From an uncultured Oscillospiraceae bacterium (GTDB lineage Bacteria > Bacillota > Clostridia > Oscillospirales > Oscillospiraceae): 64,000 bases of DNA. Positions within the stretch are counted from its first letter, which is position 1; every line of letters begins with the position of its first letter. The position numbers were made by a program, and so were the translations under genes. This document shows, piece by piece, positions 1 through 64,000 of the stretch. The notes under the pieces are model-generated. The model made no database searches. It was not told the origin of the DNA and was given only the letters and a program-made list of their open reading frames with translations. The stretch spans positions 1 to 64,000 of the forward strand of contig CANQMW010000014.1 of the NCBI GenBank assembly GCA_947625045.1, written 5' to 3'.

Positions 1-1
1 C

Positions 2-925
2 TATGACGACTTCGACGCCAACAACACCCAGGCCACCCAGCTGGAGCAGGTCCAGACCGCCGTCACCAACGGCTACAACGTGCTGGTTGTGAACCTGGTC
101 ACCTCCGGCTCCGCCGACGCCGCCGAGCAGATCCTGCAGGCCGCCGGCGACCTGCCCGTGATCTTCTTCAACCGCGCCGTGGAAGGCGACGGTGAGGAGC
201 ACACCGTTCTGGACGCCCATGAAAACATTTCCTTCATCGGCACCGACGCTCCCGAGGCCGGCCACATGCAGGGCCAGATGATCGGCGAGTTCCTGATGGA
301 GAACTATGACGACGTCGACCTGAACGGCGACGGGACCATCTCCTACGCCATGTTCATGGGCGACGCCGCCAACGTGGAGGCCATCTACCGCACCCAGTTT
401 GGTGTGGAGGACGCCGACGCCATCCTGACCGAGAACGGCAAGCCCGCGCTGGTCTACTTCAACGAGAGCAACACCGACAAGTATCAGCTCGACCCCAACG
501 GCGCCTGGTCTTCCGCGGCCGCGTTCGACTTCATGAGCACGAACCTGGCTGAGTACAGCGAGGCCAACGGCAACATGATTGAGCTGGTCATCGCCAACAA
601 CGACGATATGGCCATCGGCGCCATCTCCGCCCTGCAGGCTGTGGGCTACAACATGGGCGACGGCGAGTGCACCAAGATCCCCGTCTTCGGCGTGGACGCC
701 ACCCAGGTGGCCCAGGACGCCATCGCTGCCGATCAGATGACCGGCACCGTCAAGCAGGATAACGTGGGCATGGCCGCCGCCATCACCGGCGTGCTGAAGG
801 GCCTTGCCGGCGAGAGCACCATGGCCGACGCCGTCTCCGCGGTCGCCGAGTCCGACGAGATGTTCTCCGTGGCCGAGGGCTTTGCCAACAAGCTGTTCGT
901 GGCCTACGCTCCCTTCACCGCGTAA
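2..925 (+). CDS. mglB: Galactose/glucose ABC transporter substrate-binding protein, 5' truncated by window edge
   Basis: The open frame runs from base 2 to the TAA at 923-925, so the signal peptide and the first part of the protein lie outside the window. The visible 307 residues have the periplasmic-binding-protein fold of the ribose/galactose family: a VVNLVTSGSADAAEQ hinge region, the stretch ELVIANNDDMAIGAISALQ, and PVFGVDATQVAQDAI near the sugar site. It should deliver galactose or glucose to the MglA/MglC transporter encoded just downstream. The next gene starts 120 bases later, after a strong hairpin, as is usual when the binding protein is made in excess. Sugar specificity is inferred from the gene set. 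Confidence 0.9.
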   Translation, partial: YDDFDANNTQATQLEQVQTAVTNGYNVLVVNLVTSGSADAAEQILQAAGDLPVIFFNRAVEGDGEEHTVLDAHENISFIGTDAPEAGHMQGQMIGEFLMENYDDVDLNGDGTISYAMFMGDAANVEAIYRTQFGVEDADAILTENGKPALVYFNESNTDKYQLDPNGAWSSAAAFDFMSTNLAEYSEANGNMIELVIANNDDMAIGAISALQAVGYNMGDGECTKIPVFGVDATQVAQDAIAADQMTGTVKQDNVGMAAAITGVLKGLAGESTMADAVSAVAESDEMFSVAEGFANKLFVAYAPFTA

Positions 926-950
926 TCAGACCTATCGCACATAGTTTCCA

Positions 951-979
951 GGGGCAGCCGCCTTTCCGGCGGCTGCCCC
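951..979 (+). promoter_or_regulatory. Intercistronic hairpin between mglB and mglA
   Basis: A perfect 12-bp stem (GGGGCAGCCGCC at 951-962 with its complement at 968-979) closes a 5-nt loop. No U-run follows, so it is more likely a 3'-end stabiliser or partial terminator for the mglB message than a full terminator. This would make the binding protein more abundant than the ATPase and permease. Confidence 0.7.
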
Positions 980-1045
980 GTCGGTGATTGTACCGGCATG
1001 GCCGCCTGCGCGGCGCAACATCAGCAGCAGGGGAGGAATGAAGGT

Positions 1046-2542
1046 ATGCAGAATGACTGCCTCCTGAAAATGACAGACATCACCAAGACGTTCCCCGGCG
1101 TCAAGGCTCTGGACCATGTGTCCCTGGAGCTCCAGGCGGGCACGGTCCACGCCCTCATGGGCGAGAACGGCGCCGGCAAATCCACGCTTATGAAGTGCCT
1201 TTTCGGCATTTACAATAAAGACAGCGGCACCATCCTCCTGGAGGGGAAGGAGATCAACTTCAAAAACAGCCGGGAGGCGCTGGACAACGGCGTCGCCATG
1301 GTGCACCAGGAGCTGAACCAGGCTCTGAAGCGCACGGTCATGGACAACATCTGGCTGGGCCGCTACCCCAAAAAGGGCATCATGGTGGACGAGAAGAAGA
1401 TGTATAAGGACACCATGGCCGTGTTTAAGGAACTGGAGATCAACGTGGATCCCCGGCGGGTCATGAGCACCATGCCGGTGAGCCAGCGGCAGATGGTGGA
1501 GATCGCCAAGGCCGTCTCCTACAACTCCAAGGTCATCGTCTTCGACGAGCCCACGTCCTCCCTCACCGAGGAAGAGGTGGAACACCTGTTCCGCATCATC
1601 AACATGCTGCGGGACAGGGGCATCGGCATCATCTATATCTCCCACAAGATGGCGGAGATCAAGCGCATCTCCGACTTTATCACCGTCATGCGGGACGGGG
1701 CCAACGTAGCGACAAAGCCCGCCGCGGAGCTGGAGGTCAACGACATCATCCGGCTCATGGTGGGCCGGGAGCTGACCAACCAGTTCCCGCCCAAGACCAA
1801 CACCCCGGGCGAGGTCTATCTGAAGGTGGAGGACCTGTCGGGGCAGTACTCCCTGCTGCAGGATGTGTCCTTCGAGGCACGGCGGGGCGAGGTGCTGGGT
1901 CTGGCGGGCCTGGACGGCAGCGGCCGGACGGAGACGCTGGAGAACATCTTCGGCGTGGCCACCCGTAAATCCGGGACCATCACCCTGGACGGGAAGCCCT
2001 GTAAAAACCGGAACGCCCGGGAGTCCATCAAAAACGGCTTCTCCCTCTTGACTGAGGAGCGCCGGGCCACGGGCATATTCTCCATTTTGAACGTCCGGGA
2101 GAACACCGTCATATCCAGTCTGAAAAAGCACCTGAAGTTCGGGTTTTATTTGAGCTCCGCCTCCATGAAGAAGGACACCCAGTGGTCCATCGACGCCATG
2201 CAGACCAAGACGCCCTCCCAGGAGACAAAAATACGGAGCCTTTCCGGCGGCAACCAGCAGAAGGTCATCATCGGCCGCTGGCTGCTGACGGACCCGGAGG
2301 TGCTGCTGCTGGATGAGCCCACCCGCGGCATCGACGTGGGCGCCAAATACGAGATATACCAGCTCATCCTGGACCTGGCCAACCGGGGCAAGACCGTGCT
2401 CATGGTCTCCTCGGAGATGCCGGAGCTGCTGGGCATATGCGACCGCATCCTGGTCATGTCCGGCGGCCGCCTGGCCGGTGAGGTGGACGCCGCGACCGCC
2501 ACCCAGGAGGAGATCATGACGCTGGCCGCGAAATATGTTTGA
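1046..2542 (+). CDS. mglA: Galactose/methylgalactoside ABC transporter ATP-binding protein
   Basis: This 498-residue protein has two tandem ABC domains, as expected for sugar importers of the MglA/RbsA type. The first domain has Walker [10 protein letters not shown] (about residue 36) and Walker [11 protein letters not shown]; its signature is degenerate (PVSQRQ). The second has the intact signature LSGGNQQK and Walker [11 protein letters not shown]. It powers uptake through MglC in the cytoplasmic membrane. The ATG at 1046 is chosen because GGGAGG at 1031-1036 sits 9 bases upstream; an in-frame ATG at 998 lies before that site. MglC follows after 15 bases. Confidence 0.95.
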
Positions 2543-2557
2543 GGAGGCAGGGAAGAT

Positions 2558-3637
2558 ATGACCGGATATTTTAAGAGAAAGGCGGACGAATACCGCTCCC
2601 TAGACCAGGCCGACAGACGGCACTACTGGGTGGACGTATTCCTGAACAACGCCCTTTACATACTGATGGCCGTGTTCATCATCTTCACCGCCGTGGTGAA
2701 CAGGAACTTCGTATCCGCCAGCGCCATCGCCAACGTGGTCATCCTGGCGGCGGCCTCGCTGCCCATGGCCCTGGGCATCGGCGGATGCATCGTGCTGACC
2801 GGCACGGACCTGTCCGGCGGGCGTGTGTTCGGCCTGACGGCGGCCATGGCGGCGGCCTTCCTGCAAAACCGCATGGCCACCAAGCTCATCTTCGAGCATC
2901 TGCCCAACACCACGGGCGCGTGGATATTCGCGGTGCTGGTGATCGTGATGCTGGCGGGCGCGGTGATAGGCCTGGTGAACGGCTTCTTCGTGGCCAAGTT
3001 CAGCCTGCACCCCTTCATCGTCACCCTGGCCACCCAGCTCATCACCTACGGCATCATCCTCATGTTCTTCCAGATCAACGGCAACGGCGGCGGCCCCATC
3101 AGCAACGTGGCCCAGCAGTTCAAGGACGTGGTCTCGGGACCCGTCATCCGCATCGCGTCGAAGAACGTGTCCATACCGTGGTACGTGATATACGCGTTCC
3201 TGCTGGTCATCATCATGTGGTTCGTGTGGAACAAGACCACCTTCGGCAAGAACATGTTCGCCGTGGGCTCCAACGCCGAGGCGGCCCGGGTCTCCGGCGT
3301 CAATGTGTTCAAGACCACCGTGATGGTCCATACCCTGGCAGGGGCCCTGTACGGCTTCGCCGGCTTCGTGGAGGCGGCCCGGCTGGGCTCCATCACGGCG
3401 GCCACGGGCCTTAACAACGAGTGCGACGCCATCGCGGCCTGCGTCATCGGCGGCGTATCCTTCGTCGGCGGCACAGGCAACATCGGCGGCATCGTGGTGG
3501 GCGTGTTCGTGCTGAGGATCATCTTCGTGGCCCTGAACATGCTGGGCATCAACCCCAACCTGCAGTTCATCATCAAGGGCGCCATCATCCTGGCGGCCTG
3601 CTCGCTGGATATGCGCAAGTACCTGGTGCGGAAGTGA
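2558..3637 (+). CDS. mglC: Galactose/methylgalactoside ABC transporter permease
   Basis: A 359-residue polytopic membrane protein of the branched/monosaccharide permease family (BPD_transp_2). It has about ten hydrophobic segments and the family stretch GGCIVLTGTDLSGGRVFGLTAAMAAAF near residue 75. The late TAATGLNNECDAIAACVIGGVSFVGGTG region is typical of MglC. It forms the transmembrane channel served by MglA. A GGAGG site lies 10 bases upstream of the ATG. Its stop codon overlaps the GTG start of the next small gene, so the two are probably translationally coupled. Confidence 0.95.
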   Translation: MTGYFKRKADEYRSLDQADRRHYWVDVFLNNALYILMAVFIIFTAVVNRNFVSASAIANVVILAAASLPMALGIGGCIVLTGTDLSGGRVFGLTAAMAAAFLQNRMATKLIFEHLPNTTGAWIFAVLVIVMLAGAVIGLVNGFFVAKFSLHPFIVTLATQLITYGIILMFFQINGNGGGPISNVAQQFKDVVSGPVIRIASKNVSIPWYVIYAFLLVIIMWFVWNKTTFGKNMFAVGSNAEAARVSGVNVFKTTVMVHTLAGALYGFAGFVEAARLGSITAATGLNNECDAIAACVIGGVSFVGGTGNIGGIVVGVFVLRIIFVALNMLGINPNLQFIIKGAIILAACSLDMRKYLVRK

Positions 3638-4011
3638 GCGACGGGAAAAAGCCGGTCTCACCCGGTGTGCTGGGAAAGCCCGGCGGGCTCTACGACAGCG
3701 TGCACATGTCCCGGCGGCAGGCGGATCTGCTGGCTCTGGGGGCCATAGCGCTGCTGGCGGTGATATTGGCTCTGGTGCTCCTTTTTGGCCGTGGCGGCTT
3801 CACCGTCTCCTTCGACCCCAACGGGGGCACGGACGTGGCCCCTTGCCAAGTAGAGTACGGCGAGACTGTCCCCATGCCGGAGGACCCGAGCCGGGAGGGC
3901 TACGTCTTCACCGGCTGGTATGCCGACGACGGCTGTACTGAGGCCTGGGACCCGGAAGAGCCCGTCTCCGATAACCTCACCCTCTACGCCGGGTGGGAGA
4001 AAACAGCATAG
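3634..4011 (+). CDS. Small membrane-anchored protein with one InlB B-repeat
   Basis: The 125-residue product begins at a GTG that overlaps the mglC stop (GTGA). It has a short Pro/Gly-rich cytoplasmic lead, one membrane helix (about residues 29-51, LLALGAIALLAVILALVLLF) and then a single Listeria-Bacteroides (InlB B, Flg_new-type) repeat containing FDPNGGTD and GYVFTGWY. Such repeats are normally in tandem on large surface proteins, so a single one on a short anchored protein is unusual. Its position suggests co-expression with the sugar transporter, but its role is unknown. A terminator follows at once. Confidence 0.75.
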   Translation: MSDGKKPVSPGVLGKPGGLYDSVHMSRRQADLLALGAIALLAVILALVLLFGRGGFTVSFDPNGGTDVAPCQVEYGETVPMPEDPSREGYVFTGWYADDGCTEAWDPEEPVSDNLTLYAGWEKTA

Positions 4012-4012
4012 G

Positions 4013-4044
4013 AAAAGCGGCCCGGAAATCCCGGGCCGCTTTTT
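4013..4044. terminator. Bidirectional intrinsic terminator between the mgl operon and dapA
   Basis: A GC-rich stem (AGCGGCCCGG with CCGGGCCGCT) is flanked by A-runs on the left and TTTTT on the right. It can therefore end transcription from both the mgl operon and the oppositely oriented asd-dapA unit. Confidence 0.9.
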
Positions 4045-4047
4045 GTA

Positions 4048-4935
4048 TCACGCTATGAGGCCGTGTCGTTCCAGCACTTCCTCCAGGGCTTTTTTGTGGG
4101 CCTTGCCCATGGGCACCAGGGGCAGGCGCATCTCGTCGGAACAGAGGCCCATCCGGGCCATGGCCGTCTTCACGGGGATGGGATTCACCTCGGTGAAGAG
4201 CCCCGCGAACAGGTCCATGTACTGCCGGTTGAGAGCCGACGCGGCGGCATAGTCCCCGGAAAGGCACAGGGCGCAGAGTTTGCTCACAACGTCCGGCACC
4301 AGATTGGACGCTACGGATATGACGCCGCGGGCCCCTAGGGCCATCATGGCCACCGTGTCGGAGTCGTTGCCGCTGTAGAAGGTGACCTTATCGCCGCAGA
4401 GAGCGGCGGTGCGGGCGAATTCCCCGATGTTCCCGGAGGCCTCCTTCACGCCGGCGATATTGTCGTGGCCGGCCAGGATGGCGTATGTCTCCGGCGTCAC
4501 GCCCACGCCGGTGCGGCTGGGCACGTTGTAAAGAATGACCGGCAGGGCGGAGCGGTCCGCTACGTAGGTGAAGTGCTTGATGAGGCCCGCCTGGGTGGTC
4601 TTGTTGTAGTAGGGCGTGACCATCAAAAGGCCGTCCGCCCCGGCATTTTCCGCCCGCTTGGCCATCTCCAGGGCCCCGGCGGTGTCGTTGGAGCCGATGC
4701 CGGCCACGATCTTCATGCGCCCGGCGCTCTTCTCCGCCGCGAAGCGATAGAGGTCCTCGTGCTCCCGGGCCGTGAGGGTGGCTCCCTCGCCGGTAGTGCC
4801 GCAGACGATGAGGGCGGCGGTGCCGCCGGCGGCCTGCTGCTCGATGAGCGTTTCCAGGGCGGCCCAGTCGATGGTGCCGTCCCGCAGGGGCGTGACCAGC
4901 GCGGTGCCAGAGCTTTCAAATATAGGCGATTTCAA
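4048..4935 (-). CDS. dapA: 4-hydroxy-tetrahydrodipicolinate synthase
   Basis: DapA condenses pyruvate with aspartate semialdehyde, the first committed step to lysine and diaminopimelate. The 295-residue protein has GTTGEG in the N-terminal part, the catalytic tyrosine in VILYNVPSRTG, and the Schiff-base lysine in GVKEASG. The start is a TTG at 4935-4933, read from the GGAGGG at 4948-4943 with 7 bases of spacing; a TTG further upstream overlaps that site and is unlikely. It lies downstream of asd, its substrate supplier, on the same strand. Confidence 0.93.
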   Translation of the reverse strand: MKSPIFESSGTALVTPLRDGTIDWAALETLIEQQAAGGTAALIVCGTTGEGATLTAREHEDLYRFAAEKSAGRMKIVAGIGSNDTAGALEMAKRAENAGADGLLMVTPYYNKTTQAGLIKHFTYVADRSALPVILYNVPSRTGVGVTPETYAILAGHDNIAGVKEASGNIGEFARTAALCGDKVTFYSGNDSDTVAMMALGARGVISVASNLVPDVVSKLCALCLSGDYAAASALNRQYMDLFAGLFTEVNPIPVKTAMARMGLCSDEMRLPLVPMGKAHKKALEEVLERHGLIA

Positions 4936-4957
4936 GAAAATTCCCTCCAAAACAGAA

Positions 4958-4986
4958 GACGCCGCGGGCGATCGGCCTACGGCGTC
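4958..4986 (-). promoter_or_regulatory. Hairpin between asd and dapA
   Basis: A 7-bp stem (GACGCCG with CGGCGTC) with a 15-nt loop, followed on the minus strand by a weak U-rich stretch. It may partially terminate or protect the asd part of the asd-dapA transcript. Confidence 0.4.
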
Positions 4987-5009
4987 CTTTGCGTATTTTG
5001 TTCGGGAGG

Positions 5010-6095
5010 TCAGCGGTCCAGCCAGCCCTCGGCGCAGAGAAGCTCCGCCAGCAGCACCGCCCCGCCGGCAGCGCCCCGCAGGGTGTTGTGGCTGAGGCAG
5101 ACGAACTTGTAGTCGTACTGGGTGTCGGGGCGAAGGCGGCCCACGCTCACGGCCATGCCGCCCTCCAGGTTCCGGTCCAGCTTCGTCTGGGGACGGTTAT
5201 CCTCGGTGAAGTAGTGGATGAACTGCTTGGGAGCGGAGGGGAGACCCAGCTCCTGGGGCCGGCCGGAGAACTTCTCCCAGCGCTCCAGGATCTGCTCCTG
5301 GGTGGGCTTTTTGTCAAAGCTGGCGAATACGGCGGCCATGTGGCCGTTGGAGCAGGGCACCCGCAGGCACTGGGCGGTGACGGACGGGGCGACTGCGGTC
5401 TCGATATGGTCGTCCGCGACCTTGCCCCAGAGCTTCATGGGCTCCTGCTCGCTCTTCTCCTCCTCGCCGCCGATGAAGGGGATCACGTTGTCCACCATCT
5501 CGGGCCAGGTGTCAAAGGTCTTGCCGGCGCCGGATATGGCCTGGTAGGTGCACACCAGCACCTTGTTGAGGCCGAACTCGTCCTTCAGAGGGTGCAGCGC
5601 GGGCACATAGCTCTGCAGAGAGCAGTTGCTCTTCACGGCGATGAAGCCCCGCTTGGTGCCCAGGCGCTTTCTCTGGGCGGGGATGACGGCCAGGTGCTCG
5701 GGGTTGATCTCCGGCACCACCATGGGCACGTCGGGCGTCCAGCGGTGGGCGCTGTTGTTGGAGACCACGGGGCACTCCAGCTTCGCGTAACGCTCCTCCA
5801 GGGCCTTGATCTCCTCCTTCTTCATATCCACTGCGGAGAACACCATGTCCACCTCCGCGGCGATGGCCTCGGCGTCCTCCACCGCGTTTTTCACCACGAT
5901 GGTCTTGGCCTTCTCCGGCATGGGCACCTCGATGGCCCAGCGGGAGCCCACCGCCTCGGCATAGGTCTTGCCCGCGCTGCGGGCGCTGGCCGCGATGACG
6001 GTCAGTTCGAACCAGGGATGCTCCGCCAGCAGGGAAACAAAGCGCTGGCCCACCATACCGGTGCCGCCGATCACGCCGACTTTCAGCTTTTTCAT
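5010..6095 (-). CDS. asd: Aspartate-semialdehyde dehydrogenase
   Basis: Asd reduces aspartyl phosphate to aspartate semialdehyde with NADPH, feeding lysine, threonine and methionine synthesis. The protein is 361 residues. It starts with the nucleotide-binding loop GVIGGTGMVGQRF, and the catalytic cysteine is in VKSNCSLQ. Length and motifs fit the archaeal/fungal-type (TIGR00978) branch rather than the E. coli type. The ATG at 6095 has AGGAGG 9 bases upstream; a further upstream ATG at 6116 lacks a site. It is the first gene of the asd-dapA unit and is driven by the promoter at 6197-6225. Confidence 0.92.
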   Translation of the reverse strand: MKKLKVGVIGGTGMVGQRFVSLLAEHPWFELTVIAASARSAGKTYAEAVGSRWAIEVPMPEKAKTIVVKNAVEDAEAIAAEVDMVFSAVDMKKEEIKALEERYAKLECPVVSNNSAHRWTPDVPMVVPEINPEHLAVIPAQRKRLGTKRGFIAVKSNCSLQSYVPALHPLKDEFGLNKVLVCTYQAISGAGKTFDTWPEMVDNVIPFIGGEEEKSEQEPMKLWGKVADDHIETAVAPSVTAQCLRVPCSNGHMAAVFASFDKKPTQEQILERWEKFSGRPQELGLPSAPKQFIHYFTEDNRPQTKLDRNLEGGMAVSVGRLRPDTQYDYKFVCLSHNTLRGAAGGAVLLAELLCAEGWLDR

Positions 6096-6157
6096 GTCGT
6101 TGACCTCCTGAGTCATTGTATGTGTTTTGGGTTTGGATGTGAAAAGTTACATAATTG

Positions 6158-6186
6158 TTGACATTTTGTAATTTCTTATATATAGT
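6158..6186 (+). promoter_or_regulatory. Sigma-A promoter for the SLH/SpoIID gene
   Basis: TTGACA at 6158-6163 and TATAGT at 6181-6186 are separated by exactly 17 bases. Transcription would start near 6193 and run into the gene at 6256. Confidence 0.8.
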
Positions 6187-6196
6187 AGTCTCGATA

Positions 6197-6225
6197 AGTA
6201 TAGCATACCACATTTTCCGCGTCAA
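6197..6225 (-). promoter_or_regulatory. Sigma-A promoter for asd-dapA
   Basis: On the minus strand, TTGACG (6225-6220) and TATACT (6202-6197) are separated by 17 bases. The start would be near 6190, about 95 bases before asd. It faces the plus-strand promoter at 6158-6186, and their start regions overlap. Confidence 0.8.
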
Positions 6226-6255
6226 TCGTTTAAAGCGGGGAAGGGAGGCAGGAAA

Positions 6256-8148
6256 ATGAAGCTGTCTGAAAGAGCGCGCCGGGTGTTGGCGGCAGTGCTT
6301 CTGATCGCGGCCCTGGCCGGGGTCAGCGTGGGCACGGTGGCCTGGGCGGCCGGCTTCACCGACGTGTCCTCCTCCGCATGGTATTACGACGCGGTGAATT
6401 TCGTGACGAATAAGGGCTTATTCAACGGCACCTCCTCCACCCAGTTCTCCCCCAACGGGGTCATGACCCGGGCCATGTTCATCACGGTCCTGGGCCGGTA
6501 CGCCCATGTGGACCCGGACACCTGGCTGGCCGGGCAGATCACCGGCTCCGGCGTGAATATGCGAAGCGATCCCAGCACCGGCTCCGGCGTCGTCGCCGTG
6601 CTCAGCCAAGGCGCCGCGGTTACCTTGGCGGGCCGGACGGGGGACTGGTACAAGGTCCGCCGGGGCAGTCAGACGGGGTATGTGAACGCCGCCTATGTGT
6701 CCCCCCGGTACCACGCCTTCTCCGACGTGGACTACGGCCAGTACTACGCCGGCTACGCGGTGTGGGCCTATGAGAAGAAGATCGTGGAGGGCGTGGGCTC
6801 CGCTAACATATTCTCTCCCAACGGGAACGTGACCCGCCAGCAGGTGTGCACGCTCCTGGACCGGTTCGCCTCCTTCATGGGGTTGAAACTGCCGCAAAAC
6901 ACGGCGGCGGTCACCTTTAAGGACAGCTCTTCCATCAGTTCCTGGGCAAAGGACGGCGTCACCGCCATGCAGCGGGCTGGGGTCATCGAGGGCATGGGCA
7001 ACGGCAATTTCGAGCCCAACGGCTCCGCCACCCGGGCCCAGTGCGCCGCCATGCTCATGCGCTTTGACAAGGCCTGCTCCGGCCAGGCGACCGCCAGACC
7101 CTCGCCCACGCCTACCCAGCGGCCCAGCCCCACGCCCCAGCGGCCTACGCCTACCCCCTGGACCGGTACCACCACGCCGGAGCCGGGCTTCCCCGCGGAC
7201 ACCCCCGCCACCTTCATCAGCGGCACGGTCCATCCCCGGTTCACGGTGGTCCGGGTGGGGCTGTACGTGAGCACTAAGAGCTACGACACCTGCCTTTCCG
7301 AGGTGAAGCTCTACAACACCAACGGCACAGGCTTCGACTACGGCGTCATGGGCTCGGACCGGCGGTTCATCTGGTCCGGTACCATAGATGACCGGTCCAT
7401 ATCCGTCACCGTCAGCGGCAATACCTTCACCATATGGGACAGCAGCGGCAGGTCGGTATACTCCACCGGCGGGGCCCTGGCCATCCATCCCGCGGGCAGC
7501 GGGAAGGGCCTGACCCAGGTGAACGGCCAGGACAGGTACTACGGCGACTTCGAGCTGCGGCCCGCGGCCTATGCCGCGGACAAGATCACCGTCATCAATT
7601 TCGTGGACATCGAGGACTATGTCCGGGGCGTGATACCCTATGAGTTCGGCCCCCACTGGCCCGCCGAGACACTGAAAGCGGCGGCGGTGGCCTCCCGCAG
7701 CCACATCATGAAGACGGACCTGGCCTATCTGAGCTACGGCATAGACATCGTGGCCAAGGACGGCACCCAGGCCTACAACGGCCGGAAGAATGGCTGGAGC
7801 GAGAGCAGCTTCGCCGACACCGACGCGGCGGTGGACGCCACCGTGGGCCAGTACCTGACCTATGGCGGCGACATATGCCTGTGTAACTTCTCCGCCTGCG
7901 ACGGCGGACAGACCCTGAGTGCCCAAGAGGTGTTCAACGTCAACTACCCCTATCTCATCTCCAAGCTTGACCCCTACGAGACGGCCATCAAGGGGGAGAT
8001 CGGCAACTACGACGCCCTGGTCCGGGCCAGCCACCGGGTGGGCCTGAGCCAGTGGGGCGCCTACGCCATGGGCAAGTATTACCACAAGGACTATCTGACC
8101 ATCCTGGGCTTCTACTACACGGGGACCCATCTGCAATACGGAGCGTAA
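6256..8148 (+). CDS. Secreted SLH / SH3b / SpoIID-domain surface protein
   Basis: This 630-residue protein starts with a Sec signal peptide (cleavage near VAWA-AG). An SLH domain (about 33-85, [14 protein letters not shown]) is followed by a bacterial SH3 domain (about 95-150, [11 protein letters not shown]), two more SLH domains (about 152-207 and 216-272), and a Pro/Thr linker rich in PTPT/SPTP. The C-terminal half contains the SpoIID/LytB domain ([29 protein letters not shown]). SLH domains bind pyruvylated secondary wall polymer, and SpoIID-type domains cut denuded glycan strands. It is therefore probably a wall-anchored peptidoglycan-processing enzyme. GGGAGG sits upstream of the ATG. 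queA begins 4 bases after its stop. Confidence 0.85.
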
Positions 8149-8152
8149 TGAC

Positions 8153-9175
8153 TTGAAGACATCCGACTTTATGTACGACCTGCCCCAGCGGCTCATCGCC
8201 CAGACGCCCCTGGAGCGCCGGGACGGGTCGCGGCTGCTGGTGCTGGACAAGACCACGGGCCAGACCGAGCACCGCCATTTTTACGACCTGCCTGAATACC
8301 TGCGGCCCGGGGACTGCATGGTGCTCAATGACTCCCGGGTCATCCCCGCCCGGCTCATCGGCGCCCGGCCCACCGGCGGGGCCATCGAGGTCATGCTCTT
8401 AAAGGACCTGGGGGACAAGCGCTGGGAATGCCTTGTCCGCCCGGGGAAGAAGATGCGCCCCGGCCATCAGGTGGTCTTCGGGGACGGGGAACTCACCGGC
8501 GAGGTGGAGTCCGTGTCCGAGGGGGGCAACCGCATCATACGATTCCAGTACGAGGGCATTTTCCTGGAGATATTGGAGCGCCTGGGCCGCATGCCCCTGC
8601 CGCCCTACATCAAGGAGCAGCTGGCGGATCCGGAGCGGTACCAGACCGTCTATTCCAAACACCCCGGCAGCGCCGCCGCCCCCACGGCGGGGCTCCACTT
8701 CACGCCGGAGCTGCTGGATAAAATACGGGCCATGGGCGTGGACGTGCGGTTCGTGACGCTCCACGTGGGCCTGGGCACCTTCCGGCCCGTGAAGGCGGAG
8801 GACATAGAGGACCACGAGATGCACTCGGAGTTCTGCACCGTCCCGGCGGACACGGCGGAGGCTGTGAATAAAACCAAGGCCGCCGGCGGCCGTATCGTGG
8901 CTGTGGGCACCACAAGCTGCCGCACATTGGAGAGTTTCACGGGGGAGGACGGCGTTCTCCGGGCCGACAGCGGCTGGACCAGCATCTTCATCTATCCGGG
9001 GTACAAATTCAAGTGCATGGACGCGCTGGTGACAAACTTCCACCTGCCGGGCTCCACGCTGGTGATGCTGGTGTCTGCCCTGGCGGGGCGGGAGAATATC
9101 CTCGCGGCCTACGCCGAGGCCGTGGAGCGGGAGTATCGCTTTTTCAGCTTTGGGGATGCTATGTTCATCCACTGA
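8153..9175 (+). CDS. queA: S-adenosylmethionine:tRNA ribosyltransferase-isomerase
   Basis: QueA transfers the ribosyl part of SAM to preQ1 in tRNA during queuosine synthesis. The 340-residue product starts at TTG 8153 and reads [20 protein letters not shown], matching the family N-terminus. [11 protein letters not shown]-type residues appear as [16 protein letters not shown]. The last part has [17 protein letters not shown] weak GGAG precedes the TTG; the next ATG (8171) would cut into the conserved N-terminus. It sits directly before tgt, the partner enzyme. Confidence 0.93.
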
Positions 9176-9206
9176 CAGTTAGACGGGCATATGACCCGTT
9201 CGTTAC

Positions 9207-9237
9207 AAAAGGCCGGGAGCGTTCCCGGCCTTTTATT
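9207..9237 (+). terminator. Intrinsic terminator after queA
   Basis: AAAAGGCCGGGA pairs with TCCCGGCCTTTT around a 4-nt loop, and T-rich sequence follows. The next promoter begins in its tail. Confidence 0.85.
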
Positions 9238-9264
9238 TGACATATCCATAAAATCTGGTACAAT
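9237..9264 (+). promoter_or_regulatory. Sigma-A promoter for tgt
   Basis: TTGACA at 9237-9242 and TACAAT at 9259-9264 are 16 bases apart. The start near 9271 rules out a TTG start codon at 9270 for tgt. Confidence 0.75.
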
Positions 9265-9296
9265 ACCCCTTGCGACTATTTTCAAGCGAGGACGCC

Positions 9297-10430
9297 ATGT
9301 ATAAGCTGCTGAAACAGGATGAGGGCCATGCCCGGCGGGGGGAATTCACCACGCCCCACGGCACGGTCCAGACCCCGGCCTTCATGAACGTAGGCACCGT
9401 GGCCGCCATCAAGGGCGGGCTCTCCGCCAAGGACCTGGAGGACCTGGGCTGCCAGGTGGAGCTGTCCAACACCTACCACCTGCACGTGCGCCCGGGAGAC
9501 GAGCTCATCCGGGATATGGGCGGCCTGCACAAGTTCATGGACTGGCACGGGCCCATCCTCACCGACAGCGGCGGCTTTCAGGTCTTCTCTCTGGCGGGCC
9601 TTCGGAAGATCACCGAGGAGGGCGTGGCCTTCCAGAGCCACGTGGACGGCCGGCACCTCTTCATAGGCCCGGAGCAGAGCATGCGCATCCAGGCCAACCT
9701 GGGCTCCGACGTCGCCATGGCCTTCGACGAGTGCGTGAAGATACCTTCGCCCCGGGAGTATTTTGAGCAGTCCTGTGCCCGGACGACCCGGTGGCTGGTG
9801 CGGTGCAAAAAGGCCCTGGCGGAGTATAACGCCGCGCCTGGCGCGGTGAATCCCGGGCAGATGCTCTTCGGCATCAACCAGGGGGGCATATACCCGGACC
9901 TGCGGGTGGAGCACATGAAGGCCATCGCGGCGCTGGACCTGCCCGGCTACGCCATCGGCGGGCTGGCGGTAGGGGAGACCCACCAGCAGATGTACGACAC
10001 CATCGAGCTCGTCCAGGAGCACATGCCCGCGGACAGGCCCCGGTACCTCATGGGCGTGGGCACGCCGGGGAACATCATCGAGGGCGTCTGGCGGGGCGTG
10101 GACCTTTTCGACTGCGTCATGCCCGCCCGGAACGGCCGCCATGCCCACCTCTTCACCAAAGAGGGCATCATCAACCTGAAAAACGAGAAGTACGCCCGGG
10201 ACGAGAGCCCCATCGACCCGGCCTGCGGGTGTCCCGTGTGCCGGCGGTACAGCCGGGCCTATGTGCGCCACCTCTTTAAGGCCGGGGAGGCCCTGGGCCT
10301 TCGCCTCGCGGTGATGCACAACCTGTGGTTTTACAACCACCTCATGGCCGAGATCCGCGCTGCCCTGGAGGAGGGGACCTTCGCCGCTTATCGGGCAAAA
10401 TACGCAAAACTGCTTGACACCCGTATCTGA
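9297..10430 (+). CDS. tgt: tRNA-guanine transglycosylase
   Basis: Tgt exchanges guanine 34 for preQ1 in tRNAs with GUN anticodons. The 377-residue protein has the nucleophile region DSGGFQVFSLAGL, the substrate loop GYAIGGLAVGE, and a zinc site CGCPVCRRYSRAYVRHL. The ATG at 9297 is preceded by GAGG and lies downstream of the predicted transcription start. It is followed by yajC, the usual neighbour in bacteria. Confidence 0.95.
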   Translation: MYKLLKQDEGHARRGEFTTPHGTVQTPAFMNVGTVAAIKGGLSAKDLEDLGCQVELSNTYHLHVRPGDELIRDMGGLHKFMDWHGPILTDSGGFQVFSLAGLRKITEEGVAFQSHVDGRHLFIGPEQSMRIQANLGSDVAMAFDECVKIPSPREYFEQSCARTTRWLVRCKKALAEYNAAPGAVNPGQMLFGINQGGIYPDLRVEHMKAIAALDLPGYAIGGLAVGETHQQMYDTIELVQEHMPADRPRYLMGVGTPGNIIEGVWRGVDLFDCVMPARNGRHAHLFTKEGIINLKNEKYARDESPIDPACGCPVCRRYSRAYVRHLFKAGEALGLRLAVMHNLWFYNHLMAEIRAALEEGTFAAYRAKYAKLLDTRI

Positions 10431-10443
10431 TACACATTATAAT
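10414..10443 (+). promoter_or_regulatory. Promoter for yajC inside the 3' end of tgt
   Basis: TTGACA at 10414-10419 and a consensus TATAAT at 10438-10443 are 18 bases apart. The -35 lies in the last codons of tgt, so yajC can be made independently of it. Confidence 0.7.
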
Positions 10444-10470
10444 AACGGTAATACATTTGGAGGTAATCAG

Positions 10471-10884
10471 ATGAAACTTTCCCGTCTTATCAGGGTCCTG
10501 GCCCTTGCGCTTATAGTCGCCGTGGGTGCGCTGGCCGTGTCCGGCTGCGCTCCCGCCGCCGAAACCACTGGCGACGCCGCTGCCGCCACGGGCTCCGCTG
10601 CCGGCGGCGGACTGAGCATGATCCTCATGATGGTCGTGCTCATCGCCGTGTTCTACTTCTTCATGATCCGCCCGGAGAACAAGCGGAAGAAGAAGGCCCA
10701 GGAGATGCGGGACAACCTGGCCGTGGGCGACACCATCACCACCATCGGCGGCATCATCGGCAAGATCGTCGCCGTGCGGGACAACACCATCGTCATCGAG
10801 ACCAGCGACGATAGGGTGCGCATGCAGCTGACCAAGTGGTCCGTGTCCAGCGTGGGCAAGCAGACCGAGGAAGAAGTAAAGTAA
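10471..10884 (+). CDS. yajC: Preprotein translocase accessory subunit YajC, lipoprotein-like
   Basis: This 137-residue protein has the YajC core: one membrane helix (MILMMVVLIAVFYFFMIRP) followed by a basic KRKKKAQEM stretch and the domain NLAVGDTITTIGGIIGKIVAV. It assists SecYEG. Unusually, about 45 residues precede the core and carry a signal-like helix ending in ALAVSGC, a good lipobox, then an Ala/Gly-rich linker. The ATG at 10471 has GGAGGT upstream. Confidence 0.9.
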   Translation: MKLSRLIRVLALALIVAVGALAVSGCAPAAETTGDAAAATGSAAGGGLSMILMMVVLIAVFYFFMIRPENKRKKKAQEMRDNLAVGDTITTIGGIIGKIVAVRDNTIVIETSDDRVRMQLTKWSVSSVGKQTEEEVK

Positions 10885-10909
10885 GCCCCTAAAAGACAAA
10901 TAAATCCAT

Positions 10910-10949
10910 CCCCCCGTGAATAGGCTGTACCAGTCTGATCCATGGGGGG
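10910..10949 (+). promoter_or_regulatory. Leader hairpin that can mask the ribosome binding site of the next gene
   Basis: CCCCCCGTG at 10910-10918 can pair with CATGGGGGG at 10941-10949, with one G-U pair and a 22-nt loop that itself has a 4-bp hairpin. The G-run is the apparent ribosome binding site for the ATG at 10957. Confidence 0.5.
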
Positions 10950-10956
10950 TATTTCT

Positions 10957-11358
10957 ATGTCCTTTTTGAAAAAGAAGTCGCTGCTGTTCTGCATAGGGGC
11001 GGGTACCGGCTGCGCGGTGATACTCGCGGCGCTGCTTCTCATGCCCTTTGCCTGGGCCATCCGGCGGGAGCTCATCCCGGAGAGCGCCCAGTGGCTGTGC
11101 GCTGCCCTATGCGCGGGGCTGGGCACGCTCGTCCCCGCCGCGGTCATCTGCCGCGTCCGGCGGCGGCAGGCGGTGGCCACCGGCGCCGCTATCGGCGGGT
11201 GCTGCCTGGCGCTGGCGGCCCTGGGCTGCGCTCTGGGCGGGGAGGGATATGCCTTCGGCCCCTGGCTGGGGGCCCTGGGAGCGGCCCTTTTGGCGGGCGG
11301 TCTGGCCGGAGCGGTGCTTGCCGTGGGCCATTCGGGCGGCAAACGGCGCCGGCGTTAG
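10957..11358 (+). CDS. TIGR04086-like four-helix membrane protein
   Basis: The 133-residue product has four hydrophobic helices and a basic tail (GGKRRRR). This matches the TIGR04086/YrzE type of small membrane proteins often found after yajC in Clostridia. The function of that family is not known. I place the start at ATG 10957, 7 bases after a G-rich binding site; ATG 10942 would overlap that site. The body is Ala/Leu/Gly-rich, and the helices carry few charges apart from RVRRRQ between helices 2 and 3. Confidence 0.65.
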   Translation: MSFLKKKSLLFCIGAGTGCAVILAALLLMPFAWAIRRELIPESAQWLCAALCAGLGTLVPAAVICRVRRRQAVATGAAIGGCCLALAALGCALGGEGYAFGPWLGALGAALLAGGLAGAVLAVGHSGGKRRRR

Positions 11359-11393
11359 GCAACTTTGATAACAAACAGTAAAATAGTTAAAAA

Positions 11394-11544
11394 GTAACAA
11401 AATGTAACCTTAACACAAAATATCGTTATTTAATGTTACTAATGGCACAACAGGCAGGGCGATATTTTGGGAGGTTGGAGAAAATAAATTACAAAACGTA
11501 ACTTAATTAATAATTTTGTTTACGTAATCGTAGTCAAAAGTTAC
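11394..11544. repeat. Cluster of GTAAC/GTTAC pentamers in an AT-rich intergenic region
   Basis: The 288-base gap before xerD is very AT-rich compared with its surroundings. It contains GTAAC at 11394, 11404 and 11498 and GTTAC at 11435 and 11540, mostly within A/T-rich flanks. The spacing looks like an operator array, but no regulator is evident. No gene is seen in the gap. Confidence 0.4.
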
Positions 11545-11571
11545 AAAATTTACATTTTTCCCGAAAAACGC

Positions 11572-11629
11572 TTGATTACTATCTGAATTTGTTATATAGT
11601 GAGCATACGATAATTATGTCAAATGACAT
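11572..11629 (+). promoter_or_regulatory. Promoter and palindromic operator-like site for xerD
   Basis: TTGATT at 11572-11577 and TATAGT at 11595-11600 have 17-base spacing. Just after the predicted start is a perfect palindrome, ATGTCA-AA-TGACAT (11616-11629), that could be an operator or a short RNA hairpin. Confidence 0.65.
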
Positions 11630-11646
11630 AGAGGAGCGTGGTCACG

Positions 11647-12537
11647 GTGACAAATTCCGAATGCCTGGCAAAATATGAGCGGTATTTAGCCGACGAGAAG
11701 AAGGCCTCCCGCAATACCCTCAGTTCCTACCTGCGGGATATCCGCCAGTTCGGCGACTACCTGGACGCCAACACGGATGTCGATTATGTTACTGCCGGGG
11801 AGGAGGAGCTGAACGGTTACATAGACCACCTCCGCGCCGCGGGCAAATCGGTCGCCACAGTTTCCCGTAATATCGCTTCCTTAAAGAACTTCTACGTGTG
11901 GATGAAGCTGCACGGCTATGTGGAGGCCAATCCCACCGGGAAGCTGGTGCCGGACAAGGCCATGCACAAGCTGCCGGAGATCCTCACCGCCGAGGAAGTG
12001 GAGCTGCTTCTCAGCCAGCCGGAGTGCACCGACCGCAAGGGCTACCGGGACCGGGCTATGCTGGAGCTTCTGTACGCCACGGGCATCCGGGTCAGCGAGC
12101 TGATAGGTCTCGACGTGACGGATGTGAACCTGTCGGCGGGCATCATCAACTGCCGGGGCCGGGACAAGGTCCGCTCCATACCCCTGTACCCCAAGGCCGT
12201 GAAGGCGCTGAAGGACTACGTGGACTTCATCCGCCCGGAGATGATCGCCTCCCCCAGCGAGCGGGCGCTGTTCGTGAACGTGGGCGGGGAGCGAATGAGC
12301 CGCCAGGGCTTCTGGAAGATCGTCAAGAGCTACCAGCAGAAGGCGGGCATCGAGAAGGATATAACGCCCCACACCCTGCGCCACAGCTTCGCCACCCACC
12401 TTCTTGAAAACGGCGCGGACCTGCACTCCATCCAGGAGATGCTGGGCCACGCGGACATAAGCTCCACCCAGATATACTCCCAGCTGGTGAAAAAGCAGCT
12501 GAAGGACGTGTACAACAAGGCCCATCCCAGGGCGTAA
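11647..12537 (+). CDS. xerD: Tyrosine site-specific recombinase XerD
   Basis: XerD resolves chromosome dimers at dif with a partner recombinase. The 296-residue protein has the N-terminal SAM-like core-binding domain and a catalytic domain with the first Arg in YATGIRVSELIGL, the HTLRHSF box and HAD, and the nucleophile Tyr in TQIYSQL. It ends in KAHPRA, as XerD proteins do. The GTG at 11647 is preferred because GAGGAG ends 10 bases upstream; the in-frame GTG at 11638 is only one base from that site. It is a single-gene unit with a terminator. Confidence 0.88.
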   Translation: MTNSECLAKYERYLADEKKASRNTLSSYLRDIRQFGDYLDANTDVDYVTAGEEELNGYIDHLRAAGKSVATVSRNIASLKNFYVWMKLHGYVEANPTGKLVPDKAMHKLPEILTAEEVELLLSQPECTDRKGYRDRAMLELLYATGIRVSELIGLDVTDVNLSAGIINCRGRDKVRSIPLYPKAVKALKDYVDFIRPEMIASPSERALFVNVGGERMSRQGFWKIVKSYQQKAGIEKDITPHTLRHSFATHLLENGADLHSIQEMLGHADISSTQIYSQLVKKQLKDVYNKAHPRA

Positions 12538-12551
12538 ATCAGCATGAATAT

Positions 12552-12580
12552 GCCCGGACCGCAAGGTCCGGGCGTTTTTT
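12552..12580 (+). terminator. Intrinsic terminator after xerD
   Basis: A 9-bp stem GCCCGGACC / GGTCCGGGC with a GCAA tetraloop is followed by GTTTTTT. Confidence 0.92.
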
Positions 12581-13553
12581 ACTGTTGTTCGGGCTTCCGG
12601 CCGCCCCGTCTTCTGCGGCGGCGGGGCTTTGCCTGCCGGGCGAGGAAGCTCGCTTCCATCTCCTCGTCGGCCTCATAGAGCAGCCGGTTGGCCACCCAGC
12701 AGCCCACATCCTCCTGCTTTAAGCGGATGCGGCAGAGATAGGCCCCGTGCTCCGGGCACTTGGCGAGAGACATATACCGGTGGTCGCCCTGGCTGACCCA
12801 GCCGGTCCGGTCCAGGTCCTTTCCGCATACGGGGCAGACGGCCTTCGCCTGCTCCGCGGCCTGCCACAGGGCCTCCCGGGTGGGATAGGCGGGGGAGACG
12901 GTATGCTCGATGGGGTCCGGGCCATTGCCGCCGTTATTATCGCCGCCGTGGGTCCTGCGGGTGAGCTGGCCGGCCCGCTCGGCGTACCGGGCCAGGCCCT
13001 TTTCAAGGTCCAGCCGGGAGCAAACCAGGGCGGTATTATAGGCGTCGCCCAGGGCGTCATGGGCCACCCGGGTCTGCTCGATGCCGAAGTGCTCCATGGC
13101 GGTCTCCAGGGATTTCTGGTTGTGGTCGGTGTCCTCGGTGAGGATGTTGTATACCACCTGCAGGTTCACCCACTGGCCCATCCAGTCGATGTCCAGGTCG
13201 TGGATGATGCAGTTCTGCTCCATGATACCGCTGTCGTCGTAGCCCCAGGTCATGAAGGTGCACCCCGGCCCGCACCAGGCCAGAAACTGCTCCAGCGCCT
13301 GGGGGAAGGGGAGCCCATGGGCCAGGCGGTCGTTGTCGAAACCGGTGAGCTTTTTGACTTTATAGTGCATCTTTTTGAACCACACGGGGCTCACGTCGCA
13401 CTGGAATTCCTCGCCGGGGGTGAAATCGTCGTTCAGCTTCACCGCGCCGATCTGGATGATCTCGCCCCGCAGGTGGATGGGAAGATGGTTGAATACGGAG
13501 GATCTCGCGCTCATGGCCTGGTTCCATTCCAGGTCGATGACAATGTATGGCAT
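12579..13553 (-). CDS. DEDDh 3'-5' exonuclease with C-terminal zinc-ribbon-like region
   Basis: The 324-residue protein begins MPYIVIDLEWNQ, the exonuclease I motif (D-x-E). Motif II is in FMTWGYDDSGIMEQN and motif III in RVAHDALGDAYNTALV. This resembles KapD/ERI1-type exonucleases. After the nuclease domain a short segment holds CPVCGK and CPEHG, suggesting a small metal site. The tail is strongly basic (RRRRRRGGRKPEQQ), consistent with nucleic acid binding. AGGAAGG precedes the ATG at 13553. The substrate is unknown. Confidence 0.75.
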   Translation of the reverse strand: MPYIVIDLEWNQAMSARSSVFNHLPIHLRGEIIQIGAVKLNDDFTPGEEFQCDVSPVWFKKMHYKVKKLTGFDNDRLAHGLPFPQALEQFLAWCGPGCTFMTWGYDDSGIMEQNCIIHDLDIDWMGQWVNLQVVYNILTEDTDHNQKSLETAMEHFGIEQTRVAHDALGDAYNTALVCSRLDLEKGLARYAERAGQLTRRTHGGDNNGGNGPDPIEHTVSPAYPTREALWQAAEQAKAVCPVCGKDLDRTGWVSQGDHRYMSLAKCPEHGAYLCRIRLKQEDVGCWVANRLLYEADEEMEASFLARQAKPRRRRRRGGRKPEQQ

Positions 13554-13591
13554 GATATGTCCTTCCTGGCGAGAAAAACACGCCGGCGGAT

Positions 13592-13620
13592 ATTGTAGCA
13601 TATTTTTGAAAACATGACAA
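13592..13620 (-). promoter_or_regulatory. Sigma-A promoter for the exonuclease gene
   Basis: On the minus strand, TTGTCA and TACAAT are separated by 17 bases, about 40 bases before the start codon. Confidence 0.65.
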
Positions 13621-13785
13621 TACAATTGCACGAATCTTCCTTATATGCTAAAATAATTCCTTGTGGATCATGATTTAGCATTTTTTGCATTGTTTCAAGC
13701 ACAAAGCACAATGTTGCTTGCGATTCGCAGCGGATAAAATAGGAAATGACCGGCAAAACTTTAAAGATCTCAGGAGGAGACGGAT

Positions 13786-14814
13786 ATGAGGATCGCGGTG
13801 CTGTGCGGAGGACTTTCCAACGAGCGGGATGTGTCCCTGTCCGGGGGCGTGGGCATCGCCCGGGCGCTGCGGGGCCAGGGCCACGCGGTGGCGCTGCTGG
13901 ACCTGTTTCTGGGCTGGACCGAGCCCTTTGAACATATAGAGGACGTATTCACCCGGGAGGATGCGGGCGCGTCCTTCGCCGTGGGGGAGGACGCGCCGGA
14001 CCTTGCCGCCGTGCGGGCCATGCGCCCCGGCCAGGGGCTGGTTGGGCCCCGCGTGCTGGACATCTGCCGGGCGGCGGATATCGCGTTTCTGGCTCTCCAC
14101 GGCGAGGACGGGGAGAACGGCAAGCTCCAGGCGTATTTCGACATCAGCGGCGTGCGCTACACCGGCAGCGGCTATCTGGGCAGCGCCATCGCCATGGACA
14201 AGGACCTTTCCAAGACCGTGCTCCGGGCGGCGGGCGTGCCTGTGGCGGAGTGCGTGGTTGTGGAAAAGGGCGGCGAAAAGGCGGACGTGGGCTTTCCCTG
14301 TGTGGTGAAGCCCTGCTCCGGCGGCAGCAGCGTGGGCACAACTATCGTGAACGGCCCGGCGGAATACGACGCGGCCCTGGCCCTGGCGTTCAAGTATGAG
14401 GATAGGGTCATGGTGGAGAAGTTCATCAAGGGCCGGGAGCTGACCGTGGGCGTGCTGGACGGAAAGGCCATGCCCGTGACGGAGATCATCCCCAAGTCCG
14501 GCTTTTACGACTATAAGAACAAGTACCAGCCCGGCATGACCGACGAGCCCTGTCCCGCCCCTATAACGGCGGACGAGACCGCGGCCATCCAGGCCCTGGC
14601 GGAGCGGGTATACAAGGCCCTGCGGCTGCAGGCCTATGGCCGGGTGGACTTCATCATGGGCGAGGACGGGGTGTTCTACTGCCTGGAGGCCAACACCCTC
14701 CCGGGCATGACCCCCACCAGCCTCATCCCACGGATGGGCCGGGCCATGGGGATGAGCTACGGCGAGCTCTGCGACAGGCTCATCGAGGCTTCTTTGAAGA
14801 AATACGGGAGGTAA
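13786..14814 (+). CDS. ddl: D-alanine--D-alanine ligase
   Basis: Ddl joins two D-Ala for peptidoglycan precursors. The 342-residue protein has MRIAVLCGGLSNERDVSLSG at the start, the ATP-grasp region FPCVVKPCSGGSSVGT, MVEKFIKGRELTVGV, and the metal-binding end FYCLEANTLPGMTPTS. An AGGAGGA site is upstream. It is followed 4 bases later by murF, which uses its dipeptide product. No strong promoter is evident in the 230-base gap before it; TTGCAT/CACAAT near 13690 is a weak candidate. Confidence 0.94.
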   Translation: MRIAVLCGGLSNERDVSLSGGVGIARALRGQGHAVALLDLFLGWTEPFEHIEDVFTREDAGASFAVGEDAPDLAAVRAMRPGQGLVGPRVLDICRAADIAFLALHGEDGENGKLQAYFDISGVRYTGSGYLGSAIAMDKDLSKTVLRAAGVPVAECVVVEKGGEKADVGFPCVVKPCSGGSSVGTTIVNGPAEYDAALALAFKYEDRVMVEKFIKGRELTVGVLDGKAMPVTEIIPKSGFYDYKNKYQPGMTDEPCPAPITADETAAIQALAERVYKALRLQAYGRVDFIMGEDGVFYCLEANTLPGMTPTSLIPRMGRAMGMSYGELCDRLIEASLKKYGR

Positions 14815-14818
14815 GCTT

Positions 14819-16162
14819 ATGCGCCGTCTCACACCATCCGTTATACTTACTGTGACGGGCGGCTCTGTCGCCGGGACGCTCCCGGCGGGGGAGATCACCG
14901 CCGTCACCACCGACAGCCGGGCCGTAGTACCCGGCTGTCTGTTCGCCGCCATCCCCGGCGCCCGGGTGGACGGCCACGACTTCATCCCCATGGCGGCGGA
15001 AAAGGGCGCGGTCTGCGTGCTGTGCAATCATGTCACCGACGCGCCTGTGGCCCACATCGTCGTGCCTGATACCCAGGCGGCCCTCCAGGCCATAGCGGCC
15101 TGGTACCGGCGGCAGTTCGACATCCCCTTCATCGGCGTCACCGGCTCCGTGGGCAAGACCACCGCCAAGGAGATGATCGCCGCGGTGCTGTCCGCCCGGT
15201 TCCACACCCTGCGGACGGAGAAGAACTTCAATAACGAGCTGGGCGTGCCCTTCACCCTGTTCCGCCTGGGGGAGGAGCACGAGGCCGCCGTGGTGGAGAT
15301 GGGCATCTCCGGCTTCGGGGAGATGACCCGCCTTACGGAGATGGTCCGGCCCGACATCGGCGTATACACCCTCATCGGCGACGCCCACCTGGAATTTCTG
15401 GGCGACCGGCCCGGAGTCCTGCGGGCCAAGGGGGAGATGGTGAAGGGCATGAAGGATACCGGCGTCATCATCGCCAACGGGGACGACGAACTGCTGAAAA
15501 CGCACGATTTCGGCCGCTGTACCGTGCTGTTCGGCCTGGGAGAGGACTGCGCCGTCCGGGCTGTGGACGTAAAGCCCGAGGGCACCGGGGGCATGAGCTG
15601 CACCATCCTCTCCGGCGAGCGGCGCATCCCCGTGCGCATCCCCGCCTTTGGGGACCACATGGTCTATGCCGCCCTGATGGGCGCCGCTGTGGGCCTGGAG
15701 CTGGGCCTGACGGACGGGGAGATCGCCGCGGGCGTGGCGGCCTATGAGACCGTGGGCAGCCGGGGTCGGCTTGTGGACACCGGCTCCATCCTCATCCTGG
15801 ACGACTGCTACAACGCCAACCCCACCAGCGTGAAGAGTGCCCTGGAGAGCCTTGTGCGCCTGCCGGGACGGCATGTGGCCATATTGGGCGACATGCGGGA
15901 GTTGGGGGAGAAGAGCCCGGAGCTGCACCGCATGACCGGGGCATACGCCGCGTCGCTCTGTGACGAGGTGGTGGCCTGCGGCCCGGAGTCGGAACCCATC
16001 GCCGCCGGGGCGGGGAAGGGGACGAAATGGTACCCCACCTTGGAGGAGCTTTTAAAGGCCCTGCCGGAGCATATCCGGCCCGGGGACGCGGTGCTGGTGA
16101 AGGCCAGCCGGGCCATGGGCTTCGAGGCCGTGGTGGAGCGGCTGGAAAAGATTGACAAATAA
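14819..16162 (+). CDS. murF: UDP-MurNAc-tripeptide--D-alanyl-D-alanine ligase
   Basis: MurF adds D-Ala-D-Ala to the UDP-MurNAc tripeptide in the cytoplasm. The 447-residue protein has the three Mur ligase domains, with the ATP loop GVTGSVGKTTAKEM (about residue 106), NFNNELGVPFTLF, and DDCYNANPTSVKSAL in the C-terminal domain. A GGGAGG site overlaps the ddl stop region, so the two are co-transcribed and probably coupled. Confidence 0.95.
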   Translation: MRRLTPSVILTVTGGSVAGTLPAGEITAVTTDSRAVVPGCLFAAIPGARVDGHDFIPMAAEKGAVCVLCNHVTDAPVAHIVVPDTQAALQAIAAWYRRQFDIPFIGVTGSVGKTTAKEMIAAVLSARFHTLRTEKNFNNELGVPFTLFRLGEEHEAAVVEMGISGFGEMTRLTEMVRPDIGVYTLIGDAHLEFLGDRPGVLRAKGEMVKGMKDTGVIIANGDDELLKTHDFGRCTVLFGLGEDCAVRAVDVKPEGTGGMSCTILSGERRIPVRIPAFGDHMVYAALMGAAVGLELGLTDGEIAAGVAAYETVGSRGRLVDTGSILILDDCYNANPTSVKSALESLVRLPGRHVAILGDMRELGEKSPELHRMTGAYAASLCDEVVACGPESEPIAAGAGKGTKWYPTLEELLKALPEHIRPGDAVLVKASRAMGFEAVVERLEKIDK

Positions 16163-16195
16163 TAGACAAAAGTCATAAATTTGCCGAAAAAACTC

Positions 16196-16223
16196 TTCAC
16201 AAATCGCTCCTGTATGGTATAAT
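16196..16223 (+). promoter_or_regulatory. Extended -10 promoter for nfnAB
   Basis: TTCACA at 16196-16201 and TATAAT at 16218-16223 are 16 bases apart. TGG directly before TATAAT makes an extended -10. Confidence 0.75.
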
Positions 16224-16286
16224 ATATAAGAAAAGATTTCGTCCATGATAACGGAGTCTTACCGACACAGGACGAGGGGGAAGAAT

Positions 16287-17141
16287 ATGTTCAAGATCGT
16301 GAGCAAACGGCCCTTGAACGAGTCGGGGCTGGAGATCGAATTCGTGATCGAGGCGCCGCTGGTGGCTAAAAAGGCCAGGCCCGGCCAGTTCATCATCTTC
16401 CGGCTGGACGAGTACGGCGAGCGCATCCCCGTGACCATCTCTGCCACGGACCCGGAGAAGGGCACTGTGACCATCATGGTGAAGCGGGCGGGGAAATCCA
16501 CCCGGATGCTCCATCTGATGGAGGTGGGCGACTGCCTGGCGGATGTGGTCGGCCCCCTGGGCCATCCCACGCCCATGGAGGGGCTGAAGCGGGTGTGCAT
16601 CGTCGTGGGCGGCGTGGGCACCGCCATCGCCTATCCCGTGGCGAAGGGCATGCGGGACAGGGGCATCGCCGTGGACATGGTGGCCGGGTTCCGCTCGAAG
16701 AAGTACGTCATATTGGAGGACGAGCTTCGGGCCTGCTCGGTGAACTTCTATCCCACCACCGACGACGGTACATACGGCGAAAAGGGCTTCAACGTGGATA
16801 AGCTCCGCAAGCTCCTGGATGGGGGGGAGACCTACGACGAGGTCATATGCTTCGGACCCCTTCGCATGATGAAGATGGTCTGCGACGCCACCCGCCCCTA
16901 TAAGATCAAGACCATCGCGTCCCTGGCCCCCATCATGCTGGACGGCACGGGCATGTGCGGCGCCTGCCGGCTGACGGTGGACGGCGAGACGAAATTCGCC
17001 TGCGTGGACGGGCCGGAGTTCGACGGCCACTTGGTGGACTGGGACGGGGTCATCGCCCGCAGCACCTACTACGAGGCGGAGGAAAAGGAAGCGGCGGCCC
17101 ACGTCTGCCGCATCACGGGAGGGGTGAGAGAGCATGGCTAA
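16287..17141 (+). CDS. nfnA: NADH-dependent ferredoxin:NADP+ oxidoreductase, small subunit
   Basis: This 284-residue protein has an FAD-binding N-terminal half (GERIPVTISATD) and an NAD-binding half (VVGGVGTAIAYPV). Near the end, the cysteines in GMCGACRLTV plus a later FACVDGP bind a [2Fe-2S] cluster. It is the NfnA partner of the electron-bifurcating NfnAB complex, which couples NADH and reduced ferredoxin to NADPH formation. The ATG at 16287 follows GAGGGGG. It overlaps nfnB by 8 bases. The general PyrK/sulfide dehydrogenase family is similar, but the neighbour fixes the call. Confidence 0.9.
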   Translation: MFKIVSKRPLNESGLEIEFVIEAPLVAKKARPGQFIIFRLDEYGERIPVTISATDPEKGTVTIMVKRAGKSTRMLHLMEVGDCLADVVGPLGHPTPMEGLKRVCIVVGGVGTAIAYPVAKGMRDRGIAVDMVAGFRSKKYVILEDELRACSVNFYPTTDDGTYGEKGFNVDKLRKLLDGGETYDEVICFGPLRMMKMVCDATRPYKIKTIASLAPIMLDGTGMCGACRLTVDGETKFACVDGPEFDGHLVDWDGVIARSTYYEAEEKEAAAHVCRITGGVREHG

Positions 17142-18528
17142 TATGCGCATGGACAAAAACCCCATGCCGGAGCAGGAGCCTCTGGTACGGAACAGGAACT
17201 TTGACGAGGTGGCCCTGGGCTACACGCCGGAGATGGCTATCGACGAGGCCAAGCGGTGCCTGCACTGCAAGGAGCCCAAGTGCATGGAGGGCTGCCCCGT
17301 GGCCGTGCACATCCCCGACTTCATCGCCCTGGTGGCGGAGGGGAAGTTCGACGAGGCCTGCGACGTGATAACCCAGACCAACGCCCTGCCCGGCATATGC
17401 GGCCGGGTGTGCCCTCAGGAGAACCAGTGCGAGGGCAAGTGCATCCGGGGCATCAAGGGCGAGAGTGTGGGCATCGGCCGGCTTGAGCGGTTCGTGGCGG
17501 ACTGGCACATGGAGCACGGACACAAGGACGGGCCCCCGGCCATCCCCGAGGCCAACGGCCACAAGATCGCTATCATCGGCTCCGGACCGGCGGGCCTCAC
17601 CTGCGCCAGCGACCTCAGCCGCAGGGGCTATGACGTGACGGTGTTCGAGGCCTTCCATAAGCCCGGCGGCGTGCTGGTCTACGGCATCCCGGAGTTCAGG
17701 CTGCCCAAGGCCATCGTGGCAAAGGAGATAGAAAAACTTACATACTTCGGCGTGAAGATCGTCACCGACGCGGTGATAGGCCGGGCCGAGAGCATAGATG
17801 AGCTCTTTGAGCAGGGCTTCGAGGCCGTGTTCGTGGGCTCCGGCGCGGGTCTGCCCCAGTTTCTCCACATCCCCGGGGAGAACCTGCTGGGTGTGTTCTC
17901 CGCCAACGAGATCCTGACCCGCGTGAACCTGATGAAGGCCTATCTGCCCGAGTACGACACGCCCATCAAGATCGGCAAGAAGGTGGCCGTGGTGGGCGGC
18001 GGCAACGTGGCCATGGACGCGGCCCGCAGCGCCAAGCGTCTGGGCGCCGACGAGGTGTACATCATCTACCGCCGGGGCATGGACGAGCTGCCCGCCCGAA
18101 AGGAAGAGGTGGAGCACGCCCAGGCGGAGGAGATCACCTTCAAGCTCCTGAATAACCCCGTGGAGATCGTGGGGGACGAGGGCGACCACGTGACGGGCAT
18201 CAAGGTCGTAAAGATGGAACTGGGCGAGCCGGACGCCACCGGCCGCCGCCGTCCCGTGGAGGTGCCCGGCAGCGAGTATATTATTGATGTCGACACGGTC
18301 ATCATCGCCATCGGCACCAGCCCCAACCCGCTGATCCTCTCCACCACCCCGGGCCTGGAGGCCACGAAGAAGGGCGGCATCGTCGCGGACGAGGCCACCG
18401 GCGCCACCAGCCGGGCCGGCGTGTTCGCCGGGGGCGACGCGGTGACCGGCGCGGCCACGGTCATCAAGGCCATGGGCGCGGGGAAGACCGCCGCCGCGGG
18501 CATCGACCAGTACATCAAGAGCCTGTAA
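17134..18528 (+). CDS. nfnB: NADH-dependent ferredoxin:NADP+ oxidoreductase, large subunit
   Basis: The 464-residue protein resembles the glutamate synthase small subunit. The N-terminal region has cysteine clusters (CLHCKEPKCMEGCPV and GRVCPQENQCEGKC) for two [4Fe-4S] centres. The FAD loop IIGSGPAGLTCAS and the NADP loop VAVVGGGNVAMDAARSAKRLGA follow. The absence of a glutamate synthase large subunit gene and the upstream nfnA support NfnB rather than GltD. The start at 17134 lies 9 bases after GGGAGGGG. Confidence 0.9.
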   Translation: MANMRMDKNPMPEQEPLVRNRNFDEVALGYTPEMAIDEAKRCLHCKEPKCMEGCPVAVHIPDFIALVAEGKFDEACDVITQTNALPGICGRVCPQENQCEGKCIRGIKGESVGIGRLERFVADWHMEHGHKDGPPAIPEANGHKIAIIGSGPAGLTCASDLSRRGYDVTVFEAFHKPGGVLVYGIPEFRLPKAIVAKEIEKLTYFGVKIVTDAVIGRAESIDELFEQGFEAVFVGSGAGLPQFLHIPGENLLGVFSANEILTRVNLMKAYLPEYDTPIKIGKKVAVVGGGNVAMDAARSAKRLGADEVYIIYRRGMDELPARKEEVEHAQAEEITFKLLNNPVEIVGDEGDHVTGIKVVKMELGEPDATGRRRPVEVPGSEYIIDVDTVIIAIGTSPNPLILSTTPGLEATKKGGIVADEATGATSRAGVFAGGDAVTGAATVIKAMGAGKTAAAGIDQYIKSL

Positions 18529-18548
18529 GAGAACGTGGCAGCATAGCA

Positions 18549-18584
18549 GCACCGCCGGAGCGAATTGCTCCGGCGGTGCTTTTG
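18549..18584. terminator. Terminator between nfnB and asnB
   Basis: A perfect 13-bp stem (GCACCGCCGGAGC with its complement) around a 5-nt loop is followed by TTTTG. It serves nfnAB and may also serve the converging asnB gene. Confidence 0.88.
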
Positions 18585-18593
18585 TATATGTCC

Positions 18594-20174
18594 TTATTCG
18601 CCGCTGGCCCCGTAGTTTGCCAGCACCCGGGCGCTGGGGTCATCCACGTCGCAGCCCTTCCACGTCTTGTTGGGCATCCAGAAGTCCGCGATCATCCCCG
18701 CCTGGCCGGGGTAATACTTTTCAAATATCTCCCGGTAGAGGAGGCTCTCCTTGGTGAAGGGACGGGCGAAGTCATATTTCATCCGCTTTGCCTCAAATTC
18801 CTCGTCGGTGTACTTTTCCGCCGCGTATTCCTTCAGGTCGTCCACCATGGAGTGGCCCACCGCGTCGGAGAAGGCCGCCTTCTGCCGCCAGAGGATGGAG
18901 TCGGGCAGGATATGGTCCTTTTCAAAGGCGTGGCGGAGCAGGTATTTGCCCATATCGTAGGTGTTTACCTTCAGCTTCGGGTCCACGCTCATGACGTATT
19001 TTACAAATTCCAGGTCCCCGAAGGGCACCCGGGCCTCGATGGAGTTGACGGAGATGCACCGGTCTGCCCGGAGCACGTCGTACATGTGAAGCTCGTCGAT
19101 GCGCTTTTTGGCCTCGGCCTGGAAGGCCTCCGGGGAGGGGGCGAAGTCGGTGTACTTATAGCCGAAGAGCTCGTCGGATATCTCGCCGGTCAGGAGCACC
19201 CGCACGTCCGTGCGCTCGTGGATGGCCTTGCAGCACAGATACATGCCCATGCTGGCCCGGATGGTGGTGATGTCCCAGGTGCCCAGCATGGCGATGACCT
19301 CCTCCAGGCTCGCCAGCACTTGCTCCCGGGTCATGTATACCTCCGTGTGCTCGGCGCCTATGTAGTCCGCCACCTGGCGGGCATATTTGAGGTCGATGGC
19401 GTCCGTGTCCATGCCGATGGCGAAGGAGCGGATGTGCTTGCCCAGGATGCGGGCGGATATGGCGCACACTAGGCTGGAATCCAGCCCGCCGGAGAGGAGA
19501 AAGCCCAGCGGCGCGTCCGCGTCCAGCCGCTTATCCACCGCCAATATCAGCTTTTCCCGGATGTTTTTGCATACCGTCTCCACGTCGTCGGGAAGGTATT
19601 TGTCCACTGTGGTCAGGTCCGCGTAGCGGACGAATTTGCCGCCGGCGTAGTAGTGGCCGGGGGGGAAGGGCAGGACCTTTTCGCACAGGCCCACCAGGTT
19701 CTTGGCCTCGCTGGCGAAGGCCATGGACCCGTCGGCGAGATAGCCATAATAGAGCGGCCGGATGCCGATGGGGTCCCGGGCCGCGATGAGCTCGTCCCGC
19801 TTGCTGTCGTATATGAGCATGGCGAACTCCGCGTCCAGCATTTTGAACATGTCCAGGCCGTATTTGTGGTACAGCGGCAGGATGATCTCGCAGTCCGACT
19901 CGCTGATGAAGTCGTATTCCTTGGCAAGCTCCGCCTTCAGAGGGCGGAACAGGTAAAGCTCCCCGTTGCACACCGCCATGTCCCCGTCCAGGTGGAACGG
20001 CTGCATCCCCTCGGGGTGCAGGCCCATGATGGCCAGACGGTGGAAGCACAGCCACCCGGAGCCCGCCTGCTCCACGCGGCTCATATCCGGCCCCCGGGAG
20101 TGGGTCTTCTCAAAGAAGGGTTCCAGCTCCTCCCGGGAGAGGGTACGTTTCGTAAATCCCATGATCGCGCACAT
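18594..20174 (-). CDS. asnB: Asparagine synthase (glutamine-hydrolysing)
   Basis: AsnB makes asparagine from aspartate, ATP and glutamine. The 526-residue protein starts MCAIMGF, exposing the catalytic Cys2 of the class II glutamine amidotransferase domain after Met removal. The PPi-loop motif LLSGGLDSSLVCA (about residue 230) marks the synthetase domain. The start at 20174 is fixed by Cys2 and by AAGGAGAG upstream. The 5' leader contains a terminator-like hairpin very close to the transcription start, suggesting attenuation. Confidence 0.93.
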   Translation of the reverse strand: MCAIMGFTKRTLSREELEPFFEKTHSRGPDMSRVEQAGSGWLCFHRLAIMGLHPEGMQPFHLDGDMAVCNGELYLFRPLKAELAKEYDFISESDCEIILPLYHKYGLDMFKMLDAEFAMLIYDSKRDELIAARDPIGIRPLYYGYLADGSMAFASEAKNLVGLCEKVLPFPPGHYYAGGKFVRYADLTTVDKYLPDDVETVCKNIREKLILAVDKRLDADAPLGFLLSGGLDSSLVCAISARILGKHIRSFAIGMDTDAIDLKYARQVADYIGAEHTEVYMTREQVLASLEEVIAMLGTWDITTIRASMGMYLCCKAIHERTDVRVLLTGEISDELFGYKYTDFAPSPEAFQAEAKKRIDELHMYDVLRADRCISVNSIEARVPFGDLEFVKYVMSVDPKLKVNTYDMGKYLLRHAFEKDHILPDSILWRQKAAFSDAVGHSMVDDLKEYAAEKYTDEEFEAKRMKYDFARPFTKESLLYREIFEKYYPGQAGMIADFWMPNKTWKGCDVDDPSARVLANYGASGE

Positions 20175-20190
20175 GATGCTCTCTCCTTGT

Positions 20191-20239
20191 CCAAAACAAA
20201 AAAAGAGCAAAGCCGTCCAAAAAGAACGTCTTTGCTCTT
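20191..20239 (-). promoter_or_regulatory. Terminator-like hairpin with U-tract in the asnB leader
   Basis: On the minus strand AAGAGCAAAG (20239-20230) pairs perfectly with CTTTGCTCTT (20212-20203). A second 5-bp stem above an A/G mismatch and a U5 loop extends the helix. A run of about eight U follows, then the ribosome binding site. The hairpin starts only a few bases after the predicted transcription start. Confidence 0.75.
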
Positions 20240-20249
20240 GCTGTGGGTC

Positions 20250-20278
20250 ATTATAAGGGAAACTTCTGATTTTGTCAA
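20250..20278 (-). promoter_or_regulatory. Consensus sigma-A promoter for asnB
   Basis: On the minus strand TTGACA (20278-20273) and TATAAT (20255-20250) are both full consensus, with 17-base spacing. The start is predicted near 20243. Confidence 0.85.
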
Positions 20279-20281
20279 GTA

Positions 20282-22114
20282 TTATTTATTGGCGTTCTCC
20301 GCCTGTTCCTTGGCGGCCTCCAGATGAAGCTGGCGGAAATACTTGCGGTAATTCTCCCGGAACATGCGCCGGTAGGCCTCGTTGTCGGAGTGGTGCAGGT
20401 CATGGATGTACCGGTGCTCCTGGCCGGTGATGGAGGCGTCGGCCCGGCTGAGCATGTACACGGCCAGGTCCGAGCACTGGTCGGACACGCGCTCCAGGTT
20501 CTGGAGGATGTTCTGGTACTGGATGCCGTTGACCACGTCGCACACGCCGTGGGTCATCCGGTTCACATGGCGGGCCTTCATGACCTCGATGATGTCGTCG
20601 ATGACCTCCTCCAAAGGCTCCACCGCCCGGGCCCGCTGCAGGTCGTTGGACTTGAAGGCCTCCACTGTGAGGGTGAGGATGTCCTTGACCACGGAGATGG
20701 TGCCGGTGAGATCGGTCTGGGCCTCTCTGGAAAGGGGCGTGCCGGTCTCCCTGAGATGCTGGGTGTCGTGCTGGATGTTCTGGGCCAAATCGCCCATGCG
20801 CTCGAAGCAGGTGAGGGCCTTGATCTGGAAGTTCTGGTCCCGGTTGTCGGCGGTGCTGGTGACGTAGGGGGAGAGGCTGATGATGAACTGGTTGGTGGCG
20901 TCCGCCATCCGGTCCAGCAGCGCCTCCCGCTGGTTCACACGCTCCGCCAGCTTCTCGTCGTAGTCGAATATCTGCTTGGTGGCGTTGTCGTAGTTCTCCA
21001 GCGCCACGGAGGCCATGTGGCCGATGAGGTGGCCGGACTGGTCCAGGGCGATGCGGGGGTTGGTGACGAGGTGCGAATCCAGCTCCCGCAGGTTGTCCAC
21101 GATGTCCTGGTCCTCGCTGTCCATGGGCTTGTCCGGGATCATCTTCTCGGCGAGATTGGCGAATACTCTGGACATGGGCAGCAGCAGTACCGCCGGTATG
21201 AGCCGGAACAGGCCGTGGACGTTGGCCACGCCGCCGGAGTCCAGTGTGGCGTACCACAGCCCGTCGCCTATGAGGCCCGTGCTGCGGCAGATGGCCAGGG
21301 CCCCGGCGATGAGCACCGCCGCGCAGATGTTGTACATCACGTGGACGGTGACGGTGCGTATCTGCTCGGGCTTGGCCCCGATGCGGCAGACCAGGAAGGT
21401 GGTCAGGCAGTCGCCGATGTTCACGCCGATGATCACCGCGAACACGCCGCAGAAGCGCACGCCCACGGAGCTGGCGAAGGACTGCAGAATGCCGATGACG
21501 GCGGAGGAGCTCTGGATGACGCCGGTGACCGCCGTGCCGGCCAGGAAGCCCAGGATGTAGTTGTCCTCAAAGGCGGTGAGAAGGCCGCTCAGGCCGCTGC
21601 CGAAGGCGCTGACCGCGTCGCTCATGAAGATGAGGCCCATGAACAGGATGCCGAAGCCTATGGCGATAGTGCCCACGTTCTGCATGGAGCTGCGTTTGAC
21701 GAACATGATGAGCACGATGCCGATGATCAGCGCGATGGGGGCCAGGTTCTCGGCGTTGAAGAGGTAGAGGATGCTGGTGGAGCCCGCCTGCACGTCCATG
21801 AGGCGGATGATCTGGGCGGTGATGGCGGTGCCCACGTTGGCGCCCAGGACGATGCCGATGGACTGGCGGAAGGTGAGGAACCCCGCACCCACCAGACCCA
21901 CCGTCAGCACGATGGTGGCGGTGGAGCTCTGGATCATGCAGGTGACCAGCATACCCAGCAGAAAGCCCAGGGCCGGGCGGCTGGTGACCTTGGCCAGGGC
22001 CGCCTTCATGGCGCTGCCGGAGCAGCTCTTCAGCCCGTCGCCCATGATGCGCATGCCGTACAGGAACATGGCCAGGCCGCCCAGCATGGCGATCAATTTA
22101 TAAAACAGGTCCAT
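20282..22114 (-). CDS. Na+/phosphate symporter with C-terminal PhoU domain
   Basis: The 610-residue protein has two copies of the NptA/Na-Pi cotransporter repeat, marked by QSSTATIVLTVGLVGAG and QSSSAVIGILQSFA, within eight to ten membrane helices. The last 260 residues form a soluble helical PhoU-like domain (LTCFERMGDLAQNIQHDTQHL). It probably imports phosphate with Na+ under PhoU-type control. The ATG at 22114 is preferred, with AAAGG upstream; a TTG at 22132 overlaps that region. Confidence 0.88.
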   Translation of the reverse strand: MDLFYKLIAMLGGLAMFLYGMRIMGDGLKSCSGSAMKAALAKVTSRPALGFLLGMLVTCMIQSSTATIVLTVGLVGAGFLTFRQSIGIVLGANVGTAITAQIIRLMDVQAGSTSILYLFNAENLAPIALIIGIVLIMFVKRSSMQNVGTIAIGFGILFMGLIFMSDAVSAFGSGLSGLLTAFEDNYILGFLAGTAVTGVIQSSSAVIGILQSFASSVGVRFCGVFAVIIGVNIGDCLTTFLVCRIGAKPEQIRTVTVHVMYNICAAVLIAGALAICRSTGLIGDGLWYATLDSGGVANVHGLFRLIPAVLLLPMSRVFANLAEKMIPDKPMDSEDQDIVDNLRELDSHLVTNPRIALDQSGHLIGHMASVALENYDNATKQIFDYDEKLAERVNQREALLDRMADATNQFIISLSPYVTSTADNRDQNFQIKALTCFERMGDLAQNIQHDTQHLRETGTPLSREAQTDLTGTISVVKDILTLTVEAFKSNDLQRARAVEPLEEVIDDIIEVMKARHVNRMTHGVCDVVNGIQYQNILQNLERVSDQCSDLAVYMLSRADASITGQEHRYIHDLHHSDNEAYRRMFRENYRKYFRQLHLEAAKEQAENANK

Positions 22115-22314
22115 ATCGTGCCTTTCTGTCAACTCTATTGAACACTATCAATGACCGCGCTTATTTCCTCAAATATATACTACACTACCAGTCCGGACCA
22201 AACAAGTTAAAATTCCGTATCATTTCTGAAAACGGCGGGGTGCGGTCAGAGAGAAAGAAGGTAAATTTTGCTCTCGCTTTTTGTAAAATATTCGGAAAAA
22301 CCGGCATTTTATCG

Positions 22315-22343
22315 TTGCTTTTCTTGTGGATATGTGATATTTT
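22315..22343 (+). promoter_or_regulatory. Possible promoter for tctCBA
   Basis: TTGCTT at 22315-22320 and TATTTT at 22338-22343 are separated by 17 bases. This is the only promoter-like sequence I see in the 276-base gap between the divergent genes; nothing else is recognised there. Confidence 0.4.
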
Positions 22344-22390
22344 TAGCACAGACCCAAGCGGTACTTTAATGCTGAAAGGAAGAACGAATC

Positions 22391-23368
22391 ATGAAGAAAC
22401 TGATCGCTCTGCTGATGGCCCTCGTAATGGTCGTGGCCCTGGGCTCCACCGCCTTTGCCGCGGACAAGTGGGCTCCCGACGGCCCCGTGCACATCATCGT
22501 GGCCTATGACGCCGGCAACGGCACCGACATCACCGCCCGTCTGCTGGCCCAGTACGCCGAGAAGTACATCGGCCAGACCCTGGTCATCGACAACGTCCCC
22601 GGCGGCTCCGGCTCCATCGGCTGGTCCCAGCTGGCTGACGCCGAGCCCGACGGCCTGACCATCGGCTTTGTCAACCTGCCCAACTTCAACAGCTCCATCG
22701 TCAACGAGATGGGCACCTACACCACCGACAGCTTCGCCGCCATCTGCAACCACGTGACCGAGACTTCTCTGGTCATCGTCCGCGCCGATGACGACCGCTT
22801 CGAGACCCTGGACGACCTGGTCGCCTACGGCAAGGAGCACTCCGAGGACGGCGACAAGGATATGCTGAAGGCCTCCACCAACGGCCCCCAGGCCTCCAAC
22901 CACATCGGCGCGCAGGCCTTTGCCGTGTCCGCCGGCTTCAAGTACATCGACATCCCCCAGGGCGGCACCGCCGATGAGCTGCTGAGCCTGCGGGGCAAGG
23001 AAGCCGACTTCTGCGTGGCCAAGGTGGCCGACATCGCCGGCCAGGACGCCGACCTGAAGATCCTGGGCGCCTTCGCCGCTGAGCCCGTGCCCGAGTATCC
23101 CGACGTGCCCACCCTGGGCAGCCTGGGCTACTATGAGGACTGGCTGGGCTCCTCCCGCTGCATCTGCGCTCCCGCTGGCGTCAGCGAGGACGTGATCGCC
23201 TTCTATGAGGAGGCCTTCAAGAAGGCCATGGAGGACGAGGAGTATCTGGCCGCTGCGGCCGACGCCGGTGTCGCCACCGACTATCAGGACGCCGAGGCTA
23301 CCGCCGCCCTCATCGAGCAGCAGCAGGAGTTCACCGAGAGCCTGAGCGAGAACTTCTGGTTCGAGTGA
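22391..23368 (+). CDS. tctC: Tripartite tricarboxylate transporter substrate-binding protein
   Basis: The 325-residue protein has a Sec signal peptide ending near STAFA-AD and no lipobox. The mature part is TctC/Bug-like: PVHIIVAYDAGNGTDITARLLAQ, then NVPGGSGSIGW near residue 75, and PTLGSLGYYEDW. It captures a carboxylate for the TctAB membrane pair. Hydrophilic codon use here is strongly C-ending, as in highly expressed genes. GAAAGGA lies upstream, and a strong hairpin separates it from tctB. Confidence 0.9.
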   Translation: MKKLIALLMALVMVVALGSTAFAADKWAPDGPVHIIVAYDAGNGTDITARLLAQYAEKYIGQTLVIDNVPGGSGSIGWSQLADAEPDGLTIGFVNLPNFNSSIVNEMGTYTTDSFAAICNHVTETSLVIVRADDDRFETLDDLVAYGKEHSEDGDKDMLKASTNGPQASNHIGAQAFAVSAGFKYIDIPQGGTADELLSLRGKEADFCVAKVADIAGQDADLKILGAFAAEPVPEYPDVPTLGSLGYYEDWLGSSRCICAPAGVSEDVIAFYEEAFKKAMEDEEYLAAAADAGVATDYQDAEATAALIEQQQEFTESLSENFWFE

Positions 23369-23402
23369 TCATATCCCCCGCGTCATTGAACTGAAACGTA
23401 AC

Positions 23403-23432
23403 GGAAAAGGGCGGGGTGACCTGCCCTTTTCC
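23403..23432 (+). promoter_or_regulatory. Intercistronic hairpin between tctC and tctB
   Basis: A perfect 10-bp stem (GGAAAAGGGC with GCCCTTTTCC) has a 10-nt loop and no following U-run beyond its own T's. As after mglB, it probably raises the amount of binding-protein message relative to the permease genes. Confidence 0.65.
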
Positions 23433-23462
23433 CCCATTCCGACCGCAGAGGAGGGATAGAGC

Positions 23463-23912
23463 GTGAAAATGAAAAAGACGGACATCGGCGTGGTGGTATT
23501 CATGTACGCCGTGTGCGCCTACTGGTATTACGGCACGACCCAGCTGAAGGAGTCCAGCCGGACTTACCCCTACTTCACCGTGGCGCTGCTGTTCGGCCTG
23601 ACCACCCTGTACCTTTTGCAGATGCTGGTGGCGGCGAAGAAGCACGGCGTGACCAGCGGTGTGAGCGAGGTGTTCAAGGATTTCCAGCCCGTCCAATTCT
23701 TCGTGTGCCTGGTCTGCGTCATCGTGTACGTGGTGCTGGTGAGCACGGTGGGCTTTTTCGTGTCCACGGTGGTGTTCATGGTGGCGGTGATGCTGTACCT
23801 GAAGGTGCCGGTGCTGCACATGAGCATCGCGGTGGTGGTGCTGACCGTGCTCATCTACTTCGCCTTCGTCCGGTTCCTGGGCGTGAAGCTGCCCACCGGC
23901 ATTCTGATATAA
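23463..23912 (+). CDS. tctB: Tripartite tricarboxylate transporter small membrane subunit
   Basis: This 149-residue protein has four hydrophobic helices, as TctB proteins do (TDIGVVVFMYAVCAYWYYG, TVALLFGLTTLYLLQML, FFVCLVCVIVYVVLVSTVGFF and the last pair). It forms the membrane complex with TctA. The start is the GTG at 23463, 7 bases after GAGGAGGG; ATG at 23469 is an alternative. tctA follows 15 bases downstream. Confidence 0.88.
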   Translation: MKMKKTDIGVVVFMYAVCAYWYYGTTQLKESSRTYPYFTVALLFGLTTLYLLQMLVAAKKHGVTSGVSEVFKDFQPVQFFVCLVCVIVYVVLVSTVGFFVSTVVFMVAVMLYLKVPVLHMSIAVVVLTVLIYFAFVRFLGVKLPTGILI

Positions 23913-23927
23913 GGAGGGGCGGGAGCT

Positions 23928-25478
23928 ATGCTTGACACTTTATCCCTGATGGGCGCGGGCTTTATCAACGCCCTGACCCCCATCAACCTTCTTATGATGA
24001 TCGGCGGCGTGGCCATGGGCATCGTCATCGGCTGTATGCCCGGCCTGTCCGCGGCCATGGGCGTGGCGCTGATGCTGCCCATGACCTTCACCATGGAGCC
24101 GGAGACGGGCCTCATCGTCCTGGGCGCCATCTACTGCGGCGCCATCTTCGGCGGCTCCATCTCCGCCATCCTCATCCATACCCCCGGCACGCCGGCCTCC
24201 GCGGCCACGGCCATCGAGGGCTATCAGATGACCTTGAAGGGCCAGGCGGGCAAGGCGCTGTTTACTGCCTGCTGGAGTTCCTTCTGGGGCGGTCTCTTAA
24301 GCTGCATCTCCCTTTACTTCTTCGCGCCCCTGCTGGCCCAGCTGGCGTTGAAATTCATGAGCGCGGAGTATTTCTGGCTTTCCATCTTCGGCCTCACCAT
24401 CATCGCGGGCGTGTCCAGCAAGAGCCTTATAAAGGGCCTCATGTCCGGCGCCTTCGGCCTGATGCTGTCCACCATCGGCCTGGACCCCATCACCGGCGTG
24501 AAGCGGTTCATGTTCGGCCAGTCCTTCCTGGCGGAGGGCGTGAACACCACCTGCGCGCTCATCGGCCTGTTCTCCATGAGCCAGGTGTTCATCCTGGCGG
24601 AGAAGAAGATCGTCAAGCGGGCCAAGGCGTCCAAGGTCACCGACAAGATGCGCCTTTCCAAAAAGGAGATACGCACTCTCTGGCCAACCATCATCCGCTC
24701 CTGGATCATCGGCAACCTGACCGGCATCCTGCCCGGCGCGGGCGCCTCCATCGCCTGCTTCGTGGGCTACAATACCGCAAAGCAGTTTTCCAGGAACAAG
24801 CAGGACTTCGGCCACGGTGCCTATGAGGGCGTGGCGGGCTCCGAGGCGGCCAACAACGCCGTCACCGGCGGCTCCCTCATCCCCACGCTGACATTGGGTA
24901 TCCCCGGCGAGAGCGTGACGGCCGTGCTCATGGGCGGGCTCATCATCCAGGGCCTGACCCCGGGCCCGGAGCTGTTCACGAAGTACGCTCCCATGACATA
25001 TACTTTCTTCGCGGGGTTCGTGCTGGTGCAGTTCTTTATGCTGGCCGTGGGCCTTATCGGCTGCAAGGGCTTCGCCAACATCGCGCGGCTTAGTGATGCC
25101 ATCCTCATCCCCTGCGTGACGGTGCTGTGCGTGGTGGGCTCCTACGCCATCCATAAGAACATCCTGGACGTGGTGGTCATGCTCATCTTCGGCGTCATCG
25201 GCTATGCCATGCGGAAGTTCGACCTTAATACCGCCGCGGTGGTGCTGGCGCTGATACTGGGGCCCATCGGCGAGAAGGGCCTCCGAAACGCCCTGCGGGT
25301 ATCCCAGGGCAGCATCAGCGTGCTGTTCTCCAGCGTGGTGGACTGGGTGCTCATCGCCCTGTGCATCGTGGGCGTGCTGAGCCCCTTCTTCATGAACAAG
25401 ATGGAGAAAAAGAGCCAGGCACTGGCGGACGAGAACGACGCCGAGGCCGGGACTGGGGACGCGCCGGTATCGGACTAA
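23928..25478 (+). CDS. tctA: Tripartite tricarboxylate transporter large permease subunit
   Basis: The 516-residue polytopic protein has the TctA signatures GIVIGCMPGLSAAMGVALMLPMTF near the start, IHTPGTPASAATAIEGY, and LTGILPGAGASIACFVGYN. It uses an ion gradient to import the carboxylate bound by TctC. It is the last gene of tctCBA and is followed by an 11-bp hairpin. The soluble C-terminal tail is acidic. Confidence 0.93.
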   Translation: MLDTLSLMGAGFINALTPINLLMMIGGVAMGIVIGCMPGLSAAMGVALMLPMTFTMEPETGLIVLGAIYCGAIFGGSISAILIHTPGTPASAATAIEGYQMTLKGQAGKALFTACWSSFWGGLLSCISLYFFAPLLAQLALKFMSAEYFWLSIFGLTIIAGVSSKSLIKGLMSGAFGLMLSTIGLDPITGVKRFMFGQSFLAEGVNTTCALIGLFSMSQVFILAEKKIVKRAKASKVTDKMRLSKKEIRTLWPTIIRSWIIGNLTGILPGAGASIACFVGYNTAKQFSRNKQDFGHGAYEGVAGSEAANNAVTGGSLIPTLTLGIPGESVTAVLMGGLIIQGLTPGPELFTKYAPMTYTFFAGFVLVQFFMLAVGLIGCKGFANIARLSDAILIPCVTVLCVVGSYAIHKNILDVVVMLIFGVIGYAMRKFDLNTAAVVLALILGPIGEKGLRNALRVSQGSISVLFSSVVDWVLIALCIVGVLSPFFMNKMEKKSQALADENDAEAGTGDAPVSD

Positions 25479-25506
25479 AACCTGTACATAGACCAATAGA
25501 CATGAC

Positions 25507-25531
25507 GAAGGGCGTGCCTGGCACGCCCTTC
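25507..25531 (+). terminator. Hairpin after tctA
   Basis: GAAGGGCGTGC pairs with GCACGCCCTTC around a 3-nt loop. No U-run follows, so termination may be partial or Rho-assisted. Confidence 0.55.
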
Positions 25532-25570
25532 TGACCATTGTGAAAAGCGGGGAAGAAAGGGGAGAGGTAT

Positions 25571-26287
25571 ATGCTCCACGGGCTGGACGGCCTGCGGGAA
25601 CTGACCGTCGTGTCGATGCTCTTAAGGATGCTGCTCGCCATGATATGCGGCGGGCTCATCGGCATCGAGCGGGCCCGGCGCCACCGGGCGGCGGGGTTCC
25701 GCACCTATATGCTGGTGTGCCTGGGCTCGGCGCTGACCATACTGCTGGGCCAGTATCTCTACCACTTGGCCACCCATGCGTGGGCGGCGGAGGCGGCGGC
25801 CGTGGGCTTTCGCACCGATATCACCCGCATTGGCTCCCAGGTGGTCAATGGCATCGGCTTTCTGGGCGCGGGGGTCATCCTCGTCACCGGCCACCAGGAG
25901 GTGAAGGGCCTGACCACGGCAGCGGGCCTGTGGGCCACGGCCTGCGTGGGCCTGGCCGTGGGCGCGGGGTTTTACGAGTGCGTGCTGGTGGCGTTTGCGC
26001 TCATCTTCCTCAGTATGCACCTGCTGCGGCGGGTGGAGACGATGCTCATGGAGCGGGGCCGGAACCTGAACCTCTACGTGGAGGTCCAGAGCCTGGAGAA
26101 CTTCAGCGACGTGCTGGCCTGCATCCGGGCTCAGGGCGTGCACATCCACGCGGTGGACATCGACCGGGGCCGGAACGGGGGCAATCCCAACGCCGTGGTG
26201 TATCTGCGCCTCAACCGGGGACAGCACCATACCCAGGTGATGACGGCTCTCTCCGAGCTGGAGAGCGTGTCCGCCGTGGAGATATGA
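25571..26287 (+). CDS. MgtC/SapB-family membrane protein (copy 1)
   Basis: The 238-residue product has the MgtC N-terminal membrane domain with five helices (RMLLAMICGGLIGIERARRHRAAGFRT; GIGFLGAGVILV; GLTTAAGLWATACVGLAVG). A soluble ACT-like C-terminal half follows. MgtC proteins affect Mg2+ and membrane ATPase homeostasis; the direct activity is debated. A GGAGAGG site precedes the ATG. A second copy follows 15 bases later. Confidence 0.85.
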   Translation: MLHGLDGLRELTVVSMLLRMLLAMICGGLIGIERARRHRAAGFRTYMLVCLGSALTILLGQYLYHLATHAWAAEAAAVGFRTDITRIGSQVVNGIGFLGAGVILVTGHQEVKGLTTAAGLWATACVGLAVGAGFYECVLVAFALIFLSMHLLRRVETMLMERGRNLNLYVEVQSLENFSDVLACIRAQGVHIHAVDIDRGRNGGNPNAVVYLRLNRGQHHTQVMTALSELESVSAVEI

Positions 26288-26302
26288 GGAGGGGGGAGAG
26301 AC

Positions 26303-26998
26303 ATGCTGCACATATTTGACGGCCTGCGGGAGGTCACCCTGGCCTCCGTGACCCTGCGGCTGGTGCTGGCGGTGCTCTGCGGCGGCTGCATCGGCCTGGA
26401 GCGGGAGTATAAGCGCCGAGCGGCGGGTTTCCGCACCCACATCCTCATATGCCTGGGCGCGGCGGTGACCATGCTCACGGGGGAGTATCTCTACCGGGTC
26501 ATGCAGCTCAACACCGACATCACCCGCATGGGTGCCCAGGTGGTGGCCGGCGTGGGCTTCATCGGTGCGGGCTGCATCATGGTCACCCGCCGGCAGCGGA
26601 TACGGGGCCTGACCACCGCGGCGGGCCTCTGGGTGGCGGCGGTCATCGGCCTGTGCCTGGGCGCGGGCTACTATGAGGCGGGCGTGGCCGGGACCATCCT
26701 GGTGCTGGCGGCGGAGTCCATATTCTCCAAGCTGGAGCATTGGATGCTGGAAAACTCCGAGGAACTGAAACTGCTGCTGGAGTATGAGGGGCGGGACACT
26801 TTGGAGAATGTGCTGGCCCTGTTCGCCCGAAAGGGCGTGCGGGTGCGGAACATGGTGGTCACCCGGTCCCAGGACGGGGAGAAGAAGAGCTCCAGCGTGG
26901 TGTTCACCCTGCAGCTGGACCAGCACAACAAGGCCGACGCCGTGACGGCGGAGGTGGGCCAGGTGCCCGGCGTGGCCAGTGTGGTGGAGACCATGTGA
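26303..26998 (+). CDS. MgtC/SapB-family membrane protein (copy 2)
   Basis: This 231-residue paralogue of the upstream gene shares the start ML-H-x-x-DGLRE and the LERE-x-KRRAAGFRTHILICLG motif. It has the same five-helix domain and an ACT-like tail. It arose by tandem duplication, and the two could form a heteromer. RBS GGAGGGGGG is upstream. The divergence between the copies is largest in the soluble half. Confidence 0.85.
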   Translation: MLHIFDGLREVTLASVTLRLVLAVLCGGCIGLEREYKRRAAGFRTHILICLGAAVTMLTGEYLYRVMQLNTDITRMGAQVVAGVGFIGAGCIMVTRRQRIRGLTTAAGLWVAAVIGLCLGAGYYEAGVAGTILVLAAESIFSKLEHWMLENSEELKLLLEYEGRDTLENVLALFARKGVRVRNMVVTRSQDGEKKSSSVVFTLQLDQHNKADAVTAEVGQVPGVASVVETM

Positions 26999-27000
26999 GC

Positions 27001-27030
27001 TTGCGCGGTCCGGAGAGGCTGTGGTATACT
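27001..27030 (+). promoter_or_regulatory. Extended -10 promoter for tmk
   Basis: TTGCGC at 27001-27006 and TATACT at 27025-27030 have 18-base spacing, and TGG precedes the -10. Confidence 0.6.
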
Positions 27031-27054
27031 GCGGAGGAAAGCGAGGCGGGAAGC

Positions 27055-27711
27055 ATGGAAAAGGGAAAACTGATCGTCATCGAGGGCGTGGACGGCAGCG
27101 GCAAGGCAACCCAGGCCAAGCTGCTCTATGAGGCGCTGCTGGCCCGGGGCGTGAAGGCTATGAAGGTGTCCTTCCCGGATTATGACAGCGATTCCTCCGC
27201 CCTGGTGAAGATGTACCTGGCCGGCCTGTTCGGAAGCCAGCCCGGGGACGTGAACGCCTACGCCGCCTCCAGCTTCTACGCCGTGGACCGGTACGCCAGC
27301 TATAAAAAGGACTGGCAGGGATTTTACCTCTCCGGCGGCGTCGTTGTGGCGGACCGGTACACCACTTCCAACGCGGTACACCAGTGCTCCAAGCTTCCCG
27401 AGGAACAGTGGCCGGCATTTCTGGACTGGCTGTTCCACTATGAATACGACCTCTTGGGCATCCCCGCCCCGGACAAGGTGCTGTTTTTCCAGACCGAGGC
27501 CGCCGTCACGGAGGGGCTGCTTTTAAAGCGCTACCACGGCGACGCCAGCCGGGAGGACATCCATGAGGCCGACCGGGCCTACATGGCCCGCTCCCGCGCG
27601 GCCGCCGCCTACTGCGCCCAGCGCCTCGGCTGGACGACCATCCAATGTACCCGGGGCGGCCAAATGCGGGCCGTGGAGGATATCCATCAGGAGATCATGG
27701 GACTGGTGTAA
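27055..27711 (+). CDS. tmk: Thymidylate kinase
   Basis: This 218-residue P-loop kinase begins MEKGKLIVIEGVDGSGKATQ. The P-loop has Ala where most family members have Ser or Thr next to the invariant Lys. The DRY motif is in VVADRYTTSNAVHQ, and a lid-like LLKRYHGDAS segment follows. It should phosphorylate dTMP, although another deoxynucleotide substrate is possible. The ATG at 27055 follows GAGGCGGGAAGC and lies downstream of its own promoter. The gene ends in a very strong bidirectional terminator. Confidence 0.8.
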   Translation: MEKGKLIVIEGVDGSGKATQAKLLYEALLARGVKAMKVSFPDYDSDSSALVKMYLAGLFGSQPGDVNAYAASSFYAVDRYASYKKDWQGFYLSGGVVVADRYTTSNAVHQCSKLPEEQWPAFLDWLFHYEYDLLGIPAPDKVLFFQTEAAVTEGLLLKRYHGDASREDIHEADRAYMARSRAAAAYCAQRLGWTTIQCTRGGQMRAVEDIHQEIMGLV

Positions 27712-27720
27712 GGGAAATAT

Positions 27721-27759
27721 AAATAACGGCACGGCGCACTCAGCGCCGTGCCGTTATTT
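27721..27759. terminator. Bidirectional terminator, 17-bp stem
   Basis: AAATAACGGCACGGCGC (27721-27737) pairs perfectly with 27743-27759 around ACTCA. A/T-rich ends on both sides allow termination of tmk and of the converging gene, whose stop codon lies inside the hairpin. Confidence 0.9.
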
Positions 27760-28419
27760 TAGCTTAAAGTGCTCTGCCAGGGCGGAGAGGACCTCCTCTC
27801 TTGTGTCAACGTCGCCGGAGGGGCGGACGACGGTGAAGAAACCGCTGTTTTGAAGGGCTTCGTACCGCTCCGGGCTGTTGACCCGGGCGATGCAGGCCTT
27901 GAAGTTTTCCAATGTTGCCTCCGGGTCGGGGCAGGAGCGGATGACGGAGAGCAGAAACTGCTTGTCTGGGTCGTCCCGGTCAAAAAACCGGTCCACGGAC
28001 AGGGCCTGTGGCGACAGCATGATGGCCACGTGGTCATAATCCGATATCTGCCACAGCAGGTCGCAGGGGATGTTCGTGTCCACGATGACCTTTCTGCCGC
28101 CGGACAGGCGGATGAGCTCCGCGACCTCGAAACCCGCAAGCTCCCGCTGGTTGCCGTCTACCCAGGCCTCATACTCCTCGGGCGTCCGGCTCACGAAATC
28201 CAGCCAGGAGGCCATGGTGCGGCGGTAGCATAGGCTGGGCTGCCGGTCCGGCTCAGCGATGGACAGTATGGTGTCCAGGTTGTAATTCTCCCCGCAGTGG
28301 ACCATATCGAATCTCTCGGCGAGCATGGCGCACATGGTGGACTTCCCCGCATAGGCGGTGCCGTTGATGAAGTAACAGTTCCTGAGATAGTGCCGCAGGA
28401 TGTTGTTCTCGATCTGCAT
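27754..28419 (-). CDS. P-loop NTPase of unknown function (kinase-like)
   Basis: This 221-residue protein has a Walker A loop, INGTAYAGKSTMCAML, at about residue 18. A VIVDTNIP strand resembles the Walker B/substrate region of small kinases such as shikimate or adenylylsulfate kinase. DPDKQFLLSVIRSCPDPEATLENFKACIARV forms a lid-like helical part. I do not recognise a named family. It stands alone, converges with tmk and starts at an ATG with GGGGAGGGG upstream. Confidence 0.6.
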   Translation of the reverse strand: MQIENNILRHYLRNCYFINGTAYAGKSTMCAMLAERFDMVHCGENYNLDTILSIAEPDRQPSLCYRRTMASWLDFVSRTPEEYEAWVDGNQRELAGFEVAELIRLSGGRKVIVDTNIPCDLLWQISDYDHVAIMLSPQALSVDRFFDRDDPDKQFLLSVIRSCPDPEATLENFKACIARVNSPERYEALQNSGFFTVVRPSGDVDTREEVLSALAEHFKLK

Positions 28420-28474
28420 ATGCCCCTCCCCTGAATTTGCTTGGGCCCATTTTACCGGCCGCAGTCGTTCCCGT

Positions 28475-28578
28475 CAAGTGCTGCTGCTGACAGACGGGGA
28501 CGAGCTTGTCTCCTATTGCACCTATGCCAAAAAGGACGACATCCAGCCCACGGACCTCACCCCCTGGATGGGGAACGA
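28475..28578 (+). pseudogene. GNAT acetyltransferase remnant
   Basis: An in-frame stretch reads VLLLTDGDELVSYCTYA and continues KKDDIQPTDLTPWMG. This is a typical internal segment of a GNAT acetyltransferase (beta-4 strand and the region before the acetyl-CoA loop). The N-terminal part and everything after TPWMG are missing, and no start codon context exists. It marks the left edge of an accessory patch. Confidence 0.55.
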
Positions 28579-28603
28579 AAGCCTGGCGCAGAAGGTATCG
28601 TTC

Positions 28604-28633
28604 TTGACAGGAGTGGGATATCCAAGTTATACT
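28604..28633 (+). promoter_or_regulatory. Promoter for the leader peptide and MFS gene
   Basis: TTGACA at 28604-28609 and TATACT at 28628-28633 are 18 bases apart. A transcript from here would carry the 31-codon ORF, two stem-loops and then the MFS gene. Confidence 0.65.
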
Positions 28634-28666
28634 GGCTGTACTTATGAATGGAAAGGAGGGCGCGTG

Positions 28667-28762
28667 ATGCCTGGCTATGGGTACATCATCTTCACCAGCA
28701 GCGGCCTGATCGCCTATGATCGGCGCCGTCAGGGGATCACTGCGCCCATTTTCAGGTCATAA
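28667..28762 (+). CDS. 31-residue putative leader peptide
   Basis: A short frame beginning MPGYGYIIFTSSGLIAY and ending in FRS has a very strong site, AAGGAGGG, 6 bases before its ATG (GTG at 28664 is in frame). It lies between a good promoter and a terminator-like hairpin, upstream of an efflux gene. This is the usual layout of a translated leader that controls antibiotic exporters. Its last third overlaps the left arm of an 11-bp inverted repeat (28733-28743). Confidence 0.5.
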   Translation: MPGYGYIIFTSSGLIAYDRRRQGITAPIFRS

Positions 28763-28830
28763 GGGCAGACCGTTCTCTGTTGCAGTGATCCCAAAGACTC
28801 GTTCCACCGGCGGTGGAAGGGGTCTTTTTT
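28733..28830 (+). promoter_or_regulatory. Candidate attenuator before the MFS gene
   Basis: Two stem-loops are adjacent. GGGATCACTGC (28733-28743) pairs perfectly with 28782-28792. Then AAAGAC/TTCCACC pairs with GGTGGAA/GTCTTT (28793-28827, one mismatch) and is followed by six T. The second is an intrinsic terminator 30 bases before the MFS start codon. The first overlaps the leader ORF, so ribosome position could influence folding. Confidence 0.55.
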
Positions 28831-28860
28831 GTGCCCAAATCCAGATCAGGAGTTACTGCA

Positions 28861-30027
28861 ATGGACAAAAAACTGCACCGCAATGTAGCGGTGAGCTATC
28901 TTTTTTGCTTTCTTTCCTCCCTTGCTCTCGGGGATGGGATATGGGTGATGTATCTGCTCCGGAAAGGATTGACGCTGTGGCAGATCGGACTTTTGGAGGG
29001 TATATTTCACGGGGCGGGACTGGCGGCCGAAGTGCCATCCGGGGCGCTGGCGGACCTGTTCGGCCGGAAAAGCGCCATACTGGCCAGCCGGGTCCTGGCC
29101 GTTGTCTCCACGCTGGTGACCATATACGCCGACAGCATGGGGCTCCTGGCCGCGGCGTTCGTGCTCAACGCGTGGAGCTATAACCTGCTGTCCGGCTCGG
29201 ACGAGGCGCTTTTATATGACAGCTTTCTGCGTCTGGGCCGGGAGGGGCAGTACTTTCACGCCGCCGGCCGCATGGGTCTCGCGGCGGAGATCGCCCAGGC
29301 CGTCGGCGTGCTGGCGGGCGGGATACTGGCAAGACGGTCTTTCGCGCTGTGCTATCTTGTCAGCGCGGGCATAGAGGCCGCTGCCTTCTTCGTGGGCGTT
29401 TTCCTGACGGAACCCCACAGCCCGGCTGCCGGCGATCGTGTCACAGTCCGAGCCCACTTTGCCGCCAGCTTCGCCCTGCTGAAGGACAGACCTCTGCGGC
29501 GCATGCTGCTGCGCTACGGTGTGGTGTTCGCCGGCTACACCACGGCCTTTTTCTATGCCCAGCGGCTCTATCAAGACCGGGGCTTCGACACGCTGGGCGT
29601 GAGCATGATACTTCTGTGCATGGGCCTTGCCGCCAGCGTGGGCGCTCTCTTGAGCCGGCGGGCGGCCGGGAGGCTCGGAAAACATGCCGCCTACGTTGAG
29701 GGCGCCGCTCTGGCTGTGGGATTGGCGCTCATGGCCGCCGGCCCTGTCTGGGGATCCGTGGCGGGCTTCGGCCTGGCCAGCTTTGCCAATGCCCTGCTGG
29801 GCCCGCTCCACTCGGCGGCGCTGAACCGCCGCATCCCATCCGACCGACGGGCGACCCTCATCTCCGTGAGCAGTATGTGTTTTTCCGCCTGCATGATCGT
29901 CCTGTTCCCGCTGACCGGCGCACTGGCCGTCCGGCTGGGGCTGAGGCGGGTCCTTTTTCTGCTGGGCGCGCTTCTTTTCGCTTATGTTCCTCTGACGCCG
30001 CGGCTGGAAACGGAAAAGGAGTTATGA
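28861..30027 (+). CDS. MFS-family exporter
   Basis: The 388-residue protein has about twelve membrane helices. The MFS loop between helices 2 and 3 appears as PSGALADLFGRKSAILASR. It has the size and layout of drug/macrolide-type efflux proteins but also of generic exporters, so the substrate is unknown. The ATG at 28861 has AGGAG 9 bases upstream. The gene follows a leader ORF and terminator hairpin, which suggests induction by its substrate. The region is accessory, with a GNAT fragment before it and repeat elements and tnpV after it. Confidence 0.8.
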   Translation: MDKKLHRNVAVSYLFCFLSSLALGDGIWVMYLLRKGLTLWQIGLLEGIFHGAGLAAEVPSGALADLFGRKSAILASRVLAVVSTLVTIYADSMGLLAAAFVLNAWSYNLLSGSDEALLYDSFLRLGREGQYFHAAGRMGLAAEIAQAVGVLAGGILARRSFALCYLVSAGIEAAAFFVGVFLTEPHSPAAGDRVTVRAHFAASFALLKDRPLRRMLLRYGVVFAGYTTAFFYAQRLYQDRGFDTLGVSMILLCMGLAASVGALLSRRAAGRLGKHAAYVEGAALAVGLALMAAGPVWGSVAGFGLASFANALLGPLHSAALNRRIPSDRRATLISVSSMCFSACMIVLFPLTGALAVRLGLRRVLFLLGALLFAYVPLTPRLETEKEL

Positions 30028-30050
30028 CCTGACCACTTGTTAGGGCATAC

Positions 30051-30234
30051 AAAAGTCCCGCGATCCCTGAAGATGGGGTCGCAGGACTTTGCCCCCAGGG
30101 CTCCCATCGCAAACCAGCGAAGCGTTTGCGATGGGAAAAAAAGAAGAGCTTTGACCGATGGAGGGACCTCGCTTGCGAGGTTTCAACATCTTCAAAGCTC
30201 TTCTGACGCTGGTCCGAGTGTTCATAAGGGATTT
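30051..30234 (+). repeat. Composite palindromic intergenic repeat, copy 1
   Basis: Three stable hairpins follow each other: 30051-30090 (AAAGTCC arms with a second 8-bp stem inside), 30103-30135 (12-bp CCCATCGCAAAC stem) and 30142-30204 (13-bp AGAAGAGCTTTGA stem enclosing CCTCGC/GCGAGG). The third contains GCTTTGACCGATGGAGG, which recurs at 57502-57518. The end of the unit (30215-30234) matches 20 bases near tRNA-Pro. No coding function is apparent; predicted short frames here are spurious. Confidence 0.75.
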
Positions 30235-30320
30235 GAAAAAAGCCGATCGGGGCCGCACACACATATCCGATGGCCTTGCCAGGAAACGGCAATTTGACAG
30301 GGAATTATCTGGTATTTTTG

Positions 30321-30428
30321 GGTATAATAGCAGTTTCGGCGCTATTATACCATGCCGCGCGGTTCCGGCGCAAGCCGGGTGTGACCGGTTTCTTTAAGTA
30401 TAATAGCGGCCTTGCCGCTGTTATTCCA
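30321..30428. repeat. Two TATAATAGC-containing palindromes before tnpV
   Basis: GGTATAATAGC at 30321-30331 pairs with 30341-30351. A second, imperfect palindrome built around TATAATAGCGGC starts at 30399. Both contain a -10-like TATAAT but lack good -35 boxes. They may be operator or end sequences of the mobile element that carried tnpV. Confidence 0.45.
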
Positions 30429-30433
30429 CACAT

Positions 30434-30462
30434 TCGACAGGCCGTAGATTTCCCTGTATGAT
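30434..30462 (+). promoter_or_regulatory. Promoter for tnpV
   Basis: TCGACA at 30434-30439 and TATGAT at 30457-30462 have 17-base spacing, 28 bases before the start codon. Confidence 0.6.
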
Positions 30463-30489
30463 GGAAGAAAAAACAAGGAGGTCAGCACA

Positions 30490-30861
30490 ATGGAACAGTA
30501 CAAAGAGATCAACGGCATCGGCTACACACTGGTGGGAGACTATTACCTGCCAAATCTGCTCCCGCCTCCGTCAGAGGATAGGCCAGTAGGTGCCTGGGGA
30601 AGGCGGCGGATGGAATACCTGAAGAACCACCACTACGCATACTTTGTGGAGTTGGTAATGAGCGGGCAGCTGAACACGCATCTGGCCGATACGGATGAGC
30701 GGGCCCAAGCCTTTTTTTCTTGGGTGGTAGAACAAATGGCGGCCCAGGATGGCGTTACGGAGGAACTGAAGGCCAAAGACCAGATGTACTGGACAGGCTT
30801 GATGAACAACATCGCGGCCTGTGCGCGGGAGATCGTCTACGATACCGTAGTCTATGCTTGA
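30490..30861 (+). CDS. tnpV: Transposon-encoded protein TnpV
   Basis: This 123-residue protein matches the TnpV family of Tn4451/Tn5397-like elements: a GIGYTLVGDYYLPNL start, GRRRMEYLKNHH, and an acidic, helical C-terminal half. TnpV normally accompanies large serine recombinases, but its function is not established. Here no recombinase is next to it, so it is a leftover of a mobile element. AAGGAGG precedes the ATG. Confidence 0.8.
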   Translation: MEQYKEINGIGYTLVGDYYLPNLLPPPSEDRPVGAWGRRRMEYLKNHHYAYFVELVMSGQLNTHLADTDERAQAFFSWVVEQMAAQDGVTEELKAKDQMYWTGLMNNIAACAREIVYDTVVYA

Positions 30862-30864
30862 TGG

Positions 30865-30904
30865 ATTTCCCCGGCTTGAAGCTGGGGAAATTTAATGCTA
30901 TACT
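30865..30904 (+). promoter_or_regulatory. Promoter of LysR1 with overlapping inverted repeat
   Basis: TTGAAG (30876-30881) and TATACT (30899-30904) are spaced by 17 bases. ATTTCCCC at 30865-30872 pairs with GGGGAAAT at 30884-30891, so the -35 lies in the loop of a palindrome. It could be an autoregulatory site or a weak terminator for tnpV. Confidence 0.6.
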
Positions 30905-30926
30905 CGTGATATGAAAAGAAAGGGCA

Positions 30927-31847
30927 GTGAGCGGTTTGTATAATCCCCAGCTGGAGACATTCGTCCGGGTGGCGGACGCGGGCAGCTTCAACAAGGCGGC
31001 GGACGACGCCTTCATCACGCCTACGGCGGTGATAAAGCAGATCAATCTTCTGGAATCGGAGCTGGACCTGAAGCTCTTTGTCCGCAGCCACCGGGGTCTC
31101 ACGCTTACCAAGGCGGGCGAATCCCTCTACCGGGACGCCAAGTACATGATGGACTACTCCCGCCGGGCCATTGCCCGCGCCCACGCCGCCATGCAGGAGG
31201 AGTACGGCGTGGTGCGCATCGGCACCTCGCCCATGACCCCGGCCCAGCTGCTCACCGACCTGTGGCCTCAGATCCACGAGCGATGCGGTGACGTGAGCTT
31301 TCAGCTGGTCCCCTTTGAGAACACCCCGGAGAACGCCCGGGAGATCCTGCGCAATCTGGGGGAGAACATCGACGTGGTGACGGGCATCTTCGACGAGACG
31401 TTGCTGGCCCTGCGCCAATGTGCGGGCTTTGAAATATCCCGCGAGCCCATCTGCTGCGCCGTGAGCATTTATCACCCCTTGGCGGCCAAGGAGGAGCTCA
31501 CGCCGGAGGACTTGGCCGGGGAGGAACTGCTGCTGATCCACCGGGGGTGGAGCAGGTATATGGACGAGCTGCGGGACGACCTTTCGCAGAACCACCCGGA
31601 CATAAAGATCGCGGATTTCGATTTCTATGATATGAGCATCTTCAATCGCTGCGAACAGAGCCGGAATGTGCTGACAGTCATCGGCAAGTGGTCCTGCGTC
31701 CATCCCATGCTGAAGGTGCTGCCGGTAGCGTGGGACCACGCCATCCCCTTTGGCATCCTTCACCCGCCCGAGCCGTCGCCCATGCTGGCCCGGTTCCTGG
31801 ACGCGGTGCGGGCTGTGGTGCAGGAAAAGCAGGAAAAAGAGTTATAA
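30927..31847 (+). CDS. LysR-family transcriptional regulator (LysR1)
   Basis: The 306-residue protein has the LysR winged helix at residues 5-65 (QLETFVRVADAGSFNKAADDAFITPTAVIKQINLLESELDLKLF, split by the usual turn) and a periplasmic-binding-like effector domain. It begins at GTG 30927 after AAAGAAAGGG. It is encoded directly upstream of the first of four promoters that share a LysR-like bipartite site. The GGTATA half-site dyad of that first promoter overlaps its own stop codon. It is the best candidate regulator of the redox island; the inducer is unknown. Confidence 0.88.
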   Translation: MSGLYNPQLETFVRVADAGSFNKAADDAFITPTAVIKQINLLESELDLKLFVRSHRGLTLTKAGESLYRDAKYMMDYSRRAIARAHAAMQEEYGVVRIGTSPMTPAQLLTDLWPQIHERCGDVSFQLVPFENTPENAREILRNLGENIDVVTGIFDETLLALRQCAGFEISREPICCAVSIYHPLAAKEELTPEDLAGEELLLIHRGWSRYMDELRDDLSQNHPDIKIADFDFYDMSIFNRCEQSRNVLTVIGKWSCVHPMLKVLPVAWDHAIPFGILHPPEPSPMLARFLDAVRAVVQEKQEKEL

Positions 31848-31909
31848 CCTTTGGGTATATACTTATGAACTGATCGGGACTTCTCAAGAGGTCCCGGTCT
31901 TTTTATAAT
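31847..31909 (+). promoter_or_regulatory. Shared island promoter A (LysR-type site)
   Basis: ACC-TTTG-GGTATA at 31847-31859 is followed by GACTTCT at 31878-31884 and TATAAT at 31904-31909. A 20-bp dyad (GGGACTTCT / AGAGGTCCC) lies just upstream of the -10. It serves the hydrolase at 31944 and the following flavodoxin genes. The same pieces with the same spacings occur at 39532, 49385 and 50353. Confidence 0.8.
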
Positions 31910-31943
31910 ATGTGCATGGGATATACGCAAACAGGAGGGCGCG

Positions 31944-32906
31944 ATGAGGAAAGTCGGTTTGGCAGCCGTGTTGCTTGCGTGTCTGCTGCTGTGCGCAGCG
32001 GCGGCGGACCGGGGAGGGGATGAGATGGACGGGCCTTATACCGTGAACACGAAAATATCCGATGTGATGAACGACCCCGTGTTCGGGTCATGGGGACGGC
32101 TGATCTTCCCGGCAGACGAGGGCTATTGGAGCGGCGAAACGCTGGGGGACCTGTGCCTGACCTGGTACAGCAACATCGACCCGGACAAGACCGTGGAGAT
32201 ATGCAGCTATCTCCATGACAAGGCCGCCGCAGGCGAGACCGTTTTCTATGACATCTACACCGACGAGGAGAAGGCGGCGGACCCGGCCAAGGAGGACACG
32301 GGGCTGTTCTTCTTCAAGGGCGAGCCGGGCGCGAAGTTCGCCGTGTGCAGCGCCGGAGGCGGGTTTGCCTATGTGGGGGCCATGCACGACAGCTTCCCCC
32401 ATGCTTTGGAGCTCGCCAAGATGGGCTACAACGCCTTCGCCCTCATCTACCGCCCCGGCTGGGACACCGCCTGCGAGGACCTGGCGCGGGCCATCACTTT
32501 CATCTTTGACCACGCAGGCGACCTGGAAGTGGACACGGACTGCTACTCTCTCTGGGGCGGCAGCGCGGGGGCGCGGATGGCGGCATATCTGGGCACCTAC
32601 GGACCGGCGTACTTCGGCGGGGACGACCTGCCCCGTCCGGGCGCGGTCATCATGCAGTACACCGGCCATGGCGAGTACAGCGAATCGGACCCGCCCACCT
32701 ACGCCTGCGTAGGCACCAACGACGGCATCGCCTCCTGGCGGACTATGCAGCGGCGGCTGGAGGCCATGAGCGCGCTGGGCATCCCCACGGAATTCCGCGT
32801 CTACGAGGGCCTCTCTCACGGCTTTGGCCTGGGCACCGGCACCGTGGCGGAGGGGTGGATCAACGACGCGGTAAGTTTTTGGAAGGAACAGATGGAAACC
32901 GGCTGA
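31944..32906 (+). CDS. Exported alpha/beta hydrolase (esterase-like)
   Basis: The 320-residue protein starts with a signal peptide (VGLAAVLLACLLLCAAAA). It carries an alpha/beta hydrolase domain with SAGGGFAYVG as the oxyanion region, the nucleophile elbow WGGSAGARM near residue 210, and a late His in YEGLSHGFGLG. The BD-FAE/esterase group is the closest type I recognise. GGAGGG lies before the ATG. It is first in an operon behind shared promoter A, directly before an exported flavodoxin-DUF362 protein, so it may act on an extracellular ester. Confidence 0.75.
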   Translation: MRKVGLAAVLLACLLLCAAAADRGGDEMDGPYTVNTKISDVMNDPVFGSWGRLIFPADEGYWSGETLGDLCLTWYSNIDPDKTVEICSYLHDKAAAGETVFYDIYTDEEKAADPAKEDTGLFFFKGEPGAKFAVCSAGGGFAYVGAMHDSFPHALELAKMGYNAFALIYRPGWDTACEDLARAITFIFDHAGDLEVDTDCYSLWGGSAGARMAAYLGTYGPAYFGGDDLPRPGAVIMQYTGHGEYSESDPPTYACVGTNDGIASWRTMQRRLEAMSALGIPTEFRVYEGLSHGFGLGTGTVAEGWINDAVSFWKEQMETG

Positions 32907-32925
32907 TATGCGAAAGGAGACCATG

Positions 32926-34482
32926 ATGAAGAAGTTGATTGCAATACTGCTGAGCCTCGCGCTTCTGCTGAGCCTGGCTGCCTGTTCTTCCGGCAGCGCA
33001 CAGGCCAGCGAGGCCCCGGCAGAACCGACCGCAGAGGCGGAGCCTGCTGCCGCGCCTGAAACGGCAGAAAACACCCAGACCGCAGGCGGCAAGACCCTGG
33101 TGGTCTACTTCTCCGCTACCAACAACACCGAGGCGGTGGCGAACACCATCGCCGCCGCGATGAACGCCGATGTCTTTGAAATCATCCCAGCTCAACCCTA
33201 CACCAGCGACGATCTGAACTGGCGGGACGGGGACAGCCGGGTGTCCCGCGAGCATGACGACGAGAGCCTGCGCACCGTGGAGCTGGAGAACACGGCGGTG
33301 GATGGATGGGGAGATTACAGCACCGTGTTTGTGGGCTACCCCATCTGGTGGGGCATCGCGGCCTGGCCGGTGAGCAGCTTCGTCGCCGCCAATGATTTCA
33401 CCGGCAAGACGGTGATCCCCTTCTGCACCTCCTCCAGCTCCGGCCTGGGCGACAGCGGCCAGCTTCTGGCCGAGGCAGCCGGCACGGGAACGTGGCTGGA
33501 GGGCCAGCGGTTCCGCTCCGGCGTCAGCGAGGCGGACGTGCAGGCGTGGCTGGACGGCCTGGAGCTCCCAGCCGCAGAGCCCGCCCCGGCCAACGAGACC
33601 GCCGAGGGCACCGGCGCATCGGTGGTATACTTCACCTCCGACATCAGCGCCGAGGGTATGATGCGGGCCTATGAAGCCCTGGGCGTGGAGCTGCAGGGCG
33701 ATAACATCGCGGTGAAGCTCTCCACCGGCGAGCCTCCCGCCAGCAACTACCTGCGCCCGGAGCTCATCAAAGACTTAGTGGAGGCGGTAAACGGCACCAT
33801 CGTGGAGTGCAACACCGCCTACGGCGGCTCCCGCTCCGAGACGGCCATGCACTACCAGGTGGCCGAGGACCACGGCTTCACGGAGCTGGGCAAGGGCTTC
33901 GTCATCATGGACGAGGACGGCTCCATGATCCTCCCGGTGGAGGGCGGCCAGCGGCTGACAGAGAACTATGTAGGCGCCCACTTCGGGGACTTTGACGGTT
34001 TCCTGGTCCTCAGCCACTTCAAGGGGCATATGATCGCCGGTTACGGCGGTGCGCTGAAAAATATCTCTATCGGCATTGGCTCCCAGGAGGGAAAGAACCT
34101 GATCCATACCGCCGGGCGCAGCCACACCAGCTGGTTTGGCGGGGAGCAGGACGCCTTTCTGGAGTCCATGGCCGACGCGGGCAAGTCCGTGGTGGACGCC
34201 CTGGACCACAACATCCTGTTCATCAACGTGATGAATCGCCTCTCCATAGACTGCGACTGCAACGGCAACCCCGCCGAGCCGGACATCCACGACATCGGCA
34301 TCCTTGCCTCCACCGACCCGGTGGCCCTTGACCAAGCCTGCATGGACCTGATCTACCAGGCGGAGGGCAATGAGAGCTTCGTCCGCCGCGTGGAGGGGCA
34401 GAACGGGCTCCATGTGCTGGAAGCCGCCGAGACCATCGGCCTGGGCAGCCGGACATACGAGCTGGTGGATATAGATGTTTGA
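32926..34482 (+). CDS. Exported lipoprotein: flavodoxin domain fused to DUF362
   Basis: The 518-residue protein has a lipoprotein signal (LLSLAAC, Cys about residue 22), a low-complexity Ala/Glu linker, and a flavodoxin domain (about 48-210). The FMN phosphate loop is YFSATNNT, followed by GYPIWWG and PFCTSSSSG. A second linker leads to a DUF362 domain (about 225-518) with VKLSTGEPP, ECNTAYGGSRSE, HFKGH and IDCDCNGNPAEPDIHDIGIL. Flavodoxins are normally cytoplasmic, so a lipid-anchored one outside the membrane is unusual. ATG 32926 is favoured by AAAGGAG 7 bases upstream; ATG 32923 is possible. The paralogue at 34581 shows the pair arose by duplication. Confidence 0.8.
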   Translation: MKKLIAILLSLALLLSLAACSSGSAQASEAPAEPTAEAEPAAAPETAENTQTAGGKTLVVYFSATNNTEAVANTIAAAMNADVFEIIPAQPYTSDDLNWRDGDSRVSREHDDESLRTVELENTAVDGWGDYSTVFVGYPIWWGIAAWPVSSFVAANDFTGKTVIPFCTSSSSGLGDSGQLLAEAAGTGTWLEGQRFRSGVSEADVQAWLDGLELPAAEPAPANETAEGTGASVVYFTSDISAEGMMRAYEALGVELQGDNIAVKLSTGEPPASNYLRPELIKDLVEAVNGTIVECNTAYGGSRSETAMHYQVAEDHGFTELGKGFVIMDEDGSMILPVEGGQRLTENYVGAHFGDFDGFLVLSHFKGHMIAGYGGALKNISIGIGSQEGKNLIHTAGRSHTSWFGGEQDAFLESMADAGKSVVDALDHNILFINVMNRLSIDCDCNGNPAEPDIHDIGILASTDPVALDQACMDLIYQAEGNESFVRRVEGQNGLHVLEAAETIGLGSRTYELVDIDV

Positions 34483-34531
34483 CATCCTCCGCCGGGAGCT
34501 GGTCTATATAAGTTATTATTTCATTGCATAA
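34475..34531 (+). pseudogene. 18-codon stub of a duplicated permease gene
   Basis: ATGTTTGA overlaps the stop of the preceding gene exactly as the intact permease gene at 36847 overlaps its own upstream gene. The stub reads MFDILRRELVYISYYFIA and stops; the intact permease starts MFDVIRRELVYITYYFMV. The rest of the copy has been deleted. It records a tandem duplication of a [flavodoxin-DUF362 + permease] unit. Confidence 0.8.
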
Positions 34532-34580
34532 AAGATATTTCCTGCTTTGACAATACCGACAAAAGAAAGGATGTAGGACC

Positions 34581-36854
34581 ATGAAAAAGCGCATATTGAG
34601 CGGCCTGCTGGCAGTGATAACGCTGCTGTCCCTTTGTGCCACGGCACTGACGGCGGAAGCGGCCCCCGCAGCCGCCGCCCCTATGGCGGAGGCGGAGGAC
34701 CATATCCTGGTCGCCTATTTCTCCGCTACCAACAACACCCGGCCCCTGGCAGAATACGCCGCGGAGGTACTGGGCGCGGACCTCTTTGAGATCGTGCCGG
34801 CCCAGCCCTATACCCCGGAGGACCTGGCCTACTATACCGGCGGCCGGGCCGACCAGGAGCACAGCGACCCCACCGCCCGTCCCGCCATCGCGGCCCGAGT
34901 GGCGAACATGGCGCAGTATGACGCCGTGCTCATAGGCTACCCCATCTGGTACGGCGAGGCACCCCGTATCATCAGCACCTTCCTGGAGAGCTACGACTTC
35001 TCCGGCAAGACCATCCTGCCCTTCTGCACGTCGGCGTCCAGCGACATCGGCACCAGCGACGACGAGCTGCACGCCCTGGCGCCGGGTGCCAACTGGCTGG
35101 ACGGGAGGCGTTTCCCCGCCGGGACGACCCGGGAGACCATCGCCGCGTGGCTGGATGCCAGCGGCATAACGGCGGCGGAGCCCGACACGACGCCTTCCAC
35201 GACGCCCGCGCCTGCGGACCCCACCCCCGTTCCCACAACGGAGCCCACGCCCGCGCCCGCGCCCATGAAGGACGGCTGGCAGTGGGACGGCGCCTGGCGC
35301 TACTACAGAAACGGCCGGATGGTCACCAATGACTGGCTCCTGGATGGCGGTGTGTGGTACTTCCTGGACCCAGACGGGAAGATGATGGAGAGCCTGAGCG
35401 AGATCGCCCTGGGCCGGGGCGACGACGGCTGGTACTATTTCAGCGAGAAACACGACGGCACCTACGGCCACGTGCTGAGCGGCTGGCAGTATATCAACTA
35501 TACGTGGTACTACTTCAACCCCAAGCACGACGGCACCTTTGGCCGCATGGTCACCAACGACTGGCTGCAGGACGGCGGCGTGTGGTACTTCCTGGACCCG
35601 GACGGGAAGATGATGGAGGGCCTGAGCGAGATCGCCCTGGGCCGGGGCGACGATGGCTGGTACTATTTCAGCGAGAAGCACGACGGCACCTACGGCCATG
35701 TAATGAGCGGCTGGCAGACCATCAACGGAAACACCTACTACTTCAACCCCAGGCACAACGGCACCTTCGGCCGGGCCTACGCAGACGGGACCTACACCAT
35801 CGATGGTGAGCAATATACCTTTGACGAGACCGGCAAGCTGGTGACCGATGACCCGAAGCCGACGCCGGAACCCACGCCGGAACCCACGCCGGAGCCGACG
35901 CCAGAGCCCACGCCGGAGTCCACGCCGGAGCCGACGCCAGAGCCCACACCGGAGCCCACACCGGATACCGGCGGGGGCACCACCGGGGGCTCCACGGTGT
36001 ACTTCACCTCCAGCATCACCCCGGAAGGGATGATGGCGGTGTATAGGGCCTTGGGCTGGACGCCCACGGGGAACGTGGCGGTAAAGCTCTCCACCGGCGA
36101 GCCTCCCGCCAGCAACTACCTGCGCCCGGAGCTGATCGCGGACCTGGTGCAGAGCGTGAACGGCACCATCGTGGAGTGCAACACCGCCTACGGCGGCAGC
36201 CGCTCCGAGACCGCCATGCACCGGCAGGTGGCGGAGGACCACGGCTTCACCGCCATCGCGAACGTGGACATTCTGGACGAGGAGGGCTCCATGGAGCTGC
36301 CCGTGCAGGGCGGCAATGTGCTGGCATCCAACCTGGTGGGCGGCCACTTTGGGAACTATGACAGCTACATCGTCCTCAGCCACTTCAAGGGCCACGCCAT
36401 GGCGGGCTTCGGCGGGGCCATCAAGAATATCTCCATCGGCCTGGGCTCCCAGGAGGGCAAGTGCCTTATCCATACCGGCGGCAGGAGCCACACCAGCCCC
36501 TGGGGCGGCGACCAGACCGCCTTCACCGAATCCATGGCCGACGCGGGCAAGTCCGTCAGCGACTACCTGGGCCATGGGGAGCGCATCGTGTATGTGAGCG
36601 TGCTGAACAACATCTCCATCGACTGCGACTGCGACGGTAACCCCGCCGAGCCGGACATCCACGACATCGGCATCCTGGCCTCCACCGACCCGGTGGCTAT
36701 CGACCAGGCGGCCATCGACCTGTGCTTTGCCGCAGAGGGCAGCGAGAGCCTGCAGGCCCGGGTGGAGCGGCAGAACGGCCTGCACACCCTGGAGGCGGCG
36801 GAGCAGATCGGCCTGGGCAGCCGGACCTATGAGCTGGTGGATATAGATGTTTGA
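34581..36854 (+). CDS. Exported flavodoxin - cell-wall-binding repeat - DUF362 fusion protein
   Basis: The 757-residue product begins with a Sec signal (cleavage near LTAEA-AP). A flavodoxin domain (about 40-195) has the loop YFSATNNTR and GYPIWYGEAPR. A PTP linker follows, then about six tryptophan/tyrosine-rich cell-wall-binding (CW/glucan-type) repeats (about 230-425), including two near-identical 76-residue blocks. A PTPEPTPEP linker (about 430-470) leads to a DUF362 domain (about 475-757) closely matching that of the upstream paralogue. This one has no lipobox and would be held on the wall by its repeats. RBS AAAGAAAGGA is upstream. The stop overlaps the permease start. Confidence 0.8.
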   Translation: MKKRILSGLLAVITLLSLCATALTAEAAPAAAAPMAEAEDHILVAYFSATNNTRPLAEYAAEVLGADLFEIVPAQPYTPEDLAYYTGGRADQEHSDPTARPAIAARVANMAQYDAVLIGYPIWYGEAPRIISTFLESYDFSGKTILPFCTSASSDIGTSDDELHALAPGANWLDGRRFPAGTTRETIAAWLDASGITAAEPDTTPSTTPAPADPTPVPTTEPTPAPAPMKDGWQWDGAWRYYRNGRMVTNDWLLDGGVWYFLDPDGKMMESLSEIALGRGDDGWYYFSEKHDGTYGHVLSGWQYINYTWYYFNPKHDGTFGRMVTNDWLQDGGVWYFLDPDGKMMEGLSEIALGRGDDGWYYFSEKHDGTYGHVMSGWQTINGNTYYFNPRHNGTFGRAYADGTYTIDGEQYTFDETGKLVTDDPKPTPEPTPEPTPEPTPEPTPESTPEPTPEPTPEPTPDTGGGTTGGSTVYFTSSITPEGMMAVYRALGWTPTGNVAVKLSTGEPPASNYLRPELIADLVQSVNGTIVECNTAYGGSRSETAMHRQVAEDHGFTAIANVDILDEEGSMELPVQGGNVLASNLVGGHFGNYDSYIVLSHFKGHAMAGFGGAIKNISIGLGSQEGKCLIHTGGRSHTSPWGGDQTAFTESMADAGKSVSDYLGHGERIVYVSVLNNISIDCDCDGNPAEPDIHDIGILASTDPVAIDQAAIDLCFAAEGSESLQARVERQNGLHTLEAAEQIGLGSRTYELVDIDV
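35319..35774 (+). repeat. 228-bp in-frame direct repeat encoding cell-wall-binding modules
   Basis: Two adjacent units (35319-35546 and 35547-35774) both encode MVTNDWL-DGGVWYFLDPDG, then GWYYFSEKHDGTYGHV and GWQ. The second unit diverges at its end. Copy number may vary between strains by slippage or recombination. Confidence 0.75.
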
Positions 36855-37752
36855 CGTTATCCGCAGGGAGCTGGTCTATATAACCTACTACTTTATGGTC
36901 CAGCTCCGGCAGATCGCCGGGTATTGGGTGCTGGGCATGGTGGTGGGCTCGCTGGTGAGCGTGTTCGCCAAGGACGCCATCCACAACGCCTTCGCCCGCA
37001 TCCGGGACAAGAAATGGGGGCTGTGGGGCGTGGTCCCGGCAAGCCTGCTGGGGGTGGCGTCGCCCCTGTGCATGTACGGCACCATCCCCATCGCCGCGTC
37101 CTTCTCCCGGGCCGGGATGCGCCACGACTGGCTGGCGGCGTTCATGATGTCCAGCGTGCTTTTGAACCCCCAACTCATCATGTATAGCACCGCCCTTGGC
37201 CCAACGGCGCTCATCATCCGCCTGGTGTCCTGCACGGTCTGCGGCGTCGCGGCGGGGCTGGTGGTCCACGGGTTTTATAGGGACCGGCCCTTTTTCAGCT
37301 TCGACGGCTTTGAGCCGGGGGCCAGCCACGACACGAATCCGAACCTCCTGTTGCGGTTCCTTTTCAACCTGGGCCGAAACATCCGGGCCACGGGGCTTTA
37401 CTTCCTGCTGGGGGTGCTGCTGTCGGCGCTCTTTCAGCGGTACGTCCCGGCGGACAAGTTCGCGGCGCTGTTCGGCGAGGCCAACGAGGGCTTCGGGGTG
37501 CTGATGGCGGCCACCATCGGGGTGCCGCTGTACGCCTGCGGCGGCGGGACCATCCCGCTGATCCGGGAGTGGCTGGCCATGGGCATGAGCATGGGCAGCG
37601 CGGCGGCCTTCATGCTCACCGGCCCGGCCACCAAGATCACCAACCTGGGTGCGCTGAAGATCGTGCTGGGTGCAAAACGCTTCGCCCTTTACATCGCCTT
37701 CGTGATGGCCTTTTCCCTGGTCACGGGACTTATCGTGAATCTGATTGTATGA
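36847..37752 (+). CDS. ArsP/YraQ-type permease
   Basis: The 301-residue membrane protein has about eight helices with two internally similar halves. The first half has ASPLCMYGTIPIAASF and VLLNPQLIMY; the second has GVPLYACGGGTIPLI and LTGPATKITNLG. This is the PF03773 permease pattern, whose members include organoarsenical and possibly other small-molecule exporters; two Cys sit in equivalent loops. It overlaps the upstream fusion gene by 8 bases (translational coupling), and a stub of a second copy lies after the paralogue. It probably works with the secreted flavodoxin-DUF362 proteins, but its substrate is unknown. Confidence 0.75.
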   Translation: MFDVIRRELVYITYYFMVQLRQIAGYWVLGMVVGSLVSVFAKDAIHNAFARIRDKKWGLWGVVPASLLGVASPLCMYGTIPIAASFSRAGMRHDWLAAFMMSSVLLNPQLIMYSTALGPTALIIRLVSCTVCGVAAGLVVHGFYRDRPFFSFDGFEPGASHDTNPNLLLRFLFNLGRNIRATGLYFLLGVLLSALFQRYVPADKFAALFGEANEGFGVLMAATIGVPLYACGGGTIPLIREWLAMGMSMGSAAAFMLTGPATKITNLGALKIVLGAKRFALYIAFVMAFSLVTGLIVNLIV

Positions 37753-37755
37753 ACC

Positions 37756-37785
37756 TGCCCCCTGGCGATTCTCCGCCAGGGGGCA
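37756..37785 (+). terminator. Hairpin terminator after the permease gene
   Basis: TGCCCCCTGGCG pairs perfectly with CGCCAGGGGGCA over a 6-nt loop; only a weak T-rich tail follows. Confidence 0.65.
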
Positions 37786-37789
37786 TATC

Positions 37790-37818
37790 TTGTGAAGTCC
37801 GGGCTGGTGTGGTATATT
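37790..37818 (+). promoter_or_regulatory. Promoter of LysR2
   Basis: TTGTGA (37790-37795) and TATATT (37813-37818) are 17 bases apart. The -10 lies in a small dyad GGTA-TATTCT-TACC that could be an autoregulatory site. Confidence 0.55.
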
Positions 37819-37860
37819 CTTACCAGAATGACAAATCAGGATTTGATGAAGTGAGAAGAA

Positions 37861-38769
37861 ATGAATTTACAGCAGCTAAAATACGTCATAGCGACAGCGG
37901 AGGCAGGGTCCATCACAAAGGCGGCGGGACAGCTTTTTATCTCCCAGCCCAGCCTGTCCAATGCGATTAAGGATCTGGAGGCGGAAACGGGGACCGTTCT
38001 TTTTGTCCGCAGCCGGAACGGCGTCACGCTGACAAAGGACGGCATGGAGTTTCTGGGATATGCCCGGCAGGTCCTTCAGCAGATGGAGCTGCTGGAGGAC
38101 AAATACATTGCTGCCCAACCCCGGAAAACACGGTTCGGCGTGTCCACCCAGCACTACACATTCACGGAAAACGCCTTTGTGGAACTTGTGCAGCGATTCG
38201 GGCAGGAGCGGTATGAATTTTACTTCAACGAGGCGGGCACGCATCAGATCCTGGAGGATGTGAAGAATCGGATCAGTGACCTGGGCATCCTCTACCTGTC
38301 CGATGAAAACGAAGCAGTCCTGCGAAAAACGATGGAAGAGTATGGCCTGGAGTTCGTCCCGCTCTTTTCCGCGAAGCCCCATGTGTTTTTGCAGAAGAAC
38401 CATCCGCTGGCCCAGAAGCAAATGCTCAAGCTCGCAGAATTGGAGCCATATCCACGGCTGAATTTCGTGCAGGGCAGCTACGAGTCCTCCTACTATGCGG
38501 AGGAGCTGTTCAGTACGCTTCCTGCGGACAAGGAGATACGCATCAATGACCGGGGGGCCATCGTCAACTTCATGCTGGGGCTGAACGCTTACACCATATC
38601 CAGCGGCATTTTTCCCAAATATCTCCACGGAGACAACATCATTGCCGTTTCTCTGGATGAGCCGGAGCGCATGGAGATCGGCTATATCCACCTGGAGAAA
38701 CAGCCCTTGAGCGAGTTGGGCGCTGTCTATATACAGGAACTGAAGAAATACGCGCCGGCCGAATCATAG
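37861..38769 (+). CDS. LysR-family transcriptional regulator (LysR2)
   Basis: The 302-residue protein starts MNLQQLKYVIATAEAGSITK with a typical winged helix (SQPSLSNAIKDLEAETGTVLF) and an effector domain. Compared with LysR1 it is the more canonical LysR. It lies 88 bases upstream of a LysE-type exporter in the same orientation, so it probably controls that gene in response to a metabolite. The interval before the exporter has a CTAT...ATAG dyad near 38778. No clear RBS is seen before the ATG. Confidence 0.87.
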   Translation: MNLQQLKYVIATAEAGSITKAAGQLFISQPSLSNAIKDLEAETGTVLFVRSRNGVTLTKDGMEFLGYARQVLQQMELLEDKYIAAQPRKTRFGVSTQHYTFTENAFVELVQRFGQERYEFYFNEAGTHQILEDVKNRISDLGILYLSDENEAVLRKTMEEYGLEFVPLFSAKPHVFLQKNHPLAQKQMLKLAELEPYPRLNFVQGSYESSYYAEELFSTLPADKEIRINDRGAIVNFMLGLNAYTISSGIFPKYLHGDNIIAVSLDEPERMEIGYIHLEKQPLSELGAVYIQELKKYAPAES

Positions 38770-38857
38770 TTTCTGGCTATGAAAAATGATATGAAATAGG
38801 TGTTATCTATCCAGCTGCCCGTTCTGCTATGATACGCGCAGAGGACGGTGACAGCCA

Positions 38858-39442
38858 ATGCCTGCGTATGTGGTCGGCAATTTTCTTATCTACTGCGTGA
38901 TAAACGCATTCACGCCGGGGCCGGGAAACATCCTGGCCCTGAATACAGTCACGAACTACGGCTGGAAAAAGGGAAAGCCGCTGTTTTTCGGGATATTTGC
39001 GGGCTATTATGCCGTACAGATCATCTGCGCGCTTTTCGTCTACGGGGTGAGTTCTTTCCTGCCGGGCGTGATGGATGTGCTCAAATATGTGGGCGCGGCG
39101 TATATCCTGTACCTGGCGGTACACATCGCCGTCAGCTGTCCCGCCGAGGAACAGGGAGAGAAGTCCGCGTCTTTTGTCAAGGGGTTTCTGCTCCAATTCG
39201 TGAATGTGAAGATCTATATGTTCGGGATCACGGCCCTCACCAGCTTTATCGTGGACTATGATTCGTCGCTGGCCGATCTACTCCTGTTTGAGATCATCAT
39301 CGCCACCATTGGCACTATTGCCACCTGCACATGGATTGCCGGAGGGCTCCTGATCCAAAAGTTCTATTTGAAGCATTATCGGATCATCAATATCGTTCTG
39401 GCGCTCACCTTATTGGAGTGCGTGTATAGTATACTTCGATAA
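38858..39442 (+). CDS. LysE-family exporter
   Basis: The 194-residue protein has six predicted helices and the LysE/RhtB N-terminal motif NAFTPGPGNILALNTV. These proteins export amino acids or related compounds. FLLQFVNVKIYMFGITAL matches the conserved middle segment (normally NPK, here NVK). A GAGGA lies about 12 bases before the ATG. It follows LysR2, its likely regulator, and is followed by a strong hairpin. Confidence 0.83.
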   Translation: MPAYVVGNFLIYCVINAFTPGPGNILALNTVTNYGWKKGKPLFFGIFAGYYAVQIICALFVYGVSSFLPGVMDVLKYVGAAYILYLAVHIAVSCPAEEQGEKSASFVKGFLLQFVNVKIYMFGITALTSFIVDYDSSLADLLLFEIIIATIGTIATCTWIAGGLLIQKFYLKHYRIINIVLALTLLECVYSILR

Positions 39443-39494
39443 CTTCCCGTTTGTCGGGCTGAAAAACCAATAGTGGCAAACAAAATACAAATAA

Positions 39495-39533
39495 TTATAA
39501 CTGCGGCAGGGTATGACCCCGCCGCAGTTATAA
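39495..39533 (+). terminator. Terminator-like hairpin after the LysE gene
   Basis: TTATAACTGCGGC pairs with GCCGCAGTTATAA (13 bp) and is followed by CTTTTGG. Its right arm overlaps the first half-site of island promoter D. Confidence 0.65.
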
Positions 39534-39594
39534 CTTTTGGTGTGGACTGATGAACCAAAGGAGACTTCTCCCGCATGCAAGCAGGGGGTAGAAT
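39532..39594 (+). promoter_or_regulatory. Shared island promoter D
   Basis: AAC-TTTT-GGTGTG at 39532-39544, GACTTCT at 39563-39569 and TAGAAT at 39589-39594 follow the same spacings as promoters A-C. This is the most divergent copy. It precedes the long operon beginning with the phosphoesterase at 39625. Confidence 0.7.
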
Positions 39595-39624
39595 AAACTC
39601 AGAAATCATAGAAGGAGGACCATC

Positions 39625-40725
39625 ATGCTCTGGAGACTGATGCCTGTGCTGGCCGCCGCGCTGGTCATCGGCGGGAGCGCGTATATCGTCGTCCGCACCC
39701 ATCGGTTCGGCTTTGTGCGGGCGTTGGCACAGCGGCACAAACTTCTCTCCTGGCTGCTGGCGCTGGTTCCTGTAGGGCTGGTGGGCCTGTTCGGATTGGC
39801 GTTCAACATCACCGCCATGGCCGTGGTGTTTCTCCATCTGCTGCTGGCGTGGCTTGTCTGCGACGGCGTGTGGCTGCTCGTAAGGCCCCACCTCAAAAAG
39901 CCCGTACAGCACTATTGGGCCGGGGCGGCGGCGCTGGCGCTCACGGTCCTGTACCTGGGGGCGGGCTGGTTTTTCGCCCATCATGTATATGAGACGGATC
40001 GGACCTTCACCACGGACAAGGACCTGGGCGGGGAGAGCTTACGCATCGCGGCGCTGTCGGACAGCCATTTGGGCATCACCATGGACGGCGAGGAGTTCGC
40101 CGCGCTGTTGGAGCGGGTGCAGGCGGCCGGGCCGGACGCGGTGGTGATCGTGGGCGACTTCGTGGATGACGACACCGACCGGGCGGATATGCTCCGGGCC
40201 TGTGAAGCCCTTGGGGAGCTGGATACGACCTACGGCGTGTACTTCGCCTACGGCAACCATGACGACGGATATTTTGATTACCGCAACTTTTCCTCAGCGG
40301 AGCTGCGGCAGACGCTGGCGGAAAACGGCGTCACCGTTCTGGAGGACGAGGCGGCGCCGCTGGGGGACAGCTTCTATATCGTGGGGCGTAAGGACCGCTC
40401 CCGCTTTGACCGGGAGGACGCTTCGGACCTGACGGCGGAGCTTGACCCGTCCCGATATATCGTCATGCTGGACCACCAGCCCAACGACTATGACGCCGAG
40501 GCTGCTGCCGGGGCCGACCTGGTCATCAGCGGCCACACCCACGGCGGGCACATCTTCCCGGCGGGGCAGATCGGTCTTGCCCTGCACATCAACGACAGCA
40601 TTTACGGCGTCCAGCGCCGGGGCGACACGGACTTTCTCGTCACCTCCGGCGTGTCCGGCTGGGCCATCCCCTTCAAGACCGGGTGTATCTCGGAATTCGT
40701 AGTCATCGACATCACGGAGGAATGA
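39625..40725 (+). CDS. Membrane-anchored metallophosphoesterase
   Basis: The 366-residue protein has four N-terminal membrane helices (about 1-130) followed by a calcineurin-like phosphoesterase domain. The metal-binding motifs are in order: ALSDSHLG (D-x-H), VGDFVDDD, YGNHDD, and VISGHTHGG with a preceding MLDHQP. It resembles YkuE/YaeI-type enzymes acting near the outer face of the membrane. GAAGGAGGA lies before the ATG. It is the first gene after promoter D and overlaps closely with the RibD-like gene downstream. Confidence 0.85.
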   Translation: MLWRLMPVLAAALVIGGSAYIVVRTHRFGFVRALAQRHKLLSWLLALVPVGLVGLFGLAFNITAMAVVFLHLLLAWLVCDGVWLLVRPHLKKPVQHYWAGAAALALTVLYLGAGWFFAHHVYETDRTFTTDKDLGGESLRIAALSDSHLGITMDGEEFAALLERVQAAGPDAVVIVGDFVDDDTDRADMLRACEALGELDTTYGVYFAYGNHDDGYFDYRNFSSAELRQTLAENGVTVLEDEAAPLGDSFYIVGRKDRSRFDREDASDLTAELDPSRYIVMLDHQPNDYDAEAAAGADLVISGHTHGGHIFPAGQIGLALHINDSIYGVQRRGDTDFLVTSGVSGWAIPFKTGCISEFVVIDITEE

Positions 40726-40726
40726 A

Positions 40727-41494
40727 ATGAGCGAAAGACCATATACCGTCTGCCACATACTGACCTCCCTGGACGGGAAGATCGACGGCTCGTTCCTATC
40801 CGCGCCGGAGACGATGCCGGCCCTGCGGGCCTATGCCGACATCCGGGGCCGATATGACTGTCCCGCCACGGTCTACGGGACGATCACCATGATAGAAGGC
40901 TATGCGGACGGGCTTGCCCCGGCGCTGCGGGAGCAAAGCCGCAGTCTGCCCCGGACAGACCACGTCGCGGACGCGGGAGCGGAGCATTACATCGTCTCCG
41001 TCGATCCCAAAGGGACGCTGGGCTTCCGGTCCAATACCATCGAAAAGAAGGGCCGCCCAAAGGCCCACATCATCCAGGTGCTGACAGAGCAGGTCTCGGA
41101 CCGATATATCGCCTATCTCCGGGAAAAGGACATCTCCTACATCTTTGCCGGGGCGGACAGTCTGGAATGCACCGTCATGGTGAAGAAACTGAAGTCTCTG
41201 TTCGGCGTCCAGCGGCTGATGCTGGCAGGCGGCGGCGTGATGGACTGGTCCTTTGCCCAGGAAGGGCTCATAGACGAGCTGAGCATCGTCCTGGCACCGG
41301 TGGCAGATGGGGACAGAGCGGGCGCGTCCCTGTTCGAGAGTGCCGGGTTTTATGAGAGGGAACGCCCCACGGCGTTTTCGCTCCTGTCGGCGGAGCGGCA
41401 AGACGGCGGCGTTTTATGGCTGCGGTATCGGGAAAAAAAACAAAGAATAAAGAGAGATAAATGGAGGAAAGAATCATGGAATACACCCTTTTGA
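40727..41494 (+). CDS. RibD C-terminal/dihydrofolate reductase-like protein
   Basis: The 255-residue protein has the RibD-C fold: VCHILTSLDGKIDGSF at the start, VYGTITMIEGY, and LMLAGGGVMDWSFAQEGLIDELSIVLAPV. Stand-alone members are NADPH-dependent reductases of unknown substrate. The gene starts one base after the preceding stop and runs 19 bases into the next coding region. Its last 15 residues are Lys/Arg-rich. It belongs to the promoter D operon. Confidence 0.82.
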   Translation: MSERPYTVCHILTSLDGKIDGSFLSAPETMPALRAYADIRGRYDCPATVYGTITMIEGYADGLAPALREQSRSLPRTDHVADAGAEHYIVSVDPKGTLGFRSNTIEKKGRPKAHIIQVLTEQVSDRYIAYLREKDISYIFAGADSLECTVMVKKLKSLFGVQRLMLAGGGVMDWSFAQEGLIDELSIVLAPVADGDRAGASLFESAGFYERERPTAFSLLSAERQDGGVLWLRYREKKQRIKRDKWRKESWNTPF

Positions 41495-42318
41495 ACAACG
41501 GCGTGAAGATGCCCATGGAGGGCTTCGGCGTCTTTCAGGTGCGGGATGCCGATGTGTGCGAGCAGGCCGTGCTGGACGCCATCAGCACCGGCTACCGGCT
41601 CATCGACACCGCCGCGTCCTATGGCAACGAGGAGGCCGTGGGCCGGGCCATCCAAAAGTCCGGCGTGTGCCGGTGCGACCTGTTCGTGACGACGAAGCTC
41701 TGGGTGGCGGACGCCAGCTACGAGGGGGCCAGGCGGGCCTTTGAGACAAGCCTGCAAAAGCTGGGACTGGACTACCTGGACCTGTACCTCATCCACCAGC
41801 CCATGGGGGACTACATCGGCGCGTACCGGGCCATGGAGGAGCTTTACAAAGAGGGCCGGGTCCGGGCCATCGGGATGTGCAACTGCTATCCCCATGTGCT
41901 GGCGGACATCTGTGAGACGGTGGAGGTGACGCCCGCCGTGAACCAGGTGGAGCTGCACCCCTTCTTCCAGCAGGCCAAGTCTCTGGAACTGATGAAGGAA
42001 TATGAGGTCCAGCCGGAGGCGTGGGCCCCCTTCGCGGAGGGCAGGCACGGCCTGTTCACAAATCCTGTGCTGGCGGAGATAGGCAGAAAGTACGGCAAGA
42101 GCGCCGCACAGGTGGCCCTGCGGTGGAACACCCAGCGGGGCGTGGTGGTGATCCCCAAGTCCACCCACCGGGAGCGGATGGCGCAGAATCTGGACATCTG
42201 GGACTTCACCTTGACCGACGAGGAGATGGCCTCCATCGCGCCCCTGGACATAGGCCACAGCGAGATCGTGGACCACTTCGATGCGAATTTTGTCCGTGCG
42301 CTGCACGGCAGGAAATAA
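41476..42318 (+). CDS. Aldo-keto reductase (2,5-diketogluconate reductase type)
   Basis: The 280-residue TIM-barrel enzyme has the catalytic tetrad: Asp and Tyr in YRLIDTAASYGNEEAVG, Lys in VTTKLWV, and His in YLIHQPMGDY. IPKSTHRERMAQN near the end binds the NADPH phosphate. It reduces aldehydes or ketones. ATG 41476 is read from GGAGGAAAG; the in-frame ATG at 41461 lies on that site. It is followed by a carboxymuconolactone decarboxylase-like gene. Confidence 0.9.
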   Translation: MEYTLLNNGVKMPMEGFGVFQVRDADVCEQAVLDAISTGYRLIDTAASYGNEEAVGRAIQKSGVCRCDLFVTTKLWVADASYEGARRAFETSLQKLGLDYLDLYLIHQPMGDYIGAYRAMEELYKEGRVRAIGMCNCYPHVLADICETVEVTPAVNQVELHPFFQQAKSLELMKEYEVQPEAWAPFAEGRHGLFTNPVLAEIGRKYGKSAAQVALRWNTQRGVVVIPKSTHRERMAQNLDIWDFTLTDEEMASIAPLDIGHSEIVDHFDANFVRALHGRK

Positions 42319-42331
42319 GGAGGATTTAACG

Positions 42332-42658
42332 ATGGCAAAGAAACAGACGGCGGGACATGACCGGCTGGGCGAGTTTGCGCCCCAGTTCGCCCACTACAAC
42401 GACGACGTGCTGTTCGGCGAGGTCTGGGCGCGGGAGGATGAGCTGTCCGCCCACGACAGGAGCATGATCACCATCGCGGCGCTGATGAGCGGCGGCAACT
42501 TTGAGCAGCTCCGCTCCCACATCGCCCTGGGGAAAGAACATGGCATCACCCAGGATGAGATACGCGAGATCCTCACCCACCTGGCGTTTTACTGCGGCTG
42601 GCCCAAGGCGTGGAGCGCCTTCAACATCGCCAAGGAAATTTACGGAATGGAGAGGTAA
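42332..42658 (+). CDS. Carboxymuconolactone decarboxylase-family protein
   Basis: The 108-residue, all-helical protein contains [37 protein letters not shown] split over the conserved CMD core, then [16 protein letters not shown]. The usual C-x-x-C of AhpD peroxidase relatives is absent; only one Cys is present. It may be a hydroxyacyl or lactone enzyme or a small redox partner. AAGGAGG precedes ATG 42332. It is nested between an AKR and a flavodoxin, a common arrangement in Clostridia. Confidence 0.85.
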
Positions 42659-42663
42659 ATATC

Positions 42664-43137
42664 ATGAGCAAGAAACTGGTAGCGTATTTTTCCGCCAGCG
42701 GCACGACGGCGAAGCTGGCCAAGGACCTGGCGGTCGCCGTGGACGCCGACCTCTATGAGATCAAGCCGGCTGTCCCCTATACCAAGGCGGACCTGAACTG
42801 GATGGACAGTAAGGCCCGCAGCACCGTGGAGATGAAGGACAAGTCCTCCCGCCCGGCCATCGCGGACCGGGACGCCCATGCGGAGGACTACGACGTGATC
42901 TTCGTGGGCTTCCCCATCTGGTGGTATGTGGCCCCCACCATCATCAACACGTTTCTGGAGAGCTACGACTTCTCCGGCAAAAAAGTGGTGCTGTTCGCTA
43001 CCTCCGGCAGCAGCGGCTTCGGCCAGACGGTGCAGGGCCTCACCGGCAGCGTGGACGCCTCCTGCCAGATCATCGAGGGCAAGGTGAACGCCTCCGCCGC
43101 GGAGATAGCTTCCTGGGCCCAGGCCATGGGGCTGTAA
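42664..43137 (+). CDS. Flavodoxin (cytoplasmic)
   Basis: The 157-residue protein begins [21 protein letters not shown], with the FMN phosphate loop SASGTT. It has [19 protein letters not shown] and [14 protein letters not shown], as in the Flavodoxin_4 group. It lacks a signal peptide, unlike the three exported flavodoxins in this island. It probably supplies electrons to the neighbouring enzymes. Its ATG (42664) lies 5 bases after the previous stop. Confidence 0.88.
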
Positions 43138-43151
43138 GGGAGGTTAGAATC

Positions 43152-43514
43152 ATGAAAGAGAAAGTTTTGAAGGCGTCCGAGCAGTTCTGGACCGCTATGG
43201 AGGCGGCGGACGAGGCCGGGATGCGGGCCGTGGCGGACCCTGCGTGCAACTTCGTCCACATCGGCGTCACCTGCAAGCTGGACCAGGAGATCAAGTTCTA
43301 TACCGACGGACTGTTCCAGCCCACAGAGATCAAATTCAACGGGAAAACGGCGGACATCTACGGCGACACCGCCGTGGTGCTCACCGACTGCAACTATGGC
43401 CTGCTGCTGGACGGCAAGCCCACCACCCATCACTTTGCCGTGACGGAGGTCTATGCCAGACGGGGCGAGGACTGGAAGCTGGTCACGTTCACCTTCACCG
43501 CGCTGGTCTACTGA
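43152..43514 (+). CDS. NTF2-like (DUF4440-type) protein
   Basis: The 120-residue protein has a cone-shaped NTF2 fold pattern: FWTAMEAADEAGMRAVADPACNFVHIGVT, then IYGDTAVVLTDCNYGLLLDG and VTEVYARRGEDWKLVTFTFTAL. Such proteins are small hydrolases, isomerases or binding proteins. GGGAGG lies 9 bases before the ATG. It is part of the promoter D operon; its role is not known. Confidence 0.8.
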   Translation: MKEKVLKASEQFWTAMEAADEAGMRAVADPACNFVHIGVTCKLDQEIKFYTDGLFQPTEIKFNGKTADIYGDTAVVLTDCNYGLLLDGKPTTHHFAVTEVYARRGEDWKLVTFTFTALVY

Positions 43515-43523
43515 GGCGGCACG

Positions 43524-44567
43524 ATGAAATGGATCACGGGACTGCTGGCGGCGCTGGCCGTCATGCTGCTGGGCGGGTGCGCCCAGGCGGCGGAGGAAGG
43601 AGAGACGGATATGTCTGCCACCCATGAATCGGAGGTACGGGAGGGCGTGCCGGAGCCCAGCTATTATGACGAGGCTCTGGGCGCGGATTACGACACCGGC
43701 ACAGGCTGGTCCTTCGAGATGATGAACAAAAAGCCCCCGCTGCCCGCCGGGAACGACACGGTGCTGAACACCCCGGCGGACCCGTCCGGAGTGCAGGTGC
43801 TCTATCTCTGGGAGGAGGGCAAGGCCCCGGCCCGCACGTCGTTCACCCCGAATATGACCGGCTACTATGACGAGTGGGACTTCCGGCCCTATGTGACGGC
43901 GCTGCCCATCCCGGAGGGCATGGAGCCCAAGGGCGCGGTGGTGCTTCTGGCGGGCGGAGCCTATCAGTTCCGGGGCGACTACACCGACACCCTTCCCACG
44001 GCGCTGCACCTGCGGGCGCTGGGATTTTACACCTTCATCGTGGACTACCGGCTGCGGCCCTATGACCAGGAGGAGGGTGCGCTGGACGTGGCCCGCGCGG
44101 TGCGGTTCATCCGCAAAAACGCGGACACATACGGCATCGACCCGGACGCCATCGCCGTCATGGGCTACTCTGCCGGGGCCATCCAGGCGGGCGAGTTTTT
44201 CATGCACTACGACGAGGACGTGACCGGTGACGCGCTGGATGCGGACTATGAGCCGGATGAACTGGACGCCATCCCCGCCCACGCCTCCGCCTGCGGGATG
44301 ATCTACGGGTTTTATGGGCGGCTGAGCGTGGGGAACATGGACCCGGCGTGGCTGGCGGAGGGCAATTTGCCGCCCACATTCTACTGCTACGGCACCGAGG
44401 ACCCCTTTTACCGGCAGTTCCAGCAGCAGCATGACGTGATCGTGGGCATGGGCATCCCCACCAAGCGGATCGTGCTCCAGGACTGGCCCCACGGCTTCGG
44501 CGGTGACGGCGGCTGGGTAGAAGATTACGCCCAGTGGCTCACGCGGGTGTTCAGCGGGACATTTTGA
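43524..44567 (+). CDS. Exported alpha/beta hydrolase lipoprotein
   Basis: The 347-residue protein has a lipoprotein signal ending in MLLGGC (Cys about residue 18). The hydrolase domain has VVLLAGGAYQFRGD (oxyanion region), the nucleophile elbow VMGYSAGAIQ, and a late LQDWPHGFGG histidine. It resembles acetyl-xylan or carboxyl esterases. It is one of several exported hydrolases in the island (31944, 52120, 52940), pointing to ester substrates outside the cell. The start lies 9 bases after the previous stop with only a weak GGCGG site. Confidence 0.78.
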   Translation: MKWITGLLAALAVMLLGGCAQAAEEGETDMSATHESEVREGVPEPSYYDEALGADYDTGTGWSFEMMNKKPPLPAGNDTVLNTPADPSGVQVLYLWEEGKAPARTSFTPNMTGYYDEWDFRPYVTALPIPEGMEPKGAVVLLAGGAYQFRGDYTDTLPTALHLRALGFYTFIVDYRLRPYDQEEGALDVARAVRFIRKNADTYGIDPDAIAVMGYSAGAIQAGEFFMHYDEDVTGDALDADYEPDELDAIPAHASACGMIYGFYGRLSVGNMDPAWLAEGNLPPTFYCYGTEDPFYRQFQQQHDVIVGMGIPTKRIVLQDWPHGFGGDGGWVEDYAQWLTRVFSGTF

Positions 44568-44584
44568 GGATGGGAGAGATCGAA

Positions 44585-45574
44585 ATGGAAAAGAGACGGC
44601 TTGGAAACAGCGAACTTGTGGTGAATCCCGTGGGGCTGGGCTGCATGGGCTTCAGTCACGCCTCCGGCGACCCTATGGAAAAGACCGCCGCGGTCCGGAC
44701 GCTGCGAGAGGCATTTGACATCGGCTATGACTTTTACGATACGGCGGAGGCTTACACGGGCGTCTACCCGGACGGCTCCATCTCCTACAACGAGGAGCTG
44801 GTAGGCGAGGCCATCCACGGCATCCGGGACAAGGTGGTGCTGGTGACGAAGATGGGCGTCAGCCATAATCCAGACCGCTCCCTGCGGCTGGACAGCAGCC
44901 CGGCGACCATTCGGAAAAGCGTGGAGAGAAGTCTGAAAAAGCTGAACACTGACCACATCGACCTATACTTCCAGCACCGCATCGACCCCAAAATGGAGCC
45001 GGAGATGGTGGCAGAGACCATGGGCGAACTGATCCGGGAGGGCAAGATCCGCGCCTGGGGCATCTCCGAGACCACAGAGGAGTATCTGCGCCGGGCCCAT
45101 GCGGTGTGCCCGGTGACGGCCATTGAAAACCGCTACTCCATGATGGCCCGGTGGCATGAAAACCTCTTTTCCGTGTGCGAGGAACTGAATGTAGCGTATA
45201 TCGCTTTTTCTCCTATGGCCAACGGCTTTCTCACGGGCAAATACACGCCCGACACGAAATTCGAGGGTGCCCAGGATTACCGCCCCGGTATGCCCCAATA
45301 CACCAAAGAGGGCTATGCGAAGGCGAAGGGCCTGCTGGAACTGCTCACCGACCTGGCGGCAAAGAAAAACGCCACCATGGGCCAGCTCTCTCTGGCCTGG
45401 ATGATCAACAAAAAGCCCTACATCGTTCCCATTCCCGGTTCCAGAAAACCGGACCGGCTGCGGGAGAACTTTGCGTCGGCCAATATCATTCTGACGAAGG
45501 ACGAGATCGCCGCCATTGACGCCGCCCTGGACACCATGAGCTTTGACGTGTTCGGCGGCCACAGCGGAAAGTAA
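44585..45574 (+). CDS. Aldo-keto reductase (YajO/AKR13-type)
   Basis: The 329-residue protein starts MEKRRLGNSELVVNPVGLGCMGFS, typical of the group acting on larger aldehydes. The tetrad residues are in YDFYDTAEAYTG, LVTKMG and YFQHRID. ENRYSMMAR and IPIPGSRKPDRLREN bind the cofactor; the latter favours NADPH. ATG 44585 has GGGAGAG upstream; ATG 44570 is possible. It lies between two hydrolase genes. Confidence 0.9.
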   Translation: MEKRRLGNSELVVNPVGLGCMGFSHASGDPMEKTAAVRTLREAFDIGYDFYDTAEAYTGVYPDGSISYNEELVGEAIHGIRDKVVLVTKMGVSHNPDRSLRLDSSPATIRKSVERSLKKLNTDHIDLYFQHRIDPKMEPEMVAETMGELIREGKIRAWGISETTEEYLRRAHAVCPVTAIENRYSMMARWHENLFSVCEELNVAYIAFSPMANGFLTGKYTPDTKFEGAQDYRPGMPQYTKEGYAKAKGLLELLTDLAAKKNATMGQLSLAWMINKKPYIVPIPGSRKPDRLRENFASANIILTKDEIAAIDAALDTMSFDVFGGHSGK

Positions 45575-45609
45575 AGAAAAAATCAATGATGAAACAAGGA
45601 GGAAATAAC

Positions 45610-46482
45610 ATGGACGCGCAAAAGGTCGTATTTATGAACAAAGCTCTGGATCTTCGCCTGGCCGGGATCCTCTATATTCCGGAGGCGTTTGATCTGAGCA
45701 AGAACTATCCCGCTGTCGTGGTGACCGGCCCGATGCTCTCCGTAAAGGAGCAGGCGCAGTCGGTCTATGCCAGGAAGCTGACGGAGGCAGGTTATGTGAC
45801 GCTGGTATTTGACGGCGCTTATTTTGGCGAGAGCGAGGGTACGCCGCGGGGACAGGAGCTTCCCGACGTGAAGGAAAGCGACATTGAGGGCGCGGTGGAC
45901 TATCTTTGCAGTCTGCCCTATGTGGATAAGGAAAGGATCGGCGGTCTCGGCATCTGCGGCTCAGGGTCGTATATGTCTGTTGCCGGCGTAAAGGAGCCCA
46001 GACTGAAAGCCATCACCGCTATCGTTCCCGCTATTGCGGACATTTCCACTTCTCCGATGATGGGCTTTTTCAAGCCGGAGGCGGAGGTCCTTGCGGCGAA
46101 AGAAGCCTATGACAAAGGCGAGGGCGAGCTGATGTACCTGAATTTCATGCCCAGGGCTTTTGAAGAGGGCGCGGCCTATTACTATTCCTTCCGCGGCACA
46201 CATCCCCGTTGGTCCAATCAGGTCGTTGCCTGGAGCCAGCTGGAACTGGTGAAATATAATGTGCCGAACATTATGAAGGACATGACAAAGCCGTATTGCG
46301 TGATCTCCGGGGAGAACGCATGGTCAAAGCCGTCCTCTGAGGATGTGTTCAACGCTGTACCGCACAGCAACAAGCAGATGCATGTGATCCCGGAGGCGGG
46401 TCACTTCGATATGTACGATCTGGCGCCTTTTGTTTCCGAGGCGTTTGACTATATCCTGCCGTTCTTTGATAAGTACCTGTAA
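45610..46482 (+). CDS. Dienelactone-hydrolase-like alpha/beta hydrolase
   Basis: The 290-residue cytoplasmic protein has the nucleophile elbow GGLGICGSGSY, in which a Cys replaces the usual Ser, as in dienelactone hydrolase. The acid/base end is VIPEAGHFDMYDL. VYARKLTEAGYVTLVFDGAYFGESEG matches the YcjY/DlhH group. Its codons look less G/C-rich than those of neighbours, which may indicate separate acquisition. AAGGAGG precedes ATG 45610. Confidence 0.8.
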   Translation: MDAQKVVFMNKALDLRLAGILYIPEAFDLSKNYPAVVVTGPMLSVKEQAQSVYARKLTEAGYVTLVFDGAYFGESEGTPRGQELPDVKESDIEGAVDYLCSLPYVDKERIGGLGICGSGSYMSVAGVKEPRLKAITAIVPAIADISTSPMMGFFKPEAEVLAAKEAYDKGEGELMYLNFMPRAFEEGAAYYYSFRGTHPRWSNQVVAWSQLELVKYNVPNIMKDMTKPYCVISGENAWSKPSSEDVFNAVPHSNKQMHVIPEAGHFDMYDLAPFVSEAFDYILPFFDKYL

Positions 46483-46531
46483 GGACAAGTCCTGGCCCCG
46501 GAGTACGGAGCGTATTAAGGAGGAGAAAACC

Positions 46532-47692
46532 ATGAACGATTTTGTGTATTCCTATCCCACCAAGGTCTACTTTGGCGTCGGTGCGGCGGCGAAGCACTTG
46601 CCCGGCGAGCTTGCGAAGGTGGGCAGGACCGTCCTGCTGGCCTACGGCGGCGGGTCTGTGAAGCGAAACGGCGTCTATGACGAGATCCACGGCATCCTGG
46701 AGTCCGCCGGCAAGACCGTGGTTGACTTTCCCGGCGTCATGCCCAACCCCACCTACGCCAAGGTCCAGGAGGGCGCGGCCCTCTGCCGGGAGCGGGGCGT
46801 GGACTTCATCCTGGCGGTGGGCGGTGGGTCCGTCTTTGACTGCTGCAAGGTCATCGCCGCCCAGGCCATGACCGACAAGGACATCTGGGAGCTGGAGTAT
46901 ACCGACCACGGCACACCCACCGCCTTTCTGCCCATGGGCGCGGTGGTGACGGCCTCCGGCACCGGCGCGGAGATGAACAACGGCGCGGTCATCACCAACG
47001 AGGAAAAGAAGATCAAGGGCGCGATCTGGGGCGCGTCGGCCTCCTTTGCCATCCTGGACCCCACATACACCCTGAGCCTGCCCATGAAGCAGGTGATCTC
47101 CGGGGCCTTCGACACCCTGAGCCACTGCATGGAGACCTATTTCGGCATGCCCGGCGCGGACAACCTCTCCGACAGGATGAACGAGGCCGTCATGGTCAGC
47201 GTCATCGAAAACATCCGGGTACTCTTGAAGGACGAACTAAACCTGACCGCCCGGAGCGAGCTGGAGTGGGCCTCGGCCATGGCGGAGAACGGCATTTTGA
47301 AGATCGGCAAGGTCACGGACTTCCAGGGCCACCAGATCGAGCACCAGCTTGGGGCCTACACCGACTGCAACCACGGATGCGGCCTGGCCGTGATCCATCC
47401 GGCTTTGTACCGGCATATGTATAAAGAAGCTCCGGCCCGCTTTGCCCGGTTCGCCCAGGTGGTATGGGGCGTGGACCCGACCGGCAGGACGGAGAAGGAG
47501 ACGGCTCTCGCGGGCATTGACGCGCTGGCGGCGTTCATCAAGGAGATCGGCCTGCCCACCACCTTCACGGAGATGGGCATCACGGACGAGAGCGTCCTCC
47601 GGGCCACGGCGGACACCTGCAACCTCACGGCGGGCTGCTGCAAGAAGTTCGACCGGGAGGAGATATTCCAGCTTTTGAAGGAGTGTCTGTAA
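46532..47692 (+). CDS. Iron-containing alcohol dehydrogenase (butanol dehydrogenase type)
   Basis: The 386-residue protein has the group III dehydrogenase pattern: VLLAYGGGSVKRNGVYD, then FILAVGGGSVFDCCKVIAA for NAD(P)H, and the metal-binding histidines in HQIEHQLGAYTDCNHGCGLAVIHP (split here by the usual spacing). It reduces aldehydes such as butyraldehyde with NAD(P)H. AAGGAGGAG precedes ATG 46532. It is followed by an AKR with a ferredoxin-like tail. Confidence 0.92.
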   Translation: MNDFVYSYPTKVYFGVGAAAKHLPGELAKVGRTVLLAYGGGSVKRNGVYDEIHGILESAGKTVVDFPGVMPNPTYAKVQEGAALCRERGVDFILAVGGGSVFDCCKVIAAQAMTDKDIWELEYTDHGTPTAFLPMGAVVTASGTGAEMNNGAVITNEEKKIKGAIWGASASFAILDPTYTLSLPMKQVISGAFDTLSHCMETYFGMPGADNLSDRMNEAVMVSVIENIRVLLKDELNLTARSELEWASAMAENGILKIGKVTDFQGHQIEHQLGAYTDCNHGCGLAVIHPALYRHMYKEAPARFARFAQVVWGVDPTGRTEKETALAGIDALAAFIKEIGLPTTFTEMGITDESVLRATADTCNLTAGCCKKFDREEIFQLLKECL

Positions 47693-47715
47693 AAATATAA
47701 AAGGAGGATCAGCGG

Positions 47716-48834
47716 ATGAACCGCTTTTACCCTGAGATCAAAAAGAACTTCGGCTTTGGCTGTATGCGCCTGCCCCTGAAGGACGGCGTTGTGGACACAG
47801 GGCTGTTCAGCCAGATGGTGGACGCCTTTCTGGATGCGGGCTTCAACTATTTTGACACAGCTCATGGCTATGTGAATCAACTGAGTGAGCCTGCGCTAAA
47901 AACCTGCCTTACCAGCCGCTATCCACGGGACCGGTACATACTGACCGACAAGCTGACCAACTTCTTCTTCAAAAAGCAGGAGGACATCCGGCCCCTGTTT
48001 GAAAGCCAGCTGGCCGCCTGCGGGGTGGACTATTTCGACTTCTACCTGATGCACGCCCAGGGGGCGGCGAATTTCGCCTTTTTCAAGAGCTGCCGGGCCT
48101 ATGAGACAGCGCTGGAGCTGAAGGAGGAGGGAAAATTCCGGCATTTCGGCATCTCCTTCCACGACACGGCGGACGTACTGGAACAGATATTGACCGAGTA
48201 CCCCCAGATCGAGGTGGTGCAGATGCAGCTGAACTACGCCGACTGGGAGGACCCGGCGGTGCAGAGCCGCAAGTGCTATGAGGTCTGCGAAAAGTACGGA
48301 AAGCCCGTGATCGTCATGGAGCCGGTGAAGGGCGGCAACCTGGCCCAGCTTCCCGACGACGCCAGAGCCGTGCTGGATGCGCTTCATGGCGGCAGCCCGG
48401 CCAGCTACGCCATCCGATTCGCCGCCAGCCAGCCAAATGTGATGATGGTGCTCTCCGGCATGGGCGATATGGACATGGTTCGGGACAATATCGCCGCCAT
48501 GAAGGACTTTAAGCCCCTGGACGAGACGGAGCTGGCCGCAGTGATGCAGGTGCGGGACATCTTCCGCAGCAAGCACCTGATCGAGTGCACCGCCTGCCGG
48601 TACTGCACCGCGGACTGCCCCAGGCATATCTCCATCCCGGACCTGTTCGCCTGCCTGAACGCCAAGCGGGTGTTCCACAACTGGAACACGGATTATTACT
48701 ACAACAACGTCTATACCACCGCCAACGGCAAAGCCTCTGCGTGCATCAAGTGCGGCAGGTGCGAGAAAGCCTGCCCCCAGCATTTGCCCATCCGGGAACT
48801 GCTGCAGGACGTGGCGGCGGAGTTTGAAAAGTGA
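47716..48834 (+). CDS. Aldo-keto reductase with C-terminal [4Fe-4S] domain
   Basis: The 372-residue protein has an AKR barrel (about 1-270; FNYFDTAHGYVN, LTDKL, LMHAQG, then VMEPVKGG and VLSGMGDMD). An iron-sulfur tail follows with CTACRYCTADCPRH and CIKCGRCEKACPQH, enough for two [4Fe-4S] clusters. This suggests electron supply from ferredoxin or flavodoxin instead of, or in addition to, NADPH. A flavodoxin gene follows 8 bases downstream. AAAGGAGG precedes the ATG. Confidence 0.92.
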   Translation: MNRFYPEIKKNFGFGCMRLPLKDGVVDTGLFSQMVDAFLDAGFNYFDTAHGYVNQLSEPALKTCLTSRYPRDRYILTDKLTNFFFKKQEDIRPLFESQLAACGVDYFDFYLMHAQGAANFAFFKSCRAYETALELKEEGKFRHFGISFHDTADVLEQILTEYPQIEVVQMQLNYADWEDPAVQSRKCYEVCEKYGKPVIVMEPVKGGNLAQLPDDARAVLDALHGGSPASYAIRFAASQPNVMMVLSGMGDMDMVRDNIAAMKDFKPLDETELAAVMQVRDIFRSKHLIECTACRYCTADCPRHISIPDLFACLNAKRVFHNWNTDYYYNNVYTTANGKASACIKCGRCEKACPQHLPIRELLQDVAAEFEK

Positions 48835-48842
48835 GGGAGAGT

Positions 48843-49361
48843 ATGGGTAAGAATTTGATCATCTATTATTCCCGCAAGGGGGAGAACTACTTCAACGGGT
48901 CCATCCGCTCCATCCCCAAGGGCAACACGGAGATCGTGGCCGAATACATCCAGAAGGCTGTGGGCGGCGATCTCTTTGAGATCGAGACCGTGCGGGAATA
49001 TAGCGCCGACTATATGACCTGCACCCGCGAGGCCCAGGACGAACTGCGCGCCCACGCCAGACCGGAGCTGAAACGGTATCTGGACAGCCTGGACGGATAT
49101 GACAACGTGTTCGTCTGCGGCCCCTGCTGGTGGGGCACCTTCCCCATGGCGGTGTTCACCCAGCTTGAGCGGCTGGATTGGGCGGGAAAGCGCGTTATGG
49201 CCGTTATGACCCATGAGGGCAGCGGGCTGGGAAGCTGTGAGCGGGACCTGAAAAAGACCTGTGCCGGGGCTACCTTCGGCAAGGGTCTGGCCGTTCACGG
49301 TGCGGACGCCGCCCAGTCTGAGACTACTGTGTCCGGCTGGGCAAAGAAAGCGTCGATTTGA
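48843..49361 (+). CDS. Flavodoxin (cytoplasmic)
   Basis: The 172-residue protein starts GKNLIIYYSRKGENYFNGS, an extended variant of the FMN loop region, with CGPCWWGTFPMAVFTQLE and THEGSGLGSCERDLK. No signal peptide is present. It lies directly after the Fe-S aldo-keto reductase, its likely partner. ATG 48843 follows GAGGGAG. It ends the promoter D operon. Confidence 0.88.
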   Translation: MGKNLIIYYSRKGENYFNGSIRSIPKGNTEIVAEYIQKAVGGDLFEIETVREYSADYMTCTREAQDELRAHARPELKRYLDSLDGYDNVFVCGPCWWGTFPMAVFTQLERLDWAGKRVMAVMTHEGSGLGSCERDLKKTCAGATFGKGLAVHGADAAQSETTVSGWAKKASI

Positions 49362-49384
49362 AGCCGCGCATGTGACGGGTCCGC

Positions 49385-49447
49385 ACCCGGAGGTATAAAC
49401 CTTATAACATTTCGAGACTTCTGTTTTCCGCTCTGGGCCGGTACAAT
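49385..49447 (+). promoter_or_regulatory. Shared island promoter C
   Basis: ACC-CGGA-GGTATA at 49385-49397, GACTTCT at 49416-49422 and TACAAT at 49442-49447 keep the exact spacings of promoters A, B and D. It serves the aldo-keto reductase at 49483. Confidence 0.8.
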
Positions 49448-49482
49448 GATACCATCAAATAACGACAAAGGAGCGCGGAACA

Positions 49483-50337
49483 ATGAGCGAGAAGAAAACT
49501 ATTACCCTGAACAACGGCGTGGAGATGCCCCTGGTGGGTATCGGCACCTTTATGATGAGCCCGGACGACGCAGAGGCGGCTGCCCTGAGCGCTCTGCAGA
49601 GCGGCTATCAGCTCATCGACACGGCCAACGCCTACATGAACGAGAAGGCCGTGGGCCGGGCCATGAAACGCTCCGGCCTGCCCCGGAAGGACATCTTCCT
49701 GGAGACCAAGCTCTGGCCCGCCTTCTATGAGCAGGCCGACGCGGTGGAAAAGACCCTGGCCCGGCTGGACACAGACTACATCGACCTTCTGCTGATACAC
49801 CAGCCCGCCGGTAACTATGTGGCCGGCTACCGGCTCATGGAGAAGGCATACAAGGAGGGCAAGGTCCGAGCCATTGGCCTTTCCAACTTCACCGTGGAGC
49901 AGATCAAGGAGATCCTGGCGGTGTGCGAGGTCAAGCCCGCCATCCTCCAGACCGAGGTCCACCCCTACTCTCAGGAGAAGGAGCTGAAAGCGTTTCTGGC
50001 CAAGGAGGGCATCGTCATCCAGGCGTGGTATCCCCTGGGCCACGGGGACAAGGCGCTGCAGGCCGAGCCGGTGTTCACGGACCTGGCCCAGAAGTGCGGA
50101 AAGTCCACCGCCCAGATCATCCTGCGCTGGCACGTCCAGTCCGGGAACATCGTCATCCCCGGCTCCCGGAACCCGGACCACATCCGGGCCAATGCGGACC
50201 TGTTCGACTTCGCCCTGACGGACGGGGAGATGGCCGCCATCGAGCTGGTGAACAAGGACAAGCGGTATTACCACAGCACCCCGGAGATGCTGGCGGGCTA
50301 CGCCTCCATGGTCCCGCCCGTGGACGAACAGAAATAA
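49483..50337 (+). CDS. Aldo-keto reductase (2,5-diketogluconate reductase type)
   Basis: The 284-residue TIM-barrel enzyme has the tetrad in YQLIDTANAYMNEKAVG, LETKLWP and LLIHQPAGNY, and the cofactor segment IPGSRNPDHIRAN. It is similar in type to the enzyme at 41476 but monocistronic, behind promoter C. AAAGGAG lies before the ATG. It ends just before promoter B of the cupin operon. Confidence 0.9.
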   Translation: MSEKKTITLNNGVEMPLVGIGTFMMSPDDAEAAALSALQSGYQLIDTANAYMNEKAVGRAMKRSGLPRKDIFLETKLWPAFYEQADAVEKTLARLDTDYIDLLLIHQPAGNYVAGYRLMEKAYKEGKVRAIGLSNFTVEQIKEILAVCEVKPAILQTEVHPYSQEKELKAFLAKEGIVIQAWYPLGHGDKALQAEPVFTDLAQKCGKSTAQIILRWHVQSGNIVIPGSRNPDHIRANADLFDFALTDGEMAAIELVNKDKRYYHSTPEMLAGYASMVPPVDEQK

Positions 50338-50352
50338 GAGCGCAGAGTATAA

Positions 50353-50415
50353 ACCCAAAGGTATAAACCCACTAACAGATCGAGACTTCTGATGAGGTCT
50401 CGATCATTTTATAAT
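50353..50415 (+). promoter_or_regulatory. Shared island promoter B
   Basis: ACC-CAAA-GGTATA at 50353-50365, GACTTCT at 50384-50390 and TATAAT at 50410-50415. A 20-bp palindrome (GAGACTTC ... GAGGTCTC) lies between. It drives the cupin-flavodoxin-hydrolase operon. Confidence 0.82.
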
Positions 50416-50446
50416 ATGCTTAGGATCAGGAATGAAGGGAAATGGA

Positions 50447-51385
50447 ATGCTCAGACCACACCGGGTGTTGGCTGCGGTTCTTGCAGCCGTGCTGGTCCTT
50501 ATAAGCTGCGGGAGCGCCGCGGCCGCAGCCAGCGGCGGGGAGGCAGTTAAAGATGACCTCACATTCCCCATCGGGATGGCGATGGGAAGCGGCTTTACCG
50601 GAACGGCTTATCTTGCGCAAATGATCCCCTATGATCAGATATATCATTTCCCCCAGACCAACAACGTGACCTTTGAGCCCGGTGCCCGGAGCGGCTGGCA
50701 TACCCACGGCGGCATGGTCATTCTCGTCACCGGCGGCGTGGGCTATTACCAGGAGGAAGGGAAGCCGGCCCAGATCATCCGGGAGGGCGACGTGATCCAA
50801 TGCCGGGAAGGCGTGAAACACTGGCACGGGGCCACGCCGGACAGTTGGTTTTCCCAGATGGTCATTTATGACGCCGCATACCAGGGCGGCGGGAACGATG
50901 AGCCGGTGACGGACGAGTATTACAACGCCCTGGAGGCTGTGGAGTATGAGGGCCGAGATGAGAACGACGGCTCATTCATGTTCCCCAAAGCGGAGACCGC
51001 TATGAACTCGCCGGCCTTCAGCGGCCCGGCCTATGTGTCCACGCTTTTGGGCTCTGACAATGTGGCCGGCGCGCCCAGCCTGCACTATGTCGTGTTTGAG
51101 CCCAGCGTGGTCAATAACTGGCACACCCATGAGGGCGGCCAGATCCTGATCGCCACAGACGGGATCGGTTATCACCAGATCGAGGGAGAGCCGGTGGAGG
51201 TCCTCTATCCTGGGGATGTGGCTTTCTGCCCGCCCGGCGTGAAGCATTGGCATGGCGGCAGCGCGGACACGTCCTTTGCACATATCGCAGTCAACACCAA
51301 CCCGGAGATGACGGGCCTGGAATGGTTTGACCGTATCTCTGACGAGGAATACGCACAGCTCCCGGCAGAAAAGCCGGAAGCGTGA
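50447..51385 (+). CDS. Exported double-cupin lipoprotein
   Basis: The 312-residue protein has a lipoprotein signal ending VLISCGS. Two cupin_2 domains follow (about 45-150 and 185-285), each with the metal ligands: GWHTHGGMVILVTGG...W-HGAT and NWHTHEGGQILIATDG...KHWHGGS. Repeated H-x-H and late His residues are intact in both copies. Exported cupins of this type are often called carboxymuconolactone decarboxylase-associated or quercetinase-like. ATG 50447 has GAAGGGA upstream; ATG 50432 would leave a very short leader from the promoter. Confidence 0.82.
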   Translation: MLRPHRVLAAVLAAVLVLISCGSAAAAASGGEAVKDDLTFPIGMAMGSGFTGTAYLAQMIPYDQIYHFPQTNNVTFEPGARSGWHTHGGMVILVTGGVGYYQEEGKPAQIIREGDVIQCREGVKHWHGATPDSWFSQMVIYDAAYQGGGNDEPVTDEYYNALEAVEYEGRDENDGSFMFPKAETAMNSPAFSGPAYVSTLLGSDNVAGAPSLHYVVFEPSVVNNWHTHEGGQILIATDGIGYHQIEGEPVEVLYPGDVAFCPPGVKHWHGGSADTSFAHIAVNTNPEMTGLEWFDRISDEEYAQLPAEKPEA

Positions 51386-51406
51386 GAACAACAGGAGGGC
51401 ACCCAA

Positions 51407-52117
51407 ATGCAGAAAACACGTTTTATCATCGGACTTTTGGCGCTGGTGATGGTATTGGCCCTGACGGCCTGCGGTAAGGCTGCCGCCGCGGAGAATGCGT
51501 CCACCGCCGCGCCCCAGCCCACTGAAGCGGAGCAGACGGCGGACGAGACAGCGGAAGCGAATGGCGCGGCCAGCGGAGGAAATATCCTGATCGCCTATTT
51601 CACCGCGGCTGAAAACAGCGGCGTGGACGCCGTATCCTCCGCCAGCGTGGTCACCGTGGACGATACGGCCAAGGGCGTGTCCCAGGCCGTGGCCGACATG
51701 ATCGCAGAGCGGACAGGCGGCGAGCTTTTCTCCATTCAGACCAGCGTGGTGTACCCTGCCGATATGGGCGAGCTGATCGACTATGTGGCCGAGGAGCAGG
51801 ATGCGGGTGTGCTTCCTGAGCTGACCACCCACATTGAGGACCTGGACGAGTATGACACGGTGTTCGTGGGCTTTCCCATCTGGTGGTACGATATGCCCCA
51901 AGTGATGTATTCCTTCTTTGAGGAGTACGACTTTGCGGGCAAGACCATCATCCCCTTCACCGTCCACAACGGCAGTCGGCTCTCCGGCACACCGGCCACC
52001 ATCCAGGAGCTGGAGCCGGAGGCCACGGTGATCCAGGACGGCTTTACCGTCAGCCATCAGAACGCGGCGGACGCGGCAGAGGACGTGGCCGCGTGGCTGG
52101 ACGGCCTGGGCTATTGA
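51407..52117 (+). CDS. Exported flavodoxin lipoprotein
   Basis: The 236-residue protein has a lipobox (ALTACG, Cys about residue 22) and an Ala/Glu/Thr-rich linker. The flavodoxin domain has ILIAYFTAAENSG (FMN loop), GFPIWWYDMPQVMYSFFEEYDF and PFTVHNGSRLSGT. It is the third exported flavodoxin of the window. ACAGGAGGG precedes the ATG. The following hydrolase starts 2 bases after its stop. Confidence 0.85.
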   Translation: MQKTRFIIGLLALVMVLALTACGKAAAAENASTAAPQPTEAEQTADETAEANGAASGGNILIAYFTAAENSGVDAVSSASVVTVDDTAKGVSQAVADMIAERTGGELFSIQTSVVYPADMGELIDYVAEEQDAGVLPELTTHIEDLDEYDTVFVGFPIWWYDMPQVMYSFFEEYDFAGKTIIPFTVHNGSRLSGTPATIQELEPEATVIQDGFTVSHQNAADAAEDVAAWLDGLGY

Positions 52118-52119
52118 AG

Positions 52120-52917
52120 ATGAAGCGGAGGCTCATATCCGTCGTGCTGGCCGCGGGACTTCTCTGCGCCTGCGGGCCTGTCGGCATTGCCGCCACAGAG
52201 GACTATACCACCGGCCAGTTCATCCGGGGAAACGTGCTGGAGAGCGCAGAGGGCGAGATACATTACAGCTATTGGCTGCCAGACGGCTATGACGGGGAGA
52301 CGGAATACCCCCTGATGATGACCCTGCCCGGCTACGGCGGGATGTGGTTCGGAGAGGATTCGGAGGGGACCAACCTGCGGGAGAGGGGCGTATCTGTGTG
52401 GACAGAGATCGACGAGCCCATGATCGTTGTCTCGCCCCAGGTCACGGACTGGCACGATACCTCCGCCCGGCAGACCATCGAGCTGACGGAGTATTTTCTT
52501 GAAAACTTCGCCGTGGACAGGACCCGCGTGTACGGCGCGGGCTATTCGGCGGGCGGCGAGACCATGTCCAGGGTCATGGGGATGCGCCCGGACCTGTTCG
52601 CGGCGTACCTGCACGGGGCCTCCCAATGGGACGGAGAGTTTGCCCCGGCGGCGGAGAGCAAAACGGCGATCTACATCTTCATGGGCGAGCACGACGAATA
52701 CTACGGCTCAGACAGGGCGCGGGAAGCATATGACGGGCTGCTGGAGGCATACCGTCAGACCGGCCTTGACGATGAGGAGATAGACGAGCTCCTGCGGCTA
52801 TGGATACCGGACGACGAGTGGTTCACCGACCGGGGCATTACGAATCAACACGGCGGCGGGAACGTGCTGTTTGAGGAAGAGCACATCCAGGAGTGGCTCC
52901 TGGAAAAGAAACGATAA
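52120..52917 (+). CDS. Exported esterase (PHB-depolymerase-like) lipoprotein
   Basis: The 265-residue protein has a lipoprotein signal (GLLCACG), then an alpha/beta hydrolase domain with PLMMTLPGYGG, the nucleophile elbow YGAGYSAGGETMS, and IYIFMGEHDEYYG for the acid. The late QHGGGN supplies a His. It resembles feruloyl or polyhydroxybutyrate esterases. There is no clear ribosome binding site. The ATG lies 2 bases after the flavodoxin stop, so translation is probably coupled. Confidence 0.78.
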   Translation: MKRRLISVVLAAGLLCACGPVGIAATEDYTTGQFIRGNVLESAEGEIHYSYWLPDGYDGETEYPLMMTLPGYGGMWFGEDSEGTNLRERGVSVWTEIDEPMIVVSPQVTDWHDTSARQTIELTEYFLENFAVDRTRVYGAGYSAGGETMSRVMGMRPDLFAAYLHGASQWDGEFAPAAESKTAIYIFMGEHDEYYGSDRAREAYDGLLEAYRQTGLDDEEIDELLRLWIPDDEWFTDRGITNQHGGGNVLFEEEHIQEWLLEKKR

Positions 52918-52939
52918 AACAAATCTTAAAGGAGGATCT

Positions 52940-54034
52940 ATGAACATGAAAAAGCAGAGACGGTTTGCGGCGGCCATGGCGGCCGCACTGATGCTGACGC
53001 TCGCCATGGGCGCAGGTGCATGGGCGGCAGAGGAGCCGGAGGGCGCCCTCGTCATCGCAGACCAGGGGATGTTCTCCGCCGGTGGCACGGTGATCACATC
53101 GGACGGGACCTTCGATGTGTCCAACTACTATATGTCCAGGGAAGGCTCCACCTCTCATGTGGACCACGCCAATGTGTTTTATCAGCTCCCGGCGGATCAG
53201 ACCGGCTTGCCGATGGTGTTCCTGCACGGGTATGGCCAGTCCCGCATGGGCTGGATGACCACGCCTGACGGGCGGGATGGCTGGTCCGATATGTTTCTGA
53301 AAAAGGGCCATGGCGTTTTCCTGATCGACCAGCCCCGCCGCGGCGAAGCCGGCCAGACCTCCGTTGCCGGTACGATCAGCACCACGCCCTCTGACCAGAC
53401 CTGGTATACCCAATTCCGTATCGGTACTTATATCGACGGCGCGTTTACTTACAACGAAAACTCTCAATTCCCCCAGGGAGAGGATGTGCTGGACCAGTTC
53501 TTCCGGCAGATGACCCCGGACACGGGCATGGATTCCGCCAATGGCGATCAGAACATCGACAACCTGGTTGTGGCGCAGGCGGTGGCGGCCACCATCGACA
53601 AGGTATATGAGATGACCGGCAAGAATTCCATCCTTGTGACCCACTCTCAAGGCGGCATCCCCGGCTGGGATGTGCCTCAGTACACGGACCATGTGGCGGC
53701 GATCATCGCCATAGAGCCGGGCATGGCGCCCATGCCGGACAGTGACGGCTATAACACGCTTCTGGAGAAGAATATCCCTGTGGCGTTCTATTATGGTGAT
53801 TACATCGGCCAGGAGTACACGGACGTTCCTGCTGCGGGCATGTGGGCCATGATGAAGTCCTCTGCCGACGCTTTCGGGCAGGCTTATACGGAGGCGGGCG
53901 GCGTCTGCACGGTGGTCAGTCTGCCGGATGAGGGCATCTATGGCAACGACCACATGATGTTCCAGGACTTGAACAACGATGTGATCGCGGACCACATTGA
54001 AAACTGGCTCCAGGAAAACGTGGCCATGGAGTAA
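52940..54034 (+). CDS. Exported alpha/beta hydrolase
   Basis: The 364-residue protein has a Sec signal ending GAWA-AEE without a lipobox. The hydrolase domain has MVFLHGYGQSRMGW (oxyanion), the nucleophile elbow LVTHSQGGIPGW and a late GNDHMMFQD histidine. DQPRRGEAGQT is the usual strand-4 region. The closest class is the large esterase group with an extended N-terminal part. AAAGGAGG precedes ATG 52940. Confidence 0.82.
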   Translation: MNMKKQRRFAAAMAAALMLTLAMGAGAWAAEEPEGALVIADQGMFSAGGTVITSDGTFDVSNYYMSREGSTSHVDHANVFYQLPADQTGLPMVFLHGYGQSRMGWMTTPDGRDGWSDMFLKKGHGVFLIDQPRRGEAGQTSVAGTISTTPSDQTWYTQFRIGTYIDGAFTYNENSQFPQGEDVLDQFFRQMTPDTGMDSANGDQNIDNLVVAQAVAATIDKVYEMTGKNSILVTHSQGGIPGWDVPQYTDHVAAIIAIEPGMAPMPDSDGYNTLLEKNIPVAFYYGDYIGQEYTDVPAAGMWAMMKSSADAFGQAYTEAGGVCTVVSLPDEGIYGNDHMMFQDLNNDVIADHIENWLQENVAME

Positions 54035-54088
54035 GGCGAAGCAGTCAGACTGAAACGCCAAATCATAGGGTGAAGGGCTGGTTTTGCT

Positions 54089-54745
54089 ATGAAACGGATG
54101 ATCGTTGACCTCCTGATGACCGCCGCGCTGGTGCTGCTTATGAGCTACAGCCTGCTGGGAGAGGCGGCCCACGAATGGATTGGCGTCGCCATGCTGGTCC
54201 TTTTCGTCACCCATCATGTACTCAACAGGCGGTGGTTCCGGGGACTTTTCAAGGGCAAATACACGCCGTTTCGCACACTTCAAACAGTTCTTGTGCTGAT
54301 GATCTTTGCGGGCATGATCGGCTCGGCGGTGAGCGGCGCGGTGCTGAGCCGCTATGCGCTGGACTTTCTGCCAATTCGGGGCGGCCGGGCCTGGGCCAGA
54401 GGGGTACATATGCTCTGTGCCTATTGGGGCTTCGTGCTGATGAGCCTGCACCTGGGCTTTCACTGGAACATGATGCTGGCCAGGATGCGGAAAACGACCT
54501 CAGAGACGCAGACATGGCTTCTGCGGATCGCGGCGCTGGCGGTGGCCCTGTACGGCATTTACGCCTTCGCCAAGCAGGACATTCTGAACTACCTGCTGCT
54601 GCGAAATCATTTTGTGTTCTTCGACTTTGACGCGCCCAGGATCGTGTTTTACCTGGATTACATCGCCATCATGGGCCTGTTCATTTTCATCGGACACTAT
54701 CTGGCCCGTTGGCTGCGGAGAGGGAAAAAGAGTATGCAACGCTGA
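54089..54745 (+). CDS. DUF4405 putative cytochrome b-like membrane protein
   Basis: The 218-residue protein has about five helices. His residues suitable for haem occur in GEAAHEWIG, VTHHVLNRRW, RGVHMLCAYW and SLHLGFHW, the pattern of DUF4405/cytochrome b561-like proteins. It could carry electrons across the membrane to the exported flavodoxins. Its last codons (GTATGCAACGCTGA) form part of a repeated sequence that continues into the mobile element remnant downstream, so the C-terminus may have been altered by insertion. Confidence 0.75.
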   Translation: MKRMIVDLLMTAALVLLMSYSLLGEAAHEWIGVAMLVLFVTHHVLNRRWFRGLFKGKYTPFRTLQTVLVLMIFAGMIGSAVSGAVLSRYALDFLPIRGGRAWARGVHMLCAYWGFVLMSLHLGFHWNMMLARMRKTTSETQTWLLRIAALAVALYGIYAFAKQDILNYLLLRNHFVFFDFDAPRIVFYLDYIAIMGLFIFIGHYLARWLRRGKKSMQR

Positions 54746-54783
54746 TATGACAAATGCAACGCTCACCCGAAAAGCGTTGCATT
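54734..54783 (+). repeat. Repeated ATGCAACGCT at the left edge of the element remnant
   Basis: ATGCAACGCT occurs at 54734-54743 and 54754-54763. Its complement at 54773-54782 makes an 11-bp hairpin with the second copy. This lies between the last island gene and the element and may be a junction or terminator. Confidence 0.5.
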
Positions 54784-54817
54784 GTATCAAATAGCGCAAT
54801 CTTTGCAAAAAACAGGA

Positions 54818-54846
54818 TTGACTAATGTTCTTTCAGGTGGTAATCT
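54818..54846 (+). promoter_or_regulatory. Promoter for the structured RNA
   Basis: TTGACT (54818-54823) and TAATCT (54841-54846) are separated by 17 bases. Transcription would begin near 54853. Confidence 0.6.
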
Positions 54847-54852
54847 AAACTA

Positions 54853-55106
54853 CTCTTTAGACAAAAGGTGCTGGAAAGCGACAACTGAATACCCATAAGG
54901 CACTGGCCCTGATGATGCTTCAGGGCGAGATATAACGTGCCAGCACTGTTTCAAACGCCATCGGCCCTGCTGGCGAAACAGTGGACGCAGGACCCGACTT
55001 TGACTTCCAAAGCCGATACATCATGATGAACCGAAGCATTCCCCCCCAAGGGGGAGGACTAACCTTTTTGAGGTCGGTACATCATCGTGATGTATCGGCT
55101 TTTTTC
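54853..55106 (+). ncRNA. Candidate structured non-coding RNA, about 250 nt
   Basis: Between a promoter and a T6 terminator is a dense set of paired segments: GTGCTGG 54868-54874 with 54940-54946; GCCCTGA 54906-54912 with 54920-54926; CACTGTTTC 54944-54952 with 54975-54983, containing GCCA/TGGC; CTTTG/CAAAG at 54998-55012; and AGCCGATACATCA 55011-55023 with 55088-55100. A C5/G5 hairpin is nested in the last. Some stems compete, so alternative folds are likely. No ORF is convincing. I do not recognise the class. Confidence 0.55.
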
Positions 55107-55566
55107 TTCGCGCCCACGATCTCCCTACCGGCTTCGCCCGCTTTCGACAGCGGAGAAATGCTAAATTTCAGGTATCCGGGAGATTTCTGCGGAGCTTTGG
55201 AAAAAGCCGCACTGGCACCTTGACAGCCGAATGACCGTGCAGGCGAGATACTTCCGTATGGGAGCAGACGTTCCGGTGAGACCCCGGGGCAGGAACCGCG
55301 CCTGGAACAAACGGCAAGTTACTGCCCGAAAAAGCAGCGGCCCGGGGAGTGCCAACTCTGGCACCGCCAAAGAAAAAGCGTATTACGGTGCGGGGCGCGT
55401 CTCATATCGTAACAAGCATCGTGTTTTGGGCCCAAAACACAGGCTGGGATGATTCCCAGACCCTTTAGAGGTTTTAGGATGCTTCCTGAAAAGCGTTTTG
55501 CCCCCAAAACGCGATGCTTGCGGGTATATTGCATTTCAAATCATCACAGAGAAAGGATAAGATAAC
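55107..55566 (+). other. Non-coding leader of the parB-recombinase gene with nested palindromes
   Basis: This 460-base stretch has no convincing gene; a 73-codon frame at 55231 is probably fortuitous. From 55414 to 55519, AAGCATCG pairs with CGATGCTT and encloses GTGTTTTGGG/CCCAAAACAC (a perfect 20-bp palindrome), CTGGG/CCCAG and GCGTTTTG/CAAAACGC. Such stacked palindromes are seen at origins, partition sites and leaders of conjugative elements. AGAAAGGA supplies the binding site for the next gene. Confidence 0.55.
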
Positions 55567-57144
55567 ATGAAATTAGACAGAAAGACTGTAAACGTCCCTA
55601 TCAAAAATCTGCATCCCTTTGAGGGAAACCCCTATAAGGTCCAGGACGGAGAGGAAATGGACAAGCTCATGGAGAGCATTCAGTCCCAGGGGATCCTCAC
55701 GCCCCTTGTCGTGCGGCCTATGGCGGACGCCGCTAAGGGCTATGAAGTCATATCCGGCCACCGCCGTCTGGCCGCCTGTCAGAAGCTCGAAATGAAGTTC
55801 ATACCCGTTACCATCCAGCAGATGGATGATAACAAAGCCATGATCGCTGTGGTGGACGCCAACCTCCAGCGAGAACACATCCTCCCCAGCGAGAAAGCCT
55901 TTGCCTTCAAGATGAAACTGGAGGCGCTCAGCCACCAAGGCGTAACTTCTGCTCAAGTTGAACAGAAGTTGTCCCGCGACGCCGTTGCCGGAGATGTGGG
56001 CATGAGCGGCGCACAGGTCCAGCGGTACATCCGCCTGACGTACCTCATCCCGGAACTGCTGAAATTTGTGGACCAGGGAAAGATAGCGTTCACCCCAGCC
56101 GTACACCTGTCCTACCTGAAATCCCAGGAACAGCGGTGGGTACTGGAGGAAATGGAGAAAAACGCCTGTTCTCCCTCCGTATCCCAGGCGTACCACCTGA
56201 AAGAAGAGAGCCAGGCCGGAAGGCTGACGCAGGAACTGACCGCGGAAATGATGGCAAGAGAAAAGGCCCCGGAGAACTGGGCGGTGTTCAAGGATGTCCA
56301 TGAGCCGATTATTGAACGGAGCGTCTTTGAGCAGGTGCAGGCGCTCACAGCCAAGACCAAGCGCCGCGCTCCAAAGCCGGAAAACGGTGAAAAGAGTGTT
56401 TTCAGCGACCTGCTGTATTGCGGCGACTGTCACAGGAAACTGCGGTATCATACGAACACGATCAACAAGCGCATCCACTTTTTCGTGTGTTCAGACAACG
56501 CAATTGATTATCGCGGCAAATGCCCAACGCGCCACTATGTCCGGGCGGACGCCATCGAACAGGTGGTCACGCTGGAGCTGCGGCGAATGGCGGCGATGCT
56601 GCGGGCCGATGAGGGGGCTTTTGCCGAGATGCTCGCTCAAAAGACCAACAAGGAGCTTGAGAAAGAGCAAAAGCGGAACGAGAGCGAACTGCAAAAGGCG
56701 ATCATGAGAAATGATACCGTGTCCCGGCTGTATGAAAAGCTGTACGAGGATAATGCCACGGGCAAAGTGAGCGACGAGTGGTTTATGCAGCTTTCCCATA
56801 AATACGAGGTCGAGCGGCTGGAACTGAAGGAAAAGATCACCGAGCTTCGGAAAAGGCTTGTGGATTCGGGAAAACAGCAGCGCGGGCGCGAGAGTTTCAT
56901 GAAAGCGATACGGCAGTTTATGCGTATGGAACGCTTGACCGCGCCACTGCTCCGGGAACTGATAGACCATATCGACGTATTTGAGACGGAGGGCACAGGC
57001 AAGAACCGTACTCAGCGGATCGTGATCTACTACCGCTTCGTGGGCTATATCGAAATACCGCCAGCGCTGCCTCGTTCCAATTACAAGGCTGATACCCGCA
57101 AGGGCGTAGCTGTGGAGTACGTCACCGAACCAGCCGCAAAATAA
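55567..57144 (+). CDS. Chimeric ParB-like protein fused to the C-terminal half of a large serine recombinase
   Basis: The 525-residue protein starts as a ParB/Noc-type partition protein: nuclease-like core with HPFEGNPYKVQDGEEMDKL, the VISGHRRLAACQKL box, NLQREHILPSEKAFAFK and a helix-turn-helix (SGAQVQRYIRLTYL). Near residue 235 it changes to recombinase sequence: WAVFKDVHEPIIERSVFEQVQ, a zinc beta-ribbon with LLYCGDCHRKLRY and FFVCSDN, a coiled coil (about 360-440) and a DUF4368-like end. The catalytic serine domain is absent. This fits fusion by internal deletion of an integrative element that carried parB near one end and the recombinase near the other. Confidence 0.8.
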   Translation: MKLDRKTVNVPIKNLHPFEGNPYKVQDGEEMDKLMESIQSQGILTPLVVRPMADAAKGYEVISGHRRLAACQKLEMKFIPVTIQQMDDNKAMIAVVDANLQREHILPSEKAFAFKMKLEALSHQGVTSAQVEQKLSRDAVAGDVGMSGAQVQRYIRLTYLIPELLKFVDQGKIAFTPAVHLSYLKSQEQRWVLEEMEKNACSPSVSQAYHLKEESQAGRLTQELTAEMMAREKAPENWAVFKDVHEPIIERSVFEQVQALTAKTKRRAPKPENGEKSVFSDLLYCGDCHRKLRYHTNTINKRIHFFVCSDNAIDYRGKCPTRHYVRADAIEQVVTLELRRMAAMLRADEGAFAEMLAQKTNKELEKEQKRNESELQKAIMRNDTVSRLYEKLYEDNATGKVSDEWFMQLSHKYEVERLELKEKITELRKRLVDSGKQQRGRESFMKAIRQFMRMERLTAPLLRELIDHIDVFETEGTGKNRTQRIVIYYRFVGYIEIPPALPRSNYKADTRKGVAVEYVTEPAAK

Positions 57145-57185
57145 GGGCAGGGCAGACTGCCGCGCCTGCCCTGCCTGGGACGCAG

Positions 57186-57236
57186 ATAAAAGAATTCGAG
57201 TGCTCATAAAGTGAAATCCCTTATGAACACTCGAAA
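57186..57236 (-). terminator. Terminator of the tRNA unit
   Basis: On the minus strand, the sequence after the tRNA-Pro CCA forms a long stem (ATTCGAGTGCTCATAA at 57194-57209 with 57221-57236, one mismatch) followed by TTCTTTTA. Confidence 0.75.
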
Positions 57237-57312
57237 TGGTCGGAGTGAGGTGACTTGAACACCCGGCCTCTTGGTCCCGAACCAAGCGCGCTACCAACTG
57301 CGCTACACCCCG
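57237..57312 (-). tRNA. tRNA-Pro (anticodon CGG)
   Basis: The minus strand folds as a 76-nt cloverleaf: acceptor CGGGGTG/CACTCCG with discriminator A and encoded CCA, D-arm AGCGCAGTTGGTAGCGC, and anticodon arm CTTGG-TTCGGGA-CCAAG. The T-arm contains TTCAAGTC. The loop gives anticodon CGG for proline. Confidence 0.93.
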
Positions 57313-57333
57313 ATACCTTATTCCCCCGTCATT

Positions 57334-57553
57334 TCCCCTATGGGGCCCCCGCGAAAGCCCAATGCAATGGGTTTCGCAAGTCCCCCTATGGGGTCCCCAC
57401 AAAAGCCCAACGAAGTGGGTTTTGTGGGGAGAAGGAAGTGCCCCCACTGGGGCCCCCGCGAAAGCCCAATGCAATGGGTTTCGCGGGGAAAAGGAGGAGT
57501 GGCTTTGACCGATGGAGGCGATTCGCTTGCGGAACGCCGACATCCTCAAAGCC
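57334..57553. repeat. Tandem hairpin repeats between the two tRNAs, copy 2 of the composite repeat
   Basis: Three units of about 55-60 bases (from 57334, 57381 and 57441) each form a stem such as CCCCGCGAAAGCCCA / TGGGTTTCGCGGGG or CCCCACAAAAGCCCA / TGGGTTTTGTGGGG. They are followed by GGCTTTGACCGATGGAGG (57501-57518) pairing with CCTCAAAGCC (57544-57553). The last parts match the arrangement at 30103-30204, with different stem sequences but conserved pairing. Predicted reading frames here are not genes. Confidence 0.8.
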
Positions 57554-57562
57554 AGTCCGACG

Positions 57563-57636
57563 TGGAGCAGGTGAAGGGAATCGAACCCTCGTATTCAGCT
57601 TGGGAAGCTGATGTTCTGCCATTGAACTACACCTGC
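57563..57636 (-). tRNA. tRNA-Gly (anticodon CCC)
   Basis: A 74-nt cloverleaf on the minus strand: acceptor GCAGGTG/CACCTGC, D-arm TAGTTCAATGGCAGAA, anticodon stem CAGC-TTCCCAA-GCTG giving CCC, T-arm GGGTTCGATTCCC, and encoded CCA. Confidence 0.95.
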
Positions 57637-57647
57637 ACGGCTAGAAG

Positions 57648-57676
57648 ATTATATCACCCGCCCCGTGAGATTGCAA
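57648..57676 (-). promoter_or_regulatory. Promoter of the tRNA-Gly/tRNA-Pro unit
   Basis: On the minus strand TTGCAA (57676-57671) and TATAAT (57653-57648) are 17 bases apart, 12 bases before tRNA-Gly. Confidence 0.8.
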
Positions 57677-57724
57677 GCATAAAATTGCCCTTTCTCCTCA
57701 TAGGCTCGTACGGGAGGGGACGAG

Positions 57725-57901
57725 ATGAACTATTTGCGGCTGATGATCGCGGCGGCGCTGTTTCTGGGGGCCACCTGTGCGAAGATATACTTGCCCGAGC
57801 GGGCGGAGGCGCCCATCGCGGCGGTGCAGGCGCTCATAGATAAGGACAGCTTCGCGCTGCCGCTGCCGGAAGAGGCGCTGGCGTGGCTGGACTTGCCTTA
57901 A
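57725..57901 (+). CDS. 58-residue membrane protein upstream of SpoIVFB-like protease
   Basis: The frame encodes MNYLRLMIAAALFLGATCAK followed by a short acidic, Ala-rich outside segment and ends in LDLP. It has one membrane helix and a GGGAGGGG site before its ATG. It overlaps the protease gene by 19 bases. In many spore formers the protease is preceded by SpoIVFA, a membrane regulator with an M23-like domain. This could be a stripped-down counterpart, but no SpoIVFA domain is visible. Confidence 0.55.
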   Translation: MNYLRLMIAAALFLGATCAKIYLPERAEAPIAAVQALIDKDSFALPLPEEALAWLDLP

Positions 57902-58443
57902 GCGTCAGCCCCGGCTTTGTGCTGCTGGCGGCGGCGGTATACTTCCTGGGCGGGGCGGGGGCGCTGGCGGCCATGGGCGCGGCGGCCCTGGCCCATGAGC
58001 TGGGGCACCTGGCGGCCATGTTCCTCACCGGCGCGGCGGTCCGGGGCCTGCGGGTCACCGGATGCGGCCTCGTCATCGACTACGGCGGGGGCCTTACCCG
58101 CCGGGAGGAGATGGGTATCGTGGCGGCGGGGCCCCTGGCGGGGCTCTTTTTCGCGGCGCTGTGCTTTCTCACGGATATACCCTTTCTCATCTACACCGGC
58201 GCCATCGCGCTGCTGGCCGCCATGTTCAACCTGCTGCCGGCGCTGCCCATGGACGGGGGGCGGCTGGCGCTCTATATGCTGGAGGGGGTCATGAGCGAGC
58301 GGGCGGCGGCCATCGTGCTGCGCATCACGGGCACGCTCTGCGCCCTGGGGGTGTTCGCCACGGGGCTGTGCATCCGCTCTGTCAGCGCGGCGGCGGTGGG
58401 AATTTGGCTGGGAGTGCTTGCCAATTTTCCCGATATGGGGTAA
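57883..58443 (+). CDS. M50-family intramembrane metalloprotease (SpoIVFB-like)
   Basis: The 186-residue polytopic protein has the zinc motif ALAHELGHLAAM at about residue 37 and the second metal ligand in LLPALPMDGGRL at about residue 126. These are the HExxH and NPDG-type motifs of site-2 proteases (Asn replaced here by Leu-Pro context). SpoIVFB processes pro-sigma-K in the mother cell. The C-terminal CBS domain of B. subtilis SpoIVFB is missing. The start is GTG 57883. Confidence 0.82.
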   Translation: MAGLALSVSPGFVLLAAAVYFLGGAGALAAMGAAALAHELGHLAAMFLTGAAVRGLRVTGCGLVIDYGGGLTRREEMGIVAAGPLAGLFFAALCFLTDIPFLIYTGAIALLAAMFNLLPALPMDGGRLALYMLEGVMSERAAAIVLRITGTLCALGVFATGLCIRSVSAAAVGIWLGVLANFPDMG

Positions 58444-58453
58444 ACTGTCCCAC

Positions 58454-60298
58454 ATGGAAATGAACGAACACATAGACGCCCTGCTCCGGCAGGTACAGCG
58501 TCCCGCCCGGTATGTGGGCGGCGAATACGGCCAGGTGGTGAAGGACAAGGCGGACGTGGACGTGCGCTTTGCCTTCTGCTTCCCGGATACCTACGAGATC
58601 GGCATGTCCAACCTGGGGATGAAGATCCTCTACGGTGTCCTCAACGATATGCCCGGGGTGTGGTGCGAGCGGGTGTTCGCCCCCTGGGGGGACATGGCGG
58701 AAAAGCTGCGCCAAGAGCACATCCCCCTGTGGGCATTGGAGAGCGGCGACCCCTTATCCGATTTCGATATCATTGCCTTCTCCATCGGCTACGAGATGGC
58801 CTATACCACCGTGCTGGACATGCTGGACCTGGGGGGCGTGCCCATCCATGCGTCGGAACGCATGGGCCTTGAGCACATGGTCATGGCCGGGGGCGGGTGC
58901 ATGTGCAACATCGAGCCTATGGCTGATTTCTTCGATCTTTGCTTTTTGGGCGAGGGGGAGGACGTGGACCGGGAAGTCCTGGCGCTCTACCAGAAGGCCA
59001 AGCGTGAGGGCTGGGACAAGCCCCGGTTTTTGCGCCAGGCCGCCCAGATCGAGGGCGTATATATCCCCAGCCTCTATGATATCGCCTACAACGCCGACGG
59101 TACCGTGGCGGCCATCACGCCGAAGGACGGCGCCCCCGAAAAGGTGCGCAAGCGCATCGTGGAGGACTTCGACGCCTGCTATTTCCCCACGAAGCCTGTG
59201 GTGCCCTCCACGGAGATCGTCCACGACCGTGTGAGCCTGGAGGTGTTCCGGGGCTGCATCCGGGGCTGCCGGTTCTGCCAGGCGGGCCACACCAACCGGC
59301 CCGTCCGCTCCCGGAAGGCGGAGACCCTGCTCAAGCTGGGGAAGGAGACACTGGAGAACACGGGCTATCAGGAGCTCAACCTCTCCAGCCTCAGCACCAG
59401 CGACTATCGGGAGCTCTCGGAGCTGTGCGACGGGCTTTTGGATTACTGCCGGCCCCGGGGCATCAGCCTGAGCCTGCCAAGTTTGCGGGCGGACAACTTC
59501 TCCATGGACATCATGCACCGGGTCCAGCAGGTGAGAAAGAGCGGCCTCACCTTTGCCCCGGAGGCGGGCACCCAGCGGCTGCGGGACGTGATCAACAAGA
59601 ACGTCACCGAGGAGGACCTTTTAAATTCCTGCCGCATCGCCTTCCAGGGGGGCTGGAACGGTGTGAAGCTTTACTTCATGCTGGGCCTGCCCACGGAGAC
59701 GGACGAGGACGTGCTGGGCATCGCGGACCTGGCGAAGAAGGTATACTGGACCTGGCGGGAGGCAGCGCCCGACAGGAGCCGGGGCGTGCGCATCACGGTG
59801 AGCACCTCCGAATTCATCCCCAAGCCCCACACCCCCTTCCAGTGGGAGGCGCAGATCAGCCGGGAGGAATACCTGCGGCGGGTGAAGCTGCTGACCGACG
59901 CCCTGGCGAAGGCCAAGAGCGTCACCTATAACTGGCATGACGCCGAGATGAGCCTCGTCGAGGCGGCCCTGGCCCGGGGCGACCGGCGCGTGGGCGCGGT
60001 GGTGGAAGAGGTATGGAAAAACGGCGGACGGCTGGAGAGCTGGAGCGATTACTTTGCCCTGGACCGGTGGCTCGCGGCGTTTCCCGCCTGCGGGCTGGAC
60101 ATGGACTTTTACGCCACCCGGGGCCGGCCCACGGAGGAACTGCAGCCCTGGGAGCACATGGACTGCGCCGTGAGCAGGCGGCACCTTGAGCGGGAGAGGG
60201 AGCGGGCCTACGAGGGCGTGCTCACCCCTGACTGCCGGGCGGGCTGCGCCGGATGCGGGGCGTCACGGCTCCTGAAGGAGGGCGTGTGCCGTGGATAA
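58454..60298 (+). CDS. TIGR03960-family B12-binding/radical SAM protein
   Basis: The 614-residue protein has a cobalamin-binding-like N-terminal domain (about 40-190) and a radical SAM domain with the cluster motif EVFRGCIRGCRFCQAG (C-x3-C-x2-C, about residue 265). The end has TPDCRAGCAGCGASRLL with three clustered Cys. It occurs as a pair with a DUF2344 protein, as here, commonly beside ribosomal genes. The modification it makes is not established. ATG 58454 is chosen as the first after the protease; the site upstream is weak. Confidence 0.85.
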   Translation: MEMNEHIDALLRQVQRPARYVGGEYGQVVKDKADVDVRFAFCFPDTYEIGMSNLGMKILYGVLNDMPGVWCERVFAPWGDMAEKLRQEHIPLWALESGDPLSDFDIIAFSIGYEMAYTTVLDMLDLGGVPIHASERMGLEHMVMAGGGCMCNIEPMADFFDLCFLGEGEDVDREVLALYQKAKREGWDKPRFLRQAAQIEGVYIPSLYDIAYNADGTVAAITPKDGAPEKVRKRIVEDFDACYFPTKPVVPSTEIVHDRVSLEVFRGCIRGCRFCQAGHTNRPVRSRKAETLLKLGKETLENTGYQELNLSSLSTSDYRELSELCDGLLDYCRPRGISLSLPSLRADNFSMDIMHRVQQVRKSGLTFAPEAGTQRLRDVINKNVTEEDLLNSCRIAFQGGWNGVKLYFMLGLPTETDEDVLGIADLAKKVYWTWREAAPDRSRGVRITVSTSEFIPKPHTPFQWEAQISREEYLRRVKLLTDALAKAKSVTYNWHDAEMSLVEAALARGDRRVGAVVEEVWKNGGRLESWSDYFALDRWLAAFPACGLDMDFYATRGRPTEELQPWEHMDCAVSRRHLERERERAYEGVLTPDCRAGCAGCGASRLLKEGVCRG

Positions 60299-60923
60299 AC
60301 TGAGACTGAAATTCTCCAAGACCGGCCGGGCGGTATATCTTTCCCACCTGGACCTGATGCGCACCATGCAGCGGGTATTTTCCCGGGCGGGGGTGCCCCT
60401 CAAGTATTCCGAGGGCTTCAACCCCCACGCGAAGATATCCATCATCCTGCCCCTCTCCGTGGGTACGGCGAGCCTGTGCGAATACATGGACTTCGCTCTC
60501 ACGGAGGAAAGGGACCTGGCCACGCTGCCGGAAGCGCTCAACGCCTATATGCCTGAGGGCATCCGGGCCTTGGAGGCCTACGAGGCCCCCTGCAAGGGCG
60601 CGGAGCTTCGCTGGCTCATGGTGGAGGGAGTCATGAAGGGCGGCCGGGACGCGGCATTTTATACTGAGTTCTTTGCCAGGGATACCATTCCCGTGACCCG
60701 GAAGGCCAAGCGGGGCATGCGCACCGACGACATCGCCCCCGCCATCCAGGCGGTGCAGTTCAATGATATGGAGGGCGGCGTGGCGGTCAAAGCGATACTG
60801 CACGCCCAGGACCCCACCGTGAGCCCGGAGCTGATGATGGCCGCCCTGGGGGAGGACGCCCCGGCATACTGGCGCTTCACCCGCCTGGAGGCCTTCAAAG
60901 AGGACCTCACACCCTTCCGTTAA
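60291..60923 (+). CDS. TIGR03936/DUF2344 radical-SAM-linked protein
   Basis: The 210-residue protein has the family start [31 protein letters not shown] and [20 protein letters not shown]. It overlaps the radical SAM gene by 8 bases, starting at a GTG with GGAGGG upstream. It probably works with that enzyme; its biochemical role is unknown. A promoter for rplS follows. Confidence 0.87.
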
Positions 60924-60949
60924 AAAGTGGATATTTTTTGCAAAAACGC

Positions 60950-60978
60950 TTGCATATCCGGAAAAATTATGCTATGAT
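60950..60978 (+). promoter_or_regulatory. Promoter for rplS
   Basis: TTGCAT (60950-60955) and TATGAT (60973-60978) have 17-base spacing. The start would be near 60985. Confidence 0.75.
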
Positions 60979-60984
60979 ACCCGA

Positions 60985-61069
60985 GCATGTTAATGCGTCT
61001 AATAAGGCGGTCCGCTGCCGGATGAGCGTTATTCCCGGTATGAACGTCTATGTAAGGAAGGTTTATATC
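60985..61069 (+). promoter_or_regulatory. rplS leader, candidate L19 autoregulatory RNA
   Basis: The 85-nt leader holds small stems such as GGCGG/CTGCC near 61003-61016 and AATGCG/CGTT pairing around them. Structured L19 leaders bound by the ribosomal protein are known in Firmicutes. The match here is inferred from position and pairing, not from a model search. Confidence 0.4.
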
Positions 61070-61411
61070 ATGGATCTCATCAATGCGCTGACCCAGCAGT
61101 ACATGAAGCCGGAGCTGCCGGAGATGAACGTGGGCGACACCGTCCGCGTCACCGTCCGCATCAAGGAGGGCAACCGCGAGCGCAACCAGGCCTTCGAGGG
61201 CACCCTCATCGCCAAGAAGCACGGCGGCATCAACGAGACCATCACCGTGCGCCGTATCTCCTACGGCGTGGGCTGTGAGAAGGTCTTCCCGGTACACTCT
61301 CCCACCATCGTGAGCGTGGACACCGTCCGCAAGGGCAAGGTCCGCCGGGCGAAGCTGTACTACCTGCGCGACCGCGTGGGCAAGGCCGCCAAGGTCCGGG
61401 AGAAGCTGTAA
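61070..61411 (+). CDS. rplS: 50S ribosomal protein L19
   Basis: The 113-residue protein has the L19 core [44 protein letters not shown], and [16 protein letters not shown] at the end. It lies at the subunit interface of the ribosome. ATG 61070 follows AAGGAAGG; upstream in-frame ATGs lie in the leader. It is monocistronic with its own promoter and terminator. Confidence 0.97.
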
Positions 61412-61425
61412 AAACCGAAAAGACC

Positions 61426-61458
61426 AACAAAAAAGAGGCGTCAGGCCTCTTTTTTGTT
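61426..61458 (+). terminator. Intrinsic terminator after rplS
   Basis: A perfect 14-bp stem, AACAAAAAAGAGGC with its complement, around GTCAG, ending in a T6 run. Confidence 0.95.
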
Positions 61459-61486
61459 GCGTTTACAGGCACTTATATTGTATAAT
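61457..61486 (+). promoter_or_regulatory. Promoter for lepB operon
   Basis: TTGCGT (61457-61462) and TATAAT (61481-61486) are 18 bases apart, starting in the terminator tail. Confidence 0.65.
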
Positions 61487-61549
61487 CACTTGTTGAGCGT
61501 TTGGAAGACTCTCCCGGCATTGGCCGGGGCATGAAACAGGAGGCAGAAC

Positions 61550-62227
61550 ATGGAAGGCAGACACGCGGCGGGTACTGTGCAGCCGGCCCAGCCGGACACC
61601 GGCTCCGGGAAGAAGCAGAAGCAGCCCGTCGATCCCTATAAAGATACGTACGAATGGATACACTGCATCGTGATATCCGTGATCGCCTGTGTGCTGGTGT
61701 TCGTACTGGTGGCCCGGGTCATCCAGGTCCAGGGCCGGAGCATGCTCCCCAACCTGGAACAGGGGGACCGGATCATCATAACCCGCCTGGCCGGCGGCTA
61801 TGAGCAGGGGGACATCGTGGTCCTCAAAGCGGACAAGTTCAAAAATGAGCCCCTGGTGAAGCGGGTCATCGGCACCGGCGGCCAGACCATCACCCTGGAC
61901 TTCGCCACTGGCGACATCACCGTGGACGGCAAGGTGCTGGACGAGCCCTATATCTTTGAGCGGACCATCGACAGCTACAGCATCATGGACCCCCAGTATT
62001 ATGACGTATACGGCATCGACCCGGAGAAGGACGTGACGGCCACATCCGTCACCATCACCGTGCCGGAGGGACACCTCTTCTGCATGGGCGACAACCGCAA
62101 CAACTCCAGCGACAGCCGTGTGGCCACCATCGCCTATATCGACACCCGGGACGTGATGGGCAAGGCGGTGTTCCGCCTCTATCCCTTCCACAAGATCGGC
62201 GCCATCTACGGCGCAAAGCAGGCCTGA
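61550..62227 (+). CDS. lepB: Signal peptidase I
   Basis: The 225-residue protein has a Lys/Pro-rich cytoplasmic lead, one membrane anchor (IHCIVISVIACVLVFVLVARVI) and the S26 catalytic domain. The nucleophile Ser is in QGRSMLPNL and the general-base Lys in LVKRVIGTGG; the box VPEGHLFCMGDNRNNSSDSR follows. It removes Sec signal peptides outside the membrane, including those of the many exported proteins in this window. AGGAGGCAG precedes the ATG. Confidence 0.95.
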   Translation: MEGRHAAGTVQPAQPDTGSGKKQKQPVDPYKDTYEWIHCIVISVIACVLVFVLVARVIQVQGRSMLPNLEQGDRIIITRLAGGYEQGDIVVLKADKFKNEPLVKRVIGTGGQTITLDFATGDITVDGKVLDEPYIFERTIDSYSIMDPQYYDVYGIDPEKDVTATSVTITVPEGHLFCMGDNRNNSSDSRVATIAYIDTRDVMGKAVFRLYPFHKIGAIYGAKQA

Positions 62228-63051
62228 TGGCCCAGGTGCAGTGGTTCCCCGGCCACATGAAAAAGGCCGAGCGGATGATGCAGGACAGCCTCAAGCTGGT
62301 GGACGCTGTGTGCGAGGTGGTAGACGCCCGCATACCCCGGTCCAGCCGGAACCCGGACCTGGACGGCATCATCGCGAGGCGAAAGCCAAGACTGCTCATC
62401 TTAAACCGCGCGGACCAGGCGGACCCCAGTGTCACCGCCCAGTGGCGGGCATGGTATAAGGCCCAGGGCGTGCCCTTCCTGGAATGCGACGCCAAGTCCG
62501 GCCGGGGGGTAAAGGACCTGCCCCGTGCCCTGCGTGCCCTCAGGGACAAGCAGGGACCTATGCGGGCCATGGTGGCGGGGGTGCCCAACGTGGGCAAATC
62601 CACGTTCATCAACAAGGTAAGCGGCCGGAAGACCGCCGCGGCCTCCGACAGGCCCGGCGTCACCCGGGGCAAGCAGTGGATAACGGTCGATGACCAATTG
62701 GAGCTCTTGGACACCCCGGGCATCCTGTGGCCTAAGTTCGATGACCCCGCCGTGGGGGACGCCCTGGCGTTCACCGGGGCGGTGAAGGACGAGGTGCTGG
62801 ACGCCGAGGACCTGGCGGCCCGGCTTTTGGTGAAGCTGCGGACGCTATACCCGGCGGCGCTCACCGAGCGGTATAAGATAGACCCGGCCCCGGAGATGCA
62901 GGGCTGGGAGCTCCTGGAGGCCTGCGCCCGGAAGAGGGGCTTTCTCATGGCCGGCGGCAATGTGAACACCGAGCGGATGGCGGCGGTGCTGCTGGACGAA
63001 TTCCGGGGCGGCAAGCTGGGGAGGATCAGCCTTGAAAGACCCTCTGACTGA
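62227..63051 (+). CDS. rbgA: Ribosome biogenesis GTPase YlqF/RbgA
   Basis: The 274-residue circularly permuted GTPase has motifs in the order G4 (LNRADQ), G1 (GVPNVGKSTF), G2 and G3 (DTPGILWP). It starts QWFPGHMKKAERMMQ, as RbgA proteins do. It acts in late 50S assembly. Its ATG shares bases with the lepB stop (TGATG). rnhB overlaps its end by 20 bases. Confidence 0.95.
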   Translation: MAQVQWFPGHMKKAERMMQDSLKLVDAVCEVVDARIPRSSRNPDLDGIIARRKPRLLILNRADQADPSVTAQWRAWYKAQGVPFLECDAKSGRGVKDLPRALRALRDKQGPMRAMVAGVPNVGKSTFINKVSGRKTAAASDRPGVTRGKQWITVDDQLELLDTPGILWPKFDDPAVGDALAFTGAVKDEVLDAEDLAARLLVKLRTLYPAALTERYKIDPAPEMQGWELLEACARKRGFLMAGGNVNTERMAAVLLDEFRGGKLGRISLERPSD

Positions 63052-63652
63052 CCTTTGGGAGATGGAGCGCGCCCTCCATAAGGAAGGGTACGCCATCGTC
63101 TGCGGCGCGGACGAGGCGGGACGGGGCCCCCTGGCGGGGCCGGTGTGCGCCGCGGCAGTGATACTGCCCGAAGGGGCGGAACTGCCCGGGCTCAATGACT
63201 CCAAAAAGCTCACGGAGAAAAAGCGGGAGGCGCTGTTCCCGCTCATAAAAGAGACGGCCATATCCTACGGCATTGCCTTCGCCACGGTGGAGGAGATCGA
63301 GGAGATGAACATCCTCCGTGCGGCGCTGCTGGCTATGGACAGGGCCATCGCACAATTGGACCCACAGCCCGCCCTGGCCCTCATAGACGGCAACACGACG
63401 AAGGGCATATCCCTGCCTGCCCGCAGCGTCATAGGCGGGGACGGAAAGTGCGCCTGCATCGCGGCGGCGTCTGTATTGGCGAAGGTGACACGGGACCATC
63501 TCATGCTTAAGCTGGCGGAGCAGTATCCCCAGTACGGCTTTGAAAAGCACAAGGGCTACGGCACCAAGGCCCACTACGAAGCCATCGGCCAATATGGCCC
63601 CTGTCCCGCCCACCGGCCGTCCTTTTTGAAAAAGTACTATGCCAAGCGATAA
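63032..63652 (+). CDS. rnhB: Ribonuclease HII
   Basis: The 206-residue protein has the active-site motif GADEAGRGPLAGPVCAAAV, LNDSKKLTEKKRE, LIDGNTTK and SVLAKVTRD with the catalytic acids. The end has HKGYGTKAHYEAI. It removes RNA from RNA-DNA hybrids and single ribonucleotides from DNA. It starts at TTG 63032 after GGGGAGGA and overlaps both neighbours. Confidence 0.95.
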   Translation: MKDPLTDLWEMERALHKEGYAIVCGADEAGRGPLAGPVCAAAVILPEGAELPGLNDSKKLTEKKREALFPLIKETAISYGIAFATVEEIEEMNILRAALLAMDRAIAQLDPQPALALIDGNTTKGISLPARSVIGGDGKCACIAAASVLAKVTRDHLMLKLAEQYPQYGFEKHKGYGTKAHYEAIGQYGPCPAHRPSFLKKYYAKR

Positions 63653-64000
63653 AAAGCTCCTGGGTGCCTTCGGGGAGGACGCGGCCTGCGAATACCTGAG
63701 GCGGCGGGGCTATCGGCTGTTGGGCCGCAACTACGCCTGCCGGCAGGGCGAGGTGGACATCATCGCCCGCAAGGGGCGGTATATCGTGTTCGCAGAGGTC
63801 AAGCTGCGGAAAAACGCTGACTTCGGCGCGGCGGCGGAGTTTGTCACGGCCGCCAAGCAGCAGCGGGTCATATTCGCCGCCCGGCGGTGGCTGGCGGCCA
63901 ACCCCACGGACCTGCAGCCCCGGTTCGACGTGATAGAGGTCTACGCCCCCCAGGGGCTGGACACCAAAAAGCCGGAGATACATCATTTGGAGGATGCGTA
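63639..64000 (+). CDS. yraN: YraN/UPF0102 family nuclease-like protein
   Basis: The frame of 120 residues has the restriction-endonuclease-like core GEDAACEYLRRRGYRLLGRN, then QGEVDIIARKGRYIVFAEVK with the D and E-x-K residues. It overlaps the end of rnhB by 14 bases. The window ends in TA of what may be its stop codon, since the length is already that usual for the family. Function is not established. Confidence 0.88.
   Translation, partial: MPSDKKLLGAFGEDAACEYLRRRGYRLLGRNYACRQGEVDIIARKGRYIVFAEVKLRKNADFGAAAEFVTAAKQQRVIFAARRWLAANPTDLQPRFDVIEVYAPQGLDTKKPEIHHLEDA

Follow-up and report, generated by a model that had tools for sequence, protein, structure and literature searches.

The four repeated sites in the redox/hydrolase island studied here are very probably operator-promoters of the LysR-type regulator LysR1, with a proximal block that, behind lysR1, would double as the terminator of this gene. 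The island lies in a stretch of 64,000 nucleotides (the window) from an uncultured Oscillospiraceae bacterium, and its features are listed in Table 1. This reading draws on the computed site, its spacing, its co-occurrence with LysR1, and a hairpin with its covariation; from these we infer binding, activation, transcription starts, termination and the existence of an inducer. A LysR1 tetramer would occupy both the upstream part of the site (ACC-N4-GGT...AC, including T-N11-A between T(-22) and A(-10)) and the proximal block (AACnnnTCGRGACTTCT), whose TTCT would act as a weak -35, 17 bp from the -10. Once bound at the four sites, it would activate some 22 genes encoding reductases, flavodoxins and hydrolases. 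Right behind lysR1, the proximal block would also be the 5' arm of an intrinsic lysR1 terminator, with a complementary 3' arm and a T-run extending into the following operon's -10. The first-pass annotation had put the regulon at about 20 genes.

Table 1. Features of the LysR1 island in the window
Feature	Position	Strand	Basis
LysR1, LysR-type regulator gene	30927..31847	+	Pfam HTH_1 2.3e-19, LysR_substrate 1.4e-14; sequence
lysR1 stop codon TAA, inside left arm of copy 1	31845-31847	+	
Copy 1 ACC-N4-GGT dyad	31847..31856	+	sequence, pattern search
Copy 1 AAC-N4-CGGGACTTCT block, presumed activation site and -35-like TTCT	31868..31884	+	pattern search, sigma-70 scanner
Copy 1 12-bp hairpin then TTTTT, presumed lysR1 terminator	31872..31899	+	RNA fold z -5.06; covariation in relatives
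Copy 1 -10 TATAAT	31904..31909	+	pattern search, sigma-70 scanner
Copy 1 genes (4): BD-FAE-type hydrolase, flavodoxin-DUF362, flavodoxin-choline-binding-DUF362, ArsP-type permease	31944..37752	+	Pfam; predicted operon extent
LysR2, other regulator of island	37861		
Copy 2 AAC-N4-GGT	39532..39541	+	sequence
Copy 2 AAC...GAGACTTCT block, without embedded hairpin	39553..39569	+	pattern search
Copy 2 -10 TAGAAT	39589..39594	+	pattern search
Copy 2 genes (12), among them phosphoesterase, RibD_C, three aldo-keto reductases, CMD	39625..49361	+	Pfam; predicted operon extent
Copy 2 genes, further members: flavodoxins, SnoaL-like, hydrolases, Fe-ADH	within 39625..49361	+	Pfam
Copy 3 ACC-N4-GGT	49385..49394	+	sequence, pattern search
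Copy 3 AAC...CGAGACTTCT block, without embedded hairpin	49406..49422	+	pattern search
Copy 3 -10 TACAAT	49442..49447	+	pattern search
Copy 3 gene: aldo-keto reductase AKR4	49483..50337	+	Pfam 6.9e-49
Copy 4 ACC-N4-GGT	50353..50362	+	sequence, pattern search
Copy 4 AAC...CGAGACTTCT block	50374..50390	+	pattern search
Copy 4 12-bp hairpin then ATTTT, 41 bases 3' of AKR4 stop	50378..50405	+	RNA fold z -4.79
Copy 4 -10 TATAAT	50410..50415	+	pattern search
Copy 4 genes (5): cupin protein, flavodoxin, two hydrolases, DUF4405	50432..54745	+	Pfam; predicted operon extent

The first-pass annotation had described a bipartite signal shared with identical spacing by four promoters, the first of them directly downstream of LysR1 (30927). 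Coordinates and spacing proved exact when checked against the sequence, and the stop codon of lysR1 falls within the first copy. GACTTCT-N19-TANAAT occurs without mismatch at 31878, 39563, 49416 and 50384 in the window. There are 14 GACTTCT in the window, and only those of the four copies have TANAAT 19 bases 3' and a GGT upstream. When up to two mismatches were allowed, GACTTCT-N19-TANAAT matched six times in the window, whereas 100 shuffles averaged 1.03 (sd 1.00, largest 4). With the same tolerance, ACC-N4-GGTATA gave 133 matches, compared with 99.85 on average in shuffles (sd 10.2, largest 126). This part by itself is enriched yet mostly background, and hence a poor discriminator; the signal is carried by the combination of parts. 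The copy at 39532, which had been singled out as deviating (AAC-N4-GGTGTG), does read AAC-N4-GGT. Copies 2 and 3 are weaker when scored with the site profile R1 (35.3 and 37.5 bits, vs 59.1 and 58.2 for the others, all four being in the model). Copies 1 and 4 have a perfect 12-bp hairpin, which is missing from copies 2 and 3 and had escaped the earlier annotation.

LysR1 consists of an N-terminal HTH_1 domain and a LysR_substrate domain, both Pfam matches being above cut-off; of the 25 NCBIfam matches listed, none is an equivalog scoring at or above its cut-off. Its cysteines 165, 177 and 242 are conserved (20/20), which suggests, as a lead, a redox or metal sensor. LysR-type activator promoters have their primary (recognition) site near -65 and the secondary (activation) site beside the -35. 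The sites described here resemble those promoters (excerpts of PMC4834489 and PMC11739112) in having a regulator with HTH_1 and LysR_substrate, a bipartite site upstream of a weak -35, the T-N11-A spacing and a block adjoining the -35. The ACC-N4-GGT dyad, which the first-pass annotation had taken as the recognition site, is centred at about -64.5 from a predicted start. In 94% of 86 sites, however, the LysR T-N11-A spacing fits not this dyad but T(-22)/A(-10), with a centre about 54 bases before the predicted start, unlike the location near -65 of LysR-type promoters. GACTTCT does occupy the place of an activation site near -35: the sigma-70 scanner reads copy 1 as TTCTCA-17-TATAAT, and therefore the TTCT of GACTTCT begins a -35-like part at canonical spacing, which by reading is in the same register in copies 2, 3 and 4. 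A MerR-type promoter (19-bp spacer, central dyad) was rejected: the spacing from TTCTCA to the -10 is 17, the dyad is by reading centred about 18 bases ahead of the -10, and many sites have no dyad. Two differences from excerpts of PMC4834489 concern layout and conservation. Secondary site sequences are called non-conserved there, whereas the proximal block is here the best conserved part, with 1.34 bits per column vs 0.89 upstream (86 distinct sites, a partly circular estimate because 25 of the 26 profile-building sites are included). Divergent regulator and target are given there as the commonest arrangement; in contrast, lysR1 is mostly upstream of its target and codirectional with it, as with the copy-1 operon of the window, the divergent arrangement being found in L208.

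To follow the site across genomes, we used R1, built from 26 sites, instead of a loose one-mismatch pattern search. The latter was noisy, with 39 places in 26 of 400 genomes (13 of them with LysR1) vs 7 for the backwards pattern (manual count), although every genome with a zero-mismatch match has LysR1. Under stricter filters, R1 matches in 42 of the 400 family genomes, and LysR1 orthologues (at least 53% identity) occur in at least 27, with up to five candidates scored per genome. Motif matches in this and related genomes track these orthologues: 26 of the 27 have an R1 match at E<=0.01 (Fisher p ~1e-28, genomes being treated as independent though related), as do 15 of the 16 LysR1 genomes outside profile building (13 of 14 minus two same-genus genomes). 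The sole exception, G269, has by reading a diverged site behind LysR1 (16.6 bits). Of the nine genomes with LysR1 in the genus, eight match at E<=1e-4; in G627, LysR1 is present at 96% identity, but the R1 match is weak and on a different contig. The site is found at E<=1e-4 in 1 of 21 genomes having only LysR paralogues at 34-46%. No LysR1 orthologue was scored, among up to five candidates, in 16 of the 42 R1-positive family genomes, eight of which match at E<=1e-4. LysR1 fragments adjoin the site in two of these eight (G157, G298), others have island-type genes behind it, and G034 has neither at its site. Outside the family, 15 genomes belonging to nine further families of the order carry the R1 site. 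Eleven of these gave LysR1 (all but G601, G608, G446 and G586), compared with 0 of 23 site-free genomes tested. Placement 3' of LysR1 and ahead of island-type genes recurs in other genera and families, the downstream genes in other families being again hydrolases, dehydrogenases, aldo-keto reductases and flavodoxins. The LysR1 regulon proposed in the first-pass annotation is thus well supported, and is more than local, as it extends across the order.

Exact copies of the site number six genome-wide, i.e., the four of the window and two in a collapsed second island, while about 0.009 exact GRGACTTCT-N19-TANAAT are expected from base composition; at two mismatches this pattern is far less selective (19 genome matches vs 11 for the backwards pattern). 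One might regard the four copies as recent duplicates of one intergenic stretch with no common function, since the genome has duplicated island pieces: contig 1 carries copies of sites 1 and 2, contig 8 a decayed piece resembling copy 4, and there is a second LysR1 at 97% identity. This is extremely improbable. The four sites have unrelated flanks (identity of 21-30% upstream, from -150 to -37, and 22-43% downstream, from +32 to +100, vs 44-72% inside the site), and so do not stem from recent copying of a single intergenic block; moreover, nine other families show the same column pattern. Alternatively, a different regulator could read the site, LysR1 being a mere neighbor inherited with the island. 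Within the genus, LysR1 and the sites tend to be found together with close target genes, and the whole island seems to be gained or lost as one unit, so that linkage partly explains the co-occurrence, and some site-bearing genomes gave no LysR1. Yet LysR1 recurs in different families despite varying gene order and target genes, the LysR1 of G458 (contig 12) is unlinked to its sites (contigs 18 and 1), and the architecture matches that of LysR-type promoters in excerpts of PMC4834489. The other candidate of the island, LysR2, was rejected: it has no close relative beside sites outside the genus, the best matches at annotated loci of other genera being short or 27-41% identical. A regulator other than LysR1 is therefore very unlikely.

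At sites behind lysR1, GACTTCT supplies the 5' arm of a hairpin. The stem of copy 1 has 12 pairs, 7 of them GC, followed by TTTTT, and so has the form of an intrinsic terminator behind a gene. We counted hairpins at 87 sites from 59 sources (including 25 of the 26 profile-building sites, without L079, L160, L175 and L228-L235). At least 9 of the 12 stem pairs are present at 24 of 30 LysR1-adjacent sites vs 18 of 57 others, and a T-run of at least 5 at 19 of 30 vs 9 of 57, some of the 57 in fact following a LysR1 that was missed in ORF picking (L163), broken or displaced (L020, L197). Changes on both sides affect 8 of the 12 pairs, which was equalled in 2 of 500 shuffles; the covariation score of 0.242, vs 0.140, was reached in none of 500. 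Judging from these patterns, the activation site apparently doubles as the terminator of lysR1.

The hairpin could instead be a symmetric operator, with an inverted second proximal half-site for the other dimer of the tetramer. This would fit the loop, constant at 4 bases in nearly all rows of alignment A3, and the long dyads without a good T-run, found behind LysR1 (L080 2857, L150) and at second sites (L086 3147, L087 6352, L200 7264). We nevertheless consider it unlikely. The first arm is kept and the second is missing at many sites (86 distinct sites give 1.38 bits per column for the first arm and 0.36 for the second, again partly circular as profile-building sites are included), which is expected if the 5' arm alone is also read as DNA. 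Pairs of RNA type, among them a U-A/U-G wobble pair, are retained in the stem. Hairpin and T-run are concentrated behind lysR1, and the hairpin never occurs there alongside a separate terminator: among 32 LysR1-adjacent sites, 23 have the embedded hairpin only, 4 a separate terminator only, 5 neither and 0 both, and in one of the five (G381) a separate hairpin with T-run folds by eye. Finally, the first site after lysR1 in G581 and G545 has no hairpin; the next one, past a short ORF, has it together with a T-run. If the hairpin is a terminator, LysR1 may control the end of its own transcript, since activation site and terminator are the same DNA; that a bound tetramer blocks or favors read-through from lysR1 is, however, quite doubtful.

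Promoters overlapping terminators are a general phenomenon, and the arrangement behind lysR1 resembles them in that the stop signal of one unit and the next promoter share bases. The DNA uptake sequences of Haemophilus and Neisseria exemplify terminators built from another DNA signal. According to excerpts of PMC1852404, a signal under other selection can supply the stem arm of an intrinsic terminator, and the presumed lysR1 terminator is similar in this respect. Unlike uptake-sequence terminators, it would draw its stem arm from a presumed activator site, and its T-run extends into the -10 of the operon that follows. Among titles and abstract openings of the open-licence PubMed Central literature, we recognized no activator site doubling as a terminator, no promoter/terminator overlap involving a LysR-type activation site, and no account of a LysR1 regulon.

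For a large uncharacterized redox/hydrolase island of gut Oscillospirales-type bacteria, these results name a regulator, define an operator that can be searched for and predict a gene set, which together offer a route to the inducer of the island. The proximal site of the activator, usually called poorly conserved, is here the best conserved and would be reused as a terminator arm. As the 5' arm would be fixed by DNA recognition, with the 3' arm alone free to follow, the site offers a clean system for studying how a single sequence can have two functions. If LysR1 does control its own transcript end, regulator level, termination and activation of the next operon would be coupled within a single 90-bp module conserved across this order of gut bacteria.

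The first-pass annotation had described four control signals of identical spacing in the redox island, each made of an ACC-N4-GGT dyad, a GACTTCT block and a -10 box. Sequence reading and a pattern search recovered all four, spaced as claimed. The heptamer GACTTCT occurs 14 times in the window on both strands, and 4 of the 14 copies have TANAAT 19 bases downstream; these same four have GGTNT at -24 (counted from GACTTCT). Allowing up to two mismatches, the site pattern has 6 matches in the window versus 1.03 in shuffles. The motif ACC-N4-GGTATA alone is enriched (133 matches versus 99.85 in shuffles), yet chiefly background. The flanking sequences of the four sites show no relatedness. In all sites of the site alignment, conserved blocks begin at -31, -24, -17 and -10 relative to GACTTCT, forming a 7-base repeat.

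Coordinates of the features in the genome and in loci taken for comparison
Feature	Location	Description
lysR1	window 30927-31847 (+)	predicted LysR-type regulator LysR1
Sites 1 to 4	window 31847, 39532, 49385, 50353	
Hairpin	window 39493-39535	20 bp; scored as minus-strand terminator; 3' arm common to left end of site 2
Flavodoxin-DUF362 protein	window 34581-36854	single protein: apparent signal peptide, flavodoxin domain, choline-binding repeats, DUF362
Gene preceding it		lipoprotein-like start, flavodoxin, DUF362
Odd ParB fusion	window 55567-57144	ParB_N and ParB-HTH, then in-frame serine-recombinase parts and DUF4368
Second LysR1	C1:116487-117389 (contig 1)	97%
Collapsed island copy	contig 1 (L020 6488-12000)	sites 1 and 2, ArsP 3' end, nearly without target genes
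Decayed piece	contig 8, 96366-96410 (L160)	hairpin behind apparent end of 4Fe-4S gene
Second sites	L086 3147 and 5285; L087 6352; L233 5853	longer dyads (AACCAATCGGGACTTC and complement), no T-run

The source genome is 2.93 Mb long and has the window on contig 14; named orthologous loci come from uncultured Oscillospiraceae of 'Lapin' samples. The genome has six exact matches to GRGACTTCT-N19-TANAAT: the four in the window and two on contig 1, near a second LysR1. Those two duplicate sites 1 and 2 and persist in a collapsed second island; the first follows a transporter gene and the second precedes a truncated phosphoesterase. A partial profile match on contig 8 reads as a decayed piece resembling copy 4, with most of the hairpin kept, the upstream part shortened and the -10 lost.

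We aligned 26 sites from this and other genera without gaps (consensus tACC-N4-GGT-N4-ACtg-N3-AAC-N3-TCGRGACTTCT-N19-TATAAT) and built from them a sequence-only profile, R1, which has matches in 42 of the 400 genomes searched from the family (E<=0.01). A LysR1 search of the same genomes returned 48 at E<=1e-50, split between orthologues of at least 53% identity (27 genomes) and a 34-46% class. As expected of a LysR1 regulon, sites track the orthologues: 26 of the 27 LysR1 genomes have an R1 match (p about 1e-28 over the 400), and the exception, G269, carries a diverged site at the expected position. Leaving out the 12 seed genomes, the count is 15/16, two of the 16 being close same-genus relatives. 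Among genomes with the 34-46% class only, 1/21 has a match at E<=1e-4. No LysR1 orthologue was found in 16 of the 42 genomes matching R1 at E<=0.01, eight of them at E<=1e-4. Two of the eight (G157, G298) have LysR1 fragments next to the site, in G383 genes for aldo-keto reductase, CMD, flavodoxin and Fe-ADH lie downstream, three (G146, G237, G324) have a peptidase-S9-like gene, G256 has a 39% LysR, and the site's surroundings in G034 hold no recognised gene.

Within the genus (35 genomes), R1 matches 11 genomes at E<=1e-4 and 13 at 0.01, and LysR1 is present in 9, eight of which belong to the stricter site set. This search found no good site in G627, which has LysR1, and no LysR1 in the site-bearing G644, G646 and G647; the G644 contig stops inside the place where LysR1 is expected. 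Because genomes with sites and LysR1 also tend to carry close target genes, the island was probably gained and lost largely as a whole in the genus.

The hairpin differs among sites. Copies 1 and 4 form a 12-bp stem with GACTTC inside the 5' arm and a T-run running into the -10; RNA fold z is -5.06 and -4.79 for these, -1.56 for copy 2 and 0.59 for copy 3. Among 87 sites from 59 sources, at least 9 of 12 stem pairs form in 24 of the 30 LysR1-adjacent sites versus 18 of the 57 others, and T-runs of at least 5 are found in 19/30 versus 9/57. When 30 LysR1-adjacent sites (29 distinct) are aligned, 85.6% of cells pair. Both-sided changes affect 8 of the 12 stem pairs (equalled by 2/500 shuffles), and the covariation score is 0.242 versus 0.140, with 0/500 shuffles reaching 0.242 and at most 0.133 when the register is slid by one. 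The lysR1 stop codon lies within the upstream part, 28-36 bases 5' of GACTTCT, in 13/30 sites. A script sorted 32 LysR1-adjacent sites into 23 where the hairpin is present and a separate terminator absent, 4 with the reverse, 5 with neither and 0 with both. Of the five, G381 shows a separate hairpin and T-run when folded, in G581 and G545 it is the following site, after a short ORF, that carries the hairpin, and L085 and L194 have a stem with one mismatch; L080 and L150, among the 23, combine a long stem with a poor T-run.

PMC4834489 describes LysR-type promoters as having T-N11-A near -65, a less conserved secondary site and mostly divergent genes. Here, in contrast, conservation is highest in the proximal block, at 1.34 bits per column versus 0.89 for the upstream part and 0.35 for the spacer, and lysR1 is mostly upstream of, and codirectional with, its target operon. 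In the proposed mechanism, a tetramer of LysR1 contacts both the upstream dyad and the proximal block, and transcription is activated at a promoter whose -35 is weak (TTCTNN, spaced 17 bp from the -10). Given the gene order, the operon's operator would fall where lysR1 requires a terminator, and the 3' arm would have followed the 5' arm. Comparison between genomes supports this proposed overlap of operator and lysR1 terminator, which is absent from the first-pass annotation. In LysR1 itself, Cys165, Cys177 and Cys242 are invariant in 20/20 orthologues, a lead that it is possibly a redox or metal sensor; among solved structures, those closest to it are general LysR-type proteins with low scores (best 9.6e-11).

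At the order level, R1 matches 17 of 245 genomes at E<=0.001, 15 of them from nine other families. For 10 of these 15, the 20 regions examined contain a LysR1 of 59-69% identity, and whole-genome search added G458, where LysR1 and sites lie on different contigs; the same search found none in the site-bearing G601, G608, G446 and G586, nor in any of 23 site-free genomes. Genes downstream of these sites resemble those of the window (hydrolases, Fe-ADH, aldo-keto reductases, flavodoxins). The four signals stand as the first-pass annotation described them, and the proposed LysR1 regulon is well supported, with a reach wider than originally claimed.
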